Source: Nocardia anaemiae NBRC 100462
Lineage (GTDB): Bacteria; Actinomycetota; Actinomycetes; Mycobacteriales; Mycobacteriaceae
Length of the DNA: 64,000 bases
Direction of reading: 5' to 3'
Assembly (NCBI RefSeq): GCF_001612725.1
Contig: NZ_BDAZ01000041.1
Span: forward strand, 1 to 64,000
Shown here: piece after piece, positions 1-64,000 of the stretch
Layout of the letters: each line of letters begins with the position of its first letter
How positions within the stretch are numbered: the stretch's first letter is position 1
Program-made: the position numbers and the translations under genes
Notes under the pieces: generated by a model
Database searches by the model: none
Seen by the model: only the letters and a program-made list of their open reading frames with translations
What the model was told of the DNA's origin: nothing

Positions 1-363
1 TTCCAGGTCGGCGAGATAGGCCTCCGGTCCGAACAGCTGCTCGCCGGGGAACGGCACCGCACCGTAATCGGCAGCGGTCTCGACACCGTCCGCATCGATG
101 CCGACCAGCCACCGCCACCACGGCCCGCCGTCCGCGCCTGCCGACGCCTGCCGATGCCGACGCACCACATCCAACACCGCATCGGGTACGGGGCACCGGA
201 TCGACCGGCTACCGTCATCGACCATCAGGACTGCCGATTCGGCGACCACGGTCATCGCGAAGCGCGCCTCCAGTCGCTGCCATCCGGGCGGGGCTATCTC
301 ACGCAGCCCGGCCACGATCCGATCGGCCAACGCCGCGAGGTCCTCATCCCCGGCCTGCGTCAC
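1..363 (-). CDS. YezG-like (DUF600-type) protein, partial
   Basis: The gene runs off the left edge; only the first 121 codons are present. The GTG at 363 is preceded by GGAGAG about 6 nt upstream. The translation begins VTQAGDEDLAALADRIVAGL and continues with a PPGWQRLEARF segment, a LMVDDGS segment, WWRWLVGIDADG and PEAYLADLE. The order of a PPGW start, an acidic D-rich centre and a closing EAYLADLE resembles the small actinobacterial proteins grouped with the YezG immunity-like family, many of which are unassigned. No toxin gene is visible next to it, so an immunity role is not supported by context. The family call is from memory of the pattern; that it is a coding region is much surer. Confidence 0.6.
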   Translation of the reverse strand, partial: MTQAGDEDLAALADRIVAGLREIAPPGWQRLEARFAMTVVAESAVLMVDDGSRSIRCPVPDAVLDVVRRHRQASAGADGGPWWRWLVGIDADGVETAADYGAVPFPGEQLFGPEAYLADLE

Positions 364-981
364 GGCACTCTCCGTGTTCCGGGAACGACACGCGCGCCGA
401 AACCTCGGAGGCGCCAACGCGCAACGTGGATCGCGAACAGTTCACGAGCAGTCCCCCCAATCACCAGGATCGGTACGTCGTCATGATGTGGAAATTCCCA
501 GGCTGAAGATTTCGCACTTCCCGTCCCGGCGCAACACCGGCATTTACCAGCCATGGCAAGCCCACCGCTCAGTGAACTCCGTCATAACGTGCACTCGATA
601 GCACCCGGCAACGGCTCCGAGACCCGGGATCATCCGAAGGTCTTCCGGCAGAGCCGTTCCCGCATACGCAGGCGGCACCTCGGGCCATGATCACTCAGGC
701 ATGGGCTGACCAGATCCTGGCATCGGGTACCGCCGAGTGGAGTGCCGGTGCGAAATCGGGGTGCGCACTACTGCACGGTGAACTTCTCAGCCGGTCCGGA
801 GACCACAATGCCGTCACGGTCGACGAGCGCCACCCCACCTGCGCCTCCGAACCCGAAGTCAGCGGTGGCTGGCTGGGGTCCACAGTCAGGGGAGCATTGG
901 CGTTCTGCGAGGGCTTCGTTCCTCCTGTGTGACGGATATAGATCACGGAACACAACGGGAAGAGTTCGAATCCATTCTGCG
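364..981. other. Gene-poor interval with possible remnant
   Basis: No convincing intact gene is seen in these 618 nt. An inverted repeat AACGGCTC (610-617) / GAGCCGTT (651-658) could form a stem. On the minus strand around 770-850 a short stretch reads GFGGAGGVALVDRDG, like the C-terminal part of a serine-hydrolase-type protein, but it has no start signal and no upstream body, so it is at most a gene remnant. Confidence 0.3.
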
Positions 982-1536
982 TCAGTGGGAGCGCATGTCG
1001 CGCAGGATATCCCGTGCTCGGTCGAATACCGCCAGTGGCGGACTCGTCATGAGGTTCGCCAGGCCGGTTTCGCCCGCATGCGGGTGCGGCCGGGTGGGGG
1101 CGAGCCGCTCGGCGGCGCGCACCATTCCGGCCCAGCGTTCGAGTTGGTTCACCGAGAATTGCTTCAGCAGGAAGGGGAATTCCTCGGTCTCCTCGTGCGC
1201 GGCATGTTCGGCGACCTTATCGGCGAATGCGGCCAGCTTGGCATCGAAATCGGGGTGGTCGACACCCATGTCGTACAGTTCGGCCAGTGCGCGCTTCACC
1301 GCGTTTTCCTCGGCCAATCTCGGCCCGATAATGTCGTCGGCGCCGAAGGCCGCCCGCCGCGCCACCGCGTGCACGACCTCCTCTTCGGCGGTTTCGTGCA
1401 CCGCGAGCAGGCGCACCAGCTCGGTGAACAGTTCGCGCTTATCGTCCTGGCCCGACCTCAGCTTGTCGAGCAAGCGCCGGATCTGCTCGTGCTGGGCGGT
1501 CAGCAGATCGATCACGTTCTGATCCAGCTTTCCCAT
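982..1536 (-). CDS. Hemerythrin domain-containing protein
   Basis: A 184-residue helical protein with the hemerythrin/HHE arrangement: an early TAQHEQIRRLLDKL helix, LLAVHETAEEEVVHAVARR, an EEN-containing middle helix, and HAAHEETEEFPFL. The His and Glu residues (H...E, H..EE, H..HEE) are those expected to hold a non-haem di-iron centre that binds O2 or senses redox state or NO. The ATG at 1536 is chosen over one at 1548 because GAGG lies 6 nt before it. The C-terminal tail of about 45 residues is Pro/His-containing and outside the fold. It is divergent from the PLP decarboxylase, with about 120 nt between them. The specific function is not known. Confidence 0.85.
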   Translation of the reverse strand: MGKLDQNVIDLLTAQHEQIRRLLDKLRSGQDDKRELFTELVRLLAVHETAEEEVVHAVARRAAFGADDIIGPRLAEENAVKRALAELYDMGVDHPDFDAKLAAFADKVAEHAAHEETEEFPFLLKQFSVNQLERWAGMVRAAERLAPTRPHPHAGETGLANLMTSPPLAVFDRARDILRDMRSH

Positions 1537-1655
1537 CGTGCACCTCATTTCTGCGGCGGGGTATTACACATCTTCCTCCGAAGGCCGACCAGCGCGCCAC
1601 GGGCAAACTCGCCAGCGAGCCGTTTGCCACCTGCGCCCCTGGGTAGGTCGGCAAT

Positions 1656-3116
1656 ATGGACCATGGCGCAGCCCCTTTACTCGATGCCCTTGCCGAATAC
1701 CGTGAGCTGGGACGATACGGTTTCACCCCGCCCGGCCACCGACAGGGCCGCGGCGCGGACGAGCGCGTGCGGCGCATCCTTGGTGCCGATACCTTCGGTT
1801 CGGATGTCCTTGGCAACAGCGGGCTCGACGACCGCAAGGCAAGTGGTGGCTATCTGGCGCGGGCCGAGGAGTTGATGGCCGATGCGGTCGGCGCCGACTA
1901 CGCGTTCTTCTCGACCTGCGGTAGTTCACTGTCGGTCAAGGCGGCGATGCTCGCGGTCGCGGGTGGCTCGCCGGGTCTGCTGGTGGCGCGCGACAGCCAC
2001 AAGTCGATCGTCGCCGGTTTGATCTTCTCCGGTGTCCAGCCGCGCTGGATCACCCCGCGCTGGGATGCCGAGCGGCACCTGTCCCATCCGCCGTCGCCGG
2101 AGCAGATTCGCGAAACCTGGGAGCGCTATCCGGATGCGGCGGGGGCCTTGATCGTCAGCCCGAGTCCGTACGGGACCTGCGCCGATATCCGGGGTATCGC
2201 CGACGTGTGCCATGAACGCGGCAAAGCGCTCATCGTCGACGAGGCGTGGGGCGCGCATCTGCCGTTCCACGAGGAATTGCCCACGTGGGCGATGGATGCC
2301 GGTGCCGATGTCTGTGTGGTCAGCGTGCACAAGATGGGCAGTGGATTCGAGCAGGGTTCGGTCTTCCATGTGCAGGGCGATCTCGTCGAACGCGAGCGCC
2401 TCTCGGCGTGCGCGGATCTGTTGATGACCACCAGTCCGAATGTCATGGTGTACGCGGCGTTGGACGGGTGGCGGCGCCAGATGGTCGAGCACGGTCACGA
2501 ATTGCTCAGCGCCGCATTGAAATTGGCCGGACAACTGCGTGCCGATATCGAGGACATTCCGGGGTTGCATGTACTGGAAGACGAGCTGCTCGGCGCCGAG
2601 GCCTCGCACGACCTGGACCGGATGCAGGTCCTCATCGATGTCGGCGAGCTCGGGCTGTCCGGCTATCAGTGCGCCGACTGGCTGCGGGAGCACGCGCGCA
2701 TCGACGTCGGTCTCAGCGATCACCGCCGCATTATGGCGACACTGTCGATGGCCGATGACGAATCCACCACCAGGCGACTGCTCGACGCACTGCTGTCGCT
2801 GAGCGCGGCGGCATCGGAAATCCCGGCGCCGAAACAGATTCGACTTCCCGATCCGCAAGAACTCGAACTCGAAACCACCATGCTCCCCCGCGACGCGTTC
2901 TTCGGACCGGTCGACACGGTCGAGATGACCTCCGCGGCCGGACGCATAGCCGCCGAGCAGCTCACGCCGTATCCACCGGGCATTCCGGTCGCAGTGCCCG
3001 GGGAGCGGTTGAACGAGGCGGTGATCGACTACCTGGTCACCGGGGTGGACGCCGGAATGGTGGTGCCCGATGCCGCCGACAGTTCGATGCGAACGGTGCG
3101 CGTGGTCGCCGACTGA
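1656..3116 (+). CDS. Orn/Lys/Arg-type PLP decarboxylase
   Basis: A 486-residue fold-type I PLP enzyme of the arginine/lysine/ornithine decarboxylase group (major domain plus C-terminal domain, without the N-terminal wing of the long E. coli inducible enzymes). The start has the family's TPPGHRQGRG and a GGYLARAEELMADAVGADYAFF region. Further on are SPSPYGTCADI, the cofactor-binding DEAWGAHLPF, and SVHKMGSGFEQGS with the Schiff-base lysine in SVHK. The product would be a diamine or agmatine, but the substrate cannot be read from the sequence. No strong Shine-Dalgarno precedes the ATG. It is tail to tail with the PAP2/kinase gene, with 9 nt between them. Confidence 0.85.
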   Translation: MDHGAAPLLDALAEYRELGRYGFTPPGHRQGRGADERVRRILGADTFGSDVLGNSGLDDRKASGGYLARAEELMADAVGADYAFFSTCGSSLSVKAAMLAVAGGSPGLLVARDSHKSIVAGLIFSGVQPRWITPRWDAERHLSHPPSPEQIRETWERYPDAAGALIVSPSPYGTCADIRGIADVCHERGKALIVDEAWGAHLPFHEELPTWAMDAGADVCVVSVHKMGSGFEQGSVFHVQGDLVERERLSACADLLMTTSPNVMVYAALDGWRRQMVEHGHELLSAALKLAGQLRADIEDIPGLHVLEDELLGAEASHDLDRMQVLIDVGELGLSGYQCADWLREHARIDVGLSDHRRIMATLSMADDESTTRRLLDALLSLSAAASEIPAPKQIRLPDPQELELETTMLPRDAFFGPVDTVEMTSAAGRIAAEQLTPYPPGIPVAVPGERLNEAVIDYLVTGVDAGMVVPDAADSSMRTVRVVAD

Positions 3117-3125
3117 CGCACGGCA

Positions 3126-4595
3126 TCAACTCGGCTCGCTCCGATGCAACAATGTGAGCGTCGCGGGACGGCTGGTGAACGTGAAGTCGTCGCCGCGGAA
3201 ATCGACCTCGCCATCGGTGGCGAGCGCGATCGGGCCGTCCTCGACGTGCACGGTCAGCCGGTCGGCGCGTCGGTTGACGTAGGTCGCGGAGCGATCGAGG
3301 GTGCCGGTGAGGGTGGCCCAGATCAGGCGGGTTCGCGAAAACCGCAGGTCCGCGCGCAGATATCGAATATCGAGGGCGCCGTGGTGCAGCGCGGGACGCG
3401 ACATCGGGATCTGATGGGCGGGGCGGTAGTGGCCGTTGCCGACGAACAGCATCCAGATCGCGGTACGGGTGCCGTCGATGGTCGTCGGTAGCGGCTGGGC
3501 CCGAAACAGTACGCGCATCATGGCGATTCCCGCGGCGGGCCATTTGCCCAGACGCGGCTCCCAGCGTTCACGAAGACGGACGAAGTCGGGATAGCCGCCG
3601 AGGCTGGCGGTATTGACGAAGGTTCGTCGGTCGAGTCCATCGGATCGCACCTCGGCGGTATCGGTTCGGACCGCGTCGCCCGATTCCAATGCGGCCAGGG
3701 TGTGCTCGAGGCATTCCACACCAGTATCGCGGGCGAAATGGTTCAGGGTTCCACCGGCGAATACCGCCAGTGGCAGCCGATATTCGACAGCTGCCGCGGC
3801 GACAGCCGAAACCGTTCCGTCGCCGCCGAATACGCCGAGTGCGACGATATCGTCGCGGGCGACTCGTTCCTCGAGCTGGGCGATGAGATCATCGGTCATC
3901 GTCAAAAACTCTGCGGCGGGCACTTTTTCGTGTAGTAACCGCAGCTGCTCGGAGCCGGTGCCACCGCCCGCGCCGGGATTGATCACCAGCAAAAGCCCGA
4001 ATCCATTGTGTATCGGAGTGATTCGTTGATGCGGGCCCAGTTCGGCGGGCTCATCGTCGCGCTGCGCCCACCAACGCCGGGTACCGAGGGCGATCGCAGC
4101 GCCCATCGCACCGCCCACGATCACATCGGAGGGCCAATGGACCCCGATGTGCACGCGCGAGTAGCCGACGGCCACCGCGATCGGGGCGACAATGACCGCG
4201 GCGGCCGGAGATTCCAGGGCAACGCCGGTTGCGAAGGCCGCCGCGGACGCGGAGTGGCCGGATGGGAATGAGGAGGACACCGGCGGTTTCACCAGTCTTC
4301 GCACGAAGGGCACCGATTCGTCGGGCGGTCGGCGGCGCGGAAACAATGGCTTGGCAATGCCGTTCGCCACCGAACTGGCCAGCGCCACCGAGACCAGCCC
4401 GCGCACGGCCGCCCGCCGCGGTGCTCGACCGTCCATCGACATCAGCGCGGCCACCACCATCCACAACCGACTGTGGTCGGCGCTCATGCTCAGTGTCCGC
4501 AGGAACCGATCGGCGGCGGTCGGTCGCACCCGCGCACTGCGCGCCACCAGCCAGCTGTCCTCGTGCCTCGCGAGCCTGGATGACTGCCTACGCAT
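3126..4595 (-). CDS. Fused PAP2 phosphatase / diacylglycerol-kinase-like lipid kinase
   Basis: A 489-residue two-domain protein. The first about 190 residues carry the three PAP2 phosphatase motifs: KPLFPRRRPPDE, the SFPSGHSASAA segment and SRVHIGVHWPSD, with the catalytic His residues in PSGH and HWPSD. From about residue 200 it becomes a DAGK catalytic domain with LLVINPGAGGGTGSE, the nucleotide-binding FGGDGTVSAVA, and a C-terminal lipid-kinase fold ending in the DGEVDF strand. The fusion should act on membrane lipids, removing phosphate from one lipid and phosphorylating another. The ATG at 4595 is preferred to a GTG two codons earlier. Similar fusions are common in Nocardia and mycobacteria, but substrates are mostly unproven. 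Confidence 0.85.
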   Translation of the reverse strand: MRRQSSRLARHEDSWLVARSARVRPTAADRFLRTLSMSADHSRLWMVVAALMSMDGRAPRRAAVRGLVSVALASSVANGIAKPLFPRRRPPDESVPFVRRLVKPPVSSSFPSGHSASAAAFATGVALESPAAAVIVAPIAVAVGYSRVHIGVHWPSDVIVGGAMGAAIALGTRRWWAQRDDEPAELGPHQRITPIHNGFGLLLVINPGAGGGTGSEQLRLLHEKVPAAEFLTMTDDLIAQLEERVARDDIVALGVFGGDGTVSAVAAAAVEYRLPLAVFAGGTLNHFARDTGVECLEHTLAALESGDAVRTDTAEVRSDGLDRRTFVNTASLGGYPDFVRLRERWEPRLGKWPAAGIAMMRVLFRAQPLPTTIDGTRTAIWMLFVGNGHYRPAHQIPMSRPALHHGALDIRYLRADLRFSRTRLIWATLTGTLDRSATYVNRRADRLTVHVEDGPIALATDGEVDFRGDDFTFTSRPATLTLLHRSEPS

Positions 4596-4680
4596 GCCCA
4601 CAGGCTATCCGGTCTGCTACGACACATGCTGCGCCGCTATCCCCGAAATGACGGTTGACCTGCGATAACCCCGCTCGACC

Positions 4681-4737
4681 TTGACACATGACCGGCCACA
4701 AAGGAATCATCTGATTCTATTGGAATCGACCGATTCC
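4681..4737 (+). promoter_or_regulatory. Promoter with two tandem palindromic operators (probable TetR sites)
   Basis: TTGACA at 4681-4686 is followed after 18 nt by AATCAT (4705-4710), a plausible -35/-10 pair. Over and just downstream of the -10 lie two palindromes of the same design: GGAATCA-TC-TGATTCT (4703-4718, 6 of 7 pairs) and GGAATCG-AC-CGATTCC (4722-4737, perfect 7-2-7). Their centres are 19 nt apart, close to two helical turns. Placement fits repression of the monooxygenase-SDR-TetR operon by the TetR protein encoded at its end (inference). Confidence 0.7.
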
Positions 4738-4777
4738 CATAAGCTTGGGCGCGCGGACTCGTCCGGAGGAGTGCACG

Positions 4778-6256
4778 ATGGATCAGCCGACGACGCGCCC
4801 CGACCATGTGCCGATCGTTGTCATCGGAGCCGGGTTCGCCGGTATCGGGTTGGCGGTGAAGCTGCGCGAGGCCGGGTTCCGCGACTTCGTCATCCTGGAA
4901 CGCGGCCGCGACCTCGGCGGTACCTGGAGCGCGAACACTTACCCGGGCTGTGCGTGTGATGTGCCTTCGATACTGTATTCGTATTCTTTCGCCCCGAATC
5001 CGAATTGGTCGCACCGCTACGGCACCCAGCCGGAGATCCTCGAGTACTTGCGCGGTGTCGCGAATAAATACGATGTGCCACAACATATTCGGTACGACAC
5101 CGAGGTACTCGACGCCGGATGGGACGAGGCGGCCGGACGATGGCGCATTCGCACCGGGCAGGGCACGCTGACCGCCGATGTCCTGGTCTCGGCGATCGGG
5201 CCGTTCAGCGAAGCACAGATCCCCCGCCTGCCCGGCATCGCGAATTTCACCGGCACGCAATTCCATTCCCTGCACTGGGATCACGACCACGATCTGACCG
5301 GTGAGCGGGTCGCGGTGATCGGCACCGGCGCGTCCGCGGTGCAGTTCATTCCCGAGATCCAGCCCATGGTGGAACGGCTCACGGTGTTCCAGCGTTCGGC
5401 ACCGTGGATCGTGCCGCGCGTGGATTGGGCGACCAGCACCGTCGAGCGCACCCTCCTGCGCCGGATGCCCCTGCTGGGAAAGACGATCCGCGCCGCGTAC
5501 TTCACCGGCATCGAAGGATTCGGGCTGGTCGGGTTCGTGGACAAGCGATTCCGTCATCCGTTCGAGGCACTTGGCCGATTACAGCTGCGTCGCCAGGTGG
5601 CCGATCCGGCCCTGCGCCGAAAACTGACGCCCGACTACATGATCGGCTGCAAACGCGCGATCTTCTCCGACGCCTACTACCCCGCGCTGTCCAAGCCCAA
5701 TGTCGAGGTGGAGACCGCCGGGATCGCCGAGATCCGGCAGCGCTCGATCGTCACGGTGGACGGCACCGAACACGAGGTGGACACGATCATCTGGGGCACC
5801 GGATTCGGTGTGCCACCACGGATATTCGAGGCCGTCCACGACACCGCCGGACGCACACTCGCACAGCTGTATCGGGAACGCCCACGCAGCTATCTCGGCA
5901 CCACCGTGACCGGATTTCCGAACTTCTTCACCACCCTCGGCCCGTTCGGCGCGGCCGGGAACCAGTCGGCGATCTTCATGATCGAGGCCCAGATCCGCTA
6001 TATCGTTGACGCGGTAAAGAACATGCGCGACAACGGACTTCGCCGCATCGAGGTGCGACCGCAGGTGCAGCGCGACTTCGTCGAGGAGATGGAGCAGCGC
6101 AGCCGCGATACGGTATGGGTCACCGGCGGCTGCCGCAGCTATTACCAGACCGCCGACGGCCAACACAATGCCGGGCTGTATCCGAACTGGAGTTTCGAAT
6201 ACGCCAGGCGCACCATGCGATTCGATTCCGATGCCTACCTGATCGAGGCATCGTGA
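4778..6256 (+). CDS. Flavin-containing (Baeyer-Villiger-type) monooxygenase
   Basis: A 492-residue FAD/NADPH monooxygenase. It has an N-terminal FAD Rossmann motif (VVIGAGFAGIGLAVKL), the DLGGTWSANTYPGCACD segment of BVMOs, the fingerprint FTGTQFHSLHWD (family FxGxxxHxxxW, with Asp where Pro is usual), a second Rossmann motif for NADPH (VAVIGTGASAVQF) and the late WGTGFG. It should insert oxygen into a ketone or oxidise a heteroatom. GGAGGAG stands 6 nt before the ATG at 4778, so the upstream in-frame ATG at 4745 is not used. It overlaps the next SDR by 4 nt (GTGA), which suggests an alcohol-to-ketone-to-ester route in which the SDR supplies the ketone. Confidence 0.88.
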   Translation: MDQPTTRPDHVPIVVIGAGFAGIGLAVKLREAGFRDFVILERGRDLGGTWSANTYPGCACDVPSILYSYSFAPNPNWSHRYGTQPEILEYLRGVANKYDVPQHIRYDTEVLDAGWDEAAGRWRIRTGQGTLTADVLVSAIGPFSEAQIPRLPGIANFTGTQFHSLHWDHDHDLTGERVAVIGTGASAVQFIPEIQPMVERLTVFQRSAPWIVPRVDWATSTVERTLLRRMPLLGKTIRAAYFTGIEGFGLVGFVDKRFRHPFEALGRLQLRRQVADPALRRKLTPDYMIGCKRAIFSDAYYPALSKPNVEVETAGIAEIRQRSIVTVDGTEHEVDTIIWGTGFGVPPRIFEAVHDTAGRTLAQLYRERPRSYLGTTVTGFPNFFTTLGPFGAAGNQSAIFMIEAQIRYIVDAVKNMRDNGLRRIEVRPQVQRDFVEEMEQRSRDTVWVTGGCRSYYQTADGQHNAGLYPNWSFEYARRTMRFDSDAYLIEAS

Positions 6257-7128
6257 ACCTGCTGCGGCTGCTGCCGACCAATGACACCTTCGACGTGGCC
6301 GACAAGGTGGTGGTGATCACCGGCGCCGGACGCGGCATCGGCGCCGAACTGGCGCAGATCCTGCACCGCCGCCGCGCGCGGGTCGTCATGCTCGACCTGG
6401 ACGAGGCAAAGGTGCGCACTGCCGCGTCACGTCTGGGGTCCAGAGCGATCGCGCTGCGCGCCGATGTCGCCGACCGCGACAGTATGGTCGCCGCCATGGC
6501 GACGGTCCGCGACCGATTCGGCCGCATCGATCTCGTGATCGCCAATGCCGGAATCACCCCGACTCCCGCCACGCTGCGCACGATGGATCCCGCGGATTTC
6601 GACCGGGTCATCGCGGTCAACCTGACCGGCGTCTTCAATACCGTGCGACCGGCGCTCGACGATATCGTCGCCACCCGCGGCCATGTCGTCGTGGTTTCCT
6701 CCTGCGCGGCGTTCGCGCCGGGCATGGGCGGGTCCCCCTACATGATCAGCAAGGCCGGTGTGGAACAGCTGGGCCGGGCGCTGCGGGTGGAACTCGCCGC
6801 CTCCGGCGCGACCGCCGGGGTCGCCTATTTCGGCATCGTCGACACCGCCATGACCCACCACACCCTCGACGACGACGAATTCGGTCGCGCGGCCGATGCC
6901 ATGCTGCCCTGGCCGCTCAACCAACGCATCAGCGCGGCCCAGGCCGCGCTGGCCGTCGCCGACGGCATCGCCCACCGGGCTCCGCGCACCATCGCACCCC
7001 GCGTCTGGGAGCCCTATTCGCTGCTGCGCGGTGCGATCAATGTGCTGATGGACCAGTACCTCAGCACCGACGAACAATTGGGGGTCCTGCTCCGCAAGCT
7101 GGAACAACGCGAGTCCAGCGGCACATGA
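6253..7128 (+). CDS. SDR family NAD(P)-dependent oxidoreductase
   Basis: A 291-residue classical-type short-chain dehydrogenase. It has the cofactor motif VVITGAGRGIGAEL, the NAG motif (VIANAGITPTP), the catalytic Ser in VVVSSCAAF, and Tyr/Lys in YMISK. The C-terminus is about 40 residues longer than in the minimal SDR. The GTG start overlaps the TGA of the monooxygenase by 4 nt, indicating translational coupling. It probably interconverts an alcohol and the ketone used by the monooxygenase. The substrate is unknown. Confidence 0.88.
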   Translation: MNLLRLLPTNDTFDVADKVVVITGAGRGIGAELAQILHRRRARVVMLDLDEAKVRTAASRLGSRAIALRADVADRDSMVAAMATVRDRFGRIDLVIANAGITPTPATLRTMDPADFDRVIAVNLTGVFNTVRPALDDIVATRGHVVVVSSCAAFAPGMGGSPYMISKAGVEQLGRALRVELAASGATAGVAYFGIVDTAMTHHTLDDDEFGRAADAMLPWPLNQRISAAQAALAVADGIAHRAPRTIAPRVWEPYSLLRGAINVLMDQYLSTDEQLGVLLRKLEQRESSGT

Positions 7129-7140
7129 CATGATCAACCC

Positions 7141-7764
7141 GTGAGTTCGTCAGCCACCACATGGCGCGGCAGCACCATGGCCAGCCGCGCCGCCGAGCGC
7201 CGCGAGCAACTCGTGCGTGCCGGATTCGCGCTGCTCGGTGGCGAGGGCGCGCGGGCGACCACCATGCGCGCGGTCTGCCGTGCGGCGGGCCTGAGCCTGC
7301 GCTACTTCTACGAGAACTTCGCCGATCGCGATGCCCTGCTCATCGAGATCTACGACCAGACCGCACGCGGGCTCGTCGACTCCGTCATCGTCCGGCTCGC
7401 CGATGCGCCTGACGACGAAACCGCCCGCGCCCGGGCGGCTTTCGACGCGGCAGCGCAATATTTCGCGGACGATCCGCGTCGCGGACGGATCATGTTCCGG
7501 GAGACCCTCGCCGATGACACCCTGCGGGCCCGCGGCGCCGACGCACTCCCCGCCTTCGTCACGCTCGTCGCCACGCAACTCGCACCGGAGCAGGCCGCGC
7601 GTTTCATTCCGACGTCGGGCCGGATTCCGCTACCGGTCAGCGCGATATCCGGCGCGCTCGTGGCGCTGTTCCTCGATTGGCTCGACGGCGATGTCGAGGC
7701 CAATCGCGACGAGGTGGTCGATTACGCCACCCGGCTCACCATCACCATTCTCGGGCTCGCCTGA
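7141..7764 (+). CDS. TetR family transcriptional regulator
   Basis: A 207-residue regulator with an N-terminal TetR HTH. RREQLVRAGFALLGGEGARATTMRAVCRAAGLSLRYFYENFADRDAL shows the usual RYFYENF recognition helix, and is given here only as its key parts: helix 1 at residues 20-32, HTH at 37-60. The rest is a ligand-binding domain without recognisable specificity. It is the third gene of the operon, 12 nt after the SDR. The GTG at 7141 has no clear Shine-Dalgarno; an ATG at 7177 (MASRAAERR) is a possible alternative. It ends exactly where the stop of the convergent car gene begins. It probably binds the paired palindromes at 4703-4737. Confidence 0.85.
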   Translation: MSSSATTWRGSTMASRAAERREQLVRAGFALLGGEGARATTMRAVCRAAGLSLRYFYENFADRDALLIEIYDQTARGLVDSVIVRLADAPDDETARARAAFDAAAQYFADDPRRGRIMFRETLADDTLRARGADALPAFVTLVATQLAPEQAARFIPTSGRIPLPVSAISGALVALFLDWLDGDVEANRDEVVDYATRLTITILGLA

Positions 7765-10700
7765 CTACAGCAGTCCATGCAATCGCAGATCGCTGACGTA
7801 CTTGTCGATGAGCGCGGGCGTCAGATGCGGAATACCTTGTTCGGCACCGACTTTCGCGGCTTGTACGGCAGCGGTGAATCCCTGTGTCGGGATGGCGGCG
7901 CCACGGACCGGCCGACCGGGTCGGCTATAGGCGTGCAACAGCGGTAGCAGCGAGGCCTGCCGCTGTTTCTCCGGAAGGCTGCGCAGCGCGGTTTCGAATC
8001 GGCTCAACCATTCCTGATAGTCATCGATCCGCCGGATGGGGTGGCCGGATTCGATGAGCCAGTCGACGAACTCGTCCAGGGAAACGCCGTCGTCGTGCGG
8101 ATTGAGCACGTCGAAGGTGTGGAAATCGGTGCGCACCTCGGCGCCTATGGTGGTGATCGCTTCGGCGGTGAAGTCGGCGGGCAGGCCGTCGTAGTGTGCG
8201 CGTTGACGTTTGCCGTCTGCATCGGTTTCGTAGAAGGAGTACGGGGCGATGCCGGTGGCCACCAGGCTCAGCAGCAGTCGGGTGAACATGTCCGGAATGT
8301 TCAGCTGGCCGCCGAATCGGCTGTGCGCCAGGATCATATCGGATCGGAAGACGGCGACCGGAAGTCCGCACAGATCGTGCGCTTCACGTAGCAGGACCTC
8401 CCCCGCCCATTTGCTGTTGCCGTAGCCGTTGGCGTAGCTGTCGTCGATGGCACGCGTGGGGCTGATTTCGCGGATATCGCCATCCTCCACGAAGGAGGAC
8501 GGATTGATCTGGGCCGCGACGGCGACGGTGGACAGATACGTGACGGGCTTGATGCGCGAGGTGATGGCCAAGCGGATGAGTTCGGCGGTACCGACGACAT
8601 TGGGACCGAACAGCTGGTCGTAGGGCAGCACATGGTTGACCAGCGCGGCGGGGTGCACGATCAGGTCGACGGTGTCGGCCAGCCGATGCCACACCACATC
8701 ATTCAGGCCGAGATTCGGCTCACCGATATCACCCGGCAGCACTTCCAGGCGGCGGGCGGCCAGCTCACGATAGTGCCGCAGCAGCTCGGGATCACCGCTG
8801 TCGAAGGCCTCGTCGAGCCTTTTCCGCGCTGCCGCGGCATCTTTGCCGCGGATGATGCAAATGAGTCTGCCGTCCGACTTGTCCAGTCGCTCCAGCCATT
8901 CCAAGCACAGGAAACGGCCGAGGTAGCCGTTGGCACCGGTCAGCAGAACCGCCTGTGTGTCGGTCGTGTGTGGGAGAGTTGTTGCGATGGAAAGCGTTTG
9001 CGAGTCGATGAACTTGTCCAGTGTCAGTTCATCGGCACGCGCGAGATCACCGTGCGTGTGGACCGCGGCGAAGGTGGGTCGGATCGCGCCGGATCCGCGC
9101 GCCGATTCGACGTACTCCGCCAACTCACGCAGCCCATTGGCCGGACTGACGATAATGCCCACCGGCACCTCGACGGCGAAAATATCGCGGAGCAGGTTCG
9201 AAAACGACAGCGCGGCAAGGGAATCGCCGCCCAGGTCGGTGAAATGCGCATCCGGTCGCAGATCCGTTGCGGCGCAGCCGAGCAAGGCCCTCGCGGCTCG
9301 GCTAACGGTTTCCAGAACCGGCAAGTCCGCGGCTTCGCGGCGCAGTGCGAGCAATTCGTTCGCCTGACCCGCGGCCAGCTCGGCGTACAACTGCTGTAGC
9401 CGCTCGCCGTAGCGCTCGATCAGCTTGGGACGCAATAACTTACCGATACCGGAGAGCAGACCGTTTTCGGTGGTGAAGCGTTCGGTTTCGATGATGAAGT
9501 CGCGCGGGACCTCATACGACTCGAGGTCGGCCTCCTTGGCGATGCGTTGCAGCGAATCACTCAGTGCCGCTTTGGGATCAGCACCGCGCAGCGTTTCCTC
9601 GGTCGGGACGATCACCGCGAGCAGGTAGGCGCGCTCACTGCTGCCGTACACGAAGATCTGCTCGAGCAGCGGGCTGCTGGCATATACGGATTCCAGGTGT
9701 GCGACCGCGACGAATTCGCCCTGGGACAGCTTCAGCACATTATTGCGACGGTCGAGGTACACGAGCTCGTCGGGTCCGAGTTCGGCCACGATGTCACCGG
9801 TCCGGTAGAAGCCGTCCGCGTCGAAGATCTCCGCGGTGACCTCCGGACGCTTGTAGTACCCGGGAATCATGGTGGTGGTCTTCAGCAGTAGCTCACCGCG
9901 CGGATGCGGCCGGTCGGTGCCGAAATATCCCAGCTCCGGCACGTCCACCAGCTTGTAGTCGAGTACAGGTGGACGGCGGATCACATTGTCGACCATGATG
10001 GCACCACCCGCCTCGGTCGAACCGTAGCCATCGTGCAGATCCATCTCGATGACCGATTCCATGAATGTCTTCATCTCGGCGGCCAGAGGCGCACTGCCGA
10101 CGATGGGCGATAGGAATCGGCCGCCCAGGAAGTTTTCGCGCAGCTCGGTTTTCACCGCACGGTCGAGTTCAACGCGGTCGATATCCGGTTCGGCGCGACG
10201 TTCCATTTCGCTCTGATAGCGCTGGAAGACCATATCGCAGACGCGTGGCACGAAGAACATCTCGGTCGGCCGGACGAGGCCGATATCCTCGAAAAGCGTC
10301 GATATGTCGCTCTTGGCCGTGAAATACGCGGTGCCGCCGCGGGCGAGCACGCCGTAGAGCGACATGTGTCCAGCCATGTGACTCATCGGCATGTAGTTGA
10401 GGCCGATCCCCCCGACCTCCGGCTGGGCCAACCACATCGCGGCTACCAACCGGCTGGTGTACATCGCGCCCTTGGGGGTGCCGGTGCTGCCGGAGGTGTA
10501 GATCAGCAACTCCAAGGCGTCGTTTTCGGGTACGAACAGTGGTGCGGGCGGCAGGGTACGGCCGCGTTCGAGCACCTGTTCCAGCGATTCCAGCACTATC
10601 GGGGTATTCGCCAGGCAGTCGCGGGCGGATTCGAATGCCTCCCGATGATCATCGTCGTCGGGGTGGTAATCGAAGACCACGAGGCGTTCCGGTGTTGGCC

Positions 10701-11244
10701 CGGTGCGGACGCATTCCACTGCAGTAGTGAGGTTTTCGGGGGTCGCGGCGAGAATGCGCGGTTCGGTCTCGGCGATAATCGCCGAGAGCTGCTTCGGTGC
10801 CGCACCGGCCTGCAGCGGTACGGCAACCGCACCGAGATACAGACAGGCCAGATCGAGAGTGGTGTAGTCACTACTGGTGAAGCCGAGTGTTGCGATGAAA
10901 TCGCCTGCGTTGACGGGATTTTCGGGATCGTGGTGCCAGGCCGCGGCGATCGCACCGACCCGCGCCCACAATTCGCCGTAGGTGATGGTCGCGAATTCGG
11001 GCCGCAGTCGCAGCGTGCGCCGCCCCGATGCCTCCGTGGTCAGTTCGCGGACCCGATGTCCGAGCGCGGGGCGATCGGCGTAGGCCGCCATGACCGTCGC
11101 CGCGATCTGCGCGGGCCGCATTCCCGGTTCGCGGATCGCGGCGAAAGTCTCCGGAATCGGTCGCGCGTCGCGAATGTCCGAATATGTGGCGTACAGATCA
11201 GCAATGCGGCTCATGAGCCGTTCCATCCGCATTTCACTCAGCAT
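7765..11244 (-). CDS. car: Carboxylic acid reductase (ATP/NADPH)
   Basis: A 1159-residue three-domain enzyme of the Nocardia/Mycobacterium CAR family, which reduces carboxylic acids to aldehydes. The adenylation domain (about residues 40-640) has [25 protein letters not shown] and the RTGDIV hinge region. A carrier domain around residue 680 has [12 protein letters not shown], whose Ser takes the phosphopantetheine arm. The C-terminal thioester reductase has [14 protein letters not shown] for NADPH and YGNSKWAGE with the catalytic Tyr/Lys. ATG 11244 follows AGGAG at 8 nt spacing and gives the family length. Activation by an Sfp-type phosphopantetheinyl transferase is required, and none is in this window. 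It is transcribed divergently from an MFS exporter; palindromes lie between them. Confidence 0.95.
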
Positions 11245-11290
11245 GGCCAGTCTCCTTCGCACATTGAAGACGCTTATACCCAGTAATACG

Positions 11291-11303
11291 TTAGCTTGGC
11301 TAA
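11291..11303. promoter_or_regulatory. Palindrome upstream of car
   Basis: Perfect inverted repeat TTAGC-TTG-GCTAA, 47-59 nt before the car start codon, in a locally AT-rich stretch. The position fits an operator or promoter-overlapping site for car. The binding protein is not known. Confidence 0.5.
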
Positions 11304-11441
11304 ATATTCCAGCTTCGAGCCAAATCAGGCGGCTGACCTGACGAATCACTGCGCGGCGCGGCGCCTTGGATCCGGAGACCAAAACGATCCCGCTACCCCA
11401 TCTTGTCGAGACACTGTTCGACGGGTCCACTCTCCATTGTT

Positions 11442-11460
11442 ACCGCAGGTCACCTGCGGT
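11442..11460. promoter_or_regulatory. Perfect 19-nt palindrome in the car/MFS interval
   Basis: ACCGCAGGT-C-ACCTGCGGT is a perfect 9-1-9 inverted repeat near the middle of the 388-nt divergent interval 11245-11632. No gene is seen in that interval. It is not at the end of any gene, so a regulator binding site is more likely than a terminator. Confidence 0.6.
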
Positions 11461-11573
11461 CATGGTCCTCCCTCGGTAGGAACGAACATATCGCGGCCCG
11501 AGACAGCTCGCGATCGAAAGCGATATCGTCGATATACATCTCGCCGCGTCCACCCGCCCGTATCCAGGTGTTG

Positions 11574-11606
11574 CCAGTACCAGTGTTATCGGACTCCTGT
11601 TACTGG
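11574..11606 (+). promoter_or_regulatory. Inverted repeat just upstream of the MFS gene
   Basis: Arms CCAGTACCAG (11574-11583) and CTGTTACTGG (11597-11606) pair at 9 of 10 positions across 13 nt and end 26 nt before the MFS ATG. This is a likely operator for the exporter gene, distinct in sequence from the palindrome at 11442-11460. Confidence 0.5.
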
Positions 11607-11632
11607 TTTCGGATCGGTTGCAAGCTCATCGC

Positions 11633-13084
11633 ATGACTCAGACCTTGCGGCCGAGTACCGCTGCGGCCACGTCGGCCGTCGCGGAACCGGCAGTTCAACC
11701 TGCCGCGCTGGGTGCGCGGCGGACCATCGCGGTGCTCGCGGTGTTGCTCACCGGACAGTTCATGGCGGTGCTCGATGCGTCGATCGTGAATGTGGCCATT
11801 CCTTCTATTCGTACTTCGTTGCATACCAGTGGATCCGCGTTGCAGTTGATCGTCGCGGGGTATGTGATCGCCTACGCCGTGCTGCTCGTGACCGGCGCTC
11901 GGCTGGGTGATCGGTTCACCCAGCGCCGCACCTTCATTACCGGGCTCGCGGTGTTCACCGTTGCCTCGCTGGCTTGCGGGTTGGCCTGGAATGAGTTCTC
12001 GCTCATCGTATTCCGGTTCCTGCAGGGTGCGGGGGCGGCGGCGATGATTCCGCAGATCATGACGATGATCCAGCGGAATTTCACCGGCAATGCCCGGGCC
12101 AAGGCACTCAGCGCGTACTCGGCGATCATTTCCGGCGGTATGGTCGTGGGCCAGGTGGCGGGCGGACTGATCGTCAATGCCGACCTGTTCGGCAGCAGTT
12201 GGCGCGGCGTCTTTCTGGTGAATGTGCCGATCGGTGCGGTGCTGCTGCTCATCGCGCCGCGGGTATTGCCCACGGCCACCGCGCGATTCGATCGCAAGCT
12301 TGATCTCGCGGGTCTGACCATGCTCACCGTCTCGGTGCTGCTGCTGGTGCTGCCGCTGGTATTGGGGCATGAGCAGGACTGGCCGCTGTGGACGTGGATC
12401 GCGTTGGGCGCCAGCGCCATCGGTGTCGGATTGTTCGTTGCGATCGAGCGGGTCGTCGCGGCACGCGGCGGTGAACCGCTGTTCGCCCAGCGGGTGCTGA
12501 AGTCACCTGGCCTGGCGCTCACCGCGGGCACGCTGTTCACGATCATGGCGACCTTCGGTGGCTGGATGTTCGTCATGGCGATCCACCTGCAGAGCACCCT
12601 CGGCTACAGCGCACTGCACGCTGGTCTGCTGTTCATTCCGATGGGCGCGACCTTTGCGCTGGCCAGCCTGAACTGGGAGCGCATCCCACATCGCCTACAC
12701 GCCACCATGATTCCGTTCGGCCTGGTGATCGGCGCGGCCACCATGGTGACACTGGGCACGATGCTGCGCAACGGCGCCGACTTCGGCCCGCTGCCACTGG
12801 TCGTCTTCGGGATCCAGGGCATCGGCTTCGGCCTCGCGTTCAGCCCGCTGATGACCCGCACCCTGGCCAGGATTCCGATGGCCCTCGCCGCCGACGCCAG
12901 TGGCATTCTGGTGACCAGTGTGCAGCTCGGCATCGTGGTCGGGATCGCGTGCTTCGGCTCGGTATTCCTGGGCCTCGCGGGCAGCACGGTGCTATCGGCC
13001 GCACATGCCTTGGGCGGCACGGCTATTGCGGAAGGTGTCACGGTATTGATCGCCGCGGCGCTGTCGGCTCGCGCCGCGCGGTAA
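11633..13084 (+). CDS. MFS transporter, DHA2 (14-TM drug exporter) type
   Basis: A 483-residue integral membrane protein with about 14 hydrophobic segments. It has the DHA2 motif-C-like GGMVVGQVAGGLI, motif-A-like ARLGDRFTQRRTF between TM2 and TM3, and the early LDASIVNVAIP of EmrB/QacA-type proton-driven exporters. ATG 11633 is preferred to a TTG five codons upstream; neither has a good Shine-Dalgarno. The gene stands alone, with operator-like repeats before it and a strong hairpin after it. It probably exports a small hydrophobic toxic compound. Divergence from car hints at aldehyde- or acid-linked substrates, but that is only context. Confidence 0.88.
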   Translation: MTQTLRPSTAAATSAVAEPAVQPAALGARRTIAVLAVLLTGQFMAVLDASIVNVAIPSIRTSLHTSGSALQLIVAGYVIAYAVLLVTGARLGDRFTQRRTFITGLAVFTVASLACGLAWNEFSLIVFRFLQGAGAAAMIPQIMTMIQRNFTGNARAKALSAYSAIISGGMVVGQVAGGLIVNADLFGSSWRGVFLVNVPIGAVLLLIAPRVLPTATARFDRKLDLAGLTMLTVSVLLLVLPLVLGHEQDWPLWTWIALGASAIGVGLFVAIERVVAARGGEPLFAQRVLKSPGLALTAGTLFTIMATFGGWMFVMAIHLQSTLGYSALHAGLLFIPMGATFALASLNWERIPHRLHATMIPFGLVIGAATMVTLGTMLRNGADFGPLPLVVFGIQGIGFGLAFSPLMTRTLARIPMALAADASGILVTSVQLGIVVGIACFGSVFLGLAGSTVLSAAHALGGTAIAEGVTVLIAAALSARAAR

Positions 13085-13094
13085 ACGCGGCAAC

Positions 13095-13128
13095 GATCCC
13101 GGGTTCGCGCGGTGGCGAATCCGGGATC
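13095..13128 (+). terminator. Hairpin terminator after the MFS gene
   Basis: Arms GATCCCGGGTTCGC (13095-13108) and GCGAATCCGGGATC (13115-13128) pair at 13 of 14 positions around a 6-nt loop, starting 11 nt after the MFS stop. There is no T-run, as is common in high-GC actinobacteria. Confidence 0.8.
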
Positions 13129-13196
13129 ACCAGGCGATCGAAAGCTGGACGGATTCGGATCATCGCGACGCAAATCATGGCGCTGCCGGACAAGTT

Positions 13197-13208
13197 TGAC
13201 GATCGTCA
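13197..13208. promoter_or_regulatory. 12-nt palindrome before the LLM gene
   Basis: TGACGATCGTCA is a perfect palindrome ending 5 nt before the ATG at 13214, where a bound regulator would block translation initiation or early elongation. It is short enough that chance is possible. Confidence 0.35.
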
Positions 13209-13213
13209 TACCA

Positions 13214-14284
13214 ATGAGCGGAAATGTCTTCGCGGTGGGCATCGAACTGGATGGCGAGGGATATCACCCGGCCGCGTGGCGGCGGGCCGCACATGCACCC
13301 GATCAGTTGCTCACCGGCAATACGCTGCGCAAACGAGTGGGCGCGGCCGAGAATGCCGGTTTCATTCTGGCCACCTTCGACGATTCGATCCTGCCGCCGT
13401 CCGAAGGGCATCCAGCGGGCCGAATCGACGCGGTGACGCGGGCTTCGTTCGTCGCGGCGACAACCAGCACCATCGGATTGGTTGCCACGGTCGCGACCAC
13501 CTACGCCGAGCCGTTCCATACCTCGTCGCAATTGGCCACGCTCGATTACGCCTCGCGCGGGCGCGGCGGATGGCTCGCGACGACCGATCCCGCGGCTGCG
13601 ACCACCTGGGGCCGACCGCCGCGCACCGGCGAAGCGGAACTCGCACGCGAACAACGGGATTCGATCGAGGTCGCACGTCGACTGTGGGATTCATGGCAGG
13701 ACGATGCCGTGGTCCGCGACTATGCGGCGGGCCGATTCCTGGATCGAGACAAGCTACACTACATCGACTTCAGCGGCGAGACGTTCTCGGTGAAGGGTCC
13801 GGCGATCGTGCCTCGCCCGCCACAGGGGCAGGTGGTCGTCTTCGCGCACGACACCGGCGATGCCGACGTCATCCTGGTCACCGGAAGTGATCTCGCTCAG
13901 ACGCTGGCGGCTGCCGACCGCGCGCGGGCCACCGGCGCACTGGTATTCGCGGAACTCGATGTCGCCCTGGACATTCCGGACGCGACGGCCGCCGAACGTC
14001 TCGCCGAACTCGATAGCTACCCGGTCGCGAATCGCACCGAGCGCCTGACGTTCTCGGGCTCCCCCACCGAACTCGTCCGCCTCATCACCGAACTCGCTGA
14101 CCACGTCGACGGCGTGCGACTGCATCCGGCCGTCATCGACGAAGACCTCCCGGCGCTGGCGCGCTACGTCCTGCCCGCACTCTTCCGCGCCGGTGTGACC
14201 CACCGACCGGTGCCGGGTTCGACCCTGCGCGCCAATCTCGGACTGCAGCGGCCGGTCAACCGTTATGCGAAGGATCAGCACTGA
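13214..14284 (+). CDS. LLM class flavin-dependent monooxygenase
   Basis: A 356-residue luciferase-like TIM-barrel protein. It starts MSGNVFAVGIELDGEGYHP and contains RVGAAENAGFILATFDDS, TTSTIGLVATVATTYAEPFH and DYASRGRGGWLATTD, the pattern of FMNH2-dependent monooxygenases near the NtaA/SnaA/DszA group. It is shorter than its neighbour and lacks part of the family's central insertion. ATG 13214 is chosen because homology-like sequence begins there and the upstream extension is Arg-rich non-coding in style. It overlaps the next, related gene by 1 nt, so the two probably work as a pair on a sulfur- or nitrogen-containing compound and need a separate flavin reductase. Confidence 0.82.
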   Translation: MSGNVFAVGIELDGEGYHPAAWRRAAHAPDQLLTGNTLRKRVGAAENAGFILATFDDSILPPSEGHPAGRIDAVTRASFVAATTSTIGLVATVATTYAEPFHTSSQLATLDYASRGRGGWLATTDPAAATTWGRPPRTGEAELAREQRDSIEVARRLWDSWQDDAVVRDYAAGRFLDRDKLHYIDFSGETFSVKGPAIVPRPPQGQVVVFAHDTGDADVILVTGSDLAQTLAAADRARATGALVFAELDVALDIPDATAAERLAELDSYPVANRTERLTFSGSPTELVRLITELADHVDGVRLHPAVIDEDLPALARYVLPALFRAGVTHRPVPGSTLRANLGLQRPVNRYAKDQH

Positions 14285-15645
14285 TGTCCGAGGTCCCTTT
14301 CCCTGACGCACAGGTTCATTTCGGCGTTTTCTTCCAGGGCGTCAACCACAGCACCATCTGGTCGGATGCCAGCAGCGGCTCGCAGATCGACTTCGAAACC
14401 TTCCGGCATATCGTCGCCACCGCCGAGCGCGGACTCTTCGACGCATTCTTCCTCGGTGAGGGCCTGCGCCTGCGCGAGCAGAACGGACAGCTGCTCGACA
14501 CCGATATCGCCGGGCGTCCCGACGCCATTGCCCAGCTGGCGGCGCTGGCCGGGATCACCAGCCGAATCGGTCTGGTCGCCACCCAGAACACCACCTACAA
14601 CGAACCCGCCGATCTCGCGCGACGACTCGCAAGCCTGGATCTGCTGTCCGGTGGCCGTGCGGGCTGGAATGCGGTAACCACCGACAATGCCTGGACCGGG
14701 GCGAATTTCCGGCGCGGCGGCTTCCTCGACCACGCACAACGCTACGAGCGCGCGGGCGAATTCATTCGGACCGCCCGCGAGATCTGGGATGCCTGGGCCG
14801 ACAAGGCTATCGCGACCTCGCGTCACGATATCGACTGGGCCGCACCGGATTCGGTGCGGACAGTGGTCCGCGACAACGAGCACTTCCAGGTCTCGATCAC
14901 GCCGACCCTGCCGCGCAGCGCCCAGGGCCATCCGGTGATCTTCCAGGCCGGTGATTCACCGGCGGGCCGCGATTTCGCGGCGGCCCATGCCGAGGTCATC
15001 TTCTCCAGACACGGCACACACTTCGACGCCGCACTCGCATTCGCTGACGATATTCGGGCACGCCTGGAACGCGTGGGCCGTCCGGCCGATGACATCAAGA
15101 TCCTGCCCGGCACCCAGATCGTATTGGCCGAGCGGGAATCCGAGGTCGAGGAGAAGGCGCGCTGGGTGCTGGAGGGCCAGTTCACCGGTCAGACCGCGCT
15201 TTCCCTGGTCGGGCAGGTCTGGGGCCGTGACCTGTCGGATCTCGACCCGGACGGTCCGCTGCCCGCGGACGATCCGCGGCCCCGAGTGATTTCGGGTGAG
15301 CGCGGCGCACAGCGCGACGGTCAGGATCCGGTGGCGATCGCCCGGCAGTGGCGGGCGCTGGCCGAGGCCAAGAATCTGTCGCTGCGCCAGGTCGCGATCG
15401 AGACCTCGCAGCGGTCCGGATTCGCCGGGACGCCAAGCCAGGTCGCCGACGAACTCACCCGCTGGGTCCGCAGCGGCGCGACCCACGGCTTCAATATCTC
15501 GCCGTATCTGGTGCCCACCGGACTCGACGAGATCGTCGACTGGCTGATTCCGGAATTGCAGGAGCGCGGCTCGTACCGCACCGAGTACACCGGCACCACC
15601 CTGCGCCAACACCTCGGCCTGCGACCGCCGCTGACCAGGCGTTGA
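14284..15645 (+). CDS. LLM flavin-dependent monooxygenase, NtaA/SnaA/DszA type
   Basis: A 453-residue full-length member of the nitrilotriacetate/dibenzothiophene-sulfone/pristinamycin IIA monooxygenase group. It has HFGVFFQGVNHSTIW near the start, FDAFFLGEGLRLRE, RIGLVATQNTTYNEP, SGGRAGWNAVTTDN, VIFQAGDSPAGRDFA with SRHGTHFDAA (flavin phosphate region), and the closing DEIVDWLIPELQERG. It uses reduced FMN and O2. The ATG overlaps the TGA of the previous LLM gene (TGATG), so the two are coupled. The substrate is not deducible; no transporter or reductase gene follows in the operon. Confidence 0.88.
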   Translation: MSEVPFPDAQVHFGVFFQGVNHSTIWSDASSGSQIDFETFRHIVATAERGLFDAFFLGEGLRLREQNGQLLDTDIAGRPDAIAQLAALAGITSRIGLVATQNTTYNEPADLARRLASLDLLSGGRAGWNAVTTDNAWTGANFRRGGFLDHAQRYERAGEFIRTAREIWDAWADKAIATSRHDIDWAAPDSVRTVVRDNEHFQVSITPTLPRSAQGHPVIFQAGDSPAGRDFAAAHAEVIFSRHGTHFDAALAFADDIRARLERVGRPADDIKILPGTQIVLAERESEVEEKARWVLEGQFTGQTALSLVGQVWGRDLSDLDPDGPLPADDPRPRVISGERGAQRDGQDPVAIARQWRALAEAKNLSLRQVAIETSQRSGFAGTPSQVADELTRWVRSGATHGFNISPYLVPTGLDEIVDWLIPELQERGSYRTEYTGTTLRQHLGLRPPLTRR

Positions 15646-15711
15646 TCACCGGGTCCGATCCGCGAAAGATGGCTGTTTGCCAGGAAACCGAGCCCGAGAC
15701 CGTGTCTTACT

Positions 15712-15728
15712 CGTATGTTTGCCATACG
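15712..15728 (+). promoter_or_regulatory. Inverted repeat upstream of the GMC gene
   Basis: CGTATG-TTTGC-CATACG is a perfect 6-5-6 inverted repeat, 23 nt before the GTG at 15751. It also covers an in-frame ATG at 15715 that would otherwise be an alternative start, which favours 15751 as the true start and this as an operator. Confidence 0.5.
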
Positions 15729-15750
15729 CAGTGCAGATCGGAGTGGGACA

Positions 15751-17349
15751 GTGCAAGCAGGGGTTACCGCGGATTATGTGATCGTCGGGTCCGGATCGGC
15801 CGGTGCGGTCCTGGCCAACCGGCTCAGCGTCGATCCGAATGTATCGGTGGTGGTGCTCGAGGCCGGACCGCCGGATAAGAACAAGTTCGTCCATATTCCG
15901 GCGGCCTTCGCGAAGCTGTTCCGTTCGGAGGTGGATTGGGATTACCTCACCGAGCCGCAGCCCGAGCTGAAGAATCGGCAGATCTACTGGCCGCGCGGCA
16001 AAATGTTCGGCGGCTCGTCGTCGATGAACGCGATGATGTGGGTGCGCGGATTCCGTGCCGACTATGACGAGTGGGCCTTGCTGGCCGGGGACGAGTGGGG
16101 GTTCTCGGCGGCGGTCGAGCAATTCCGCAAGATCGAGACCGTCGAGGATGCCCAGTATCCGGATGAGGGCGCGACCGGGCCGCTGCACATTTCGCGGCAG
16201 CGCAGTCCACGCGCGCTGACCGCGGCATATCTGACCGCGGTCAAGGAATCCGGGTTCCGGGTGGAGCCGCCGAACCGGCCGCGGCCGGAGGGGTTCAGCG
16301 AGACCATGGTCACCCAGCACGGTGGCAGGCGGTGGAGTACGGCCGATGCGTATCTGAAGCCTGCGATGCGCCGTCCGAATCTCACCGTATACGCCGAGGC
16401 GCTCGCGTCGCGGATCATCTTCGAGACCTCATCGGACGGCCGACCGCGGGCCACCGGTGTGGAGTATCGCAAGGACGGCGTCACCCAGACGGTGGCCGCC
16501 CGACGCGAGGTGATCCTCTGCGGTGGGGCGATCAATAGTCCGCAGCTGCTTATGCTCTCGGGTGTGGGCGATCAAGACGAGCTATCGCGCCATCACATTC
16601 CGCTTGTGCATCATGCGCCCGAGGTGGGCGCGAATCTGCAGGACCACTTGGTGGCGGCGCTCGGCTACGGCGTCGAATCCGATTCGCTGTTCGCGGCGGA
16701 GCAGCCGCGTCAGCTACTCGATTATCTGATCCGGCACCGCGGCATGCTCACCTCCAATGTCGGTGAGGCCTATGGGTTCATCCGCAGCCGATCCGATCTC
16801 GAATTGCCGGACCTGGAGCTGATTTTCGCGCCCGCGCCGTTCTTCTACGAGGGGCTCGAGGATCCAACCGGGCACGGGGTCGTGCTGGCGACGGTGCTGC
16901 TGCGGCCGCACAGTCGCGGCCGGATCTCGCTGGGTTCGGCTGATCCCACGGCCAAACCGATCATCGACCCGCGCTATCTGTCCGATAGCGGCGGCGCGGA
17001 CCGGGCCGCGATCATGTCCGGTCTACGCGTATGCGCCGAACTGGCGGCTGCTCCGGCGCTGAAGGCGGTGCTCGGACCGCTGATCTATCCTCCGCAGGCT
17101 CCGGCCCAGCTCGAGGCCGCGATGGAACTGACCTTGAACGGCTACTCGCACACCCTGTATCACCCTGTCGGCACCTGTCGGATGGGCACCGATGCGGGCA
17201 GTGTCGTCACACCGCGCCTGGAAGTGCGTGGAGTGCAAGGACTCCGCGTTGCCGACGCGTCGGTGATGCCATTGCTGATCCGCGGGCACACGCACGCGCC
17301 GAGTGTGTTCGTCGGTGAACAGGCGGCTCAGTTCATCCTGCGTGGATAG
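15751..17349 (+). CDS. GMC family oxidoreductase (choline-dehydrogenase-like)
   Basis: A 532-residue FAD enzyme of the glucose-methanol-choline family. It has [20 protein letters not shown] (ADP-binding), [21 protein letters not shown] (GMC signature 1), [15 protein letters not shown] (signature 2) and the C-terminal [10 protein letters not shown] and [14 protein letters not shown]. The active-site pair appears to be His (YHPVG) and a His in RGHTHAP, where choline oxidase has Asn. Other alcohol oxidases and dehydrogenases of the family use His/His. It oxidises an unidentified primary alcohol. GGAGTGGGACA before GTG 15751 is a good ribosome site. It is monocistronic. Confidence 0.88.
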
Positions 17350-17808
17350 CGTGCCGTAGGCGACGGCTCGATGGGCCGCGCGCGGGCATGTTGCCGGTCG
17401 GATCCGCAGAATATGCCGAGCGGACAAGGGAATCTGTCGGCCTGGGCAGCTGTGCCGCGAAAATCGGGCTCGAAATGGCATGCGGTGCAATATCGCATCG
17501 CATGCACATCCGCATAAGATGCTGTGCCGCATCGAATGTCGACCGCCTGCTCGACCGATCGAATGCCCGCCTCGTCGCGACGGGCACCCCGCGAGACAAC
17601 GGCCCCGGCGAGCGACGGCCACCCAGTTGACGACATCCTCGTTGGCAGGGCCCGTGCGCGGGAATGCGACCGCGTCGAACTCGGGCAGCAGCGGCATGTC
17701 GTGGACGCCTTGCTCGCCGCCACCAGCAGCGCGACAGCATCCGACGCGACGACTCCAGTGGTCGGCGGTGCGACGGGCTGGATCGGGGGCCGCGCGGGCA
17801 TGGCCGGG
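17350..17808. other. 459-nt interval, no intact gene
   Basis: The interval lies between the GMC stop and the DoxX stop. GATGC-TGTGCC-GCATC (about 17519-17534) is a small perfect hairpin. Related GGGCCGCGCG...GGCATG sequences occur near both ends (about 17380 and 17787). The right half contains the frameshifted coding remnant listed separately; the left half shows nothing I can name. Confidence 0.4.
17590..17801 (-). pseudogene. Possible frameshifted gene fragment
   Basis: Two overlapping minus-strand frames have coding-like high-GC third positions. One reads ASDAVALLVAASK (upstream). The next reads GVHDMPLLPEFDAVAFPR and NEDVVNWVAVARRG (downstream). They join smoothly if one G is added at the AAGGCG near 17710. 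After about 17590 the sequence loses protein-like character. It may be a decayed N-terminal gene fragment. I do not recognise the family. Confidence 0.25.
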
Positions 17809-18156
17809 TCAGGCGTAGGCGAACAGCGCGAGCGAGGCCGCGGACAGGATCAGGTAGGGCATCGGGTACGCGATGTCGGTGTACCACTTGGCGCGGATGA
17901 TGGTGATTTCCGCGCCGAGGAAGTACAGCACCAGGCAGACGGCGGCGGTGAGGCCGAGTGGCGGGATGGCCAGGCCGATCAAGAGGCCGAGGCCACCGAG
18001 GGCTTTCAGGATGGCCAGCGGGTTGAGAGTCCATTGCGGGAGGCCGTAGCCGCGCATCCTTTCGCGCACCCGCTCCGCTTCGACGATATCGAAGCCGGTG
18101 GCGACGAATGCGGCTACGGCGGCGAGGATGGTGACGACGACATAGGCGATAGACAT
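17809..18156 (-). CDS. DoxX-like membrane protein
   Basis: A 115-residue protein with four hydrophobic segments: YVVVTILAAVAAFVATGF, the AILKALGGLGLLIGLAIPPLG helix, TAAVCLVLYFLGAEI and PYLILSAASLALFAYA. The conserved early KALG and GLAIPPLG pattern is that of the DoxX-like family found beside ECF41 sigma factors and oxidoreductases. ATG 18156 has GGAGGG 9 nt upstream, so a longer upstream-extended reading is rejected. It is divergent from a SigJ/ECF41-type sigma factor, with an ECF41-like promoter in the 99-nt interval, so it is very likely a direct target. The biochemical role is unknown; DoxX proteins are linked to thiol and redox stress. Confidence 0.85.
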   Translation of the reverse strand: MSIAYVVVTILAAVAAFVATGFDIVEAERVRERMRGYGLPQWTLNPLAILKALGGLGLLIGLAIPPLGLTAAVCLVLYFLGAEITIIRAKWYTDIAYPMPYLILSAASLALFAYA

Positions 18157-18227
18157 GGGAACTACCCTCCGGGTATCTCGGTGCTGCGGGTCTGCGATCG
18201 TGGATGGTCCGATCGCCTCACTCACGT

Positions 18228-18254
18228 GACGGATGCCGACCGCGAAAGGTGACC
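18228..18254 (-). promoter_or_regulatory. ECF41-type promoter for the DoxX gene
   Basis: Read on the minus strand: GGTCACC (18254-18248), 16 nt, then CGTC (18231-18228). As I recall it, the published ECF41 consensus is TGTCACA-N16-CGTC. The GTCAC core, the exact spacer and the whole -10 are kept, with two mismatches at the -35 edges. The -35 lies right against the sigma gene start codon at 18256. The predicted transcript would start near 18220, leaving about a 65-nt leader. Confidence 0.7.
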
Positions 18255-18255
18255 G

Positions 18256-19140
18256 ATGCACGCACAGGAATTGTTGGCGCGACGATTCGAGACGCACCGC
18301 GATCACCTGCATGCGGTCGCCTACCGAATGCTCGGGTCGGCCACCGAAGCCGATGACGCCGTGCAGGAGGCCTGGCTGCGGCTGGACCGCTCCGACACCA
18401 GCGATGTCGAGAATCTGGCGGGGTGGCTGACCACGGTGGTCTCCCGGATCTGCCTCGATATGCTGCGCTCGCGGGTCGCGCGGCGCGAGGATCCGATCGA
18501 TCGGATCGCCGAACTCGGCGACACCGCCTACGACCGCGATCCGGAAAGCGAAGCGGTGCTGATCGATTCGGTCGGACGCGCGCTACTGGTAGTGCTGGAC
18601 AGGCTCGGTCCCGATGAGCGGGTGGCGTTCGTGCTACACGATATGTTCGCCGTGCCCTTCGATCAGATCGCGCCGATCGTCGGGCGCACGAGCGCCGCCA
18701 CCAAGAAGCTGGCCAGCCGGGCCCGAACGCGGGCGCGCGGCGATGCGACCGCGTCCACCGCCGAACTCGCGCAGCAGCGGCAGGTCGTTGATGCCTTCCT
18801 CGCCGCCGCCCGCAGCGGCGATCTCGACGCACTGCTCGCGGTCCTCGCGCCCGATGTTGTGCGTACGGCCGATCCGGCCGCGTTGCCCTCGGGTATGGCG
18901 CCAATCGCGCGGGGTGCGCGGTCGGTGGCCAGGGAGACCGTCATCCTGCGCCGCCGCTCGCAGGTCGCCGCGCTCGCGCTGGTCGACGGCGCGGTCGGCG
19001 TCATTGTCGCGCCGCGCGGCAAACTGCTCCTCGCACTTGCGGTTACGGTCCAGGGCGACCGAATCGCGGGCTACGAGGTGATCGCCGATCCGGCCCGCCT
19101 GCGGCAACTGGACATCGCCGTCCTTCCCGAATTGCCCTGA
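18256..19140 (+). CDS. ECF sigma factor, SigJ/ECF41 type with SnoaL-like C-terminal domain
   Basis: A 294-residue sigma-70 family factor. The sigma2 region (residues 5-80) has RDHLHAVAYRMLGSATEADDAVQEAWLRL. Sigma4 (about 105-165) has LDRLGPDERVAFVLHDMF and the HTH VGRTSAATKKLASRAR. About 120 residues of a SnoaL/NTF2-like domain follow, containing VDAFLAAARSGDLDALLAVLAPD. That domain replaces an anti-sigma factor in ECF41 and can both activate and restrain the sigma factor. No anti-sigma gene is adjacent, which fits. The DoxX gene facing away is the probable main target. The usual WLPEP linker motif is not evident, so assignment to the exact subgroup is less sure. Confidence 0.88.
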   Translation: MHAQELLARRFETHRDHLHAVAYRMLGSATEADDAVQEAWLRLDRSDTSDVENLAGWLTTVVSRICLDMLRSRVARREDPIDRIAELGDTAYDRDPESEAVLIDSVGRALLVVLDRLGPDERVAFVLHDMFAVPFDQIAPIVGRTSAATKKLASRARTRARGDATASTAELAQQRQVVDAFLAAARSGDLDALLAVLAPDVVRTADPAALPSGMAPIARGARSVARETVILRRRSQVAALALVDGAVGVIVAPRGKLLLALAVTVQGDRIAGYEVIADPARLRQLDIAVLPELP

Positions 19141-19215
19141 GTTCGCTGCCCATCGCCGACGCAAGTCGAATGGTCGCTTACGGAATGCCTCCGAACCACC
19201 CTATGACTCGCCTCG

Positions 19216-19245
19216 GCGGCCGATCCGGCCAACGGCATCGGCCGT
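19216..19245. terminator. Hairpin between convergent sigma-factor and ilvD genes
   Basis: GCGGCCGAT (19216-19224) and ATCGGCCGT (19237-19245) pair at 8 of 9 positions plus one G-T, with a 12-nt loop. It lies between the two stop codons and could terminate transcription from both sides. Confidence 0.55.
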
Positions 19246-19260
19246 CGACTGACTCCCACT

Positions 19261-20967
19261 TCAGTCGCAGACCGCACCGTAGGAGGCCGAGCCGACCAAC
19301 TTCGAGTATTTGGCGAGCACGCCGCGGGTGTAGCGGGGCGGCAGCGGTTTCCAGCCTTCGCGGCGGCGGTCGAGTTCTTCCGGGTCGATGAGAAGGTCGA
19401 GGGTGCCCGCGGCGACATCGAGGCGAATCTGGTCGCCGTCGTGGACGAAGGCGATCGGCCCAGCATCGACCGCCTCGGGAGCGACGTGACCGACGCAGAG
19501 ACCGGTGGTGCCGCCGGAGAAGCGTCCATCGGTGAGCAGCAGCACGTCCTTGCCGAGGCCCGCACCCTTGATGGCCGCGGTGATCGCGAGCATCTCGCGC
19601 ATACCGGGACCGCCCTTGGGCCCCTCATAGCGGATGACCACCACATCGCCTGCCGTGATCGTGCCGTCCTCGAGCGCATCCATCGCGGCTCGCTCACGGT
19701 CGAAAACCCGTGCGGTACCGGTGAATACGTCGGAATCGAAGCCTGCCGATTTGACCACCGCGCCGCCGGGCGCGAGCGATCCGGCGAGGATGGTGATGCC
19801 GCCGGTCGGGTGGATCGGAGATGCCATGGCCCGCACCACCTTTCCGTCGGGATCCGGCGGCGCGATGGTAGCGAGGTTTTCCGCGACCGTTCGGCCGGTG
19901 ACGGTCAGGCAATCCCCGTGCAGCAGTCCGGCGTCGAGCAGTGCCTTCATCATCACCGGCACGCCGCCGATCCGGTCGACATCGGTCATCACATGGCGCC
20001 CGAACGGTTTCACATCGGCGAGGTGCGGCACCCGACGCCCGACGCGCGCGAAATCCTCGAGTGACAGATCGACCTTCGCATCGTGGGCGATCGCGAGCAG
20101 ATGCAGTACGGCATTGGTGGAGCCGCCGAACGCCATGACCACCGCGATCGCGTTCTCGAAGGCCTCCTTGGTGAGAATGTCGCCCGTCGTGATTCCCCGC
20201 CGCAGCAATTCCACCACCGCCTCACCGCTGCGCCGCGCGTAACCGTCACGACGTCGATCGGTCGCGGGCGGCGCCGCACTGCCGGGCAGCGACATACCCA
20301 ATGCCTCGGCCGCGTTCGCCATGGTGTTGGCGGTGTACATGCCGCCGCAGGCGCCCTCACCCGGACAGATGGCCCGTTCGATGGCGTCCACGTCCTCGCG
20401 GCTCATCAGACCGCGCGAGCAGGCCCCGACCGCCTCGAACGCATCGATGATCGTCACTTCGCGCTCGCTGCCATCGCTGAGTTTCGCGATACCGGGCAGG
20501 ATCGAGCCCGCGTAGAGGAACACACTCGCCAAGTTCAGTCGCGCCGCCGCCATCAACATGCCGGGCAGGGATTTATCGCATCCGGCCAGCAGCACCGAAC
20601 CGTCGAGCCGCTCGGCCTGCATCACGGTTTCCACGCTGTCGGCGATCACCTCCCGCGATACCAGCGAGAAATGCATGCCCTCATGTCCCATGGAAATGCC
20701 GTCGGAGACCGAAATGGTTCCGAATTCCATCGGATACCCCCCGCCCGCGAACACCCCCTCCTTGCACGCCTTGGCGAGCCGGTCCAGCGACAGGTTGCAC
20801 GGCGTGATCTCGTTCCACGAAGAGGCCACACCGATCTGCGACTTGCCCCAGTCGCCGTCATCCATACCGACCGCCCGCAGCATGCCGCGCGCGGCCGTCT
20901 TCTCCAGACCATCGGTGACATCGCGACTACGCGGCTTGATATCGGGACCGTTCGGATCATTCACCAT
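19261..20967 (-). CDS. ilvD: Dihydroxy-acid dehydratase
   Basis: A 568-residue IlvD, the third common enzyme of valine/isoleucine/leucine synthesis, converting 2,3-dihydroxy acids to 2-keto acids with an Fe-S cluster. Visible motifs are [19 protein letters not shown] and [17 protein letters not shown] (cluster cysteines), [17 protein letters not shown] and the C-terminal [19 protein letters not shown]. The length is normal. ATG 20967 (MVNDPNG) begins the conserved region. It stands alone and not next to ilvBNC, so it may serve branched-chain synthesis or a specialised pathway; the family also contains sugar-acid dehydratases, but the close match of motifs favours IlvD. Confidence 0.93.
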
Positions 20968-21044
20968 GGCCACATCATTCCCCGCCCACATCCCCACCCG
21001 CTGCCGACCACGCCGATCAGCCCGGCGATTCAACCATCGCGGGC

Positions 21045-21395
21045 TCAGCCGTGCCGATCGATCTCGGCCATATGCTCCTCCGCCCACATGCGCAGTGCCG
21101 AGAGCGGCACTTCCAGGGAGAGGCCAAGGTCGGTGAGGCGGTAGTGAACGCGGGGTGGGACTGTTGGCTCGACGCGGCGGGCGACCAGGCCGTCTACTGT
21201 GAGGCCCTGCAGGGTGACCGAGAGCATTTTTTGGGATACGCCCGGAATGCGTCGCCGAAGTTCGGCAAAACCCAGCTCGCCAGGGGACACCTCGGCAAGC
21301 GTCTTGACGATCATGGACACCCATTTGGTACCGATGCGGTCCAAGAGGCGACGCGTCGGGCAGCCGGGGTCGAACAGATCGCCGCGGGTAGTCAC
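21045..21395 (-). CDS. HxlR family transcriptional regulator
   Basis: A 116-residue winged-helix protein with the HxlR layout. It has an N-terminal cysteine context ([18 protein letters not shown]), then [33 protein letters not shown] as the HTH, and the wing [17 protein letters not shown]. The CPTRRLL.....KW opening is the family hallmark, and in some members the Cys senses aldehydes or quinones. It is divergent from an alpha/beta hydrolase gene with a near-perfect 23-nt palindrome between them, so it probably represses both itself and the hydrolase. Confidence 0.9.
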
Positions 21396-21445
21396 CTGGA
21401 CCTCACCACCTGTCGTGAAAGTGCCGTCTTGGCAGTGCTACCTAC

Positions 21446-21468
21446 GTTACCTACTGTCAGGTGGTAAC
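21446..21468. promoter_or_regulatory. Probable HxlR operator
   Basis: GTTACCTACTG-T-CAGGTGGTAAC is an 11-1-11 inverted repeat with 9 of 11 pairs, ending 2 nt before the hydrolase ATG at 21471 and about 50 nt before the HxlR start. A partial direct repeat, ACCTAC, lies at 21440-21445. GTxAC-type half-sites are usual for HxlR proteins. Binding here would block both divergent genes. Confidence 0.7.
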
Positions 21469-21470
21469 CA

Positions 21471-22418
21471 ATGGTGACTATCAAGAAGCAGGCAATGTCT
21501 TCCGATATCTCGATACGGCACATCGAAACCAATGGCATCAGCACCGAGGTCGCGATCGCCGGGAACGGCCCGGCCGTGCTATTGCTGCACGGTTTTCCGC
21601 ACACCTGGCAGCTGTGGCACGCGGTGATCGGACCGCTCGCGCAGCGGTATCGCGTCATCGCGCCGGATCTGCGCGGGCTCGGTGCTGCCACCCGCGCAAC
21701 CGATGGCTATGACGCAGATACGCTCGCCGCGGATGCCGAAGGCCTGCTCGACGCGTTGGCGGAGCCCAACGCGACGGTGATCGCGATCGATGCCGGTACA
21801 CCACCCGCATTCCTTTTGGCCATGCGGCGGCCCGAACGTGTGCGTCAGCTCGTCCTCATGGAATCACTGTTAGGCGCTCTACCCGGCGCCGAGGACTTCC
21901 TCGCGGGTGGCCCACCCTGGTGGTTCGGCTTCCACGCGGTACCCGGACTTGCCGAAACCGTGCTCGCCGGAAACGAATCCGCCTACATCGATTGGTTTCT
22001 CACTACCGGAACCCATGGGCGCGGTATACCCGGAGACATTCGGGACGCCTTCGTCACCGCCTACACCGGACGTGAGGCGCTGCGCTGCGCCTTCGCGTAC
22101 TACCGGGCGATGCCCAAAAGCGCGAGCCAGATCGAACAGGCCGTCGCAACCGGGCGGCTGACCGTGCCGACCATGGCCGTCGGCGCACATCCGGTCGGCG
22201 ACGCGTTGGCACGGCAACTACGTCCGATCACCGATGACCTTGTCGCCCACGTGGTTCCGGACTGTGGACACATCATTCCACTGGACGGCACCACTCACCT
22301 GCTCCGCCTGCTCACGGATTTTCTTGCGGCCGATGTCGATTCGATCGGCCCAACCCCACAGCAATGCATCGACCAGACGATTGATTCCCAGGGATCAGTG
22401 ACCGTAGGCGATCAGTGA
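21471..22418 (+). CDS. Alpha/beta hydrolase (epoxide-hydrolase-like)
   Basis: A 315-residue alpha/beta hydrolase. It has the oxyanion HGFPHTW, the strand VIAPDLRGLGAA, the nucleophile region VIAIDAGTPPAFLLAMRRPE and a closing PDCGHIIPLD with the catalytic His. The nucleophile is Asp in AIDAG rather than Ser in GxSxG, which places it with the epoxide hydrolase/haloalkane dehalogenase side of the fold. The epoxide-hydrolase GHDWG form is degenerate here (AIDAG). ATG 21471 touches the operator; ATG 21495 (MSSDISIRH) after AAGCAGG is a real alternative. It is divergent from HxlR, its likely repressor. Confidence 0.85.
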   Translation: MVTIKKQAMSSDISIRHIETNGISTEVAIAGNGPAVLLLHGFPHTWQLWHAVIGPLAQRYRVIAPDLRGLGAATRATDGYDADTLAADAEGLLDALAEPNATVIAIDAGTPPAFLLAMRRPERVRQLVLMESLLGALPGAEDFLAGGPPWWFGFHAVPGLAETVLAGNESAYIDWFLTTGTHGRGIPGDIRDAFVTAYTGREALRCAFAYYRAMPKSASQIEQAVATGRLTVPTMAVGAHPVGDALARQLRPITDDLVAHVVPDCGHIIPLDGTTHLLRLLTDFLAADVDSIGPTPQQCIDQTIDSQGSVTVGDQ

Positions 22419-22475
22419 TCGGCGGGTGCCGCCACAGCTTCCGCCTGATCTTGATCCCCTCGCGGGGCGGGGGCA

Positions 22476-22949
22476 TCACCCCCTGACGCTCGCGAAACCC
22501 ATGGGCGGCGTGGGTGACGGGCCCGTGCGCAGTACCGGGCGGAAGTCGGGAAGTGCGGGCAGTACATCGGCATTGCGGGCGGCGTAGCAGCGCACACGTG
22601 GGAGTGCCCGGGTGACCTCGGCTCGTTCCACCGGTTCGGCATCGATGAACCCGATGGTGTCCAGCTCCAAGCCGAGGGTGTGCGCGATCCGCAACACCGA
22701 CGCCGATTTGCGGCCCCAACCGATCTCGATGGCCGAGAACATGTCGTAGAGCCCGTACCGGTAGAGCTTTTTGAGGGTGAGGTCGCGGTCGCTGCGGCTG
22801 GCAACGGCGTGCCAGATGCCGCGGTCGCTGAGCTTCAGCAGCGTGCGCAGGGCGGCGGGGCGTGGTGCGCCGCTGGTCGCGTCGCAGACGACACCATCCC
22901 AGATGGTGTTGTCCAATTCCCAGACAAGACATCGCAGAGCCGGTGCCAT
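22476..22949 (-). CDS. Small HAD-IIIC/FkbH-like protein with altered nucleophile
   Basis: A 157-residue HAD-superfamily protein. It opens LRCLVWELDNTIWDG, where the family has DxDxT. The first, nucleophilic Asp is Glu here (WELDNT), while the second Asp is kept. AVASRSDRD is motif II, GRKSASVLRI carries the motif III Lys, and GFIDAEPVERAEV is motif IV with one acidic residue lost. These changes predict weak or no phosphatase activity. FkbH-like proteins in polyketide clusters load phosphoglycerate-derived units on ACPs. Here it is the last minus-strand gene after the 19-kb cluster, 164 nt behind the SDR, so membership in the operon is likely but not certain. Confidence 0.75.
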   Translation of the reverse strand: MAPALRCLVWELDNTIWDGVVCDATSGAPRPAALRTLLKLSDRGIWHAVASRSDRDLTLKKLYRYGLYDMFSAIEIGWGRKSASVLRIAHTLGLELDTIGFIDAEPVERAEVTRALPRVRCYAARNADVLPALPDFRPVLRTGPSPTPPMGFASVRG

Positions 22950-22958
22950 CGCCTGCTC

Positions 22959-23054
22959 CTATCGGTTGGTCATCGCTGCCTCTGCTGCCGTGTCGTCGGC
23001 GGACGGGCTACTGCAAACCATCCAGCGAACGGCACGTGCCGGACAAGCCCCCAC
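22959..23054 (-). pseudogene. Possible ferredoxin C-terminal remnant or small ORF
   Basis: In the 164-nt gap between the SDR and the small HAD gene, a GTG-started reading of 31 codons begins VGACPARAVRWMVC. CPARAV with a preceding short helix resembles the last cysteine region of the single-cluster ferredoxins that serve P450s, and a P450 is in the cluster. The N-terminal cysteines are missing and the ribosome site is weak. It may be a decayed ferredoxin gene or chance. Confidence 0.22.
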
Positions 23055-23113
23055 TTTCTCGGGAACCCATGCGGCCGAGGTGATAATACCGATATCGCCG
23101 GTGAATGCTCCTG

Positions 23114-23890
23114 TCAAAAGCCGTAATAGCGGCGGACGAGCCGTTCGTAGACCCGAGCGGGCGTGAATCGTCGGGTCCAGAACGAGAGCCGAACGTCGCT
23201 GCCGCACAGGTAGGTTTGCCGCGGTTCGGCTGCTTCCAGGATTGTCCGCACTTTTCTGGCTACCGTCTCCGCGGACTGTCCGTCCTCGAGATATCCGGTG
23301 ACGCGCGCCAGCACCGAAGTCCGATCGGCGGTGTATGCCTCGATCGGATCGGCAACGCGCGCAGCGGAATCGATGATGGGTGTCACCGTCCACCCCGGCG
23401 CGAGCACCGAGACGTGGATACCGAGACCGGCGGTCTCCATCCGCATCGCCTCGCCGAGACGTTCGATGGCGGCCTTGCTGGCCGAGTACCAGCCGCCGTA
23501 GGGTTCGGCGATCGCGCCCGCACCGGAGCTCACCAGGATCACCCGTCCGTGGCCCTGCGCACGCATGATCGGCAGCACTTCGCGCAGCACGCGGTGGGTG
23601 CCGATCACATTGGTATCGATGAGGGCGGCGGCCTCGTCCGGATCGGTCTCCTCCACCGAACCGACAATGCCGTAGGCGGCGAAGGTGACCACCGCATCGA
23701 TGCCGCCGTGCCGTGCGTGCGCGGATTTAACCCAACTCCGCACCGCCTCGCTGTCACGGACATCGACCGCACTCACACCAGCCCGCGCGACCTTGTCGCC
23801 GCCCTCGACGGTATAGCCGACGCGCGCGAGGTATTCGACGGTCGCCGCGCCCATACCATTGGCAGCGCCGGTCACCAGGACGACGGTCAC
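23114..23890 (-). CDS. SDR family oxidoreductase (cluster reductase)
   Basis: A 258-residue short-chain dehydrogenase with VVLVTGAANGMGAATVEYL (cofactor), TFAAYGIVGS in place of the NAG motif, ILVSSGAGAIAEPYGGWYSASKAAIE with catalytic Ser/Tyr/Lys, and a long substrate loop. The GTG at 23890 overlaps the TGA of the lipid-kinase gene (GTGA), showing it belongs to the operon. In this setting it could reduce the 3-ketone made by the oxoamine synthase to a 3-hydroxy-2-amine, the step done by 3-ketosphinganine reductase in sphingolipid synthesis. That role is inference from neighbours. Confidence 0.85.
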   Translation of the reverse strand: MTVVLVTGAANGMGAATVEYLARVGYTVEGGDKVARAGVSAVDVRDSEAVRSWVKSAHARHGGIDAVVTFAAYGIVGSVEETDPDEAAALIDTNVIGTHRVLREVLPIMRAQGHGRVILVSSGAGAIAEPYGGWYSASKAAIERLGEAMRMETAGLGIHVSVLAPGWTVTPIIDSAARVADPIEAYTADRTSVLARVTGYLEDGQSAETVARKVRTILEAAEPRQTYLCGSDVRLSFWTRRFTPARVYERLVRRYYGF

Positions 23891-24819
23891 AGCGCACACA
23901 CCTGCAACACGCGGGGCAGCACCTCGAGGCGCGCCGATTCCACAATCGTGATCTCGCCATCCAATTCGAGCGGCGCCGGTGCGGCGGGGCGCATTTCCAC
24001 CGCGGTGTCCCGACCGCAGGTAGCGAGTGCGGAACCCCTGAATCTACCGCGGTAAAGACCCGCGATCAGCCCCAGAATCCGTGCCCGACCGGCGGCTTCC
24101 CAGATATTCACATCGAACATGCCGTCCGTGTGGGTGACTGGTGTGTCGTAATACATGCCCCCGGCGAAGTGGATGCTCTTGAGCACACCGACATTCGTGA
24201 TCGGTGCGGTGTGTACCCAGTCGGATCCGCGCAGTTGGATGGCGAGTGGCTTGTGGGTGGCGATATTGCTCAGCGCGGTTGCGATGATGGCCGCCTCGAC
24301 ATTGCGGGATTTCAGCCAGCCGATCGGCCCGCGCGCGTTGTTGAACGAATGATTGCCTGCCGCAACGAGACCCATGCTCGCATTGAGCAGGAAGTAGCGG
24401 ACCGTACGGGTGCCGTCCGGGAGCAGCATGGTGGCCTTGCCGACGTCGACCAATTCGGGCGCACCGAGCCGGACCGGGATATCGGCGATGCGGGTTCGCC
24501 CAGGTTTGTGGAAATCGTTGGAACTGCCGAGACCGATCGCGCCGAGTGCGACCGATCCTGCCCCGTGCCGTGGTCGATCCGTCGACGGGTCCATGATCGC
24601 ATTGAGGACAAGGTTGACCATGCCGTCGCCGCCCGCCGCGACGATCACCTCGGGTGGATCCGACTCGAAACTCGCCTGGACCAGCTTCATCGCTTGTTCC
24701 GCGTCACTGGGCATTTCGACGGTCAGATCGCTATACCGCTCGCGCAGCACGCTTTCTACCGGACGCCACCGCTGCAACGCCGTCCCGGCATTGGACTGTG
24801 GATTCAGGACGACGAGCAT
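23887..24819 (-). CDS. Diacylglycerol/sphingosine-kinase-like lipid kinase
   Basis: A 310-residue DAGK catalytic-domain protein. It has MLVVLNPQSNAGTALQRW at the start, VIVAAGGDGMVNLVLNAIM with the GGDG nucleotide loop, AIGLGSSNDFHKPG (the family GTxNDF is here GSSNDF), and the C-terminal LELDGEI strand. The family, which includes YegS, DgkB and the eukaryotic sphingosine kinases, phosphorylates lipid hydroxyls. AGGAGG lies 5 nt before ATG 24819, and the gene overlaps the HAD gene by 16 nt. Within the cluster it may phosphorylate the terminal hydroxyl of the amino-alcohol lipid or attach phosphate to a lipid intermediate. Confidence 0.85.
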   Translation of the reverse strand: MLVVLNPQSNAGTALQRWRPVESVLRERYSDLTVEMPSDAEQAMKLVQASFESDPPEVIVAAGGDGMVNLVLNAIMDPSTDRPRHGAGSVALGAIGLGSSNDFHKPGRTRIADIPVRLGAPELVDVGKATMLLPDGTRTVRYFLLNASMGLVAAGNHSFNNARGPIGWLKSRNVEAAIIATALSNIATHKPLAIQLRGSDWVHTAPITNVGVLKSIHFAGGMYYDTPVTHTDGMFDVNIWEAAGRARILGLIAGLYRGRFRGSALATCGRDTAVEMRPAAPAPLELDGEITIVESARLEVLPRVLQVCAL

Positions 24820-25526
24820 GATTCCTCCTCGATTCCGAGCCACTCGCGCAGCCGAGGCCAATCCCCCGTACGTACCAGGCTCGAATATTCCTGTGGGACA
24901 GCATGTTCCGGCACATTCACCAGAAAGACGGGAACTCCGATTCGCGCTGCCGGTGCGTCGTTCGCGGCGTCGTTGCCGATCATCACGCACTCCCCCGGTT
25001 CCGCACCGAGCCGATCCAGGAGTTCTCGGTAGAACTCGATGCGTGGTTTCGAGCGGCACATATTCTCGCCGCTGGTCCGAAAGGTGAACGCGGACGGGTC
25101 GAAGCCGCCCCAGCCGAGCCGGGTGGTGACCGTGCTGTCCGGCCACAGCGGGTTGGTCGCAACGACCTGTACGGTGCCGACTTCTCGGAGCCGGGTCACC
25201 GTGTCCAATGCCGACGGCTCCGGTGGAAAACAATGGCGCAGGCGCGGAAAACCCGTCTCCGCCAGACTCTTCAGGCGAGCCGCCACCGCATCGGCTTCGA
25301 CGCCGAGCCGTTCGGCGAGCAGTCGAACCATCAGGTCGGTGTTGGTGTGCTCGGTGTCATTGGCCCGCACCTGCTTCAGCACGCCGGACAGCACACGCAG
25401 GAACCGATGCGGCGGGGTCAACTCGCGAAATGCCTGCGCGGCCGCCAGCGGCATCAGCGCCTTGAATCGGCGGCGATGCAATCGCACCAAGGTGCCGTCC
25501 AGGTCCCACAGCACTATGCGGTTCAT
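24804..25526 (-). CDS. HAD family phosphatase
   Basis: A 240-residue haloacid-dehalogenase-type hydrolase with all catalytic elements. WDLDGTLVRLH carries the DxD nucleophile pair, VVATNPLWPD is motif II, SKPRIEFYRELL supplies the motif III Lys, and MIGNDAANDAPAARIG is motif IV. The cap domain is helical (about residues 20-100). The ATG overlaps the stop of the nucleotidyltransferase gene (ATGA). It probably removes a phosphate from a pathway intermediate. Unlike the small HAD at 22476, all key residues are present. Confidence 0.85.
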   Translation of the reverse strand: MNRIVLWDLDGTLVRLHRRRFKALMPLAAAQAFRELTPPHRFLRVLSGVLKQVRANDTEHTNTDLMVRLLAERLGVEADAVAARLKSLAETGFPRLRHCFPPEPSALDTVTRLREVGTVQVVATNPLWPDSTVTTRLGWGGFDPSAFTFRTSGENMCRSKPRIEFYRELLDRLGAEPGECVMIGNDAANDAPAARIGVPVFLVNVPEHAVPQEYSSLVRTGDWPRLREWLGIEEESCSSS

Positions 25527-26926
25527 TCCTGACTGTCCAGTACCGCTTGTAGATCCGCGCGGGTCAGGCCCAACTGTGCCGCGTATTCGTCGATGCCAGG
25601 ACGTTCGGTCGCGGTCGTCCCGATTCCGGCCCGGCTCGCCAGTTCCGAACCATATGCGGCACCGAGATCGAAGACGGTCTTGGCCAAAGCCGCCGGAAAC
25701 AGCCAGCGGCCCAGGTCACGCTGGAAGACCCTGGTCAGCCGGTAGGGGGCGGAAATGCGTGCGCCGAGAGCCGATAGCGGCGACGGGTTGCGCAGCGAAC
25801 TCATCTTGCGCGCCTCAACACCGGGCACCAGCAGCAGGTCCGACCACAGGCGACCGAAGCGGTCGCGCTTCTCGTTCGCGAGGGCGGTCATATTGAATTC
25901 GGTGTAGGCCTTTTCGATGCGTGCGGTGTGGGTGGAGCGGCTGCGCAGCAGGGCATGGATATCGGCGGTCTTGCGCGCGGTGTCGTAGCGGGTGAAGCGG
26001 TTGATCCTCGGTTCGATCCAGCTGATCAATGCCGCGAACTCCGGTATCGGAACGAGCCGATCGGCCAGCGAAAGGGCGTGGTACATCAGGCTTTCGCTGC
26101 CCGCCTTGGCGATTTCACCGGCCAGCAGGTCGTAGTCGAGGTCGTCGGCGTGGCGGGCCAGGTTCCAGATGTCGGCGAGCTCGCGCACACCGGTCTTGTA
26201 GTAGGGCAGGTGGATTCCGAGGTGGTGCAGGTTGTCCGCATGCGACATGGCCCACGCGGGCACACCGTAGAAGTCGATGCGCCGCACGCGCTTCCAGATC
26301 GCGGTGTAGTCGACGGTGTACGGGGCCAGCGGGGTGATCAGGCCCCAGTGCGTTCCGACGACAAGCGCTCCGTCGCGAGAGACGAACGACGGCAGATGGT
26401 GTGAGCGTTCGGCGCGGACCTTCGGGGCCTTGCCCAGCAGTTCGGAGGTGGCGAAAAGGCCGAGCTCCCGGTAGATCTCGATGACGGTGTCGACCTGGTC
26501 GAGTTCGACGAGGATGTCCAGGTCGTTCATGCGCTTGTAGCGCGGGTCGTGGTAGATCTCCGCCGAGAACAACATGCCCTTGAGCACGACACAGCGCACG
26601 CCGCGTTCGTCGAGGCGACGCAACAGTTCCCGAGCACCGGTCAGGCGTCGATCGTTCACGGCGGCGATGTGATCGGTGACGCTGGCGAATTGCGCGCGCA
26701 CCAGTTCGGGAACGAGGTCGTAGAGCTGCTCGGATTCCAAGCGGCGTTGCACCAGCGGAACGGTCGCATTGAGCTCGGCGAGTTCGAAAACCTCGGCCCA
26801 ATCGGTGACCTCGTCGGCGAGCTTCGCCAATGCGGCCCGCTCGTCCGAGCTCGGCTCGGCCAGTGCCGCGTGCACCAGCAGCCGTTCCGAAGCCGTGCCG
26901 CCCGCGGCGATTGCGGTTCCGGTCAT
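25523..26926 (-). CDS. Nucleotidyltransferase family protein (PF14907-like)
   Basis: A 467-residue protein with an N-terminal helical region, then VVLKGMLFSAEIYHD and KRMNDLDILVELDQVD. The D-D-hydrophobic pair of the uncharacterised nucleotidyltransferase family PF14907 (NTP_transf_5) sits around residues 155-175. HHLPSF and HWGLI follow, and then helical segments to a Lys/Arg-rich C-terminus. Members occur in capsule, lasso-peptide and other specialised clusters, where a nucleotidyl or related transfer is supposed but rarely shown. It begins 1 nt after the oxoamine synthase stop. It may adenylate or otherwise activate an intermediate. Confidence 0.8.
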   Translation of the reverse strand: MTGTAIAAGGTASERLLVHAALAEPSSDERAALAKLADEVTDWAEVFELAELNATVPLVQRRLESEQLYDLVPELVRAQFASVTDHIAAVNDRRLTGARELLRRLDERGVRCVVLKGMLFSAEIYHDPRYKRMNDLDILVELDQVDTVIEIYRELGLFATSELLGKAPKVRAERSHHLPSFVSRDGALVVGTHWGLITPLAPYTVDYTAIWKRVRRIDFYGVPAWAMSHADNLHHLGIHLPYYKTGVRELADIWNLARHADDLDYDLLAGEIAKAGSESLMYHALSLADRLVPIPEFAALISWIEPRINRFTRYDTARKTADIHALLRSRSTHTARIEKAYTEFNMTALANEKRDRFGRLWSDLLLVPGVEARKMSSLRNPSPLSALGARISAPYRLTRVFQRDLGRWLFPAALAKTVFDLGAAYGSELASRAGIGTTATERPGIDEYAAQLGLTRADLQAVLDSQE

Positions 26927-26927
26927 A

Positions 26928-28250
26928 TCAGCGGATTCCTTCTTCGGTCGAACCGATTTGTTCGGGATGGAAGGCGAAGCGGCGGGCGACGGCCGAGATC
27001 TTCGCCAACGCGAAATCCAGCTGATCGCGGCTGAGGGTGGCCATCATGCTGACCCGCAGTCGCTGCTGTTCGCGCGGAACGGCCGGAAATTCGACGCCGT
27101 TGACGAAGACCCCCTCGGCGTGCAGCGCCGCGACGACCTCGGCGACGGCTAGGCGCTGCGGCACCAGGAGCGGGATGATCGCGGTCTGCGGATCGACAGC
27201 GAAACCCATTCGACGCAGCTCGCGCACGAAATAGTCGACATTGTCGTGCAATTGGCGGATCCGCTCCGGATGCGCGTCGATGAAATCGATGGCGGCGAGT
27301 ACCGAGGCGACGACCGCGGGCGCCAGCGATGCCGAGAACATGTACGAGCGCGCGAAGAACCGCAGCGTATCCACCAGATCCTTCGAACCGGCGACGAAGC
27401 CGCCGGTGGTGGCGAAAACCTTCGAGAAGGTGCCCATATACAGCTCGACCGATCCGGCCCCCATGCCGAAATGCTCAGCGGTGCCATGGCCTTTCGCGCC
27501 GAGCACACCGGTGCCGTGCGCGTCGTCGATGGCCAGCCAGGCCCCGAACGAATCGCACAGCGCCCGAATCTCCGGCAGTGGCGCGATATCGCCGTCCATC
27601 GAATACACGCCCTCGACGGCGACCACGATATTCGCGCCCGGATTGCGCCAGCGGATCTGCATGAGCCGGTGTCGCAGATGCCGGAGATCGTTGTGCTCGA
27701 AGGCCATCGAGCGGACCCGCCCGAGTTGGATGCCGTCGTAGAGGCTGGCATGGCTCTGCTCGTCATAGAGCAGGATGTCGCCCTTGCGCAGCAGGCCGGT
27801 CACCCAGCCCACATTGGCGGCGTAGCCGGAGGAGAACACCAGCGCGGATTCGCAGCCCTTGGTCTCGGCGAGGCGTTCCTCGAGCCGCCGGTGCACCGAG
27901 GTGGTGCCGTTGAGCAGTGGCGGTCCGCCGTGGCCGACACCGAATTCGCGCACGGCCCGGACGGCGGCCTCGACGATCTCCGGTTCGTTGCCGAGGCCGA
28001 GGTAGTTGTTCGACCCCAACATGATCAGGTCGCGAACCGTGCCTCCGTCGGGATCGCGAACCCGTACCACCGGTCCCGCCGGTCCGGTGATCTCACGCAG
28101 GACGAATCCGGTGCCGCGTGCGTTTGCGACGTAGGGACGGAATTCTTCGAAGCGCTGTTCGAAGGTGTGCGCGGCGGGATCGAGGTAGTGCTCGAGGCTG
28201 AAGTTCTCGCCGTGCGCGGTCTCGTGCGGTGCGGCTGCGGTGGATGTCAT
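26928..28250 (-). CDS. Alpha-oxoamine synthase (AONS/SPT family)
   Basis: A 440-residue fold-type I PLP enzyme of the 8-amino-7-oxononanoate synthase / serine palmitoyltransferase / KBL family. After about 45 N-terminal residues come LIMLGSNNYLGLGNEP, NGTTSVHRRLEERLAE, FSSGYAANVGWV, LYDEQSHASLYDG, the cofactor DDAHGTGVLG (about 242-250), and GTFSKVFATTGGF with Schiff-base Lys277. The glycine-rich GVGHGGPPLLNGT lacks the usual Arg. The family condenses an amino acid with an acyl thioester, losing CO2, to give an alpha-amino ketone; acyl-ACP can be the acyl donor. The 4-nt overlap with the phosphotransferase-like gene couples it to the cluster. It is not next to other biotin genes, so biotin synthesis is unlikely. 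Confidence 0.9.
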   Translation of the reverse strand: MTSTAAAPHETAHGENFSLEHYLDPAAHTFEQRFEEFRPYVANARGTGFVLREITGPAGPVVRVRDPDGGTVRDLIMLGSNNYLGLGNEPEIVEAAVRAVREFGVGHGGPPLLNGTTSVHRRLEERLAETKGCESALVFSSGYAANVGWVTGLLRKGDILLYDEQSHASLYDGIQLGRVRSMAFEHNDLRHLRHRLMQIRWRNPGANIVVAVEGVYSMDGDIAPLPEIRALCDSFGAWLAIDDAHGTGVLGAKGHGTAEHFGMGAGSVELYMGTFSKVFATTGGFVAGSKDLVDTLRFFARSYMFSASLAPAVVASVLAAIDFIDAHPERIRQLHDNVDYFVRELRRMGFAVDPQTAIIPLLVPQRLAVAEVVAALHAEGVFVNGVEFPAVPREQQRLRVSMMATLSRDQLDFALAKISAVARRFAFHPEQIGSTEEGIR

Positions 28251-30970
28251 GAGCTGTGTTCCTGAACGATGGTTGCGGTTCCGGCCTTGCCGTCGAGAAT
28301 CAGCACATCCCCGCTGGCGACCAGCCGGGTGATGCCCGGAACGCCGACGACGGTCGGTATGCCGAGTTCGCGGCCGATAATGGCGGTGTGTGAGAGCGGG
28401 CTGCCCTTCTCGCTGACCAATCCCCCGGCGGCCACCATCAGGAAGACCCAACCGGGATCGGTACTGGATGCGACGAGGATCTGACCGTCGACGACCACAT
28501 CCGGCTCCGGAGTGGTCAACACCAGCGCGGGGGCTTCGACTCGGCCTGGCGCACAGCCGATTCCGTGCAGCACGCTGCCGGAGTCCCCGGTCGAGGCGGG
28601 ATGGTCGAAGGTCGGATCATTGATGCCGACGGCCGCGATTCCGGCCGTGACGATCCGCGACGGCAGCTGCTCGGCGCGCCACCGCTCGTGATCGCTCTTG
28701 CGGGTGGCGACCGTGCGCGCCGCATCGGTGTCGACCGCGGTGCCCCGGGTGAGGGCCGCGATCTCCTCGTAGGTGAGCCAGAAGATATCGCGCGGGTCAT
28801 CGAGCAATCCGGCCGCGTGCAGCTGCCTGCCGTACTCCCGGAAAACACGCTTGACCAGGCCGAACGAGCGACTGCGACCCAGCCGCATATTCTCGCGCTG
28901 TTTCACGTGCTCGCGCGCGCGGCCGAGGGCGAACCGGAATGCCAACCGTTGCGGCAGCTTGCCACGGAACAGCTTCGCAGCGGTGCGTTCCGCCTCGTGC
29001 CGGATCTGCTTCTCGCGGGCCGCCATCTCGTCGATGTTCTGACCGCCACGCAGGTAGTTGCGCAGCATAGGAACCAGTCGCTCCGGATGTTCACCGAGCG
29101 GATCGGTTTCCAGCTTCAGCTCGTCGACGGTGCGGTCGCCGAACAATGCGATATGCCGCAGGCACGCGCTGTGGAACTCGGCGAATTCGGGCTGTGATAG
29201 CGCTTTCCACACCTCATGCGGTTCCAACGGTCCCTCGAACAGCTCACGCAGCGCGGCATCGGTCCGGACGATCGCGGTCAATGCGAGCGCCGAGCGGACC
29301 GGGTCCACGCTGTCGACACCCTCTTCGCCGCAGAACAATTCGTTACGCAAGGTGATGGCGGCCGTTTCGGTGAGGCCTTCGCGTTCCAGCAGCAGACCGA
29401 CGACGTGGAACATCTGCTGGGCCAGAAAGTCATTGAAGATCTGTACCGCGTAGGCGGGCACGAGTTCGTGCAGGCAGCGTTCCATCCATTCCAGCAGTGC
29501 CTCCGGATCCCGTTCCCGCTCCGGTGTTTCCGAGTTCAGTCGGTGGTCCAGATCGGTGGTGAAGTTCTGGAGTTCGGTGAAGAACGCGCGCAGCCGTCGC
29601 GGTAGCCGCAACCAGCCAGCGGCAATGATGGCGGCGATACGCAAACGCAGCAGATACATCTGGGCCCGGGCCAGACCGTGTTTCGGCGCGGCCGGTCGCT
29701 GGTAGCGGTTCTCGATATTGAGTGCCGCCTCCCAGCCTTCGATGGCGAACTCCATGCCGGGTATCTGCAGGAACAGCCGGTACCAGTTGCTGATGTTGTA
29801 GTAGATGCGGCCGTGCGCGGTGCCGACCAGATAGGGGTAGAGGCTCGCGGCATTGCGTTCGACGATGGCATCGGTGGCACCGAAATCCTTGTGGCAGGCT
29901 CGGAATACCTGCTCATAGGCGTTTCGTAGGATCGAGAAGGTCAGTGGGCTGGACAGACCTGGGTAGGACTCCGCGACATTGACGTTGTCGAAGATCGTTT
30001 CGCGGGCACCGGTCGCGGTGATGGGACGGGCCTGGAGCAGATACAGCACGCCATCGGAGTCATAGGCCCATTCGATATCCTGTGGCGCGCCGAAGGATTC
30101 GGCCAATCCCGTTGCCGTATCGACGAGTTCGAGCACCTGCGCGTCGGCGAGTGCCTGATCGGTGACGGCGGCGATCTGTTCGACGACCGTGCCGGAACCA
30201 TCGCCCGCGACCACGACCCGGCTCTGCTTCTCGGCCACCGAACGGGACACCACCCTGCGCGCGGCGGTGTCGACGAAATAGGTATCGCATTCGACGGTTC
30301 CGGCGACCACGCCTTCGCCCAGACCGAGCGCCGCCGAGACGACGCCCTCGTCCGGGTCGCCGGTCTGCGGGTTGCAGCTGAAGACGACACCGGAGACCGC
30401 GCTGTCGATCAGCACCTGAACCAGGACGGCGCAGTCGATCTCGGTGTTGTCCAGTCCACGATGTGCTCGATAGAACAGCGACCGCTCCGAATAGGCCGAG
30501 GCGAGCACCTCCAGCACGGCCACCGATACATCGGCCGGGGCGATATTGAGCAAGGTGTCGAGTTGGCCCGCGAAGGAGTCGGTCGCCGAATCCTCGCCGC
30601 TCACCGACGAGCGCACCGCCAGCCGCGCACCGGATTGTGCTGTGCGATCAACGATTTCGCGTACACCCGCGGCCAGCTCGGTGTCGATATCCGCCGGGAT
30701 TTCCTGATCGAGGATGATCCTGCGGATCTCCCCCGACACCGCACGCAACGACGCGGGGTCGGTGTGTTCGAGTGAAACCAGCGCCGCGGCAATGGGTTCA
30801 CGGATCGGTCCGAGGATGCGCGCACAAGCGGTGGCGCCGAGCACCACGAACGGTGGCACCCGATGGCCCGCCGCCACCAACCTGCCGAGATTCGCGGCCT
30901 TGGCACCCACTTGCGCCGCCATCGTCGCATCGGCCGCCAGTGCGATATCGCTGACTATTGTTCCGGTCAT
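28247..30970 (-). CDS. Phosphohistidine ATP-grasp enzyme (rifampin-phosphotransferase/PigC-like)
   Basis: A 907-residue protein with a PEP-synthase-like N-terminal ATP-grasp half and a mobile phosphohistidine domain, but no PEP-binding TIM barrel. The N-terminus (1-325) has VGAKAANLGRLVAAGHRVPP, LAVRSSVSGEDSATDSFAG and IEWAYDSDGVLYLLQARPIT. A helical substrate region of about 430 residues follows. The last about 110 residues hold GIGCAPG and KGSPLSHTAIIGRELGIPTV with the carrier His861. This layout is shared by rifampin phosphotransferase and by the condensing enzymes PigC/RedH/TamQ of prodiginine and tambjamine synthesis. It may phosphorylate or ATP-dependently join pathway products. A second copy is a module of the 2015-aa protein. 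Confidence 0.85.
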   Translation of the reverse strand: MTGTIVSDIALAADATMAAQVGAKAANLGRLVAAGHRVPPFVVLGATACARILGPIREPIAAALVSLEHTDPASLRAVSGEIRRIILDQEIPADIDTELAAGVREIVDRTAQSGARLAVRSSVSGEDSATDSFAGQLDTLLNIAPADVSVAVLEVLASAYSERSLFYRAHRGLDNTEIDCAVLVQVLIDSAVSGVVFSCNPQTGDPDEGVVSAALGLGEGVVAGTVECDTYFVDTAARRVVSRSVAEKQSRVVVAGDGSGTVVEQIAAVTDQALADAQVLELVDTATGLAESFGAPQDIEWAYDSDGVLYLLQARPITATGARETIFDNVNVAESYPGLSSPLTFSILRNAYEQVFRACHKDFGATDAIVERNAASLYPYLVGTAHGRIYYNISNWYRLFLQIPGMEFAIEGWEAALNIENRYQRPAAPKHGLARAQMYLLRLRIAAIIAAGWLRLPRRLRAFFTELQNFTTDLDHRLNSETPERERDPEALLEWMERCLHELVPAYAVQIFNDFLAQQMFHVVGLLLEREGLTETAAITLRNELFCGEEGVDSVDPVRSALALTAIVRTDAALRELFEGPLEPHEVWKALSQPEFAEFHSACLRHIALFGDRTVDELKLETDPLGEHPERLVPMLRNYLRGGQNIDEMAAREKQIRHEAERTAAKLFRGKLPQRLAFRFALGRAREHVKQRENMRLGRSRSFGLVKRVFREYGRQLHAAGLLDDPRDIFWLTYEEIAALTRGTAVDTDAARTVATRKSDHERWRAEQLPSRIVTAGIAAVGINDPTFDHPASTGDSGSVLHGIGCAPGRVEAPALVLTTPEPDVVVDGQILVASSTDPGWVFLMVAAGGLVSEKGSPLSHTAIIGRELGIPTVVGVPGITRLVASGDVLILDGKAGTATIVQEHSS

Positions 30971-32370
30971 TGCGCGGCCTCCTGCATGGTCTCGACCTTC
31001 GGCACCGCGGACGCACGCCGGGTGAGCCGCACGAGTACCGGATCGGGGGTATTGGAGATCTCCGGGTTCTCCCGCACCCGCATCCCGTTGACGAGTTCGA
31101 TGTCATAGCGGGCCAACAGCATTGCGATGCCGACCCGCACCTCCATCAGCGCCATATGCTGGCCGACGCACAGATGCGCGCCCCAGCCGAACGGGAAATA
31201 CCGGAACGGTGGACGGGCCTTGGTCTGGTCCTTGGTGAACCGGTCGGGATCGAAGGTCAGTGGTGAGTCCCAGAATTCCGGGAAACGATGGTTCACGAAC
31301 GGGCTGATCACCACGATCGCGCCGGGTCGCAGATCGAAGCGGTCGAAGCTGTCCGGTTCGATGGCGGTGCGGCTGAATGCCCACGCCGGTGGGTGCAGGC
31401 GCATGGCCTCGTCGATCGCGCGCCCGGTCAGCTCCAATGCTGGCAGTGCCCGGTCGACGCCGTCGGTCACCGCGAGTGCGATATCGATCTCGTCGCGGAC
31501 CCGCGCGAGCACCGCCGGGTTGTAGGCGAGTTCGTAAATGGTCCACGCCAGCGCGCCGCCGGTGGTCTCGTGTCCGGCGAGTAGGAAGGTGAGCACCTCG
31601 TGACGCAGTTGCGCGTCATCCATGGCGTGCCCGGCATCATCGCGGGCCGCAAGGAGTCGGGCCAGCAGGGACGTCGCTTCGGTATCGGCGTCCCGGTGCC
31701 GTTGAATAACACTGTCCACCACGCGATGTAGGCGTTCCCGGACGCCATGGAAACGGCGGTTGGCCGGTGTCGGCACCGTCGGTGACACCTGGATGGGTGC
31801 GGCCATGTGCCGCATCACCCACGAAACACCTTCGCGCACATCGTCTTCGATCTGCGGCAGTACGCCATCGATATCGGAGCCCATCACCGCGCGGCACACC
31901 ACATCGGCCGCGAAGCCCATCATTTCAGGGACCAGGTCGAAGGCCGCACCCGTCGCGGCGTACGCGTCGAGGCGATCGAGCATCCGCTGTCCGCACTCGA
32001 CCATGAGCGGGATCTCGGTATCCACGTGGCGGCGGGAGAACGCGGGTTTGATCAGAGCGCGCTGGCGCTTCCAGAGCTCACCGCCGCTGGTCAGCAGTCC
32101 GGGTCCGAGCAGGTAGTTCAGACTCTGATAGCTGATGCCCTTCTCGTACTTCGCCGCATTGGCGACGAGCACCTGATTGATGTGCTCCGGCTCGACGAGC
32201 AGATGCAGCTGCTGATGCACCAGTCGCAGCCGGACGCTGCCACCGTGTGCGACGGCCTGCTCGTAGAACAGCGTGAGCGGGTCGGCTCGGTAATCCGGAT
32301 ACGCACCCAGTGGGTGTCGCAGTGCGGGACCGCCGAGTCGACGGCCGCCGAACTTCGGCTGCACGCTCAT
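30967..32370 (-). CDS. Cytochrome P450
   Basis: A 467-residue P450 with the I-helix LLAGHETTGGALAW, the K-helix EAMRLHPPAW (ExxR), and the haem loop FGWGAHLCVGQH (FxxGxxxCxG, Cys thiolate). The N-terminus lacks a membrane anchor, so it is soluble and needs a ferredoxin/reductase, which may be elsewhere; see the possible ferredoxin remnant at 22959-23054. The length and the PFRYFPFGWG run resemble the fatty-acid-like/CYP102-CYP110 side more than typical macrolide P450s. It overlaps the next gene by 4 nt. It probably hydroxylates or desaturates the lipid chain or the assembled product (inference). Confidence 0.9.
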   Translation of the reverse strand: MSVQPKFGGRRLGGPALRHPLGAYPDYRADPLTLFYEQAVAHGGSVRLRLVHQQLHLLVEPEHINQVLVANAAKYEKGISYQSLNYLLGPGLLTSGGELWKRQRALIKPAFSRRHVDTEIPLMVECGQRMLDRLDAYAATGAAFDLVPEMMGFAADVVCRAVMGSDIDGVLPQIEDDVREGVSWVMRHMAAPIQVSPTVPTPANRRFHGVRERLHRVVDSVIQRHRDADTEATSLLARLLAARDDAGHAMDDAQLRHEVLTFLLAGHETTGGALAWTIYELAYNPAVLARVRDEIDIALAVTDGVDRALPALELTGRAIDEAMRLHPPAWAFSRTAIEPDSFDRFDLRPGAIVVISPFVNHRFPEFWDSPLTFDPDRFTKDQTKARPPFRYFPFGWGAHLCVGQHMALMEVRVGIAMLLARYDIELVNGMRVRENPEISNTPDPVLVRLTRRASAVPKVETMQEAAQ

Positions 32371-32405
32371 GACTGCGCCTCGCTGGCGCTCGGATGCACG
32401 CTCAT
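32367..32405 (-). other. 12-codon mini-ORF coupling FAAL to P450
   Basis: Its ATG overlaps the FAAL stop and its TGA overlaps the P450 ATG, both as ATGA, so ribosomes could pass FAAL to mini-ORF to P450 without a gap. It encodes MSVHPSASEAQS, and the P450 itself starts MSVQP. The two ATGAGCGTGCA starts look like a small duplication of the P450 start region. It is a likely coupling device or duplication scar, not a functional protein. Confidence 0.45.
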
Positions 32406-34117
32406 CCCACGCCCCCCGCGCCGACCAGATCGCCCTCGACCAGGAACAGCCGTCGGGCCTCCGCGCGCTGCACCTTGCCGCTCGTCGTCTTCGGGATGCT
32501 GCGCGGCGGCACCACCCGGACCCCGGCGGGCAGCACACCGGTACGCTTGCTCACCGCTACCCGCACCGCTCGGCGCAACGCATCGTGTTCGGTCGCCTCC
32601 GCATCGGATTCGACAATGAGATGCAACTCCTCCGAGAGCCCTGCGGTATCGGCGTGACCGACAGCCGCGACACCGCCGAGGCGTACACCAGCGACTTCCT
32701 GTGCGGCGAGCTCGAAATCGGTCGGCAGGTAGTTCGCGCCGCGGATGATGATCAGATCCTTGTGCCTGCCGGTAATGCGCAGCCGACCGTCGCGCAGATA
32801 GCCGATATCGCCGGTGTCCCACCAGCCGTCCCGATTGGCGGCCGCCGTCTCTTCCAGCAGCCGGAAGTAACCGAGCGTCATCGACGGGCCGCGGAATTGG
32901 ATGCGACCGACCACGTCCGCACCGCAGACAGCGCCGCCCTCGCCGACGATGCGTACCTCGGTGCCGGGCAGCGGTGCGCCGCAGTCGACGATACGCATCG
33001 CATCGTGGTCGTCTTCCGGAATATCCAGGGCCACACCGTTTCCGGTGAGTGCCCGGCGTGACACCGAGTCGTAGGCGACCGGCGCGTGCGGCCGGTTCAC
33101 GGTGACGGCCAGGGATGCCTCGGCCATACCGTAGCAGGGGACCAGCGCGTCATTCGGCAGTCCCCAGGCCGCGAAACGGTCGACGAAGCTCTGCACGGTC
33201 GGCGGATGGATCGGCTCGGCACCGCAGAACAGGAACCGCCAACTCGACAGATCCACACCATCGAGTTCGGCGTCGGTAACCCGCGCCGCCGCGTATCCGT
33301 ACGCGAAATTCGGTGCGGCCGTGAATGTTCCGCGATACCGGTCAACGGCACGCAACCAATCCCCCGGGCTGCGCAGGAATCGGCTCGGCGGCATGAGCAC
33401 CGCATCGATACCACGGAATACCGGCGTGAGGAACCCGCCGATCAGCCCCATATCGTGATGCAGCGGCAGCCAGCCGACCCAGGTATCGCCCGTCCCCATC
33501 GCGGCCGCCTGTGCGATCTGTTCGCAGTTGGCGGCCAGATTCGCGTGGGTGATCTGCACCCCCTTCGGCGTCCCCGTCGAACCGGAGGTCGCCTGGATGA
33601 ATGCCAGATCCCCTGGTTCGGGGAGTCTCGGTGGCAGCGTCGGCGTGTCCGGTGAACAGGCCCAGGCGTGCAGCACATCGCCATCGATGGCGGCCACGAC
33701 GTCCGGCAGTGCTCCCCCTGCGAGCACCGACCGGGTCGCGACCACCGCCGCGGGTTCCAGATAACCGAGTAGCCGAGTGAACTTGTCGCGGAAGATATCC
33801 GCCGAACCGAACCCGCCCGGCGTCGCGACCGCGGTCGGCACCGCGCCGAGCATCAGCGCACCGAAGAACGCCGTGACGAACTCCGGGGAGGTGGGCAGAC
33901 ACAGCATCACCCGATCTCCCGGCTGGACCCCCTCGGCGGCCAATGCGGCCGCGGTTTTGCCCGCCGCGGTCGCGAGGTCGTCGTGCCGCCAGGCGATTTC
34001 ACCGTCGGCGTCGCCGCGCTCCGGTACGAAAATGGTGGATGGCGCCGATGTCGCACGCTCGGCATTGGCAAGTAGCGCGTGCACGATGGTCGGATGCTCC
34101 GGAACCAATGCCGTCAC
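32402..34117 (-). CDS. Fatty-acyl-AMP ligase (FAAL)
   Basis: A 571-residue ANL-superfamily enzyme. It has [19 protein letters not shown] (P-loop), GWLPLHHDMGLIGGFLTPVF (the FAAL-typical LPLxHDMGLIGG), CYGMAEASLAVTV, the GWWDTGDIGYL Asp and a C-terminal PKTTSGKVQRAEA with the catalytic Lys. FAALs make acyl-AMP and pass the acyl chain to an ACP rather than to CoA. The GTG at 34117 overlaps the stop of the preceding ACP gene by 4 nt, so that ACP is the natural acceptor. It should prime the cluster with a fatty acid, as TamT does in tambjamine synthesis. Chain length cannot be read from the sequence. Confidence 0.92.
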   Translation of the reverse strand: MTALVPEHPTIVHALLANAERATSAPSTIFVPERGDADGEIAWRHDDLATAAGKTAAALAAEGVQPGDRVMLCLPTSPEFVTAFFGALMLGAVPTAVATPGGFGSADIFRDKFTRLLGYLEPAAVVATRSVLAGGALPDVVAAIDGDVLHAWACSPDTPTLPPRLPEPGDLAFIQATSGSTGTPKGVQITHANLAANCEQIAQAAAMGTGDTWVGWLPLHHDMGLIGGFLTPVFRGIDAVLMPPSRFLRSPGDWLRAVDRYRGTFTAAPNFAYGYAAARVTDAELDGVDLSSWRFLFCGAEPIHPPTVQSFVDRFAAWGLPNDALVPCYGMAEASLAVTVNRPHAPVAYDSVSRRALTGNGVALDIPEDDHDAMRIVDCGAPLPGTEVRIVGEGGAVCGADVVGRIQFRGPSMTLGYFRLLEETAAANRDGWWDTGDIGYLRDGRLRITGRHKDLIIIRGANYLPTDFELAAQEVAGVRLGGVAAVGHADTAGLSEELHLIVESDAEATEHDALRRAVRVAVSKRTGVLPAGVRVVPPRSIPKTTSGKVQRAEARRLFLVEGDLVGAGGVG

Positions 34118-34368
34118 TGCGCACCCCGCACGTAACGGACGATCTCGCCGACCGTGTTCAATTGTGCCGCAGCGTCTTCCGGAATGACGATGCCGAATGC
34201 CTGCTCCAGCTGAATGGTCAGCTCGATAGCGGTCGGCGAATCCAGTCCGTAGTCGATCAATTGCGCGGACGCGTCGATTTCGTCCGCCGAAACCCACAGC
34301 ACCTCACCGACAATGGCGCGCACCCGCGCCTCGATCTCGGTGGCCGGGGTATCTGCCTGTGTATTCAC
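34114..34368 (-). CDS. Acyl carrier protein (ACP2)
   Basis: An 84-residue acidic carrier protein with the phosphopantetheine site YGLDSPTAIEL (Ser44) and the usual four-helix spacing (VRAIVGEVL, LIDYGLDS, IELTIQLEQAFG, TVGEIVRYV). It sits between the kinase-like gene and FAAL with 4-nt overlaps on both sides. It probably holds the fatty acyl chain delivered by FAAL for the oxoamine synthase or the AAR-like reductase domain. It needs a phosphopantetheinyl transferase from elsewhere. Confidence 0.92.
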   Translation of the reverse strand: MNTQADTPATEIEARVRAIVGEVLWVSADEIDASAQLIDYGLDSPTAIELTIQLEQAFGIVIPEDAAAQLNTVGEIVRYVRGAQ

Positions 34369-35204
34369 CCGAGTAACTTCCCTTCCGTCACGCAGGCGCG
34401 GACCGACTCCTCGAGATCGACACCGTCGCCGGTGTCGATGCGGTGGAAACCCACTTCGGGGAAGGCCACCGCGAGGGTGTCGCGCACCTGTAGATATCCG
34501 TCACGCAGGGCCGCGAGCCGCTCTGCTGTTTCGTGGGCCTCCTTCGGCCCATTCCCGGAGCGTTCCGCGCACCGCGCCGCGGCCTGTTCCGGCGGTGCGT
34601 CCAGCCAGAGCACCGCATCGGGCAATCTGGTGCGAAAACGGTCGGCGAAGCCGGGCACGGATTCGGTCACATCCCGGCGCACCAGATCCGCGATCTCCGA
34701 CAGCAGCTCCCAGATATCCGGGGAGCTGCCCAGGCGCGTGGATTCCGACCGCTGCCAAGCGAGGATGTCCTCGAAGGTGCCCGGCCGGTGGCGCTGCAAC
34801 ACGGCCGCGATCTCGTCCGCGCGGTCGTGCCCGTTCCATTCCGGGCGGGCCAGCGCGACATACAGCGGCCCGTAGACCAACAATTCGATCAGCGGATGCC
34901 GCTCGAATACCAGCACGTCCGGCGACCAGGTGGTCAGGAAGTGCCGCTCTACCGGACCGAACAGCGTCATCTGCAGATACATCGCGGTGGCCTTCATTTC
35001 CAGGCTGCCGATTTCATCGCATCCGACGCTGAAGGCCTTGAGCTGCTCGGATAGGTCGGTCAGCGGCACATTCCTGGTGTTGTGGAAGTCCGGACAGGTC
35101 ATCGAGGCGAAAGAGCCGGTGTCCGGTGCCGATTCGCGCAGCCGGGCCATGACCGAGGATTTGCCCGAACCGTCGATACCGACGATCGCGACGCGTCGGG
35201 TCAC
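34365..35204 (-). CDS. Thymidylate-kinase-like P-loop kinase
   Basis: A 279-residue P-loop protein starting RRVAIVGIDGSGKSS (Walker A at residues 9-16), with WSPDVLVFERHPLIELLVYGP (a DR/ER-type Walker B position) and LPDAVLWLDAPPEQAAARCAER (lid-side LDxxPE.AxxR of TMK). It is longer than true thymidylate kinase (about 210 residues) and the nucleotide-binding residues of dTMP kinases are not obvious, so it may phosphorylate another acceptor. It overlaps the 2015-aa gene and ACP2 by 4 nt each. A second domain of the same type ends the 2015-aa protein, so the two could act as a pair. Confidence 0.82.
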   Translation of the reverse strand: MTRRVAIVGIDGSGKSSVMARLRESAPDTGSFASMTCPDFHNTRNVPLTDLSEQLKAFSVGCDEIGSLEMKATAMYLQMTLFGPVERHFLTTWSPDVLVFERHPLIELLVYGPLYVALARPEWNGHDRADEIAAVLQRHRPGTFEDILAWQRSESTRLGSSPDIWELLSEIADLVRRDVTESVPGFADRFRTRLPDAVLWLDAPPEQAAARCAERSGNGPKEAHETAERLAALRDGYLQVRDTLAVAFPEVGFHRIDTGDGVDLEESVRACVTEGKLLG

Positions 35205-38200
35205 CGGTCGTCCTCGCGCAGTTGGGCGAGCACGGCCTTGGTGATGTCGGCGGGTGTGTCGGTGCCGTCCAGGCGAATCCAGCCGAACTCCTCCGACAAT
35301 GCCTCCAGCGCATCGTGACTGCGTCGCTGGAAGGCCAGGAAGGTTTCCTCGTCGCCGTAGCCGCTCTCGTAGTCACTGCGCAACTGCTTGCGCCCCAACG
35401 CATCCTGCGGACTCACCGCGAGGTAGAAGGTGCGATCGGGTTCCGGGAATCCGGCCGCCAGCTTGCGCAGCACCACCGGATCGCCGCCGTGCGCTACCTC
35501 GGTGGCGAAGTACTTGTACCAGTAGGCATTCGCCAACAGGATGTCCGGACCGCGTTCGGCGGCGAGGTCGAAGGACAGCTGCATGGCGTGGAAGAGGAAG
35601 TGGGCGCGACTCAGCGGGGACAGCAGTTTCAGGTAGCCGTAGATCTCGGCCGGACTGCGCCACGGCAGCTTCGAGGAGACCTTGGGATCGAGGAATGCGT
35701 CCCAAATGGTCACGGCGGCAACGCTTTGGCCCTGCGCCTCGAATTCCGCGGCGATGCGGGCCACCTGGGTGGTCTTACCCGATCCGTCGGCACCGGCGAT
35801 GCAGATCAGGCGTTTGCGTGCGGTCAGTGGTTCATCCGTTCTGGTGGCCGCCGGGCGTGGATGCTCCGGGGGCTGGGGTTGTTGCCTGGGCTCAGTTGGT
35901 CGTAGCGGCACCGCAGGCGCGACGGGCTCATCCGTTTCGGGGATCGGCGGCTCGTCGGGGACCGGCCGCGGACGCTCCTGTACCTGTGCCGGTTCGTGGA
36001 TCGGCAGCTCGTCCGGGACCGGCCGCGGACGCTCCCGTGCCTGCTCCGGTTCCGCGAGATCGAATCCGTGCGGGTGGTTGCTGTGACCGGGCGCAGGCGT
36101 AACCGGCTCGGATGCGGTCTCCAGCACGCTGATGACCCCCGCACCGCCGTCGACCCGAATCCGCTGACCCGAGCGGACCGCTGTCGTCGCACCCGCGACG
36201 TTCAGCACCGCCGGTATTCCGTATTCGCGTCCGATGACCGCCGCATGCGAGAGCATCCCGCCCACCTCGGTCACCACGGCCGAAACCAGCCCGAGCGCGG
36301 GCGTCCATCCCGGGTCGGTAAACCGCGTCACCAGGATGTCGCCCTCGCGCAGCTGGTCGATATCGGCCAGCGAGGTGATCGCCCGCGCGGTGCCCTCGGC
36401 AATGCCGGGGCTGCACCCGAGTCCGGTCAGATCGCCGTCGCCGATCTCGCGCACCGCGCCGACGGTGACTCCACCGCCGAGCTCATGCGGCGGCACCAGG
36501 TCCCGGTAGCCCGCGTACACCGCACGGCGATAAGCGATCCGCGGTGCGAGCGTCGAGATGTCCGCCCGTCCGGCGGCGAGATCACAGAGCTCGTGGATGG
36601 ATAGCTGGAAGACGTCGTCGGCCTGCTCGAGCGTGCCGGTCGCGGCCAAGCGCACCCCGGCCTCGACGACATACGCGCGCACGACCGCATAGCACTGCGA
36701 CGAGAACTCGCGCATGCGTTCGCGTGCGACGAGATACCGGCGCATCCGCTCGACCTGCTTATCCAAGGCCTTGGCGTGCTTCACCCGCGCCAGCGGCTTG
36801 GCCCGCACCCGCGAGCGCACCGCCGCGAGTTCGTCTTCGTAGCGTTTGCGCTGATCCACCAGCGTCAGATCGGGGTCCGCGGGTGGCGTGCCGTGTTCGA
36901 GCATGCCCGCGATCATCGAGCGCACCCGCTCGGGCGCCTCCGACCAGCGCGGGCAGGTGAGGTCCAGTTCCGCGTCGGCATGGAAGCCCTGCTCATCGAG
37001 GAAGGCATCGAGCGCCTTCGTCCATTCGGGACTGCCGAGGCCGTGATCGCTTGCCACCCGGTGCAATTCGACGATGCCGCGTTGCAGCTGCATATGGCTG
37101 ATATCGGCGAGTCCGCCCATCAGATCGATGGCCGAGGTGGTCGCGCCGGTCGCGGCGTCCACCTTGTCGAGCAGCTGCTTGAAATCGGTCTGCACGCTGG
37201 AGTTGTTGTAGATGGTGGTGAAGTAGGTGCGCTCGGTGGCGGCGTGGAAGGTGAGCAGGCAGTCGGCCAGATCCGCGACGAAGGTGGCCTGGTCGGTATG
37301 CGGCAGTTCGCGTACTCGCTCGCGCCAGACCGCGTATTTCGCAGGCCACTGCGCCGCGAACGCGTCGACCGCGGCCAGTTGATCCTGGTAGCTCTTCTGC
37401 ACGGCCAGCGCCGCTGGCAATGCCCGCGCAATGGTCTTGGTGTTCGTCGGGGTGCGGTGCGGACCATCGGGACCGTAGTCGTTGAGCACACCGAGGTCGT
37501 TGTCGAAATGCTGTTCGTCGAAGCCGGGAATGCGGAAGAAGCACTTCTTCACCGCGCTGACATTCCAGTAGGCGCGGCCGTAGTACATGGCCATCCAGTC
37601 CGGTTCCACGCCCGGTTCGGCGAGCTTCAGCCGCTCGAAGAACTGCTGCATCGAGTACTGGAAGGCGTTGTCGTACAACGAGAACATCATCGGCGTGCAG
37701 ACCCGCGCCGAGACGCCGCCGTCGCGCAGATCGGCGTCGGAGAACTGGTCGATATCGGTGCGCCAGCTGATCGCGGTAATGGCCCGCGCCTGTAGCAGCC
37801 ACAGTTTCCCGTCGCCGTCGATGGCCCATTCGATGTCCTGCGGGCGGTGCCGGTGCGCCTGCACCGCGAGCATGAGGGCGGCGAGTTCGGCGGTGGCGGT
37901 GGCGTTCAGCTCGACATCCTCATCGCCCGCGTCCCGCTCGACCACCGTGCCGTCGAACAGTCGCAGCGTGTATCTGGTCGGGGTGACATGTCCGGAGACG
38001 AGTCGTTCGCCGAGTCCGCGGCAGGCTTCGACGACCGCGTGGTCCTCGATGCCGGTGAGCGCGTCGATGCTGAAACCGACACCGGCACAACGCGCGTCGA
38101 CCATGCGCTGCACCAGGACGGCGACCGAAGCACCGGCCTCGTGATAGCCGCGCCGGGCCAGGTAGGTGCGAACTCGCTCGTTGTGCACCGATTCTCGGCA

Positions 38201-41200
38201 CTGCTCGATATGTTCGCGCAGGGCGGTGACGTCGGTGATATCGAGGTAAGACTCGTACTGACCGGCAAAACTGGCATCATCGAGGTCTTCGAGCACCCCA
38301 CTCGAACGAGCGGCGACCGGGAAGCCGCCCAGTGCCCGGACCCAGCCGTTCAGATCGTCATCGGATACCTCGGCCAGATCGAGATCGGCGGTGATGACGA
38401 AGCCTGGCGGCACCTCGAATCCGGCCACGATCAGTTCGTGCAGGGTGCTCGCCTTGCCACCGGCGCGGTCGGATGCGAAATCGGCCGCGCCGAGGAACAT
38501 CGGGGCGGGTATGGCTGCGGTGGAAGTTTCGGACACAGTGGGAGCTCCTGTCGGATGCAGAACCGGGCGCACATCGTGACGGGCGGCCAGGTCGCGCGCG
38601 GCGCGTACACCTGCCGCGGTCAGGCCGCCATAAGACGGGCTCGGCGTACGCGGTTCGAAACCGAGCAGAACGGTTTCGGCCATACACGCGTAGACGACCC
38701 CGGCGGGCAGCCCGGTTTCGGGAAACGGGGGTGTCTGGCCCAGCGGCAGTGCCATGCGACCGCCGGAGACCAGGGTGATATTCGGTTGCCGGGATACCGC
38801 GGGTGCCACATCGCCGGGGACCGCGAGATCGACCACCAGCACCGGATGGTCGTCGGCCAATTCAGCGGCGGTCACCACGGGCACCGCCGAATTCGTGGCG
38901 GTGAGGACGATGCGACAGGTACGCAGGGCGGTCAGGTCCTCACTGACCGTCACCACGCCGGGCAGACTCGCGGCCACCCGCTCCAGCCGGGACGCCGAAC
39001 CCGTCCGCCCGACCAGGGCGACCGAATCGGCGAGCGGCGCAAGCAGTTCCGCCATGACCGCACCGATATTGCCGAGCGCGCCGAGGATGCCGATCCGGCG
39101 CTGCCCCGGTTCGAGGCGGGCGAGTTCGGCGCGCACCACCTCATAGGCACAGGCCGCGGTGAGCGAATTGCCTGAGGTCACCTTGACGGCGTCCTCCACG
39201 ACATCCCGTGCGGCATCGGTGACGATGGACGTATACCCACCCAGCCCGATTACGCTGGCGCCCAGGGCGATCGCCTGCTCCACCGCCTCCAGCACCAGAT
39301 CGCGCAGCCAGGCCCGATGTCCGGCGCGCTGGCATTCGATGATCTGCTCGGCCGAAATCGGCACCGCGATCAGGCATACCTCGACCGCGGCACCGGTCGG
39401 CGACGTAACGAGCTGTCTGGTCAGTTCGAAGGGTTCGGCCACCCCGCGCAGCCGTTCGAACAGTGCGGCGAATCGGCCGTCGGACCATTCGGCCAGTTCC
39501 GGTGCGAATCTGCGCAGATCCGCGGCGTCGGGCAGGTTGGCGAGGAATGCCACTCTGGTCGGGGCGTTCCAGTCGCGGGCGACCTGGTGGACACGCCGCC
39601 ACGATGGCGACCTGCGTTCCGGCACCGGCCAATTCGTGGTGACCGGTGCGGCCAGGTGCGCGAGCAGTCGGGCGTAGTCGCCACGGTGCAGCACTGCGGC
39701 GAGATCGTCGAGGGCCGACGTCAGCCGGTCCAGCTCCGCGTCGGCGAGGAACGCCGAGGGCTGGACGCGCAGTGTGGTCGGCGCGGAAAGCGTTGGCAGC
39801 ATGCGGATCCGGTGGACGTGCAGCAGATACCCGGCCACCACATACCCGAACATTTCCGGATCGCAGATCTCGCGCAGCAGCGCGGATGTCGGCTCCGGCG
39901 GCGACAGTTCGATGCCCTGCAGTAGCCCGCGCCCCCGCACGGCGAGGATCTCCTCGGGCCAGCGCCGCGCCACCGCGTCGAGTCGGGATCGCAGCCGCGC
40001 GCCGGTATCGCAGATGCGGATCTGGTTGTCCCGCAGCAGGTCCACTGCCGCCTCGGCGACCGCGCAGGACAGATCGTCATCGGCGAAGGTCGAGGTGTGG
40101 TACCGCCCGAAGTCGGCGATCGAGCGCTGCCGGTCGACCAGCAGGGCGGAGATCTTCACCAGCCCGCCGCCCAGCGATTTCGAGAGCAGGTAGTAGTCCG
40201 CGCTCACCTGCGACGGCGATGCGGCGAGGAAGGTTCCGGTGCGGCCCATGCCCGACTGGATCTCGTCGAATACCAATGCCGCCGTGTGCCGATCGGCCAA
40301 CTCGCGCATTGCCCGCAGGGTCGCGACCGGAACCTCGCGTACGCCGCCCTCGCCCTGGATCGGCTCGACGAACACCGCGGCGATCGGCGAGATCCTGGCC
40401 CACGATCGCACCGGCCGACCCGAGCCGTCGAAGGTGATCCGGCATACCGGTCGTAGTTCCTCGGCGAACGCATCGGCCACCGCGTCCGGATCCCAGGTGT
40501 CGAGCCTGCGTCGCTCCGGTCCCGGCACCACCAGGTCCGCGGGCGTGTCGGCCTGCTCGGTCAGGGCGAAGGCACCGGCGGTCTTGCCGTGGAAGGCACC
40601 GGTCAGCGAGACGAAAACCGCTCCGCGCCGCCGCAATTCGTCGATCTCCCGCAGTGATTCGGTGAGGGTCTCGGCGACCGAGCGGTCGTCGTCGGATTCG
40701 TTGTCGGCCAAGGCGATCGGACGAACATCGTGCAGCCCGTCGCGCCGAACCCGGCGCAGGGTGCGCCGCAGTTCGGTCTCCAGGTCGACGAGGGCGCGTG
40801 CATGCGCCACCGCCGCATGCCGGATCGCCGCCTCCACCGCATCGGCGCCGGTGGACCCGAAGGTCACCACGTACTCGCGATCGCTTCCGGCGGCCACTGC
40901 CTCCGAAAGCCTTCGGGCAAGTCGAGCGGCCCCGGGCCGGACACTGCCCTGGGAGACGAATGGCGTCCGCTGATTCAGCCGCGCGGTCGCCACCCGCACC
41001 AGCGTCGGATGGTTGTGCCCGAACAGCGCGGCCCCGAAGCCGCCGACAAGATCCAGTACCCGGGTCCCGTCCGGCCGGATCAGGTAGTCACTTTCGGCAC
41101 CCGCGTACACGACATCCAGATGGCACGCACGGAGCAGCCGAGCCAGTCCGGGACGGTTGTATCGAGCGAAATCGTCGAATAATTCGTCTTCGGGAACAAT

Positions 41201-41248
41201 GGCCGAGGAATTTATTTGTTCCGAAAACAGAACGCCCGCCGACACCAC
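35201..41248 (-). CDS. 2015-aa fusion: aminotransferase / acyl-ACP reductase / phosphohistidine ATP-grasp / TMK-like kinase
   Basis: Four modules in one chain. (1) Residues 25-520: class III aminotransferase with VFDEIQSGMGRTG and YLLSKSLGGG (PLP Lys357). (2) Residues 555-895: resembles cyanobacterial acyl-ACP reductase AAR, with GLGGYTSIV (668-676), VTSGNSLTA, Rossmann GALGNIG (723-729) and VYACMAETVLLGFE, whose Cys855 matches the AAR thioester-forming Cys. (3) Residues 916-1710: ATP-grasp plus mobile domain, with GGKASTLHELIVAGFEVPPG, AARSSGVLEDLDDASFAGQY and GGMLSHAAVIGREYGIPAV (carrier His1668). (4) After a Pro-rich linker (1711-1809), a P-loop kinase with GADGSGKT (1819-1826). Modules 1 and 2 together would turn acyl-ACP into an alkyl amine via the aldehyde. 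The GTG start follows the ACP1 stop directly; no internal start or frameshift is seen. Confidence 0.85.
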   Translation of the reverse strand: MVSAGVLFSEQINSSAIVPEDELFDDFARYNRPGLARLLRACHLDVVYAGAESDYLIRPDGTRVLDLVGGFGAALFGHNHPTLVRVATARLNQRTPFVSQGSVRPGAARLARRLSEAVAAGSDREYVVTFGSTGADAVEAAIRHAAVAHARALVDLETELRRTLRRVRRDGLHDVRPIALADNESDDDRSVAETLTESLREIDELRRRGAVFVSLTGAFHGKTAGAFALTEQADTPADLVVPGPERRRLDTWDPDAVADAFAEELRPVCRITFDGSGRPVRSWARISPIAAVFVEPIQGEGGVREVPVATLRAMRELADRHTAALVFDEIQSGMGRTGTFLAASPSQVSADYYLLSKSLGGGLVKISALLVDRQRSIADFGRYHTSTFADDDLSCAVAEAAVDLLRDNQIRICDTGARLRSRLDAVARRWPEEILAVRGRGLLQGIELSPPEPTSALLREICDPEMFGYVVAGYLLHVHRIRMLPTLSAPTTLRVQPSAFLADAELDRLTSALDDLAAVLHRGDYARLLAHLAAPVTTNWPVPERRSPSWRRVHQVARDWNAPTRVAFLANLPDAADLRRFAPELAEWSDGRFAALFERLRGVAEPFELTRQLVTSPTGAAVEVCLIAVPISAEQIIECQRAGHRAWLRDLVLEAVEQAIALGASVIGLGGYTSIVTDAARDVVEDAVKVTSGNSLTAACAYEVVRAELARLEPGQRRIGILGALGNIGAVMAELLAPLADSVALVGRTGSASRLERVAASLPGVVTVSEDLTALRTCRIVLTATNSAVPVVTAAELADDHPVLVVDLAVPGDVAPAVSRQPNITLVSGGRMALPLGQTPPFPETGLPAGVVYACMAETVLLGFEPRTPSPSYGGLTAAGVRAARDLAARHDVRPVLHPTGAPTVSETSTAAIPAPMFLGAADFASDRAGGKASTLHELIVAGFEVPPGFVITADLDLAEVSDDDLNGWVRALGGFPVAARSSGVLEDLDDASFAGQYESYLDITDVTALREHIEQCRESVHNERVRTYLARRGYHEAGASVAVLVQRMVDARCAGVGFSIDALTGIEDHAVVEACRGLGERLVSGHVTPTRYTLRLFDGTVVERDAGDEDVELNATATAELAALMLAVQAHRHRPQDIEWAIDGDGKLWLLQARAITAISWRTDIDQFSDADLRDGGVSARVCTPMMFSLYDNAFQYSMQQFFERLKLAEPGVEPDWMAMYYGRAYWNVSAVKKCFFRIPGFDEQHFDNDLGVLNDYGPDGPHRTPTNTKTIARALPAALAVQKSYQDQLAAVDAFAAQWPAKYAVWRERVRELPHTDQATFVADLADCLLTFHAATERTYFTTIYNNSSVQTDFKQLLDKVDAATGATTSAIDLMGGLADISHMQLQRGIVELHRVASDHGLGSPEWTKALDAFLDEQGFHADAELDLTCPRWSEAPERVRSMIAGMLEHGTPPADPDLTLVDQRKRYEDELAAVRSRVRAKPLARVKHAKALDKQVERMRRYLVARERMREFSSQCYAVVRAYVVEAGVRLAATGTLEQADDVFQLSIHELCDLAAGRADISTLAPRIAYRRAVYAGYRDLVPPHELGGGVTVGAVREIGDGDLTGLGCSPGIAEGTARAITSLADIDQLREGDILVTRFTDPGWTPALGLVSAVVTEVGGMLSHAAVIGREYGIPAVLNVAGATTAVRSGQRIRVDGGAGVISVLETASEPVTPAPGHSNHPHGFDLAEPEQARERPRPVPDELPIHEPAQVQERPRPVPDEPPIPETDEPVAPAVPLRPTEPRQQPQPPEHPRPAATRTDEPLTARKRLICIAGADGSGKTTQVARIAAEFEAQGQSVAAVTIWDAFLDPKVSSKLPWRSPAEIYGYLKLLSPLSRAHFLFHAMQLSFDLAAERGPDILLANAYWYKYFATEVAHGGDPVVLRKLAAGFPEPDRTFYLAVSPQDALGRKQLRSDYESGYGDEETFLAFQRRSHDALEALSEEFGWIRLDGTDTPADITKAVLAQLREDDR
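35941..36054 (-). repeat. 57-nt tandem repeat, two copies, in the linker
   Basis: Copies at 35941-35997 and 35998-36054 encode two near-identical 19-residue units with the core ERPRPVPDE, inside the Pro-rich linker before the C-terminal kinase domain of the 2015-aa protein. The copy number probably varies between strains and sets linker length. Confidence 0.75.
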
Positions 41249-41512
41249 TTACGCCCCTATACCAGAGTGACGTTCCACGGCGGACTTGGCGACCACGCAG
41301 TCGATTACGTCGCGCGCGGTATGCAGGGTCGCGGCTTCCGCATCGGAGATCTCGATCCCGAACGTGCGCTCGAGTTCGATGACGAGTTCCGCCGAGCGAA
41401 CCGAGTCCAAGCCATAATCCAGCAACGGTGTATTCACATCGATAGATGGCACCTGTAATCCTCGCGAAAAGAGCTCGCGCACCCGTGTACCGACGTCGTT
41501 CAACCCGGTCAT
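41249..41512 (-). CDS. Acyl carrier protein (ACP1)
   Basis: An 87-residue carrier protein with DYGLDSVRSAELV (phosphopantetheine Ser37) and helix spacing typical of ACPs (LNDVGTRVRELFSRG, IELERTFGIEIS, TARDVIDCVV). ATG 41512 is preferred; a GTG at 41527 adds five Arg-rich residues. It directly precedes the 2015-aa gene, whose GTG follows its TAA with no gap, so it likely feeds the AAR-like reductase. It shares only the ACP fold with ACP2, suggesting two acyl-ACP pools. Confidence 0.92.
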   Translation of the reverse strand: MTGLNDVGTRVRELFSRGLQVPSIDVNTPLLDYGLDSVRSAELVIELERTFGIEISDAEAATLHTARDVIDCVVAKSAVERHSGIGA

Positions 41513-41649
41513 CGCACGTCGCCCCACGCGCTCGAACCTGCCGCGTCCACCGTGCGCGCCGCGCGGGCACAGACCATCGAATCCACCGCGCCTGCCAGGA
41601 ATACTCGCTGTTCAACGCGGAATTCGTTGTCAGCCGAGACTGCGATCAC
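41509..41649 (-). CDS. Small ORF, possible first gene of the cluster
   Basis: A 46-codon reading (VIAVSADNEFRVEQRVFLAG... to ...AWGDVR) begins at GTG 41649 after a GGAGGG Shine-Dalgarno at 41658-41653. It ends in a TGA that overlaps the ACP1 ATG as ATGA, exactly like the other junctions of this operon. Third positions are fairly GC-rich (about 70%), lower than in the main genes but clearly above the intergenic sequence upstream. It contains one Cys and has no signal peptide or membrane segment. No family is recognised; it could be a coupling leader peptide or a small accessory protein. Confidence 0.45.
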   Translation of the reverse strand: MIAVSADNEFRVEQRVFLAGAVDSMVCARAARTVDAAGSSAWGDVR

Positions 41650-41663
41650 TTGCCCTCCGATAC

Positions 41664-41770
41664 GGCAATCAGGACTGTCACGTCCAATATCTCGTCCATG
41701 CGCACAACTGTTGGCAATCACAGTGGTGCATGCACACATCTGTACACCGCCGATTTACGACTGGCAATGT
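41664..41770. repeat. Three GGCAAT direct repeats, about 50-nt period
   Basis: GGCAATCA at 41664-41671, GGCAATCA at 41713-41720 and GGCAATGT at 41763-41770 are spaced 49 and 50 nt apart, upstream of the cluster's first reading frame. The regular spacing suggests binding sites for a regulator or nucleoid protein, but eight bases recurring three times could be chance. Confidence 0.35.
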
Positions 41771-42041
41771 GAATAGCGTTCGGTCAGAGCCGGTTAGATC
41801 TTTCAGCAACTATTGCGCTAATTCGACTCAGCGATACGCAAGGAGCTCGACTACACCCACCGAAAAGGGGGCCCGACGAGACTGCGTCTGAGACAATTCA
41901 TTGCGCCATTCGCGGTCATGGACAATTCGCACATTCGACCATCCATCGAGGTGTGGAATCATTTGCCAATAAATGCGCTGTTCATGCCGGGTTCACCGAG
42001 CTGACAGCGATGTTTCCGAACCGACCCATCGGTACTTTTGT

Positions 42042-42080
42042 TTTGTATTGGGCGCTAACACATTTCGCACCGAATACAAA
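42042..42080. promoter_or_regulatory. Inverted repeat TTTGTATTGGG / CCGAATACAAA
   Basis: Arms at 42042-42052 and 42070-42080 pair at 10 of 11 positions with a 17-nt spacer. They are AT-rich arms in a GC-rich genome and lie mid-way between the divergent PucR gene and the cluster, so this is a good candidate operator for the cluster regulator. Confidence 0.55.
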
Positions 42081-42205
42081 GTCACGTAACGGCATTTTTA
42101 CATCCGACGGTCGGTCATGTTCCGCACCCGAACTTCCGGCTAACTTCTGGTCCGAGGGGCGGATGTGACGGCTCTCATTACCCGCCGGTAGCCCCTCTGA
42201 AGCAC

Positions 42206-42219
42206 TGTGACCGCTCACA
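42206..42219. promoter_or_regulatory. Inverted repeat TGTGA-CCGC-TCACA
   Basis: Perfect 5-4-5 repeat about 120 nt before the PucR start. The half-sites equal those of CRP/FNR-type sites, but the spacer is 4 rather than 6 nt, so the binding protein is uncertain. Confidence 0.4.
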
Positions 42220-42340
42220 AGCGCCCGCCCGCCCGGCTAGCGCACTCTCACAGAACGATGCGAACCAGTCCACACGTCACCTCGGAGGGTTAGTGTGAAT
42301 GCTCCCCACAGCTACACCCGTGGCCGAAAAGGAGACGCCA

Positions 42341-43558
42341 ATGTCCGTCGACCACTCGACCAGGCCGACCCTGACCCTGTCGGGCAAGCCGATGTCGTCC
42401 CCGCTCAAGGACGTCCGCGCGCTGTCCCGACAGATGGTCGGCCACTTCGTGGACAACGTCATCCCCTGCTCGACGATGCCAGGGGATGCCATTACCGGAG
42501 ATTTCACCGCCAGCACCCGCGTCTGCCTCGAGATCGCGGTCAGCATGCTCGACGGCAAGGACATCCCGGAGAAGGTGCAGCGGCTCGAGGACCATGCCGC
42601 GGGCTGGGCCCGCGAGGGCGTGCCGATCGACACCATCCTGCATTCCATCCACGAGGGCTTCCAGATGGGCCTCGAGCTGGTGGTGTCCAGTGCGACGATC
42701 AAGGACTACGACAATCTCGTCGACGGCGCGAAGATGGTCGTCGAACTGCTCGACAAGCTCACCTCGGCGATCTCGGTGGCCTATATCCGCGAGCTGCGCG
42801 CGGTCGTCAGCGAGCACCACACCGCCGTGCACACGCTCACCTCCGCCCTGCTCGGCGGACACAGCACCTCGACCATGGCCCGCGAATGCGGCATCGCCAT
42901 CGCGGAGTCGTACGACGTTCTCGCCGTTGCCATTCCACCGCATCGCGATGAGCACAATCCGATGCTCGACGGCCAGGTGGTGGCCCGGCGCAAGTTGCGT
43001 CGGCTGCAGGCCGAACTCGCCACCCAATGCGGCGCGAGCGCGCTGTCATTGCTGAGTGTGGACGGCGGCACCGTGCTGATCCCGTCGGCCCAATTCGACA
43101 ACGACGAACTCGACGCCGTGGTGACCAGGCTCTCGCATGCCGCGCAGGTCGGCATTACCGCGACCATGGTCGTTGCCACACCAGAGCAGATTCCGAACGC
43201 CGCCGACCAGGCGCATGAACTGCTGGACATGGTGCAGCGGCTGCAGGCGGTGGCCGGGCTCTACCGCTTCGACGAACTCGCCCTCGAATACCAGCTCACC
43301 CGGCCGGGTCCTGGCCGCGAATACCTCGGTTCGCTGCTGGATCCGCTGGACGAACACCCCGAACTGCTGGAAACGCTGCAGCGCCACATCGGCAACAACC
43401 TCAACCGCCAACGGACCGCCCGGGTGCTGCATGTGCACACCAATACGGTCGACTACCGCCTCAAGCGCATCGGACAACTCACCGGCTTCGACCCGTCACA
43501 GCCGTCCGGGCTCTGGTATCTGCGCTCCGCTTTGGTCGCGCGCACATACCGGACGTGA
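42341..43558 (+). CDS. PucR family (CdaR-like) transcriptional regulator
   Basis: A 405-residue regulator with an N-terminal helical sensor region (residues 20-180), a degenerate GGDEF-like middle domain (about 200-300, with CGIAIAESYDVLAVAIPPHRDEH) and the C-terminal PucR HTH: LETLQRHIGNNLNRQRTARVLHVHTNTVDYRLKRI is represented by NRQRTARVLHVHTNTVDYR. GGAG 6 nt upstream supports ATG 42341. An ATG at 42299 also has a strong GGAGGG, but the codons between have lower third-position GC. Divergence from the 19-kb cluster makes it the probable cluster regulator, most likely an activator. A homologue without the HTH lies at 62568-63539. Confidence 0.87.
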   Translation: MSVDHSTRPTLTLSGKPMSSPLKDVRALSRQMVGHFVDNVIPCSTMPGDAITGDFTASTRVCLEIAVSMLDGKDIPEKVQRLEDHAAGWAREGVPIDTILHSIHEGFQMGLELVVSSATIKDYDNLVDGAKMVVELLDKLTSAISVAYIRELRAVVSEHHTAVHTLTSALLGGHSTSTMARECGIAIAESYDVLAVAIPPHRDEHNPMLDGQVVARRKLRRLQAELATQCGASALSLLSVDGGTVLIPSAQFDNDELDAVVTRLSHAAQVGITATMVVATPEQIPNAADQAHELLDMVQRLQAVAGLYRFDELALEYQLTRPGPGREYLGSLLDPLDEHPELLETLQRHIGNNLNRQRTARVLHVHTNTVDYRLKRIGQLTGFDPSQPSGLWYLRSALVARTYRT

Positions 43559-43565
43559 CAATGAG

Positions 43566-43597
43566 AAGGCCCGCCGGATGATCGTCCGGCGGGCCTT
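43566..43597. terminator. Bidirectional terminator
   Basis: AAGGCCCGCCGGA (43566-43578) and TCCGGCGGGCCTT (43585-43597) form a perfect 13-bp stem with a 6-nt loop and end in short A and T runs on either side. It sits 7 nt after the PucR stop and 24 nt from the stop of the convergent secreted esterase gene. Confidence 0.92.
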
Positions 43598-43621
43598 TCG
43601 CTTGTCTGGAGGGTCTTCCTA

Positions 43622-44695
43622 TCAGGACGGCAGGCCGAGCCCCTCGGCCAGCACCGGCCATGAAGTCTTCAGTGCCTCTTGCCAATACCCCCACGAGTGC
43701 GTCCCGGTGGGCTGGAAGTCATAGGTGGCCGGGATGCCCAGCTGATCCAGTTTGGAGCGCAGGTTCTGGGTGCACCAGTTCACCGCGGATTCGATGACAC
43801 CGCCGATCACCAGCTGATTGAAGAACCCACGCGGCCCGGGCTGCATATGGGTGCCGTTGTAGCGGTCATACATTCCCGGCACGCCCGTACCCGTGGAGAT
43901 GAACAGGTGGATGCCGCGCAACTGGTCGGCATGCAGGTAGGGATCGTTGGCCGCCCACATCGGATCATTCAACGGGCCATACATATTCACCGTATCGCCG
44001 CCGCCCCAGCCCTCCACCGCGAGCTTCACGAACTGCTGCCCGATCGGATCACTGATCTGCGCACAACCGCTGTAAGCCGCAACTGCTTGGTACAGACCAG
44101 GTTTCGCGATCGGCAACTGCAAAACCGAAGTGCCCGACGTAGATAGCCCGGCGATGGCATTGACACCGGTGGTATCGAGCTCCGCATCGATCAGCGGCGG
44201 CAACTCCTCGGTGAGGAACGTCTTCCACTTGTACAGACCGAGTTTCGGATCGGGCGCACGCCAGTCGGTGTAGTAGCTCCACTTGCCACCCACCGGCTGC
44301 ACCACATTCACGTCTTTATCGGCGAGGAACCTCAGCACGTCGGTGTTCTTCTGCCAGGTCGCACTGTCCTGCCCACCGCCACCGCCATTCAGCAGATACA
44401 ACGTCGGTCGCGGTGTCGACCGATCCGCCGGACGCAACACCTTCACCATGATGTCCTGTTGCATGGCAGCGGAATACACCCGCAGCTGCACGGTGCGATC
44501 ACCCTCGGCCCACGACCCGGTGATCGATGACGGTGCATCGGCCTTCGCGGCCGACGGGACCACGCCCGCACTCACCGTGAACACCGCCGCCAACGCAGCG
44601 AGCGCGTGCACCCAAGGGCGGCGAGCTGTTCCGACCCTCCCACTGCCCGATCCGGCAACCGGCGCAAACGCGTCTCCGGCAGGACTTCGTTTCAT
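43622..44695 (-). CDS. Secreted antigen-85-like esterase/mycolyltransferase family protein
   Basis: A 357-residue exported alpha/beta hydrolase. A long basic N-region and the hydrophobic WVHALAALAAVFTVSAGVV with SAAKADAPS form a signal peptide of about 52 residues. The fold has LYLLNGGGGG, WSYYTDW, LTEELPPLIDAEL, the nucleophile elbow GLSTSGTSVLQLP (Ser in GxSxS/GLSxSG as in antigen 85) and the closing THSWGYWQEAL with the catalytic His. It is an esterase-D-like enzyme near the mycolyltransferases, acting in the cell envelope. Its promoter region shares a three-part element with the lipase gene at 51151-52359. Confidence 0.87.
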   Translation of the reverse strand: MKRSPAGDAFAPVAGSGSGRVGTARRPWVHALAALAAVFTVSAGVVPSAAKADAPSSITGSWAEGDRTVQLRVYSAAMQQDIMVKVLRPADRSTPRPTLYLLNGGGGGQDSATWQKNTDVLRFLADKDVNVVQPVGGKWSYYTDWRAPDPKLGLYKWKTFLTEELPPLIDAELDTTGVNAIAGLSTSGTSVLQLPIAKPGLYQAVAAYSGCAQISDPIGQQFVKLAVEGWGGGDTVNMYGPLNDPMWAANDPYLHADQLRGIHLFISTGTGVPGMYDRYNGTHMQPGPRGFFNQLVIGGVIESAVNWCTQNLRSKLDQLGIPATYDFQPTGTHSWGYWQEALKTSWPVLAEGLGLPS

Positions 44696-44757
44696 TCTCC
44701 ACTTCCTCCAAGACCCAGCGTTCGTCTACTCACATCGTTCGTGCTCGTCAACGGCAG

Positions 44758-44862
44758 AAACTGCGCCAACGCTAGAGTCGGATAAGAACGATGTACGGCA
44801 AACGCCAGCGGGATCTTGACACCTCACCAATGCCCTCGACACCACTAGGGACGCAACACAAT
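44758..44862 (-). promoter_or_regulatory. Shared three-part upstream element, copy 1
   Basis: Blocks in plus-strand coordinates: A, AACTGCGCCAACGCTA core (44758-44781 with flanks); B, ACCTCACCAA (44821-44830); C, GCAACACAAT (44853-44862). The same blocks stand upstream of the lipase gene (52427-52531), with block A matching at 22 of 24 positions and the A-to-C distance 95 nt in both. Block A ends 63 nt from the esterase start. On the coding strand it contains TAGCGT, a possible -10. Confidence 0.75.
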
Positions 44863-44902
44863 ACGGGGCGACGCCCGCGGTTCTCGGCGTCCACGGGTTC
44901 CT

Positions 44903-45415
44903 TCAGCGTTGCACCGCCACGTCGACAAGTTCGTCACGACTCGGCCTGTACAGTCCGGCCGCCCATAAAGCCACTGCGATGTAGAGCACCTGTTCGGGTA
45001 TCCGAATCCACAGCGGAGACGCGGGCGCGCCGTTGAACGGGATGTCGGATACGGCGGCATAGATATTGGCGGGCAGCAGTGTGACGAACAGTGCGACCAA
45101 GCCGATCCCGGCGGGTCGGCGGGTGCTGGCGCGGACGAGACCGAGCGCGCCGAGCAGTTCCAGCACGCCGGTCAGATACACCAGGAAACTCGGAAATGGC
45201 ACGAACGGCGGCACCATGGGCAGCAGATCGCTGTGGGTGGGAGCAGGCCCGCTCGCAAGGCTGTCGGGAAGGAAATGCGTCGTGCCGGTGAGCACCAGCA
45301 TCGCCGCAAGGGCATACGCCGCGCACGTCGGCCAGCCGGTGAATCGAGTAGCTCCCAGTACACCGGCGAGGCGCAGCACGAGCAGGACAATCAACAGAAA
45401 GATCAGGGTTTCCAT
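44903..45415 (-). CDS. DoxX-like membrane protein
   Basis: A 170-residue membrane protein with four to five helices: METLIFLLIVLLVLRLAGVL, CAAYALAAMLVLTGTTHFL, FLVYLTGVLELLGALGLV, AGIGLVALFVTLLPANIYA and a final VLYIAVALWAAGLYR. TGTTHF and YLTGVLELLGALGL are DoxX/DoxD-like quinone-binding-family motifs. The start is immediately adjacent to the stop of the ABA4-like gene. It is the last gene of a five-gene operon (48937 to 44903). It may couple to a redox enzyme. Confidence 0.82.
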   Translation of the reverse strand: METLIFLLIVLLVLRLAGVLGATRFTGWPTCAAYALAAMLVLTGTTHFLPDSLASGPAPTHSDLLPMVPPFVPFPSFLVYLTGVLELLGALGLVRASTRRPAGIGLVALFVTLLPANIYAAVSDIPFNGAPASPLWIRIPEQVLYIAVALWAAGLYRPSRDELVDVAVQR

Positions 45416-45868
45416 TCATGCCTCCGCATGGGTGAGTTGGTTCGGTGTCGGTCGGTGTGCCGGGAGGAGTCGGATGAGCAGGTAGGCGAGTACGCCCAGC
45501 GGCGCGAACAAGATCGTGAACAGCAGCAGTCCACTGATCGGCACGGGATGGATACCGCGTGCGCGGCTGTCGAAGTAGATCCAGCGGCCGACAAACAGAT
45601 CGAATCCCACGAAGTGTGCCCACGCCGCGGCTGCGCCCGCATCACTGGCAAGAATTGCTTGCAAGCCAGGCAGATTCGGGTTGACCAGTACGGACAGGAA
45701 AGGCCCGAACTCCGGCAGCACCAGCGTCGCGTAGATCAGCAACGGCGGCACACAGATCAGTGGTGACGCGACGATGGTCTGCGTTCGATGCCAGCGCGGC
45801 GCCAGAATCATGAGCGCCCAGACGGGCGCGGCCAGCCAGAAGGTGAGATCGAATAGCGAACGGGTCAT
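45416..45868 (-). CDS. ABA4-like family membrane protein
   Basis: A 150-residue protein with about four helices and the ABA4-like (DUF4281) signature: LFDLTFWLAAPVWALMILAP, an acidic-free loop, AWAHFVGFDLFVGRWIYFDSRARG and GLLLFTILFAPLGVLAYLL. The plant member ABA4 is needed for neoxanthin formation, while bacterial members are uncharacterised. The ATG overlaps the stop of the preceding membrane protein gene. No carotenoid genes are nearby, so a carotenoid role is not supported. Confidence 0.85.
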   Translation of the reverse strand: MTRSLFDLTFWLAAPVWALMILAPRWHRTQTIVASPLICVPPLLIYATLVLPEFGPFLSVLVNPNLPGLQAILASDAGAAAAWAHFVGFDLFVGRWIYFDSRARGIHPVPISGLLLFTILFAPLGVLAYLLIRLLPAHRPTPNQLTHAEA

Positions 45869-46821
45869 CGAGTCGCTCCGATCACGGTCAGCGGTTCAGA
45901 TGGCAGGTGTGTGGACCGCGGTCGGCGCCGAATGATCACCATGGCCGATCCGATTGCGGCAGTGGCTATTCCTGCGAGTGCCAGCAACGTCGGTGTGTCC
46001 GGATGCACCACGGATTGTCCGCGCAGCGCCTGCCAGGTCAGCACGGCGAGCAGGCCGCCGAAGCTCGCTGCCGCGTCGGTCACGAGCGCCGCCCTGGACC
46101 GGGCCGACCGCAATGCGGGAATTCGGCGCGCACCGAATTCCAGGGCGATGATGACCAGTGGAAGCAGTTGCACCGCATGCATTCCGAGGAAATGCGGGAT
46201 GCGTAGGTCACCACCGGTGGTGCTCCAGCCGAGAATCGGCAGCCCCGGTCCACCGTCGGCGAGGCCGACGGTGTGCGCGCCTCGGATGGCGCTGCCCGTC
46301 TCGCGTTGAGCCGCGGTCGGCATCACCATGAGCATCCCCAGCGCCGCACCGATCAGGGACAGTGCGGCGCCGGAGCGGATCGCGGCGTTGCGGGCCGGAT
46401 CCGGCGTCGGGTTGCCAAACAGGATCAGCGATACGACCAGCGTCGCGACCCAGACCACGACTATGGACAGCCCCATGGTGTCCCACAGCGCGGCATTGAG
46501 CGGAGTAGTGAAGTTGAAGTGGCTGGTGGCGCCGCGCACGATCTGGATCACGATGACGGCCAGTTCCACGCCGAGGCCGACGGCCGCCACCGTGCCTGCC
46601 CACCAGGCGATCCGCCGCCAGCGGCTGAGCTGGGCGATCAGCCACGCCCAGGTAACGGCGTAGATAAGCACCGAAAGCGCGAATTTCAATGCCTTGGCCC
46701 AGATCGGCAGTCCGGTGAGGACGCGGTCGTCGACGATCACACCCCCGATCGAGAAGAGAACAAGCAGTGCCATCACGATGGCGAGCAGCATCAGTGGGCG
46801 ATGCCAATTCAGGGAGGTCAT
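45865..46821 (-). CDS. Conserved multi-pass membrane protein, unknown function
   Basis: A 318-residue protein with about nine predicted membrane helices (for example PLMLLAIVMALLVLFSIGGV, ALKFALSVLIYAVTWAWLI and LVVSLILFGN). It contains GWSTTGGDLRIPHFLGMHAVQLLPL, where H and the short acidic loop may matter, and a Lys/Arg-rich tail. I do not recognise a characterised family. GGAGGTC touches the ATG at 46821. It lies between the carboxylesterase and the ABA4-like gene, overlapping the latter by 4 nt, so the three membrane proteins are probably made together. Confidence 0.75.
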   Translation of the reverse strand: MTSLNWHRPLMLLAIVMALLVLFSIGGVIVDDRVLTGLPIWAKALKFALSVLIYAVTWAWLIAQLSRWRRIAWWAGTVAAVGLGVELAVIVIQIVRGATSHFNFTTPLNAALWDTMGLSIVVVWVATLVVSLILFGNPTPDPARNAAIRSGAALSLIGAALGMLMVMPTAAQRETGSAIRGAHTVGLADGGPGLPILGWSTTGGDLRIPHFLGMHAVQLLPLVIIALEFGARRIPALRSARSRAALVTDAAASFGGLLAVLTWQALRGQSVVHPDTPTLLALAGIATAAIGSAMVIIRRRPRSTHLPSEPLTVIGATR

Positions 46822-46841
46822 GTGGTGTCCTTCGGCAGGAA

Positions 46842-48059
46842 CTAGTCGGTGTTCAAGTGCTGTTCGGTGGCGCGGGACCAGCCGGGGTCGCCGTGGCGGA
46901 TGAAGCCGATCCAGCGCCCGCGCATGTCCTCGACCAGGGTCTGCGGCCGCTCGCCCATGAGCATCGGCGCGTGCGCCCACGCTGCCGCGTTCCCGAGCAG
47001 GAACGGCAGGTCCAGGCAGTGACATGCGCCGAAGGGGCTGCCCGCCGGATGCCAGTCGAATCGGTAGCGCCATGCGGTATTTCCGTGCGCGGCAAGCGTT
47101 TCCGCCAAGCGCAGGGTAGGAGCACGGAACACTTGGTGGGTCACGGCGTCGGCTGCGTCAGCGACCATCGCCAGCGCCTCGTCCTTTGTCGTTCCCAGCA
47201 GGACCTCGATACCCGTAACAGAGGCCGACCGCACCAAGTCGTCGCTGACGAGAACACCGTCGGCGACCAGTTGATACGGCGGAGCCGCACCACCGACGCG
47301 CGCCCCGACCGCATGCTGCGCCGAGAGCAGCTCGGCCACCGGAACATCGAACAATCGCCGCTGCTCATCCAGCGCAAGGCCCAACTCGCTCAACAGCATT
47401 CGCCCGGCAAGGACCGCGTCCTCGGGTGAGGCGGGCGGTATACCGGCAGGGGTGCTCTGCAGGATCGCACGACGGAAAAGTCCGGTGGTCCGGGCAGGCA
47501 TCGCGAGTATCGAGAGCGCCCCGCCGGATTGCCCGGCAACGGTGACCTGCGCCGGATCCCCGCCGAACGCGGCGATGTTGTCCCGCACCCACTCCAGTGC
47601 GGCCATTTGGTCGAGCAATCCGAGATTGCCTTCGCTGACACCGGGTAGGTACAGATATCCGAGAACACCGAGTCGATAGTTGATTGTCACGACCACGATG
47701 TCTCCGTGCTCGGCCAGCTCCGCACCGTCGTACCAGGCCAATCCGCCCGAGCCGCTGGTGAATCCGCCGCCGTGCAGAAAAACCAGCACCTGATGACCGG
47801 ACCCGGCCGGTGCCCAAACATTCAGCGACAGACAGTCTTCGGCCTGGGCGACCGTGAACCGACCCATGACGCGCTCCAGCCGTGACGCCAACTGTGGTGC
47901 GGCCGGGCCGATCTCGACACTGTCGCGGATGCCCGGCCATGGCTCCACGGCGCGCGGCGCGCCGAAACGCACGGCAGTCGCGAAAGGGATGCCGCGGAAC
48001 GCGGCTACCCGACCGTCGGCACTCCCCCTGACCTTCCCCGCGGCAGTCTCGACGATCAT
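46842..48059 (-). CDS. Type B carboxylesterase
   Basis: A 405-residue carboxylesterase/lipase family enzyme. It has FRGIPFATAVRFGAP, EDCLSLNVWAP, the oxyanion HGGGFTSGSGG, NLGLLDQMAALEWVRDNIAAFGGDP and the nucleophile elbow VTVAGQSGGALS. It is shorter than the usual about 500 residues, mainly in the C-terminal half, where the catalytic His region is FGACHCLDLPFLLGN. There is no signal peptide, so it is cytoplasmic. The ATG overlaps the VOC gene stop. It probably hydrolyses an ester whose product is handled by the VOC protein. Confidence 0.87.
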   Translation of the reverse strand: MIVETAAGKVRGSADGRVAAFRGIPFATAVRFGAPRAVEPWPGIRDSVEIGPAAPQLASRLERVMGRFTVAQAEDCLSLNVWAPAGSGHQVLVFLHGGGFTSGSGGLAWYDGAELAEHGDIVVVTINYRLGVLGYLYLPGVSEGNLGLLDQMAALEWVRDNIAAFGGDPAQVTVAGQSGGALSILAMPARTTGLFRRAILQSTPAGIPPASPEDAVLAGRMLLSELGLALDEQRRLFDVPVAELLSAQHAVGARVGGAAPPYQLVADGVLVSDDLVRSASVTGIEVLLGTTKDEALAMVADAADAVTHQVFRAPTLRLAETLAAHGNTAWRYRFDWHPAGSPFGACHCLDLPFLLGNAAAWAHAPMLMGERPQTLVEDMRGRWIGFIRHGDPGWSRATEQHLNTD

Positions 48060-48937
48060 TGCGCGACGAATGTCAGTCCGGCGCCGTATGCGTCGCGCGC
48101 GGACACAAAGAACCCCGCCGCGGTGGTGCGAGTCGGCGAACCGGTGCTTACCACAATCCGACGCGCGTGGTCGACATCATCGACCCGGATGGTCATCGCC
48201 GCTAAGTACGATGGCGCAGGCACCGGCTCACCGGGCAGCACCTGGCCTACGTCCGACGCCCGAACGAACTCGAGTCGAACCTCTTTGTGCGCCAACACGA
48301 TCAACGAATCCTCGATGGTCGGATCGACCGCGATGATGCGCCGGTAGCGGTCGACGATCTCGTCGAACTCGATGTCGGCGGCCACGATCGTCACCGCCGC
48401 GATCCCGCGCGCTCCGTTCGGATGGTCGAGATACCGTGGCTGGTGCACATATTCGCGGGTCAGGTGCTGGGATATGCCGAGCAAACCCTCGGACGTGCTG
48501 CGCGGATCGATATGCACCGTGCGGGCGCGCATGGTCCGCACGCCGTCCTCGGTGTCCACATCACGTTTCAGTTCGAGCACACCGGAAGCGGGCAGCCCGG
48601 CTTCGATGAGCCGCGTGCTGACCGCGGCGGCGTCGTCGGTCTCCAGATTGAGAATCCGGAATCCATCCGGCAGCCGTTTGGCGTGCCACGGGTCCGGGGC
48701 GGCGGCATCGACGATGCCGAACAATTCGATGTACGAGTCGCCGAACACCGCGCATTCGTTGGCGGTGCACCCCAGAATCGCCGGTTCACCCGGTCCCGGG
48801 CTCATCAGGTGCCGCGACCGCGGCGTCAAGGTGAATCCGAAGGACCGGTATCTACGCGTCATCGCATCGAAGTCACTGCCTTTGAGACCCGTGTGGTGGA
48901 TGGCTCCGATGTACTGCCTGCTCATGTCGTCGTTCAT
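48056..48937 (-). CDS. VOC (glyoxalase-like) family protein
   Basis: A 293-residue two-module VOC-fold protein: IGAIHHTGLKGSDFDAMTRRY with an HH start, IELFGIVD, then a second module with IAAVTIVAADIEFDEIVDRY and MTIRVDDVDHARRIV. It resembles the glyoxalase-like domain proteins of PF13468 type. Candidate metal ligands are the early His and the Glu in YIELFG. It is the first gene of the operon and divergent from the Lrp-type regulator across 85 nt. Its reaction is unknown. An internal ATG at 48925 is an alternative start. Confidence 0.8.
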   Translation of the reverse strand: MNDDMSRQYIGAIHHTGLKGSDFDAMTRRYRSFGFTLTPRSRHLMSPGPGEPAILGCTANECAVFGDSYIELFGIVDAAAPDPWHAKRLPDGFRILNLETDDAAAVSTRLIEAGLPASGVLELKRDVDTEDGVRTMRARTVHIDPRSTSEGLLGISQHLTREYVHQPRYLDHPNGARGIAAVTIVAADIEFDEIVDRYRRIIAVDPTIEDSLIVLAHKEVRLEFVRASDVGQVLPGEPVPAPSYLAAMTIRVDDVDHARRIVVSTGSPTRTTAAGFFVSARDAYGAGLTFVAQ

Positions 48938-49022
48938 GCGAACGAGGCTGCTGGACCACAGCGTCGAAGACCGCTTATCGGGCGGTCGACGCCGTTTTCG
49001 GACATCTATCTACCCTGATCGG

Positions 49023-49976
49023 GTGGATTCGGACACCCTCGACGAGCTCGACCTGCAACTGCTGCACGCACTACAAATCGACGGCCGCGCCGCATACAGC
49101 ACAATCGCCCAGGTACTTAGGGTTTCCTCGCGCACCGTGGCCCGTCGATACGGCCGCCTGCGCGCCAACGGGCTCGTCCGGGTCACCGGCGTCGCGACCC
49201 CGGGGCCGATTGCAACCGCTGAGTGGATCGTCCGAATCACCGTACGGGCAAGTTCCGCTGGCACGCTGGCGCGCGCCCTCGTCCAGCGTCCGGACACCGC
49301 CTGGGTGACGGTGGTCGACAGTGGCACCGAAATCGTGTGCATCTTCCGCATACCCGGCGACGGCCCGGCACCGCTGGCCGTACTCGCCGGACATGGCGAT
49401 GTCCTCGATATCACCGCACACCGGCTCCTGCACCACTTCATGCAACGCCGCTGGCGCGGCCGCACCTCGGCGCTGACCACCGCCCAAATCGAGGCGCTGC
49501 AACCACCGGATACCGCCGCGACACAGTCGCTATCGCTGACCGAGCTCGACCATCGGCTACTCGCCGCCCTATCGCTCGACGGCCGCACCACTTACCCCGA
49601 CCTCGCCCGCCGCATCGGCTGGTCCGAGACAGCGATCCGGCGTCGACTCGACGAACTTCGACGCGCCGGGATTTTGCGGTTCAGCGTCGAAATCGACCCC
49701 GCCGCATTCGGTTTCACCGTCTCCTGCGTGATCTGGATGAGCGTAGTACCGCATCAGCTCCAGACTGTGGCGACAGCCTTGGCTTCCGACTTCGAGGCAG
49801 CATTCGTCGGCGCCACCACCGGCGAGCACAATCTGATAGCGATCGCGGTCTTCCGCACCTCCGCAGAACTGTATGCCTACCTCACCGAGCGGATCACCGC
49901 ACTGGACGGGATCGAACGCATGGAAACCACACCGATCGCCACCTACGCCAAGCGCGACGCCCAAATATTTCGTTAG
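49023..49976 (+). CDS. Lrp/AsnC family regulator with two tandem units
   Basis: A 317-residue protein made of two Lrp-like halves. The first (1-150) has LDELDLQLLHALQIDGRAAYSTIAQVL and an HTH. The second (about 165-317) has LTELDHRLLAALSLDGRTTYPDLARRIGWSETAIRRRLDEL followed by a ligand-sensing RAM-like region (EHNLIAIAVFRTSAELYAYL), given here as key parts only. The GTG at 49023 has no Shine-Dalgarno; the leader may be very short. It is divergent from the VOC-esterase-membrane operon, which it probably controls in response to a small amino-acid-like ligand. Confidence 0.85.
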   Translation: MDSDTLDELDLQLLHALQIDGRAAYSTIAQVLRVSSRTVARRYGRLRANGLVRVTGVATPGPIATAEWIVRITVRASSAGTLARALVQRPDTAWVTVVDSGTEIVCIFRIPGDGPAPLAVLAGHGDVLDITAHRLLHHFMQRRWRGRTSALTTAQIEALQPPDTAATQSLSLTELDHRLLAALSLDGRTTYPDLARRIGWSETAIRRRLDELRRAGILRFSVEIDPAAFGFTVSCVIWMSVVPHQLQTVATALASDFEAAFVGATTGEHNLIAIAVFRTSAELYAYLTERITALDGIERMETTPIATYAKRDAQIFR

Positions 49977-49995
49977 TCGTTCGGGCGACGCTCGT

Positions 49996-50796
49996 TTACT
50001 GCGGCATCTCCCCCACCGTCACGTTGGTATCGATCAGCCCGAACATCTCTCCCTGTGGCGCCGCGACCATCGCCATTCGGCCGGCCGGTGAGTCGGACGC
50101 GGGCATCAGCACCTGCGCGCCGAGTTCGGAAGCGCGCGCTACTCCGGCGTCGACATCGTCGAACTGGAACCAGGTCAGCCAGTAGCTGGGCATGGGTTCG
50201 CCGGGCATCACGGTGTCGTCGTTCATGCCGCCGACGGACTGTTCGCCGCCGCGCGGGGTGAACATCGCGTAGATCATGTTCTTGCCGTCGCCGACATCGG
50301 CGTAGGTGAAGCCGAAGACGTCGGCGTAGAACTTCTTCGCGGTGTCGAGCTGGCGGGTGTGCAGTTCGTTCCAGCAGTAGGCGCCGTGCTCGTTGTGGAC
50401 CGCGGCGCCGTTGTGCGCACGGGCCTGCCAGATGCCGAATGCCGCACCGACGGTGTCGATTCCGATGAACATGCGCCCGGCATCGAGCACGTCGAATGGG
50501 GGCATGACGACTTGGCCGCCCGCCGCGCGCACCTTCTCGGCGATCGCGTCGGCATCGTCGGCGGCGAAGTAGGTCGTCCACACCGAGGGCATCTCGGACT
50601 GCGGTTTGGGACCGATTCCGGCCACCGCGTCACCGCCCTTCATCCCCATCAGATATCCGCCTGCCTCGTCCCCACCGCTCTCGATGGACCAGCCGAACAG
50701 ATCGGCGTAGAACTCGCTCGCCTTCACCGGGTCGTCGACCTGGCAGTCGACCCAACACGGGGTGCCCTCGGACCAAGGTGTGCTTCGAACAGGCAT
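49996..50796 (-). CDS. VOC family protein with two glyoxalase-like domains
   Basis: A 266-residue protein with two about 125-residue VOC repeats: TPCWVDCQVDDPVKASEFYADLFGW and YCWNELHTRQLDTAKKFYADVFGF, each ending in an FGxxx...GMF/MFG strand. The early WVDCQ/WNELH positions carry potential ligands. GGAGAT sits 5 nt before the ATG. Similar proteins in Streptomyces and mycobacteria are linked to antibiotic binding or to unknown oxidation steps. It is monocistronic, 20 nt from the convergent Lrp stop. Confidence 0.88.
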   Translation of the reverse strand: MPVRSTPWSEGTPCWVDCQVDDPVKASEFYADLFGWSIESGGDEAGGYLMGMKGGDAVAGIGPKPQSEMPSVWTTYFAADDADAIAEKVRAAGGQVVMPPFDVLDAGRMFIGIDTVGAAFGIWQARAHNGAAVHNEHGAYCWNELHTRQLDTAKKFYADVFGFTYADVGDGKNMIYAMFTPRGGEQSVGGMNDDTVMPGEPMPSYWLTWFQFDDVDAGVARASELGAQVLMPASDSPAGRMAMVAAPQGEMFGLIDTNVTVGEMPQ

Positions 50797-51150
50797 CGGT
50801 ATCTCCGTTCACTCGTCGGTTGCCTGCGGTCGCGGGCGGGCCTACCGAACCCGCCCGGGATGATGCCGATCACACTGCCGTCTAGTAGTGAACCAGCATC
50901 TCCGGCCGGTGTCCTGTAGTTCGCCGAACGGTTACTGCAACGGGTTCGGACATCCGAATGCCCACCGGGCCGATCGTGCGGAATCGGCCCGGTGGACAGG
51001 CCACCACGCGCCGACACCCATCGGGAAACAGAGGCGGGGTAGGAATCCGTTTCGCCGGTACGGGATCGCGTGGCGGTGAGCGCACCCGCCGGACAGGCTC
51101 GGGGAGTCAGGGTTCGTCCTGTCCGGCCGCGGTGCACGCCTACTCGAATC
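50797..51150. other. 354-nt interval between VOC and lipase genes
   Basis: No gene is seen. It holds the lipase terminator (50962-50995) and the promoter of the VOC gene on the minus strand, with no operator-like repeat that I could find near its start. Confidence 0.5.
50962..50995 (-). terminator. Strong hairpin downstream of the lipase gene
   Basis: CCACCGGGCCGAT (50962-50974) and ATCGGCCCGGTGG (50983-50995) form a perfect 13-bp stem with an 8-nt loop, about 155 nt past the lipase stop. It also separates the lipase from the VOC gene on the same strand. Confidence 0.75.
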
Positions 51151-52359
51151 TCACAGCTTGCCGCCACCGCCGATCAACCACGGGTTGAAGGCGCATTCCA
51201 GATTCGGATGCGCGGCCGGGTCGAGCGCGTTGAGCGCGATCGACAGGGCGCGCGGCGAGTACATGATCGTCAGGTGGTCCGACAGGTCCTGTTCGCAACC
51301 GTCCTGAAGGGTGATGTTGTGGACGGTCACCCCCGGGCCCGCCTTCAGGAAGGTCAGGTCGTAGGGGTTGGTGACCTCGTCGTAGCGGGTTCCCACGACC
51401 GTGTAGTCGACCCCCGCAATGGTGTCGCCGTTCGCATTGAGCTGGTTCACGAAATCCGAGCCGATGGTCTGCTGGATGCCCGCGTGACCGACGAAGATCT
51501 CGATGAAGCCGAGAATGTCGATACCGAAGTTATTGATGGCCCGGCCCAATGCGCCGATCCCGTCGAGGCTGGTGCCGTGGTGGGTGGCGCCGAAGGTGAC
51601 CAGATTCTTCACCTTGGCCGCACCGCCCTCGAACTTCGTGTACCAGTTGGCCATCGAACCGCCCTGGGAGTGGGCGACGATATCGACCTCGGACGCACCG
51701 GTCGCCGCGAGCACTCGATCGACGAACGCGGCGACCTGTTTGGCCGAATCCTGGATGTATCCGGTACCCATCACGCCGGGTAGCACCGATCCGACCCCGC
51801 CGCCTTCCAGCAGGTTCGAGCGACCGTAGTTGAAGGTGAAGACACAGAAGCCCGCATCCTTCAGCGGCTGGCCCATATAGGCGAATCCGTTGTAGGCGTT
51901 CATCCAGGTGCCGTGCAATGCGACCACGGGGCGCGGATGTTCGGCGGTCGGCTTGCAGTTCCAGTCGTTTGTGCCGGGCGGTGCGACATCAGGATTCAAC
52001 AGGCCGTAGCCGAAGGCGGCCAGCCACGATGTCATCGGCGGGCCGTAACCCACTGTGTCGCTGGCATATCCGCCCGATGATCCGGAACTGCTACCGGAGC
52101 CACCGTAGCAATCACCGGAGCCATTGCCCGATCCCGCACCGCTGCCCGAGGTGCAGGCCGAACCCGAACTACCCGCGCTGCCGGAATCGGCGACCGGCGC
52201 CGCCTTCCGGCCCGCGGCGATGTAGTCGGCCAGTGTCTGCTCCGTTGGCGCCGGATCGGGATCCGCGTTGGCTGTGACCCCGGTCATGCTCATGGTGAGC
52301 ACCGAGACGCCCATCATCACCGCGGCGCTGACCGACCGACCGCATCTACTTCGTTTCAT
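51151..52359 (-). CDS. Secreted class 2 lipase (alpha/beta hydrolase)
   Basis: A 402-residue exported lipase. The signal peptide MKRSRCGRSVSAAVMMGVSV ends near TANADPDP. A Ser/Gly-rich low-complexity spacer (about residues 58-96) contains two Cys. The hydrolase core has RPVVALHGTWMNAYNGF, the nucleophile VDIVAHSQGGSMANWY, TFGATHHGTSLDG and a final SDHLTIMYSP with the catalytic His. It matches the PF01674-type lipases, with a Cys pair near the C-terminus (GCEQD, LECAF). Its upstream region carries the same three-part element as the secreted esterase gene at 43622-44695, so the two are probably co-regulated. Confidence 0.88.
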   Translation of the reverse strand: MKRSRCGRSVSAAVMMGVSVLTMSMTGVTANADPDPAPTEQTLADYIAAGRKAAPVADSGSAGSSGSACTSGSGAGSGNGSGDCYGGSGSSSGSSGGYASDTVGYGPPMTSWLAAFGYGLLNPDVAPPGTNDWNCKPTAEHPRPVVALHGTWMNAYNGFAYMGQPLKDAGFCVFTFNYGRSNLLEGGGVGSVLPGVMGTGYIQDSAKQVAAFVDRVLAATGASEVDIVAHSQGGSMANWYTKFEGGAAKVKNLVTFGATHHGTSLDGIGALGRAINNFGIDILGFIEIFVGHAGIQQTIGSDFVNQLNANGDTIAGVDYTVVGTRYDEVTNPYDLTFLKAGPGVTVHNITLQDGCEQDLSDHLTIMYSPRALSIALNALDPAAHPNLECAFNPWLIGGGGKL

Positions 52360-52696
52360 GACATGCCTTCCTGGAGAACGTCAGCGTTCGAGTCGCAGCG
52401 CCGAGGTATGTCGGTCGACGGCACTGAAACTGCGCCAACGCTAAAGCCGGGTGCCGGTGAAACCCGTGCGACGGCAACGTAACTGGATACCTCACCAAAC
52501 GGGTTTGTCCGTGTTAGGGGTGCGGCACAATCACGGTTTTCCGGTGTCGCGGCGACGGCCACAATTCATCCGATCGAATTCGGTGAATTATCCAGATCAC
52601 CAACGGATCACGAGGAATTCGGATCATGCGGGAAGACCATGGTTTCCACCTTTCCGACCGTCGGCGGCCACCCGACGGCTAATGAGTGGAGCTGCC
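52360..52696. other. Divergent interval between lipase and YdcF-like genes
   Basis: 337 nt containing copy 2 of the shared element on the lipase side. The YdcF side has only a GGAG ribosome site 6 nt before ATG 52697. No gene is seen. Confidence 0.5.
52427..52531 (-). promoter_or_regulatory. Shared three-part upstream element, copy 2
   Basis: Block A with core AACTGCGCCAACGCTA (52427-52450 with flanks), block B ACCTCACCAA (52489-52498) and block C GCGGCACAAT (52522-52531) match those at 44758-44862. Block A lies 68 nt from the lipase start. A further ACGGCAA is shared between A and B. The surrounding sequence differs, so this is conservation of sites rather than a recent duplication. Confidence 0.75.
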
Positions 52697-53335
52697 ATGT
52701 TCGATCCGATCGAATTCGGCCGCGGCATCTTACGGATGACCTCGGGGACCCTGTTCGGCACCGCCACGGTGGCGGCGGTATTGCTGCACAGCCCGCCCGC
52801 GATCGCCGATGCGGGCGGCTCCGCCGAGCAGCCGCAGGGGACGCTGTTCGATTGGCCGCCAACCGAACCCGCGCCGTCGGCACAGCCGCTCGGCTTCCGC
52901 GGACCGCAGACCGCGATCGTGGTGCTCGGGTACGGACTGCTCCCCGACGGCGAAATGCGACCGGAGTTGATCAGTCGACTGCACGCCGGATATGTACAGG
53001 CACTGCTGGCTCCGCTGTCACCGATCATCGTGACGGGCGGTAATCCGTGCAGCGGTGTCACCGAGGCGCAAGCGATGGCGGATTGGCTTATCGGGCACGG
53101 TATTCCGGCCGAGCGCATCCATATCGAACCGGAAGCGGTGTCCACCGCGCAGAATGCCGAGCGATCGGCTCGGATCATGCACGATATCGGCACCCGCGAC
53201 GCGGTCGTGGTGACCTCCGCCGACCATATCGACCGGGCCGCAGCCCTTTTCGGCGACGCGGGCATAGCCGTCATCGCCACCGTCACTCCGGAGAAGGTAC
53301 CGCCGCTCGTTTGGGAATTCGGGCCCAGATCCTGA
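52697..53335 (+). CDS. YdcF/ElyC-like (DUF218) protein
   Basis: A 212-residue protein with an N-terminal hydrophobic, probably exported or membrane-anchored, segment (MTSGTLFGTATVAAVLLHSPPAIA) and then a DUF218 domain: AIVVLGYGLLPDGEMRPELISRL, IIVTGGNPCSGVTEAQAMADWL, EPEAVSTAQNAERS and VVVTSADHIDRAAALF. The GG and TxxNA motifs are those of ElyC/SanA/YdcF proteins, which affect envelope synthesis and vancomycin sensitivity in other bacteria. A reaction is not known. GGAG 6 nt before ATG 52697 fixes the start. It is 32 nt from the HadAB-like gene on the same strand. Confidence 0.85.
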   Translation: MFDPIEFGRGILRMTSGTLFGTATVAAVLLHSPPAIADAGGSAEQPQGTLFDWPPTEPAPSAQPLGFRGPQTAIVVLGYGLLPDGEMRPELISRLHAGYVQALLAPLSPIIVTGGNPCSGVTEAQAMADWLIGHGIPAERIHIEPEAVSTAQNAERSARIMHDIGTRDAVVVTSADHIDRAAALFGDAGIAVIATVTPEKVPPLVWEFGPRS

Positions 53336-53367
53336 ACCGCACCACATTCAGCAACACAGGAGCGAAT

Positions 53368-54411
53368 ATGAACAATAGCGCCGTCGATGCCGCTACCGAT
53401 CCCGCCGACCAGGCCCGCGCGTTACTCGACCATCGATATCGATCCGCCACCACATATGAGGTCCGGCGGGAAAAGATCCGTGAATTCGCCCGCGCGATAC
53501 AGGATTTCCACCCCGCACATTGGAATGAGGAGGCCGCGGCGCAACTCGGCTTCGGCGGGTTGATCGCCCCGCCGACATTCGCCTCGATAATCCTGCTCCG
53601 GATCCATCGCGAAATACTCGATACCCTCATCACCGGCTACGAAGCTCACCGGATTCTGCACGCCGACCAGGTGCTCGATATCGGCAGGCCGCTGGTCGCC
53701 GGTGACCGGATCACCTGTGATGTCTATTTCGAATCATTCCAGCATTTCGCCCAATACGATGTGCTCGCGGTCAAGAGCGTACTGACCGATCAGCACGGCG
53801 ACGTGGTGCAGACCGGGTCGACCGCCCTGCTGGCGCGCACCGGACGGGAGAACGCCGGATCGGCGGAACGGCTCGGCGCGCATACCCCGATTGCGCCACA
53901 TACCCCCGGTGTCGTCGTTCCGGCCGAAGACGACGGTATCGTGGCACCGATCTCACCGCGGACTCCCTGCACCACAGTCGATTTCGAATCCCTATCGGTC
54001 GGTACCGAATTACCGGCACGGGTCGTTCAGCTGTCCCGCGGTGATCTGGTCGATTACGCCGGGGTGACCGGTGATGCCGATCCGGTGCTGTTCAGCGAGC
54101 AGGCCGCCACCGCGACCGGTCTGCCGACCGTCGTCGCCCCCGGCATGTTCAAACTCGGTCTGGCCGCCGGATACCTCAGTGGCTGGCTCGGTGATCCGGC
54201 GGCCGCCACCCGATTCCGCGCACAGTTCGCACATCACACGCACTACCTGCATATTCCGCCCCTTCAGGCCAGCGCGATCGAATTCCATGGCCGGATAACC
54301 TCACTCGACCCGCATCGCCGCATGGCAACCGTAGCGCTGGACGCAAGGGCGCATGGCCGTCGGCTTTTCGGCTACGCCGCCGCGGAAGTCCGCTTCACTG
54401 AACGGGATTGA
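53368..54411 (+). CDS. Fused (3R)-hydroxyacyl-ACP dehydratase, HadA/HadB-like
   Basis: A 347-residue double hot-dog protein. The N-terminal MaoC-like half (about 1-170) has VRREKIREFARAIQDFHPAHW and LIAPPTFASIILL. The C-terminal half (about 200-347) has SRGDLVDYAGVTGDADPVLF, where catalytic Asp/His are expected (here GDADPVLF, with the His replaced by Val), and TVVAPGMFKLGLAAGYL. Mycobacterial mycolate synthesis uses separate HadA and HadB/C; fused forms occur in Nocardia. The HadB-type motif is normally GDxNPxH, so the altered residue may weaken catalysis or mark a different substrate. AGGAG 6 nt before the ATG. It is convergent with the LLM gene and overlaps it by 40 nt. Confidence 0.8.
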   Translation: MNNSAVDAATDPADQARALLDHRYRSATTYEVRREKIREFARAIQDFHPAHWNEEAAAQLGFGGLIAPPTFASIILLRIHREILDTLITGYEAHRILHADQVLDIGRPLVAGDRITCDVYFESFQHFAQYDVLAVKSVLTDQHGDVVQTGSTALLARTGRENAGSAERLGAHTPIAPHTPGVVVPAEDDGIVAPISPRTPCTTVDFESLSVGTELPARVVQLSRGDLVDYAGVTGDADPVLFSEQAATATGLPTVVAPGMFKLGLAAGYLSGWLGDPAAATRFRAQFAHHTHYLHIPPLQASAIEFHGRITSLDPHRRMATVALDARAHGRRLFGYAAAEVRFTERD

Positions 54412-55403
54412 AGTCCAGCCAGCCGGGCGAGTCTGCGATGTGAGTCCAGTCGTGCGGAGCGGTCGTATGTGCTGGTGTGGACGAGGATTTCGTCCGCGCC
54501 GGTGCGAGCGACCAAGTCCTCCAATGCGTCCGCGACCTCGTCCTCGGTACCGTGGATCTGGTCGCGCAGCGCCTCGTCGAAGATCCGACGTTCCCGCTCG
54601 GTCATCGTCATGGATTCGATCTCCGCAGGCGGAATCAACACCGGAAATTCCCCACGCGTCCGGGAATACGTGCTCGACCACGCCTCCGGCAGCAACAGCC
54701 GATGGGCGTCCTCGGTGGTATCGGCGATCACCACCGCGCCGGATACGACGACATACGGTTCGGCTCCCCATGGCGTGGCGCGGAATTGCGCGCGGTAGCC
54801 CTCGATCGCCTCGACCATGCGGTCCGGTCCGGCGATCGCGGCGATAACCAGCGGCAATCCGAAACGTGCCGCCCGTTGCGCACCGGATCCGGTCGCCAAT
54901 AGGAATGCGGGTATCCGCAGCCCCTCCGCGGGCCAAGCGTGCACACCTGACTTGCCCCGGGCGATATATTCGAGAACATCGGTGAGTTGCTGATCGAAAT
55001 CGTCGGCATCGCTCTTGCCGTGTCCGAGTGCCCGTCGCACGCCGTCGGTGAAGCCGACCGAGCGACCGAACCCCATATCGATGCGCCCGGGATACAGCGA
55101 TTCCAAGACCCCGAATTGCTCGGCGACGACCAATGGTTGATGATTCGGCAGCATCACCCCGCCGGTACCGATTCGGATCCGCGAGGTCGCCGCCGCCGCG
55201 GCCGCGGCCAATACGGTCGGCGCCGAGCCCGCGACGCCAGGCACACTGTGGTGCTCCGAGACCCAGAACCGGTGATATCCCCACTCCTCGGCCAGGCGCG
55301 CGAACTGCACGGTCTCCCGCAGTGCCTCCGGATGGCTCTGTCCGCGTCGGACGCGCGAGCGATCCAGGATCGACAACCGCACCTGATCCAGTTCCGAAAT
55401 CAT
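54372..55403 (-). CDS. LLM class flavin-dependent oxidoreductase
   Basis: A 343-residue luciferase-like protein of the MsnO8-type group. It has LSILDRSRVRRGQSHPEALRE, HRFWVSEHHSVPGVAGSAP, RIRIGTGGVMLPNHQPLVVAEQFG, GRIDMGFGRSVG and a late GTEDEVADALEDLVARTGADEI. It uses FMN or F420 with an unknown substrate. ATG 55403 starts the conserved region. Its last 13 codons overlap, on the opposite strand, the end of the dehydratase gene. It is divergent from the GH65 gene. Confidence 0.87.
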   Translation of the reverse strand: MISELDQVRLSILDRSRVRRGQSHPEALRETVQFARLAEEWGYHRFWVSEHHSVPGVAGSAPTVLAAAAAAATSRIRIGTGGVMLPNHQPLVVAEQFGVLESLYPGRIDMGFGRSVGFTDGVRRALGHGKSDADDFDQQLTDVLEYIARGKSGVHAWPAEGLRIPAFLLATGSGAQRAARFGLPLVIAAIAGPDRMVEAIEGYRAQFRATPWGAEPYVVVSGAVVIADTTEDAHRLLLPEAWSSTYSRTRGEFPVLIPPAEIESMTMTERERRIFDEALRDQIHGTEDEVADALEDLVARTGADEILVHTSTYDRSARLDSHRRLARLAGLQSRSVKRTSAAA

Positions 55404-55560
55404 ATCTGTGTCAACACCCCGGACCCCGCCGCATTCCACCGTGCGGACGGCGCTGGATGGAAGAATGGAGATCACACCTGCGTAACCCGGTAGCCGGTCC
55501 TGCGGTCGTCGACGCGTATCGCGGCTCGGCACGAACGTCGAGCTCGACGTGGAGGCGCGA

Positions 55561-58290
55561 ATGTCCAGGATCGGCCAGTTATTCCAACGCATGAGCCGTC
55601 GCACCACCATCCTGTTGGCTGTCGCGCTCGCGGCTGTAATCGTGCTGGCGGTGACAGCGGTGCTGGTCACGGTGCGTCACACCGATCGGGTAGCGAGCAC
55701 CGCATGTCCGGATGATCCACTGGCGTCGGCGCCCGGCTGGGCACCGTCCAACGATCGGGTGCAGGTGCCGATCGATGCGCATCCATTCGTCGGCAACGGC
55801 TATCTCGGCTTGCGCGTGCCGCCGCACGGCATGGGGTACGCCGCGACCGATGAGATGACCGGCTGGCCGCTGTACACGCCCGCATACGATGGCGCTTTCG
55901 TCGCCGGCCTCTATGCGCACACTCCGGGTGTGGCCGATAACCGCGAGGTCGCCGCTGCCATTCCGAACTGGTCCGGATTGTCGGTCGGTGTCGGCGAGCA
56001 CACCTATTCGTCCGCCACACCGGCGGCTCAGATCTCGAATTTCGCACAGACGCTGCACCTGCGCTGCGGGCTGGTGCAGACCAGGCTGACCTGGACCGCG
56101 CCCGATGGCAAGGCCACCGATCTGGTTTACGACGTGCTCACCGACCAGTCGGATCAGCATGTCGGCGCGGTGCACGTCACGGTGGTGCCGCACTGGTCGG
56201 GCGAGATGGTCGTTTCCGATCTCGTCGACGGCGCCGGAGCGCGACGAGTCAGCCAGTCCGAGGTGGGCGCGCGCGATGACGACACGATTCGAGTCGGATT
56301 CCGTACCGACGGCACGGATGTCGACGGCGATATCGTGTCCGTGCTGCGGCCGGGTGCCGGGATCGCTTCGAACGCGATCGAGCCGATGCCAGCGGGCCGC
56401 GATCTCAGTGCGCGCCAGGATGTTCGGTTTCGAGTGCGCGACGGCGGCACCTATCAGCTGACGAAGTTCGTCGGGGTCGACACCACCCGCACCTCGCCTG
56501 ACCCGGCGGCGAGCGCATTCGAGGCGGCACAGCGGGCGGTGCGGACGGGATGGGCGAACCTGCTCGCGCAAACATCCGCGGCCTGGCGGGCGCGGTGGCG
56601 CGGTGATGTCGAGGTGCCCGGTCAGCCCGATGTGCAGACTTGGGCGCGCGGTGCGTTGTATTCGCTGTACTCCAGCACGAATCCGCAACAGGACAACAGC
56701 ATTTCGCCGGTCGGGCTAAGCAGCGACAACTACGGCGGCGCCGTGTTCTGGGATGCGGATATCTGGACGTTCCCCGGATTGCTCCAGTTCGCACCGGAAT
56801 TGGCGAAATCTATCGTGGACTACCGCTTTCGGACCTTGCCCGCCGCGCAAGCCAATGCCGAGCGGCTCGGCTACCGCGGTGCCTTCTATTCGTGGACCAG
56901 CGCCAGCCGTGGCGATCTCGACGAATGCCACAGTTGGGACCCGCCGCACTGCCTGACTCAGATTCATCTGCAAGGAGATGCGTCGCTGGCGGCGTGGCAG
57001 TACTACGCGGCCACCGGCGACACCGGGTACTTGCGTGAACGCGGTTGGCCGGTGATGCGCGCGCTGGCCGAATTCTGGGCCTCGCGGGTGACGCGCAACG
57101 AAGACGGCAGCTACTCGATTCGCAATGTCGCGGGTCCCGACGAGTACAGCAACGGAGTGAACGACGCGGTCTACACCAATGCCGTCGCTGCCCTCGCGCT
57201 GCGCAACGCCGCAAGCGCTGCGCAGATTCTGGGCGAACCGCGGCCGCCCGAATGGACCTCGATCGCCGATGGTCTGCGCATGCCGTTCGATGGCAACCGG
57301 CGGATATTCGTCCAATTCGACGGCTACACAGGCACTCCTGTCAAACAGGCCGACACCGTACTGCTCATCTACCCATTGGACTGGCCGATGCCGCCGGATG
57401 TCGCGGCCAACGTGCTCGAATACTATTCGGAGCGCACGGATCCCGACGGTCCGGCAATGACCGATTCGGTGCATGCCATAGACGCGGCGAAACTCGGCGT
57501 CCCCGGCTGCGCCACCGATACCTTCATCGAACGCGCCGCCCGCCCGTTCGTTCGCGCCCCCTTCGGCCAGTTCGCGGAGGCTCGCGGCGCCAAGGTCGCA
57601 GCCAAGGATCCCCTCGCCGGTGCGCCCGCCTTCACATTCGTCACCGCGGCAGGCGGATTCCTGCAAACCTTCACCAACGGCCTACTCGGCCTGCGCTTCG
57701 ACACCGACGCGGTCCGCATCGCGCCAACCCTGCCACCGGAATTCCCCGACGGCCTCACCATCCATGGAATCCACTGGCAAGGCCGAACTTTCGACGCCAC
57801 CATCGGCCCGGACGAAACCGAACTGACCCTGACTGACGGCCAACCGCTACCGGTCCGAACCGATACCGAAACCCACCTCCTCGACAGCGAACTGACCATC
57901 CCGACCCGCCGCCCCGACCGCATCCCCACCGATAACCTCGCCCGCTGCAAACCGGTCACCACCAGCTCCGACGAGCCGGGCAAATACGCCGAAGCCGCCG
58001 TAGACGGCACCCCAGCCACCGGCTGGTCCCCCAAATCCGCCACCGCCACCCTCACCGTCGACCTCGGCCAGGAAACCCATATCGACCGCATCCTCCCGCA
58101 CTGGACCACCCCCACCCCAACTACCTTCACCACCTCCCCCGACAACCACACCTGGACCCCGATCACCCCCGACCCAGCCACCGGCTCCCTCCCCACCACC
58201 CTCTCCACCCGCTACATCCGCCTAGAACTCACGACCCCCACCCCTCACCCCACCCTCCGAGAACTCGAAATCACCGGCCCCCGAACCTGA
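55561..58290 (+). CDS. Membrane-anchored GH65 family glycoside hydrolase with C-terminal discoidin-like domain
   Basis: A 909-residue protein. An N-terminal transmembrane helix (about residues 17-40) anchors it or acts as a signal. The GH65 N-terminal domain (about 50-330) precedes an (alpha/alpha)6 barrel with QTWARGALYSLYSSTNP, FWDADIWTFPGLLQF and the catalytic-acid region NVAGPDEYSNGVNDA (Glu in PDEY), then PVKQADTVLLIYPL. After a linker, the last about 125 residues form a discoidin/F5-8C-like carbohydrate-binding module (CKPVTTSSDEPGKYAEAAVDG, YIRLELTTP). Acid trehalase or disaccharide phosphorylase-type activity on trehalose or another alpha-glucoside outside the cell is expected. The last about 450 nt use unusually C-rich codons. 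GGAGG 6 nt before ATG 55561. Confidence 0.87.
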   Translation: MSRIGQLFQRMSRRTTILLAVALAAVIVLAVTAVLVTVRHTDRVASTACPDDPLASAPGWAPSNDRVQVPIDAHPFVGNGYLGLRVPPHGMGYAATDEMTGWPLYTPAYDGAFVAGLYAHTPGVADNREVAAAIPNWSGLSVGVGEHTYSSATPAAQISNFAQTLHLRCGLVQTRLTWTAPDGKATDLVYDVLTDQSDQHVGAVHVTVVPHWSGEMVVSDLVDGAGARRVSQSEVGARDDDTIRVGFRTDGTDVDGDIVSVLRPGAGIASNAIEPMPAGRDLSARQDVRFRVRDGGTYQLTKFVGVDTTRTSPDPAASAFEAAQRAVRTGWANLLAQTSAAWRARWRGDVEVPGQPDVQTWARGALYSLYSSTNPQQDNSISPVGLSSDNYGGAVFWDADIWTFPGLLQFAPELAKSIVDYRFRTLPAAQANAERLGYRGAFYSWTSASRGDLDECHSWDPPHCLTQIHLQGDASLAAWQYYAATGDTGYLRERGWPVMRALAEFWASRVTRNEDGSYSIRNVAGPDEYSNGVNDAVYTNAVAALALRNAASAAQILGEPRPPEWTSIADGLRMPFDGNRRIFVQFDGYTGTPVKQADTVLLIYPLDWPMPPDVAANVLEYYSERTDPDGPAMTDSVHAIDAAKLGVPGCATDTFIERAARPFVRAPFGQFAEARGAKVAAKDPLAGAPAFTFVTAAGGFLQTFTNGLLGLRFDTDAVRIAPTLPPEFPDGLTIHGIHWQGRTFDATIGPDETELTLTDGQPLPVRTDTETHLLDSELTIPTRRPDRIPTDNLARCKPVTTSSDEPGKYAEAAVDGTPATGWSPKSATATLTVDLGQETHIDRILPHWTTPTPTTFTTSPDNHTWTPITPDPATGSLPTTLSTRYIRLELTTPTPHPTLRELEITGPRT

Positions 58291-58418
58291 CCCAGATCCT
58301 TGGGGCACAGCTGGTCCGATGATCACCATGCATCGGTGGCGGCATCGGCCGAGAGACCGATAACACCAGCACATGGTGGTCATTTGTCCAAGGACATGCC
58401 GTGGGCAACGCTCGGCGG

Positions 58419-59606
58419 TCAGTCCTGTATCTTCAGCGCCTGTCGGATTGTCAGTCGCCCTTGGGTTTGCATCAGGGAGCGGCGGTAGATCTTCTCCGCG
58501 ATGACAACGATCCCGTAGGTCGCGGCCGCCATGAGGGCCAGGGCTATCAGCAGTTCCGACCAGGACGCGGTGCCTTCGGCCAGGCGGGCGGGCATGGCGA
58601 CAATGGAGACCAAGGGCACATAGGACGCGACCACCCGAGCGGTGCCGGACAGGAAGATTCCGGCGAACAGCACCGCCATGATGAGCAATGACAACGGTGT
58701 CGCGGTGGACTGGATGTCCTCGCTGCGGGTCGCCAGCGATCCGGCGACCGCCCACAGGCTGGCAAGAGCCAGAAACCCGACGACGAAGAAGACGATGAAC
58801 CAGCCTGCGGCAGCGGCGATTTCGCTCACCTGGTCGCCCTTGCCTGTGCATTCCAAACCGATCAGCCCGGCGCCGACGAAGAGCGCGAGCTGTCCGAAGG
58901 CCATGACCGTATTACCCATCACCTTCCCGATCAGCAACTGCCGCAATGGAATCGCACTGGCCAGGATTTCCACGATGCGGTTCTGTTTCTCCTCGATCAC
59001 GCTCTGCGCGATGGACATGCCGAACAGCAACGAGGCCATATAGAACAGGAATGCGAAGACAATGGAAACCACCTTCGCCAGACCGGGATCGACTGCGGAG
59101 GGCTCGAGCAGATCGTAGGCGACCACGCCACCGCGACTCAAAGCCTCCATCGAGGTGCCAGCGGCAATCGCATTGCGCTGCACCGCAATCTGCCGGACCG
59201 CCGCCGTCAGATATGTCGCGGCATTGTCGTCTTGCCCAGCCTTGCCGACCAGTCGCCACTCTCCTGACCCGGCGGGCACCAAACCGACATCGACCGCATC
59301 CTCACGCACCTGTCGCTCCACGGCGGCCGCATCGGCCTGCGGATGCGGCGTGAAAGTGACCTTCTTATCGGCACTTTCGGCAAGACTGTTCGCGGTCGCG
59401 ATGATCTGATCCGCCCCCGCGCCCGTGCTCGCGACCTCGACCTTGTCGGTTCGGCTACTGACGTATCCGCTGATGGCCAGCGAGACCACAATCGCGACAA
59501 TGGTGATGACGGTGGAGATGAGAAAGTTCCGATCGCGCAACTTCACCACGACCTCACGCTCGGCGACGATCCGCCACACCCCGCGCGGCGCGGACTCCTC
59601 CCTCAT
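58419..59606 (-). CDS. ABC transporter permease (NatB/YhaP-like exporter)
   Basis: A 395-residue ABC-2 type permease. An N-terminal helix (FLISTVITIVAIVVSLAISG) is followed by an extracytoplasmic domain of about 130 residues, then five helices in the C-terminal half, including FAFLFYMASLLFGMSIAQ, VIEEKQNRIVEILASAI (the family's EEKxxR.VE) and WFIVFFVVGFLALASLW. It forms an exporter with the ATPase gene upstream, whose stop it overlaps by 4 nt. Na+ or drug export is typical of relatives; the substrate is unknown. Confidence 0.88.
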   Translation of the reverse strand: MREESAPRGVWRIVAEREVVVKLRDRNFLISTVITIVAIVVSLAISGYVSSRTDKVEVASTGAGADQIIATANSLAESADKKVTFTPHPQADAAAVERQVREDAVDVGLVPAGSGEWRLVGKAGQDDNAATYLTAAVRQIAVQRNAIAAGTSMEALSRGGVVAYDLLEPSAVDPGLAKVVSIVFAFLFYMASLLFGMSIAQSVIEEKQNRIVEILASAIPLRQLLIGKVMGNTVMAFGQLALFVGAGLIGLECTGKGDQVSEIAAAAGWFIVFFVVGFLALASLWAVAGSLATRSEDIQSTATPLSLLIMAVLFAGIFLSGTARVVASYVPLVSIVAMPARLAEGTASWSELLIALALMAAATYGIVVIAEKIYRRSLMQTQGRLTIRQALKIQD

Positions 59607-60481
59607 GCCGTCACCTCCCGATAGATCTCCGCCACCGACGGCCGTACCTCGGCAAACTCCCGGACCGAACCGTGCGTCAACGCCTCGGTGAGCAATTCAT
59701 CGGTGCTCGCATCGGTCAGTTCCAACAGCACACCCGACCCATTGCGCTCGAGCACGCGCACCCCGGCGAACGCATCGAGCCACCCGGAATCCCCGCCGAG
59801 CACCAACCGGTAGCGCGTCCCGCCCGCCGCGCGCAACTCCTCGACCGCACCCTGCCCAACCACCCGACCGGCCGCGAGGATCACCAACTGATCGCACAAC
59901 CGCTCGACCAGATCCAGCTGATGCGAGGAGAACAGCACCGGCACCCCCAGCGCCGCATATTCCCGCAGCAGAGACGCCATCGAATCGACGGCGACCGGAT
60001 CGAGACCGGAGAACGGCTCGTCGAGTATCAGCACATCCGGTTCGGCGATCACCGCCGCCGCGATCTGCACGCGCTGCTGGTTACCGAGCGAAAGCGACTC
60101 CAGCTTGTCCTTCCCACGATCCCCGAGCGCGAACCGATCCAATAGTTCGGCCGCGTGCCTCTTGGCTTCGGTGGCCGATTGTCCGCGCAGCCGCGCGAGG
60201 TAGACGAGCTGATCGAGCACCGGCTGCTTCGGATACAGGCCGCGTTCCTCGGGCATATAGCCGAACGAACGTCGATCCGCGACGGTCACCGGCCGCCCCC
60301 GCCACCGGACCTCCCCGCCGTGAATCGCCAATACCCCCATGATCATTCGCATCGTCGTGGTCTTACCCGCGCCATTGGCGCCGACGAATCCGGTCAGCGC
60401 ACCGGGCAGCACCGGAAACGACACATCGTCTACCGCCACCTTGTCCCCGAACCGGCGCACCAGGTGCGCGACTTCCAGCAT
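59603..60481 (-). CDS. ABC transporter ATP-binding protein
   Basis: A 292-residue ATPase with Walker A GANGAGKTTT, Q-loop region FGYMPEERGLYP, signature LSLGNQQRVQIAAAVI (variant LSxGN), Walker B VLILDEPFSGLDP and the H-loop SSHQLD. A C-terminal extension of about 70 residues (DUF4162-like) follows. GGAG 6 nt upstream marks ATG 60481. It energises the permease encoded next. The pair is preceded by 84 nt containing its promoter and is co-oriented with, but separated from, the esterase-desaturase operon. Confidence 0.92.
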   Translation of the reverse strand: MLEVAHLVRRFGDKVAVDDVSFPVLPGALTGFVGANGAGKTTTMRMIMGVLAIHGGEVRWRGRPVTVADRRSFGYMPEERGLYPKQPVLDQLVYLARLRGQSATEAKRHAAELLDRFALGDRGKDKLESLSLGNQQRVQIAAAVIAEPDVLILDEPFSGLDPVAVDSMASLLREYAALGVPVLFSSHQLDLVERLCDQLVILAAGRVVGQGAVEELRAAGGTRYRLVLGGDSGWLDAFAGVRVLERNGSGVLLELTDASTDELLTEALTHGSVREFAEVRPSVAEIYREVTA

Positions 60482-60565
60482 CGAATCTCCGTTGGCGTCG
60501 ATTTGCCCCAACCCTACCGACGCGACACACCGAGGCAAGACTCACCAGCTGACAAGTGTCGCGAA

Positions 60566-61576
60566 TCAGTGCGGGTCGGGCAGGCCGAGCGCCGGTGCGA
60601 GCACGCGCCACGCGCGCGGCAGTTGGGCCTCGAAGTCGGGCCAGGTGTGCATGCCCGTCGGGGCGTAGTCGACGTCGGCCGGGATATTCAGCTCGGCCAA
60701 TCGTGCGGCGAAGCGCTCGGTGCACGAGCGCGCACCGGCTTCGAGAGCCAGACCCCCGCCCGCCGTCTTCAAGGCTTCGACGAGGTCGGACGCGCGCGAA
60801 ACCCCGACGAGGTCGGCATCGGTCGGCAGGCCGGTCGCCGCGGACAGATAGATCGTGGTGCCGCGCAGCTGTGCAGCGCCGAGCAGGCTGTCGTGCGCAC
60901 TCCACTCCGGCGATCCGGGTGGACCCCAGAGATTTTCGACATTGCCGCCGCGCGAGGCGACGGTGATAGTGGTGACCGCCCGACCGAGATCGTCCGCGGT
61001 GGAATAACATCCACTCATCCCCGCGACCGCAAGGTATCGCCCGGGATATCGCTGGGCCAGCATCATGGCCGCCTGCGCCCCCATCGACACACCCGCGATC
61101 GTCCGCCGCCCATCGGTTTTCAAATACGACTCGATGATCGGCGGCAGCTCGGCGGTGAGAAAAGTCTCCCACCGGTTGAGTCCGAGGGTGGCATCGCGCC
61201 GCATCCAGTCGCTGTACATGCTCCCGGTGCCACCGCTGGTCAACACCACATCGACCGGTTTATCCGCGAAGAACTCCGCCGCACGCCCCTTGCTCAGCCA
61301 GCCGGATACCGCCTCGCCGTCGACGCCATCGAGCAGATACAGCACCGGACGCGGTCCAGAACCGCTGCCGCGCAAGACATCCACCGTAATGACCCGACGC
61401 ATGGCGGCCGACGCGATGGCGAAACGCTCGTGCCGCGGCCCGACCGACTCGATGCTGATCGTTCCGGTCCGTGTCATGCCCGGATCGACCGCGGGCGGAT
61501 CCGCGAGTGCGGGCACGGTTGTCAGCGCGGCGATGAGGGCCATCGCCGCCGCGGTGATCGGCGCTCGAAAACTCAT
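60566..61576 (-). CDS. Secreted esterase, antigen-85-like/esterase-D fold
   Basis: A 336-residue exported hydrolase. The signal peptide (MSFRAPITAAAMALIAALTT, cleavage near ALADPP) precedes LYLLDGVDG, GSMYSDWMRRD, LTAELPPIIESYL, the nucleophile elbow TIAGVSMGAQAAMMLAQ (GxSxG) and a closing GMHTWPDFEAQLPRAW with the catalytic His. It is related to the protein at 43622-44695 and to mycolyltransferases, but its elbow is GVSMGA, the canonical form. The ATG overlaps the desaturase stop by 4 nt, so lipid desaturation and envelope esterase genes are co-transcribed. It ends 85 nt before the ABC ATPase start. Confidence 0.87.
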   Translation of the reverse strand: MSFRAPITAAAMALIAALTTVPALADPPAVDPGMTRTGTISIESVGPRHERFAIASAAMRRVITVDVLRGSGSGPRPVLYLLDGVDGEAVSGWLSKGRAAEFFADKPVDVVLTSGGTGSMYSDWMRRDATLGLNRWETFLTAELPPIIESYLKTDGRRTIAGVSMGAQAAMMLAQRYPGRYLAVAGMSGCYSTADDLGRAVTTITVASRGGNVENLWGPPGSPEWSAHDSLLGAAQLRGTTIYLSAATGLPTDADLVGVSRASDLVEALKTAGGGLALEAGARSCTERFAARLAELNIPADVDYAPTGMHTWPDFEAQLPRAWRVLAPALGLPDPH

Positions 61577-62523
61577 GGTACGACGGCGGCCCGCTCGGCC
61601 TGTCTGGCCGCGACGCGGTCGCGCTGCTCCTCGAAACGCGTTGCCTTGATTGCCAACTCGTCGAGGAAGGCGCCGAGCTCGTCGCGGGCGCGTTCGCCGT
61701 CGTCGGACAGATCGGTGCGCTCGAAGACATTCCAGGCGCGCAGCACCGGCCGCAGCACGACATCGAGGTGCTGGCGCAAGTCGTAGATACCGTTCTTGGC
61801 CAGTACGACGGCGTTTCGCCGGAAGTTGGGCTGGGTGAGTCCGGGCATCTGGAACCGCGTGACGATATCGGTGATCGCGCGCACGGCCTCGTTCGGTGCG
61901 AGGTCGAGGGCGGCGGCACTGAGGTTGCGGTAGAAGATCATATGCAGGTTCTCGTCGGCGGCAATCCGTTGCAGCATACGCTCGGCGATGGGCTCATTAC
62001 AGGCGGCGCCGGTATTTCTGTGACTTATTCTGGTCGCCAGTTCCTGCAGTGTCACATATGCGACCGAGCGAAGGAACTGCGGGCCTTTCTCCGGTTTCGC
62101 GACACCCGATGTCATGTGCGCCATTCTGGCCTGTTCCAGGGCCATCGGGTCCACCGCGCGGGTGACCACCAGATAATCGCGCATGACGATCGCATGTCGG
62201 TTTTCCTCCGCCGTCCAGCGCCCGACCCAGGTGCCCCAGACACCATCCAGCGAGAACGACTCCGAGATCTCCCGGTGATAGGATGGCAGATTGTCCTCGG
62301 TGAGCAGGTTGGTCACCATGGCGATCCGCGCGACCTCCGACAGCTTCGATTGTTCCGGAGCCCAATCGAGGCCGCCCATGGCCGCGAAATTCCGACCGTC
62401 GTCCCACGGCACATAATCGTGTGGGTGCCACGCCTTGGCCTTGCGCAGGTGCTCATCGAGATGACATTCGGCGACGGGCTCCAGTTCGCGCAGAATATCG
62501 AGATCGGTCATGGCGGTCGTCAC
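61573..62523 (-). CDS. Acyl-ACP desaturase (soluble di-iron)
   Basis: A 316-residue DesA-type stearoyl-ACP desaturase. The di-iron ligands lie in WTAEENRHAIVMRDYL (EExxH) and AADENLHMIFYRNL (DExxH), with a preceding Glu in the LTEDNLPSYH helix. The helical bundle and length match mycobacterial DesA1/DesA2. It makes unsaturated acyl-ACP, which can feed unsaturated lipids or mycolates. The GTG at 62523 has GGAG 5-7 nt upstream; an internal ATG (62511) is possible. It is coupled to the secreted esterase downstream and preceded by the truncated PucR gene. Confidence 0.9.
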   Translation of the reverse strand: MTTAMTDLDILRELEPVAECHLDEHLRKAKAWHPHDYVPWDDGRNFAAMGGLDWAPEQSKLSEVARIAMVTNLLTEDNLPSYHREISESFSLDGVWGTWVGRWTAEENRHAIVMRDYLVVTRAVDPMALEQARMAHMTSGVAKPEKGPQFLRSVAYVTLQELATRISHRNTGAACNEPIAERMLQRIAADENLHMIFYRNLSAAALDLAPNEAVRAITDIVTRFQMPGLTQPNFRRNAVVLAKNGIYDLRQHLDVVLRPVLRAWNVFERTDLSDDGERARDELGAFLDELAIKATRFEEQRDRVAARQAERAAVVP

Positions 62524-62567
62524 ACGTGCTCCTTTGTTACCTCTGAACCGAAGATAGGCGGGCTGGT

Positions 62568-63539
62568 TCAGGCCGATCGAGTGATTCGTCGTTCATTGGG
62601 CGAGCTGACGACGGGTCGACGACCAGGCTGGAAGCCGTCACAACTCGGCAGATCGGCCAGCCGATACAGCCCCGGCGGACGGCCCTCGGCGAGGAGTCGG
62701 GCGAGCAGTTCCTGCGCGGACCCGGCCAATTCGGGAATCCGGGCGGTCTCACCGGAGGCCACCACCGCGGTCAGCGGCACCTCGGCGGCCTCGCTGACCA
62801 GCTCGAGCACGTCCGGGGTGAGCGCGAGCGGTGTCATGGCCGATATCTCGTCGATCGGCACCAGGACCGTGCCGCCGTCGTCGGACAGCAGCGACAGCGC
62901 CCGGGAACCGAGCGGCATCGCCAGCGCCGCCTGCACCCGGCGCAGCTTCCGGCGAGCCGCGGACGGTGCACCGAGTCCGGGTCTTCGCTCGTCCGGATGC
63001 GCGGGAATCGCGACGGCGACGACCTGGTACGACGCGGCGACGCTGACACCAGCGCGTCCGGCCAGCCGTGCGACGCCGTGCCCACTGAGCAGCGCTGATA
63101 CCAGTGTCTGCGCGGCGGTCTGCTGTTCCCGGGCGACCTGGCGGTGTTCGTCCAGATAAGCCGTCGAGGTCGCCGTCGTCACTATTTCCAACACCCGCAC
63201 GATCAATCCCGCCGCGGCCGCCACCTGGTTGGCATCCTGGTCCGCCGCGTGTTCGGCGAGAAATTCCAGCCCGACGTGCACACCGTCGTGATAGGCGTCG
63301 AGCACGGTTTCCAGCGCTACCCCCTCCCGTGCCCACCGCGCGGCCGATCCGGTGATCACCGCAGGCAGATCGGGGACCGGAGCCAACCGCGGTTCCAATA
63401 CTCGAGCGGCCTCCGCCAGGCAGGTGCGCGTGATAGTACCGAGATCTTCACGCTGCGTGCGCCCGGCCTGAAAAATCAAATATTCGACCAGTTTCGATTC
63501 CAGGCTCTCGCTGCCCGAACCAGCCTGTTTGCCTACCAT
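62568..63539 (-). CDS. PucR-family protein lacking the C-terminal HTH
   Basis: A 323-residue homologue of the PucR at 42341-43558 (405 aa). It has the sensor region (WAREGVALETVLDAYHDGVHVGLE), TLVSALLSGHGVARLAGRAGVSVAASYQVVAVAIP and the GGDEF-like part up to GLYRLADL. There the paralogue continues with about 95 more residues including the DNA-binding HTH. Here instead is an 18-residue unrelated tail (PSCDGFQPGRRPVVSS...) and a stop. No HTH is found in the other frames downstream, so the end was deleted rather than frameshifted. It is either a pseudogene or a protein that acts without DNA binding. It lies 44 nt before the desaturase gene. Confidence 0.75.
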   Translation of the reverse strand: MVGKQAGSGSESLESKLVEYLIFQAGRTQREDLGTITRTCLAEAARVLEPRLAPVPDLPAVITGSAARWAREGVALETVLDAYHDGVHVGLEFLAEHAADQDANQVAAAAGLIVRVLEIVTTATSTAYLDEHRQVAREQQTAAQTLVSALLSGHGVARLAGRAGVSVAASYQVVAVAIPAHPDERRPGLGAPSAARRKLRRVQAALAMPLGSRALSLLSDDGGTVLVPIDEISAMTPLALTPDVLELVSEAAEVPLTAVVASGETARIPELAGSAQELLARLLAEGRPPGLYRLADLPSCDGFQPGRRPVVSSPNERRITRSA

Positions 63540-63931
63540 GACTCTGAAAGGCTAGCGGTGATCGGCGGACAAATCGCATACCTGGCCGGTAATTAGGAAA
63601 GTCATCACACTCTGCCGACAAGCTTGGGCGAAATCACAAGCAGCGGAGCGTTTCTCGGTCGCAATATTTCCGGTAATTCAGTTGATCGGATATGGTCGGT
63701 GCGGCCGTGTTCCCGGCGGGGACATCGACGTGGGTGCGCCACCCGGCTCAGCGGCTGTAACGCCCGACGACGATCCACCGACGGCATCGAGGACAGCACC
63801 GGTGAGCTGTCCCGGACAAAGTTTTGTATCCAGTGCTGCGGGTCGTGTGCCCGATAGCATCGAGCGCCTTGTACCGTTCGGTGACCCCGGACGGCGCATG
63901 GCGACGAGTTCGAAGGATGGCATACGACCAT
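63540..63931. other. Divergent interval before accD-like gene
   Basis: 392 nt between the PucR remnant and the carboxylase gene. I see no gene, no clear -35/-10 pair and no strong palindrome. AAGGA at 63913-63917 may be the ribosome site for an in-frame ATG at 63917. Confidence 0.4.
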
Positions 63932-64000
63932 ATGAGCGGCACGCGAGAAAAGCTGGAGGAACTCAGGGATATCCTGGAGCTCGCCGAGGAACCCGCTGGC
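63932..64000 (+). CDS. Acyl-CoA carboxylase beta subunit, N-terminus only
   Basis: The first 23 codons read MSGTREKLEELRDILELAEE followed by PAG, the typical start of the biotin-dependent acyl/propionyl-CoA carboxylase carboxyltransferase (AccD/PccB) family, which continues past the window. An in-frame ATG at 63917 would add five residues and has AAGG close by, so the start is not settled. Only the family is proposed; which acyl-CoA it uses cannot be judged. Confidence 0.65.
   Translation, partial: MSGTREKLEELRDILELAEEPAG

Follow-up and report, generated by a model that had tools for sequence, protein, structure and literature searches.

A co-inherited twelve-gene operon of Nocardia that may make a nitrogen-containing lipid

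A minus-strand operon of 12 genes (23114-41512) was identified in a 64,000-nucleotide stretch of Nocardia anaemiae NBRC 100462 (the window), and by sequence it is an accessory operon of Nocardia. In our estimate there is a somewhat better than even chance that its product is a nitrogen-containing and probably phosphorylated lipid, assembled with neither PKS nor NRPS through an oxoamine synthase branch, an amine branch and dikinase steps. The mechanism given below is what we infer from the enzyme classes, the kept catalytic residues, a four-domain fusion and the co-inheritance of the genes.

Operon extent and gene calls

The extent of the operon was set by gene calls and by comparison with 14 other genomes. 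The conserved gene list reads SDR, DAGK-like, HAD, PF14907, alpha-oxoamine synthase (AOS), dikinase A, P450, FAAL, ACP2, TMK1, the 2015-aa protein and ACP1 (Table 1), and ACP1 is the first gene of the operon.

Table 1. Genes of the operon, with window coordinates and supporting matches.
Feature	Coordinates	Strand	Evidence
SDR oxidoreductase (258 aa)	23114..23890	-	PF00106 1.2e-33; YSASK motif
DAGK/YegS-like lipid kinase (310 aa)	23887..24819	-	PF00781 5.6e-16, PF19279 6.9e-12; GGDGM motif
HAD phosphatase (236 aa)	24804..25514	-	PF00702 3.4e-12; DLDGT motif
PF14907 uncharacterised nucleotidyltransferase (467 aa)	25523..26926	-	PF14907 1.9e-38
Alpha-oxoamine synthase, SPT-like (440 aa)	26928..28250	-	PF00155 1e-52
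Dikinase A (907 aa): ATP-grasp, central domain, phospho-His domain	28247..30970	-	PPDK_N 1.4e-77, PEP-utilizers 4.2e-25, sole domains listed
Cytochrome P450 (467 aa)	30967..32370	-	PF00067 3.1e-73
Fatty acyl-AMP ligase, FAAL (560 aa)	32402..34084	-	PF00501 7.9e-66
Acyl carrier protein 2, ACP2 (84 aa)	34114..34368	-	PF00550 1.6e-16; DYGLDS site
TMK-like P-loop kinase 1, TMK1 (279 aa)	34365..35204	-	PF02223 9e-6, below cut-off
2015-aa fusion	35201..41248	-	aminotransferase ~1-535, acyl-ACP reductase 541-900, dikinase B 906-1715, TMK-like kinase 2 (TMK2) 1801-2015
Acyl carrier protein 1, ACP1 (87 aa)	41249..41512	-	PF00550 1.8e-12 on shorter ORF; ACP models; DYGLDS site

A sequence-only reading had placed a cluster of 14-15 genes at 22476-41649. 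Its minus-strand gene block was confirmed, but both ends were revised and the gene count was reduced to the 12 found as the same set and order in the 14 other genomes. The 4-nt overlaps that it saw at almost all junctions were overstated; gene-call coordinates gave -4, -16, +8, +1, -4, -4, +31, +29, -4, -4 and 0 nt for the 11 junctions, five of which are such overlaps. Both of its TMK-like kinases are present, the second as the C-terminal domain of the 2015-aa protein and not as a separate gene. The domain classes that it listed were borne out by gene calls and domain searches: FAAL, two ACPs, SPT-like oxoamine synthase, P450, SDR, DAGK-like kinase, HAD, PF14907, TMK-like kinase, phosphohistidine dikinase and the 2015-aa aminotransferase/acyl-ACP reductase/dikinase/TMK-like kinase fusion. 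That description was thus partly confirmed; its genes are real.

Three neighbouring features were rejected as members. Of the 14 other genomes, 10 gave no match to the FkbH-like HAD (22476-22949) within the stretch retrieved; in G009, G1145 and G1131 it adjoins the operon, and in G561 a partial match lies at the distal end of the stretch. For the PucR regulator (42341), too, the stretches of 10/14 contained no match. An ORF of 46 aa (41509-41649) overlaps the start of ACP1 and is probably spurious. The ACP1 start was moved to 41512 because an in-frame ATG is conserved at the matching place in 7/7 other genomes; the gene is best read as 41249-41512.

Distribution and conservation within Nocardia

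Of 150 Nocardia genomes surveyed, 28 (the window's own included) carry PF14907, which served as the marker. Whole operons were counted in 14 of the 27 other marker-positive genomes. All 12 genes were found in the same order in every one of the 14; G1131 has an insertion between HAD and PF14907. None of the tested flanking genes of the window was shared in 10 of the 14. Identity to the window was lowest for the SDR (50%) and at least 76% for the AOS across the 14 genomes. Pairwise dN/dS of the 12 genes was 0.05-0.16 against G009 and 0.07-0.34 against G561. Because gene order is identical throughout and dN/dS is low, the arrangement goes beyond chance. The genes co-occur rather than lying scattered over genomes, and together with the marker survey this co-inheritance supports the earlier claim of one lipid-amine-type unit.

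No copy of the operon was found outside Nocardia in the samples searched, where the contig scan for relatives with two peptide patterns covered the best 80 of 550 relatives. Among 396 genomes of the phylum, the TMK1 profile matched the window's own genome only.

Fatty-acid loading and amine formation

The ligase was assigned by sequence to the fatty acyl-AMP ligase family. Its top PDB match was 3pbk ('Fatty Acyl-Adenylate Ligase', 2.5e-87), and FadD32, FadD28 and FadD23 were also among the 18 chains listed.

The 2015-aa fusion was a single uninterrupted frame with all four parts in 14/14 other genomes. The best PDB match of the aminotransferase part was CrmG (1.2e-62 over 43-528), followed by PigE (4ppm). 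The acyl-ACP reductase (AAR) part matched the reductase part of PigE (2.4e-18) and the cyanobacterial AAR (3.8e-7), and C855 of the fusion aligned with C294, the catalytic Cys of the cyanobacterial enzyme. GxxGxxG and C855 were invariant in the window and seven orthologues. As PigE 4ppm matches both parts and the catalytic Cys is aligned, this half was classed with the aminotransferase-thioester reductases of the TamH/PigE type. The parallel with TamH drawn earlier was upheld, since the order transaminase, then thioester reductase is that of PtTamH (PMC9594044, in part) and the catalytic Cys is kept. PtTamA and PtTamH together convert a C12 acid to a C12 amine (same source, in part).

Oxoamine synthase and SDR

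The best PDB match of the AOS was serine palmitoyltransferase (SPT) 3a2b (2e-83), with which its PLP Lys (GTFSK), His and Arg were aligned. The AOS scored under every NCBIfam cut-off, and as high with bioF (367.1 bits, cut-off 426.45) as with the SPT model (361.6 bits, cut-off 640), so the model scores favour no one amino acid as its substrate. The SDR class fits a sphingoid route; KDhSphingRedKdsR was its third-best NCBIfam match (148.3 bits, cut-off 400). Domain searches of the 12 operon proteins revealed no ceramide-forming acyltransferase.

Like bacterial sphingolipid genes and PfSgaAB of Pseudomonas fluorescens MYb115, the operon encodes an SPT-like AOS with its own acyl supply (PMC12134224, in part). 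PfSgaAB comprises two genes for a PKS and an AOS (same source, in part), whereas the acyl supply here is FAAL/ACP, and an amine branch, dikinases and PF14907 are added.

Nucleotidyltransferase and TMK-like kinases

In the window and seven orthologues, NDLDI of the PF14907 protein was invariant and the P-loop GIDG[S/A]GKSS of TMK1 was kept. Searches of the PDB gave no relative of the PF14907 profile at E 1 and nothing for the TMK1 profile; the AlphaFold models (mean pLDDT 50.0 and 52.0, respectively) were too poor to use. TMK1 and TMK2 scored 28.3 and 41.9 bits, both below the dTMP kinase cut-off of 83.25.

Phosphohistidine dikinases

Only PPDK_N and PEP-utilizers were listed for the dikinases; a true PEP synthase was dismissed, the C-terminal pyruvate-binding domain being absent. 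The phospho-His and RE motif of dikinase A aligned with RPH-family rows. In both dikinases, the columns that RPH and RedH rows have in common are conserved: the phospho-His, the RE motif, and Lys and Arg of the ATP-grasp domain. These columns probably correspond to His825, Arg666-Glu667, Lys22 and Arg117 of LmRPH, an assignment made with LmRPH outside the alignment. The roles of the LmRPH catalytic residues have been described, and RPH phosphorylates a hydroxyl (PMC4844700, in part). RedH keeps the same columns as RPH, so these residues cannot separate condensation from phosphotransfer.

The two dikinases scored 309.6 and 278.1 bits with the RedH model (cut-off 1350), 281.9 and 266.7 bits with the PigC model (cut-off 1300), and 292.2 and 298.1 bits with the rifampin phosphotransferase family model (cut-off 999). 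The RedH model was above its cut-off in 1/296 genomes of the class. For a dikinase tree, 38 of 74 loci (L041-L114) were chosen, and long or short rows were then dropped (L047, L061, L079, the second L042 dikinase and RPH_L122). Dikinases A and B fell on two separate branches, neither with RedH nor with RPH; RedH formed a long branch, and PigC and TamQ were not represented in the tree. Outside the operon, the closest relatives of dikinase B (L041-L043, Bdellovibrionota/Proteobacteria) were without any other operon gene, and their ORF layout gave no functional hint.

A place for the dikinases among condensing enzymes such as PigC and TamQ found no support, as both lie far below the RedH and PigC cut-offs and apart from RedH in the tree. 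For the same reasons the earlier suggestion of a conjugated product remains a guess.

Comparison with known clusters

The tam cluster includes adenylating TamA, TamH, TamD (homologous to PigH) and TamQ, which carries out the terminal condensation (PMC6667630, in part). TamT, which had been named as the ligase, is a dehydrogenase; TamA adenylates (PMC6667630 and PMC9594044, both in part). With tambjamine YP1 of Pseudoalteromonas tunicata the operon shares an adenylating enzyme with ACP, an oxoamine synthase, an enzyme of the dikinase type and an aminotransferase-thioester reductase of identical domain order, all clustered together. In contrast to YP1, the operon has no pyrrole (MBC) genes, its aminotransferase-AAR is continued by a dikinase and a TMK-like kinase in one fusion, and it additionally encodes a second dikinase, a DAGK-like kinase, PF14907 and a P450; neither dikinase attains the RedH or PigC cut-off.

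Of the prodigiosin enzymes PigE, PigH and PigC, PigE (4ppm) matches both parts of the amine-forming unit, and the AOS and dikinase classes are shared. The reductase of PigE precedes its aminotransferase, whereas the aminotransferase comes first in the Nocardia fusion; PigH has ACP domains (PMC6667630, in part), unlike the Nocardia AOS. Ketosynthase, prolyl dehydrogenase and methyltransferase domains were all absent from the 12 operon proteins, the FAAL is their one AMP-binding protein, and a prodiginine cluster was rejected on the missing pyrrole genes.

Rifampin phosphotransferase has the ATP-grasp, central and C-terminal phospho-His domains and the catalytic columns in common with the operon dikinases, but these score far under the family cut-off and sit on other tree branches. 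A cluster of G186 (L115, L116; FAAL-PKS-(AT-AAR)-P450) shares FAAL, an AT-AAR relative and P450; it differs in its type I PKS and MFS and MMPL transporters, and no AOS, dikinase, TMK or PF14907 match was found in 36 kb. Word searches of open-licence papers revealed no published cluster with the same gene set.

Proposed pathway and alternative explanations

In the proposed route, FAAL would adenylate a long-chain fatty acid and load ACP1 and ACP2. In one branch, the SPT-like AOS would condense acyl-ACP with an amino acid to a 2-amino-3-ketone, which the SDR would reduce to a sphingoid-like amino alcohol; the DAGK-like kinase could phosphorylate a hydroxyl, with P450 and HAD as tailoring enzymes. 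In the other, the AAR of the fusion (Cys855) would reduce acyl-ACP to the aldehyde, and the class III aminotransferase would convert this to a primary alkylamine by a TamH-like amination. Dikinase B would spend ATP via phospho-His1668 on the alkylamine: it would either couple the amine to the second half, in the manner of TamQ, or attach a phosphate for TMK2 to extend. A similar activation of the other half may fall to dikinase A, TMK1 and the nucleotidyltransferase. What the dikinases do is the least certain part of the route, and the aminotransferase-AAR might use the same chain as the AOS, with no second branch. By analogy, the front half of the operon most likely works like TamA/TamH of tambjamine. 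From the sequence-only interpretation, the co-inherited lipid-amine operon, the aminotransferase-AAR and the SPT-like AOS are thus retained; the TamT role is wrong, and PigC-type condensation is unsupported.

A serious contender, which in our judgement falls somewhat short of an even chance, is that both dikinases are lipid phosphotransferases. Each, with a TMK-like kinase, would build a mono- and then a diphosphate, PF14907 would add a nucleotide, and the product would be an aminolipid carrying phosphate or a nucleotide, without two halves linked through C-N. That dikinases and TMK-like kinases number two each, with one pair on a single chain, argues for this, as do the hydroxyl phosphorylation by RPH (PMC4844700, in part) and the placing of neither dikinase with RedH. 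Clusters of Nocardia mexicana (L092) and Kutzneria (L083) also point this way: next to a dikinase they encode a FAAL with a fused nucleotidyltransferase-like region (NTP_transf_2 in L083 is weak, 20.8 bits for a cut-off of 21), together with an acyl reductase of the NAD_binding_4 type and an NDK-like kinase; a homologous stretch occurs in N. aurantiaca (L078). Against it, dikinase B directly follows the amine-forming unit on the same chain, which is the order TamH then TamQ, and the tree argument is weakened by the long RedH branch and the missing PigC and TamQ rows. In addition, 23 of the 74 other loci combine a dikinase from the wider branch of A with UbiA and BtaA-like genes; there, a membrane protein (at best a weak DUF92 match, in 2/5 tested and below cut-off) might already do the kinase steps, leaving the dikinase another role.

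A strict sphingolipid operon, with the AOS as serine palmitoyltransferase, the SDR as 3-ketosphinganine reductase, the DAGK-like enzyme as sphingoid-base kinase and the rest tailoring a ceramide-like membrane lipid, appears improbable. The best PDB match of the AOS and the KDSR match of the SDR agree with it, and acyl-ACP supply fits known bacterial SPTs. Nevertheless, both enzymes are under their family cut-offs, the ceramide-forming acyltransferase is missing from the operon, the aminotransferase-AAR, the dikinases and PF14907 have no place in such a pathway, and 28/150 genomes is patchy for a core membrane lipid. A pathway of the tambjamine/prodiginine type, with the AOS contributing to a heteroaromatic half and a dikinase linking this half to the alkylamine, is very doubtful: the enzyme set of the tam cluster is similar (PMC6667630, in part), but the operon offers a single AMP-binding protein and none of the three pyrrole-pathway domains, and neither dikinase reaches the RedH or PigC cut-off.

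The preferred two-branch route can be extended to a long-chain alkylamine that is made and activated on the four-domain enzyme and either linked to a phosphorylated sphingoid-type base or assembled together with it, without PKS or NRPS. This would be a new actinobacterial lipid class within a broader theme of FAAL, acyl reductase, dikinase, nucleotide-kinase-like enzyme and nucleotidyltransferase acting on fatty chains; we regard this extension as speculative and rather unlikely in full.

The fusion places amine formation and a dikinase on one chain, so that a narrow question on dikinase chemistry, its action on a fatty amine or alcohol, becomes testable in vitro. If the proposed route is true, Nocardia would form an aminolipid from sphingolipid-type and tambjamine-type steps in a single PKS/NRPS-free operon, and PF14907 and the TMK-like kinases would gain a pathway.

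Organization of the operon

Gene calling on the window and family scans bore out the enzyme classes named in the sequence-only reading. The operon comprised twelve genes in the order ACP1, the 2015-aa fusion protein, TMK1, ACP2, FAAL, P450, dikinase A, AOS (alpha-oxoamine synthase), PF14907 protein, HAD, DAGK-like kinase and SDR. Five of the eleven junctions were 4-nt overlaps, the remainder ranging from -16 to +31 in gene-call coordinates. Pairwise dN/dS of the 12 genes was computed with our own Nei-Gojobori script, the window being compared with one genome at a time. Values were 0.05-0.16 against genome G009 and 0.07-0.34 against G561, so every operon gene is kept up as a protein. The source genome has a size of 8.6 Mb and contains a second, weaker PF14907 protein.

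Features with coordinates
Feature	Position	Remarks
Operon, 12 genes	41512 to 23114	minus strand
FkbH-like HAD, short	22476-22949	97.8 bits, cut-off 146.65
PucR-type regulator	42341-43558	upstream of operon in window, G009, G1145, G1131
Second PF14907 protein	L002 (G000:C29:77587-78084)	elsewhere in source genome; 31.8 bits, cut-off 31.2
Insertion between HAD and PF14907 genes	L148:7130-8446	G1131; 468-residue frame
Dikinase, FAAL fused to nucleotidyltransferase-like region, NAD_binding_4 reductase, NDK-like kinase, UbiA-like gene	L092:10001-21124, L083:10010-20785, L078:10001-20775	UbiA match in L092 under cut-off
HMG-CoA-reductase-APH fusion, TMK1-like kinase, FAAL-PKS, adjoining	L117:17222-33281	Streptomyces sp. 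NBC_01435 plasmid
FAAL, type I PKS, AT-AAR relative, P450, MFS, MMPL genes	L115:6043-17836, L116:1314-7528	G186

Distribution

In protein searches, the PF14907 protein was matched in 28 of 150 genus genomes (the window's own counted), in 6 of 401 family genomes, all within Nocardia, and in 3 of 60 relatives. Fourteen of the other 27 positive genus genomes were opened, and all 12 genes were present in the same order in 14/14, the TMK2 part of G1115 being established by a separate check. The lowest identity to the window was that of the SDR (50%, G1115), and AOS was at least 76% identical throughout. Further copies, seen from ACP1 as far as HAD, at which the stored stretch stops, were present in N. 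xishanensis, N. beijingensis, N. abscessus, Nocardia sp. CY41, Nocardia sp. CNY236 and N. amamiensis; at least two of these six are probably the same strains as genomes already counted in the genus sample. The frame inserted in G1131, judged by eye, looks like a TnpB-type protein with a zinc ribbon.

The flanking genes tested had no match in the fetched stretch of 10 of the 14 genomes; some were common to G009, G1145, G1131 and, rearranged, G561. The FkbH-like HAD adjoined the operon only in the window, G009, G1145 and G1131, and the PucR-type regulator lay on the opposite strand and farther away in G561 and locus L035.

No operon copy was found outside Nocardia in the samples searched. Besides the window, the AT-AAR part had just two partial relatives among 296 phylum genomes, the TMK1 profile matched only the window's own genome among 396, and plasmid searches with three operon proteins gave distant matches only. 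Two peptide patterns were run against 84,980 species genomes; among the matches listed, Nocardia alone had full-length relatives of the fusion protein.

Protein analysis

The four parts of the fusion protein (AT, AAR, dikinase B, TMK2) lay within a single open frame in 14/14 other genomes. Invariant in the window and seven orthologues were the PLP lysine K357, GxxGxxG (G723, G726, G729), the reductase cysteine C855, the phospho-histidine H1668 and the TMK2 P-loop lysine K1825. The closest PDB chain of the aminotransferase part was CrmG, followed by PigE; the reductase part matched that of PigE at 2.4e-18 and cyanobacterial acyl-ACP reductase at 3.8e-7, C855 aligning with the catalytic C294 of the latter. 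Of the PDB chains, serine palmitoyltransferase was the nearest to AOS (2e-83); AOS scored under all NCBIfam cut-offs, the bioF and SPT models being near-equal.

Family scans assigned ATP-grasp and C-terminal phospho-His domains, and no pyruvate-binding domain, to both dikinases. Alignment columns common to rifampin phosphotransferase (RPH) and RedH were retained in both, so the chemistry is probably intact in its first half. The two are not close paralogues: a quick tree (54 rows) placed dikinase A next to the planctomycete protein L075, and dikinase B next to L041-L043 from Bdellovibrionota. Neither grouped with RedH or RPH; since the RedH branch is long and neither PigC nor TamQ was among the rows, "not a condensing enzyme" cannot be drawn from this tree. 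Condensation and phosphotransfer are close rivals for the dikinase step.

Related gene neighbourhoods

In N. mexicana and in Kutzneria, a dikinase adjoined FAAL, acyl reductase and NDK-like kinase genes; N. aurantiaca had matches to these genes. Loci L092, L083 and L078 represent a second type of FAAL-dikinase cluster, present in Nocardia and Kutzneria. The TMK1 relative on the Streptomyces plasmid (37% identity) lay between the other two genes listed, and the G186 genes formed an unassigned lipid-amine-like cluster. UbiA-like and DUF3419/BtaA-like genes accompanied a dikinase in a conserved neighbourhood at 23 of 74 loci (L041-L114; including L052 and L068), to which an HMG-CoA-reductase-like gene and one for a membrane protein were often added. 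The neighbourhood occurred in Acidobacteria, Planctomycetota, Verrucomicrobia, Cyanobacteria, Rhodobacterales and other groups. No account of this neighbourhood was found in a literature search, and it looks like an undescribed lipid pathway. The contexts in N. mexicana, Kutzneria and N. aurantiaca, on the Streptomyces plasmid and in G186 suggest that kinases and dikinases of these types serve fatty-chain pathways and leave the reaction unfixed.

Proposed pathway

The operon was alike in its parts to the tambjamine and the bacterial sphingolipid genes, yet fell outside both by membership tests, and literature searches of open-licence papers found no description of such a cluster. A Nocardia-product review (PMC11364655) mentions nabscessins from N. 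abscessus and lacks the word "alkylamine"; a FAAL review (PMC11837247) lists tambjamine and lacks "oxoamine" and "sphingo". The literature covered also included PMC9594044, PMC6667630, PMC4844700 and PMC12134224. According to PMC9594044, PtTamH has the same aminotransferase-then-reductase order as the fusion protein, and PtTamA with PtTamH converts a C12 acid to the C12 amine.

The front steps proposed, leading from acyl-ACP via the aldehyde to the amine, are well founded by analogy, and AOS would probably form a second branch. The dikinases, TMK-like kinases and PF14907 protein may act in the same route. On balance, the operon appears to encode a two-branch aminolipid route, the fatty chain of which would be supplied by FAAL/ACP.
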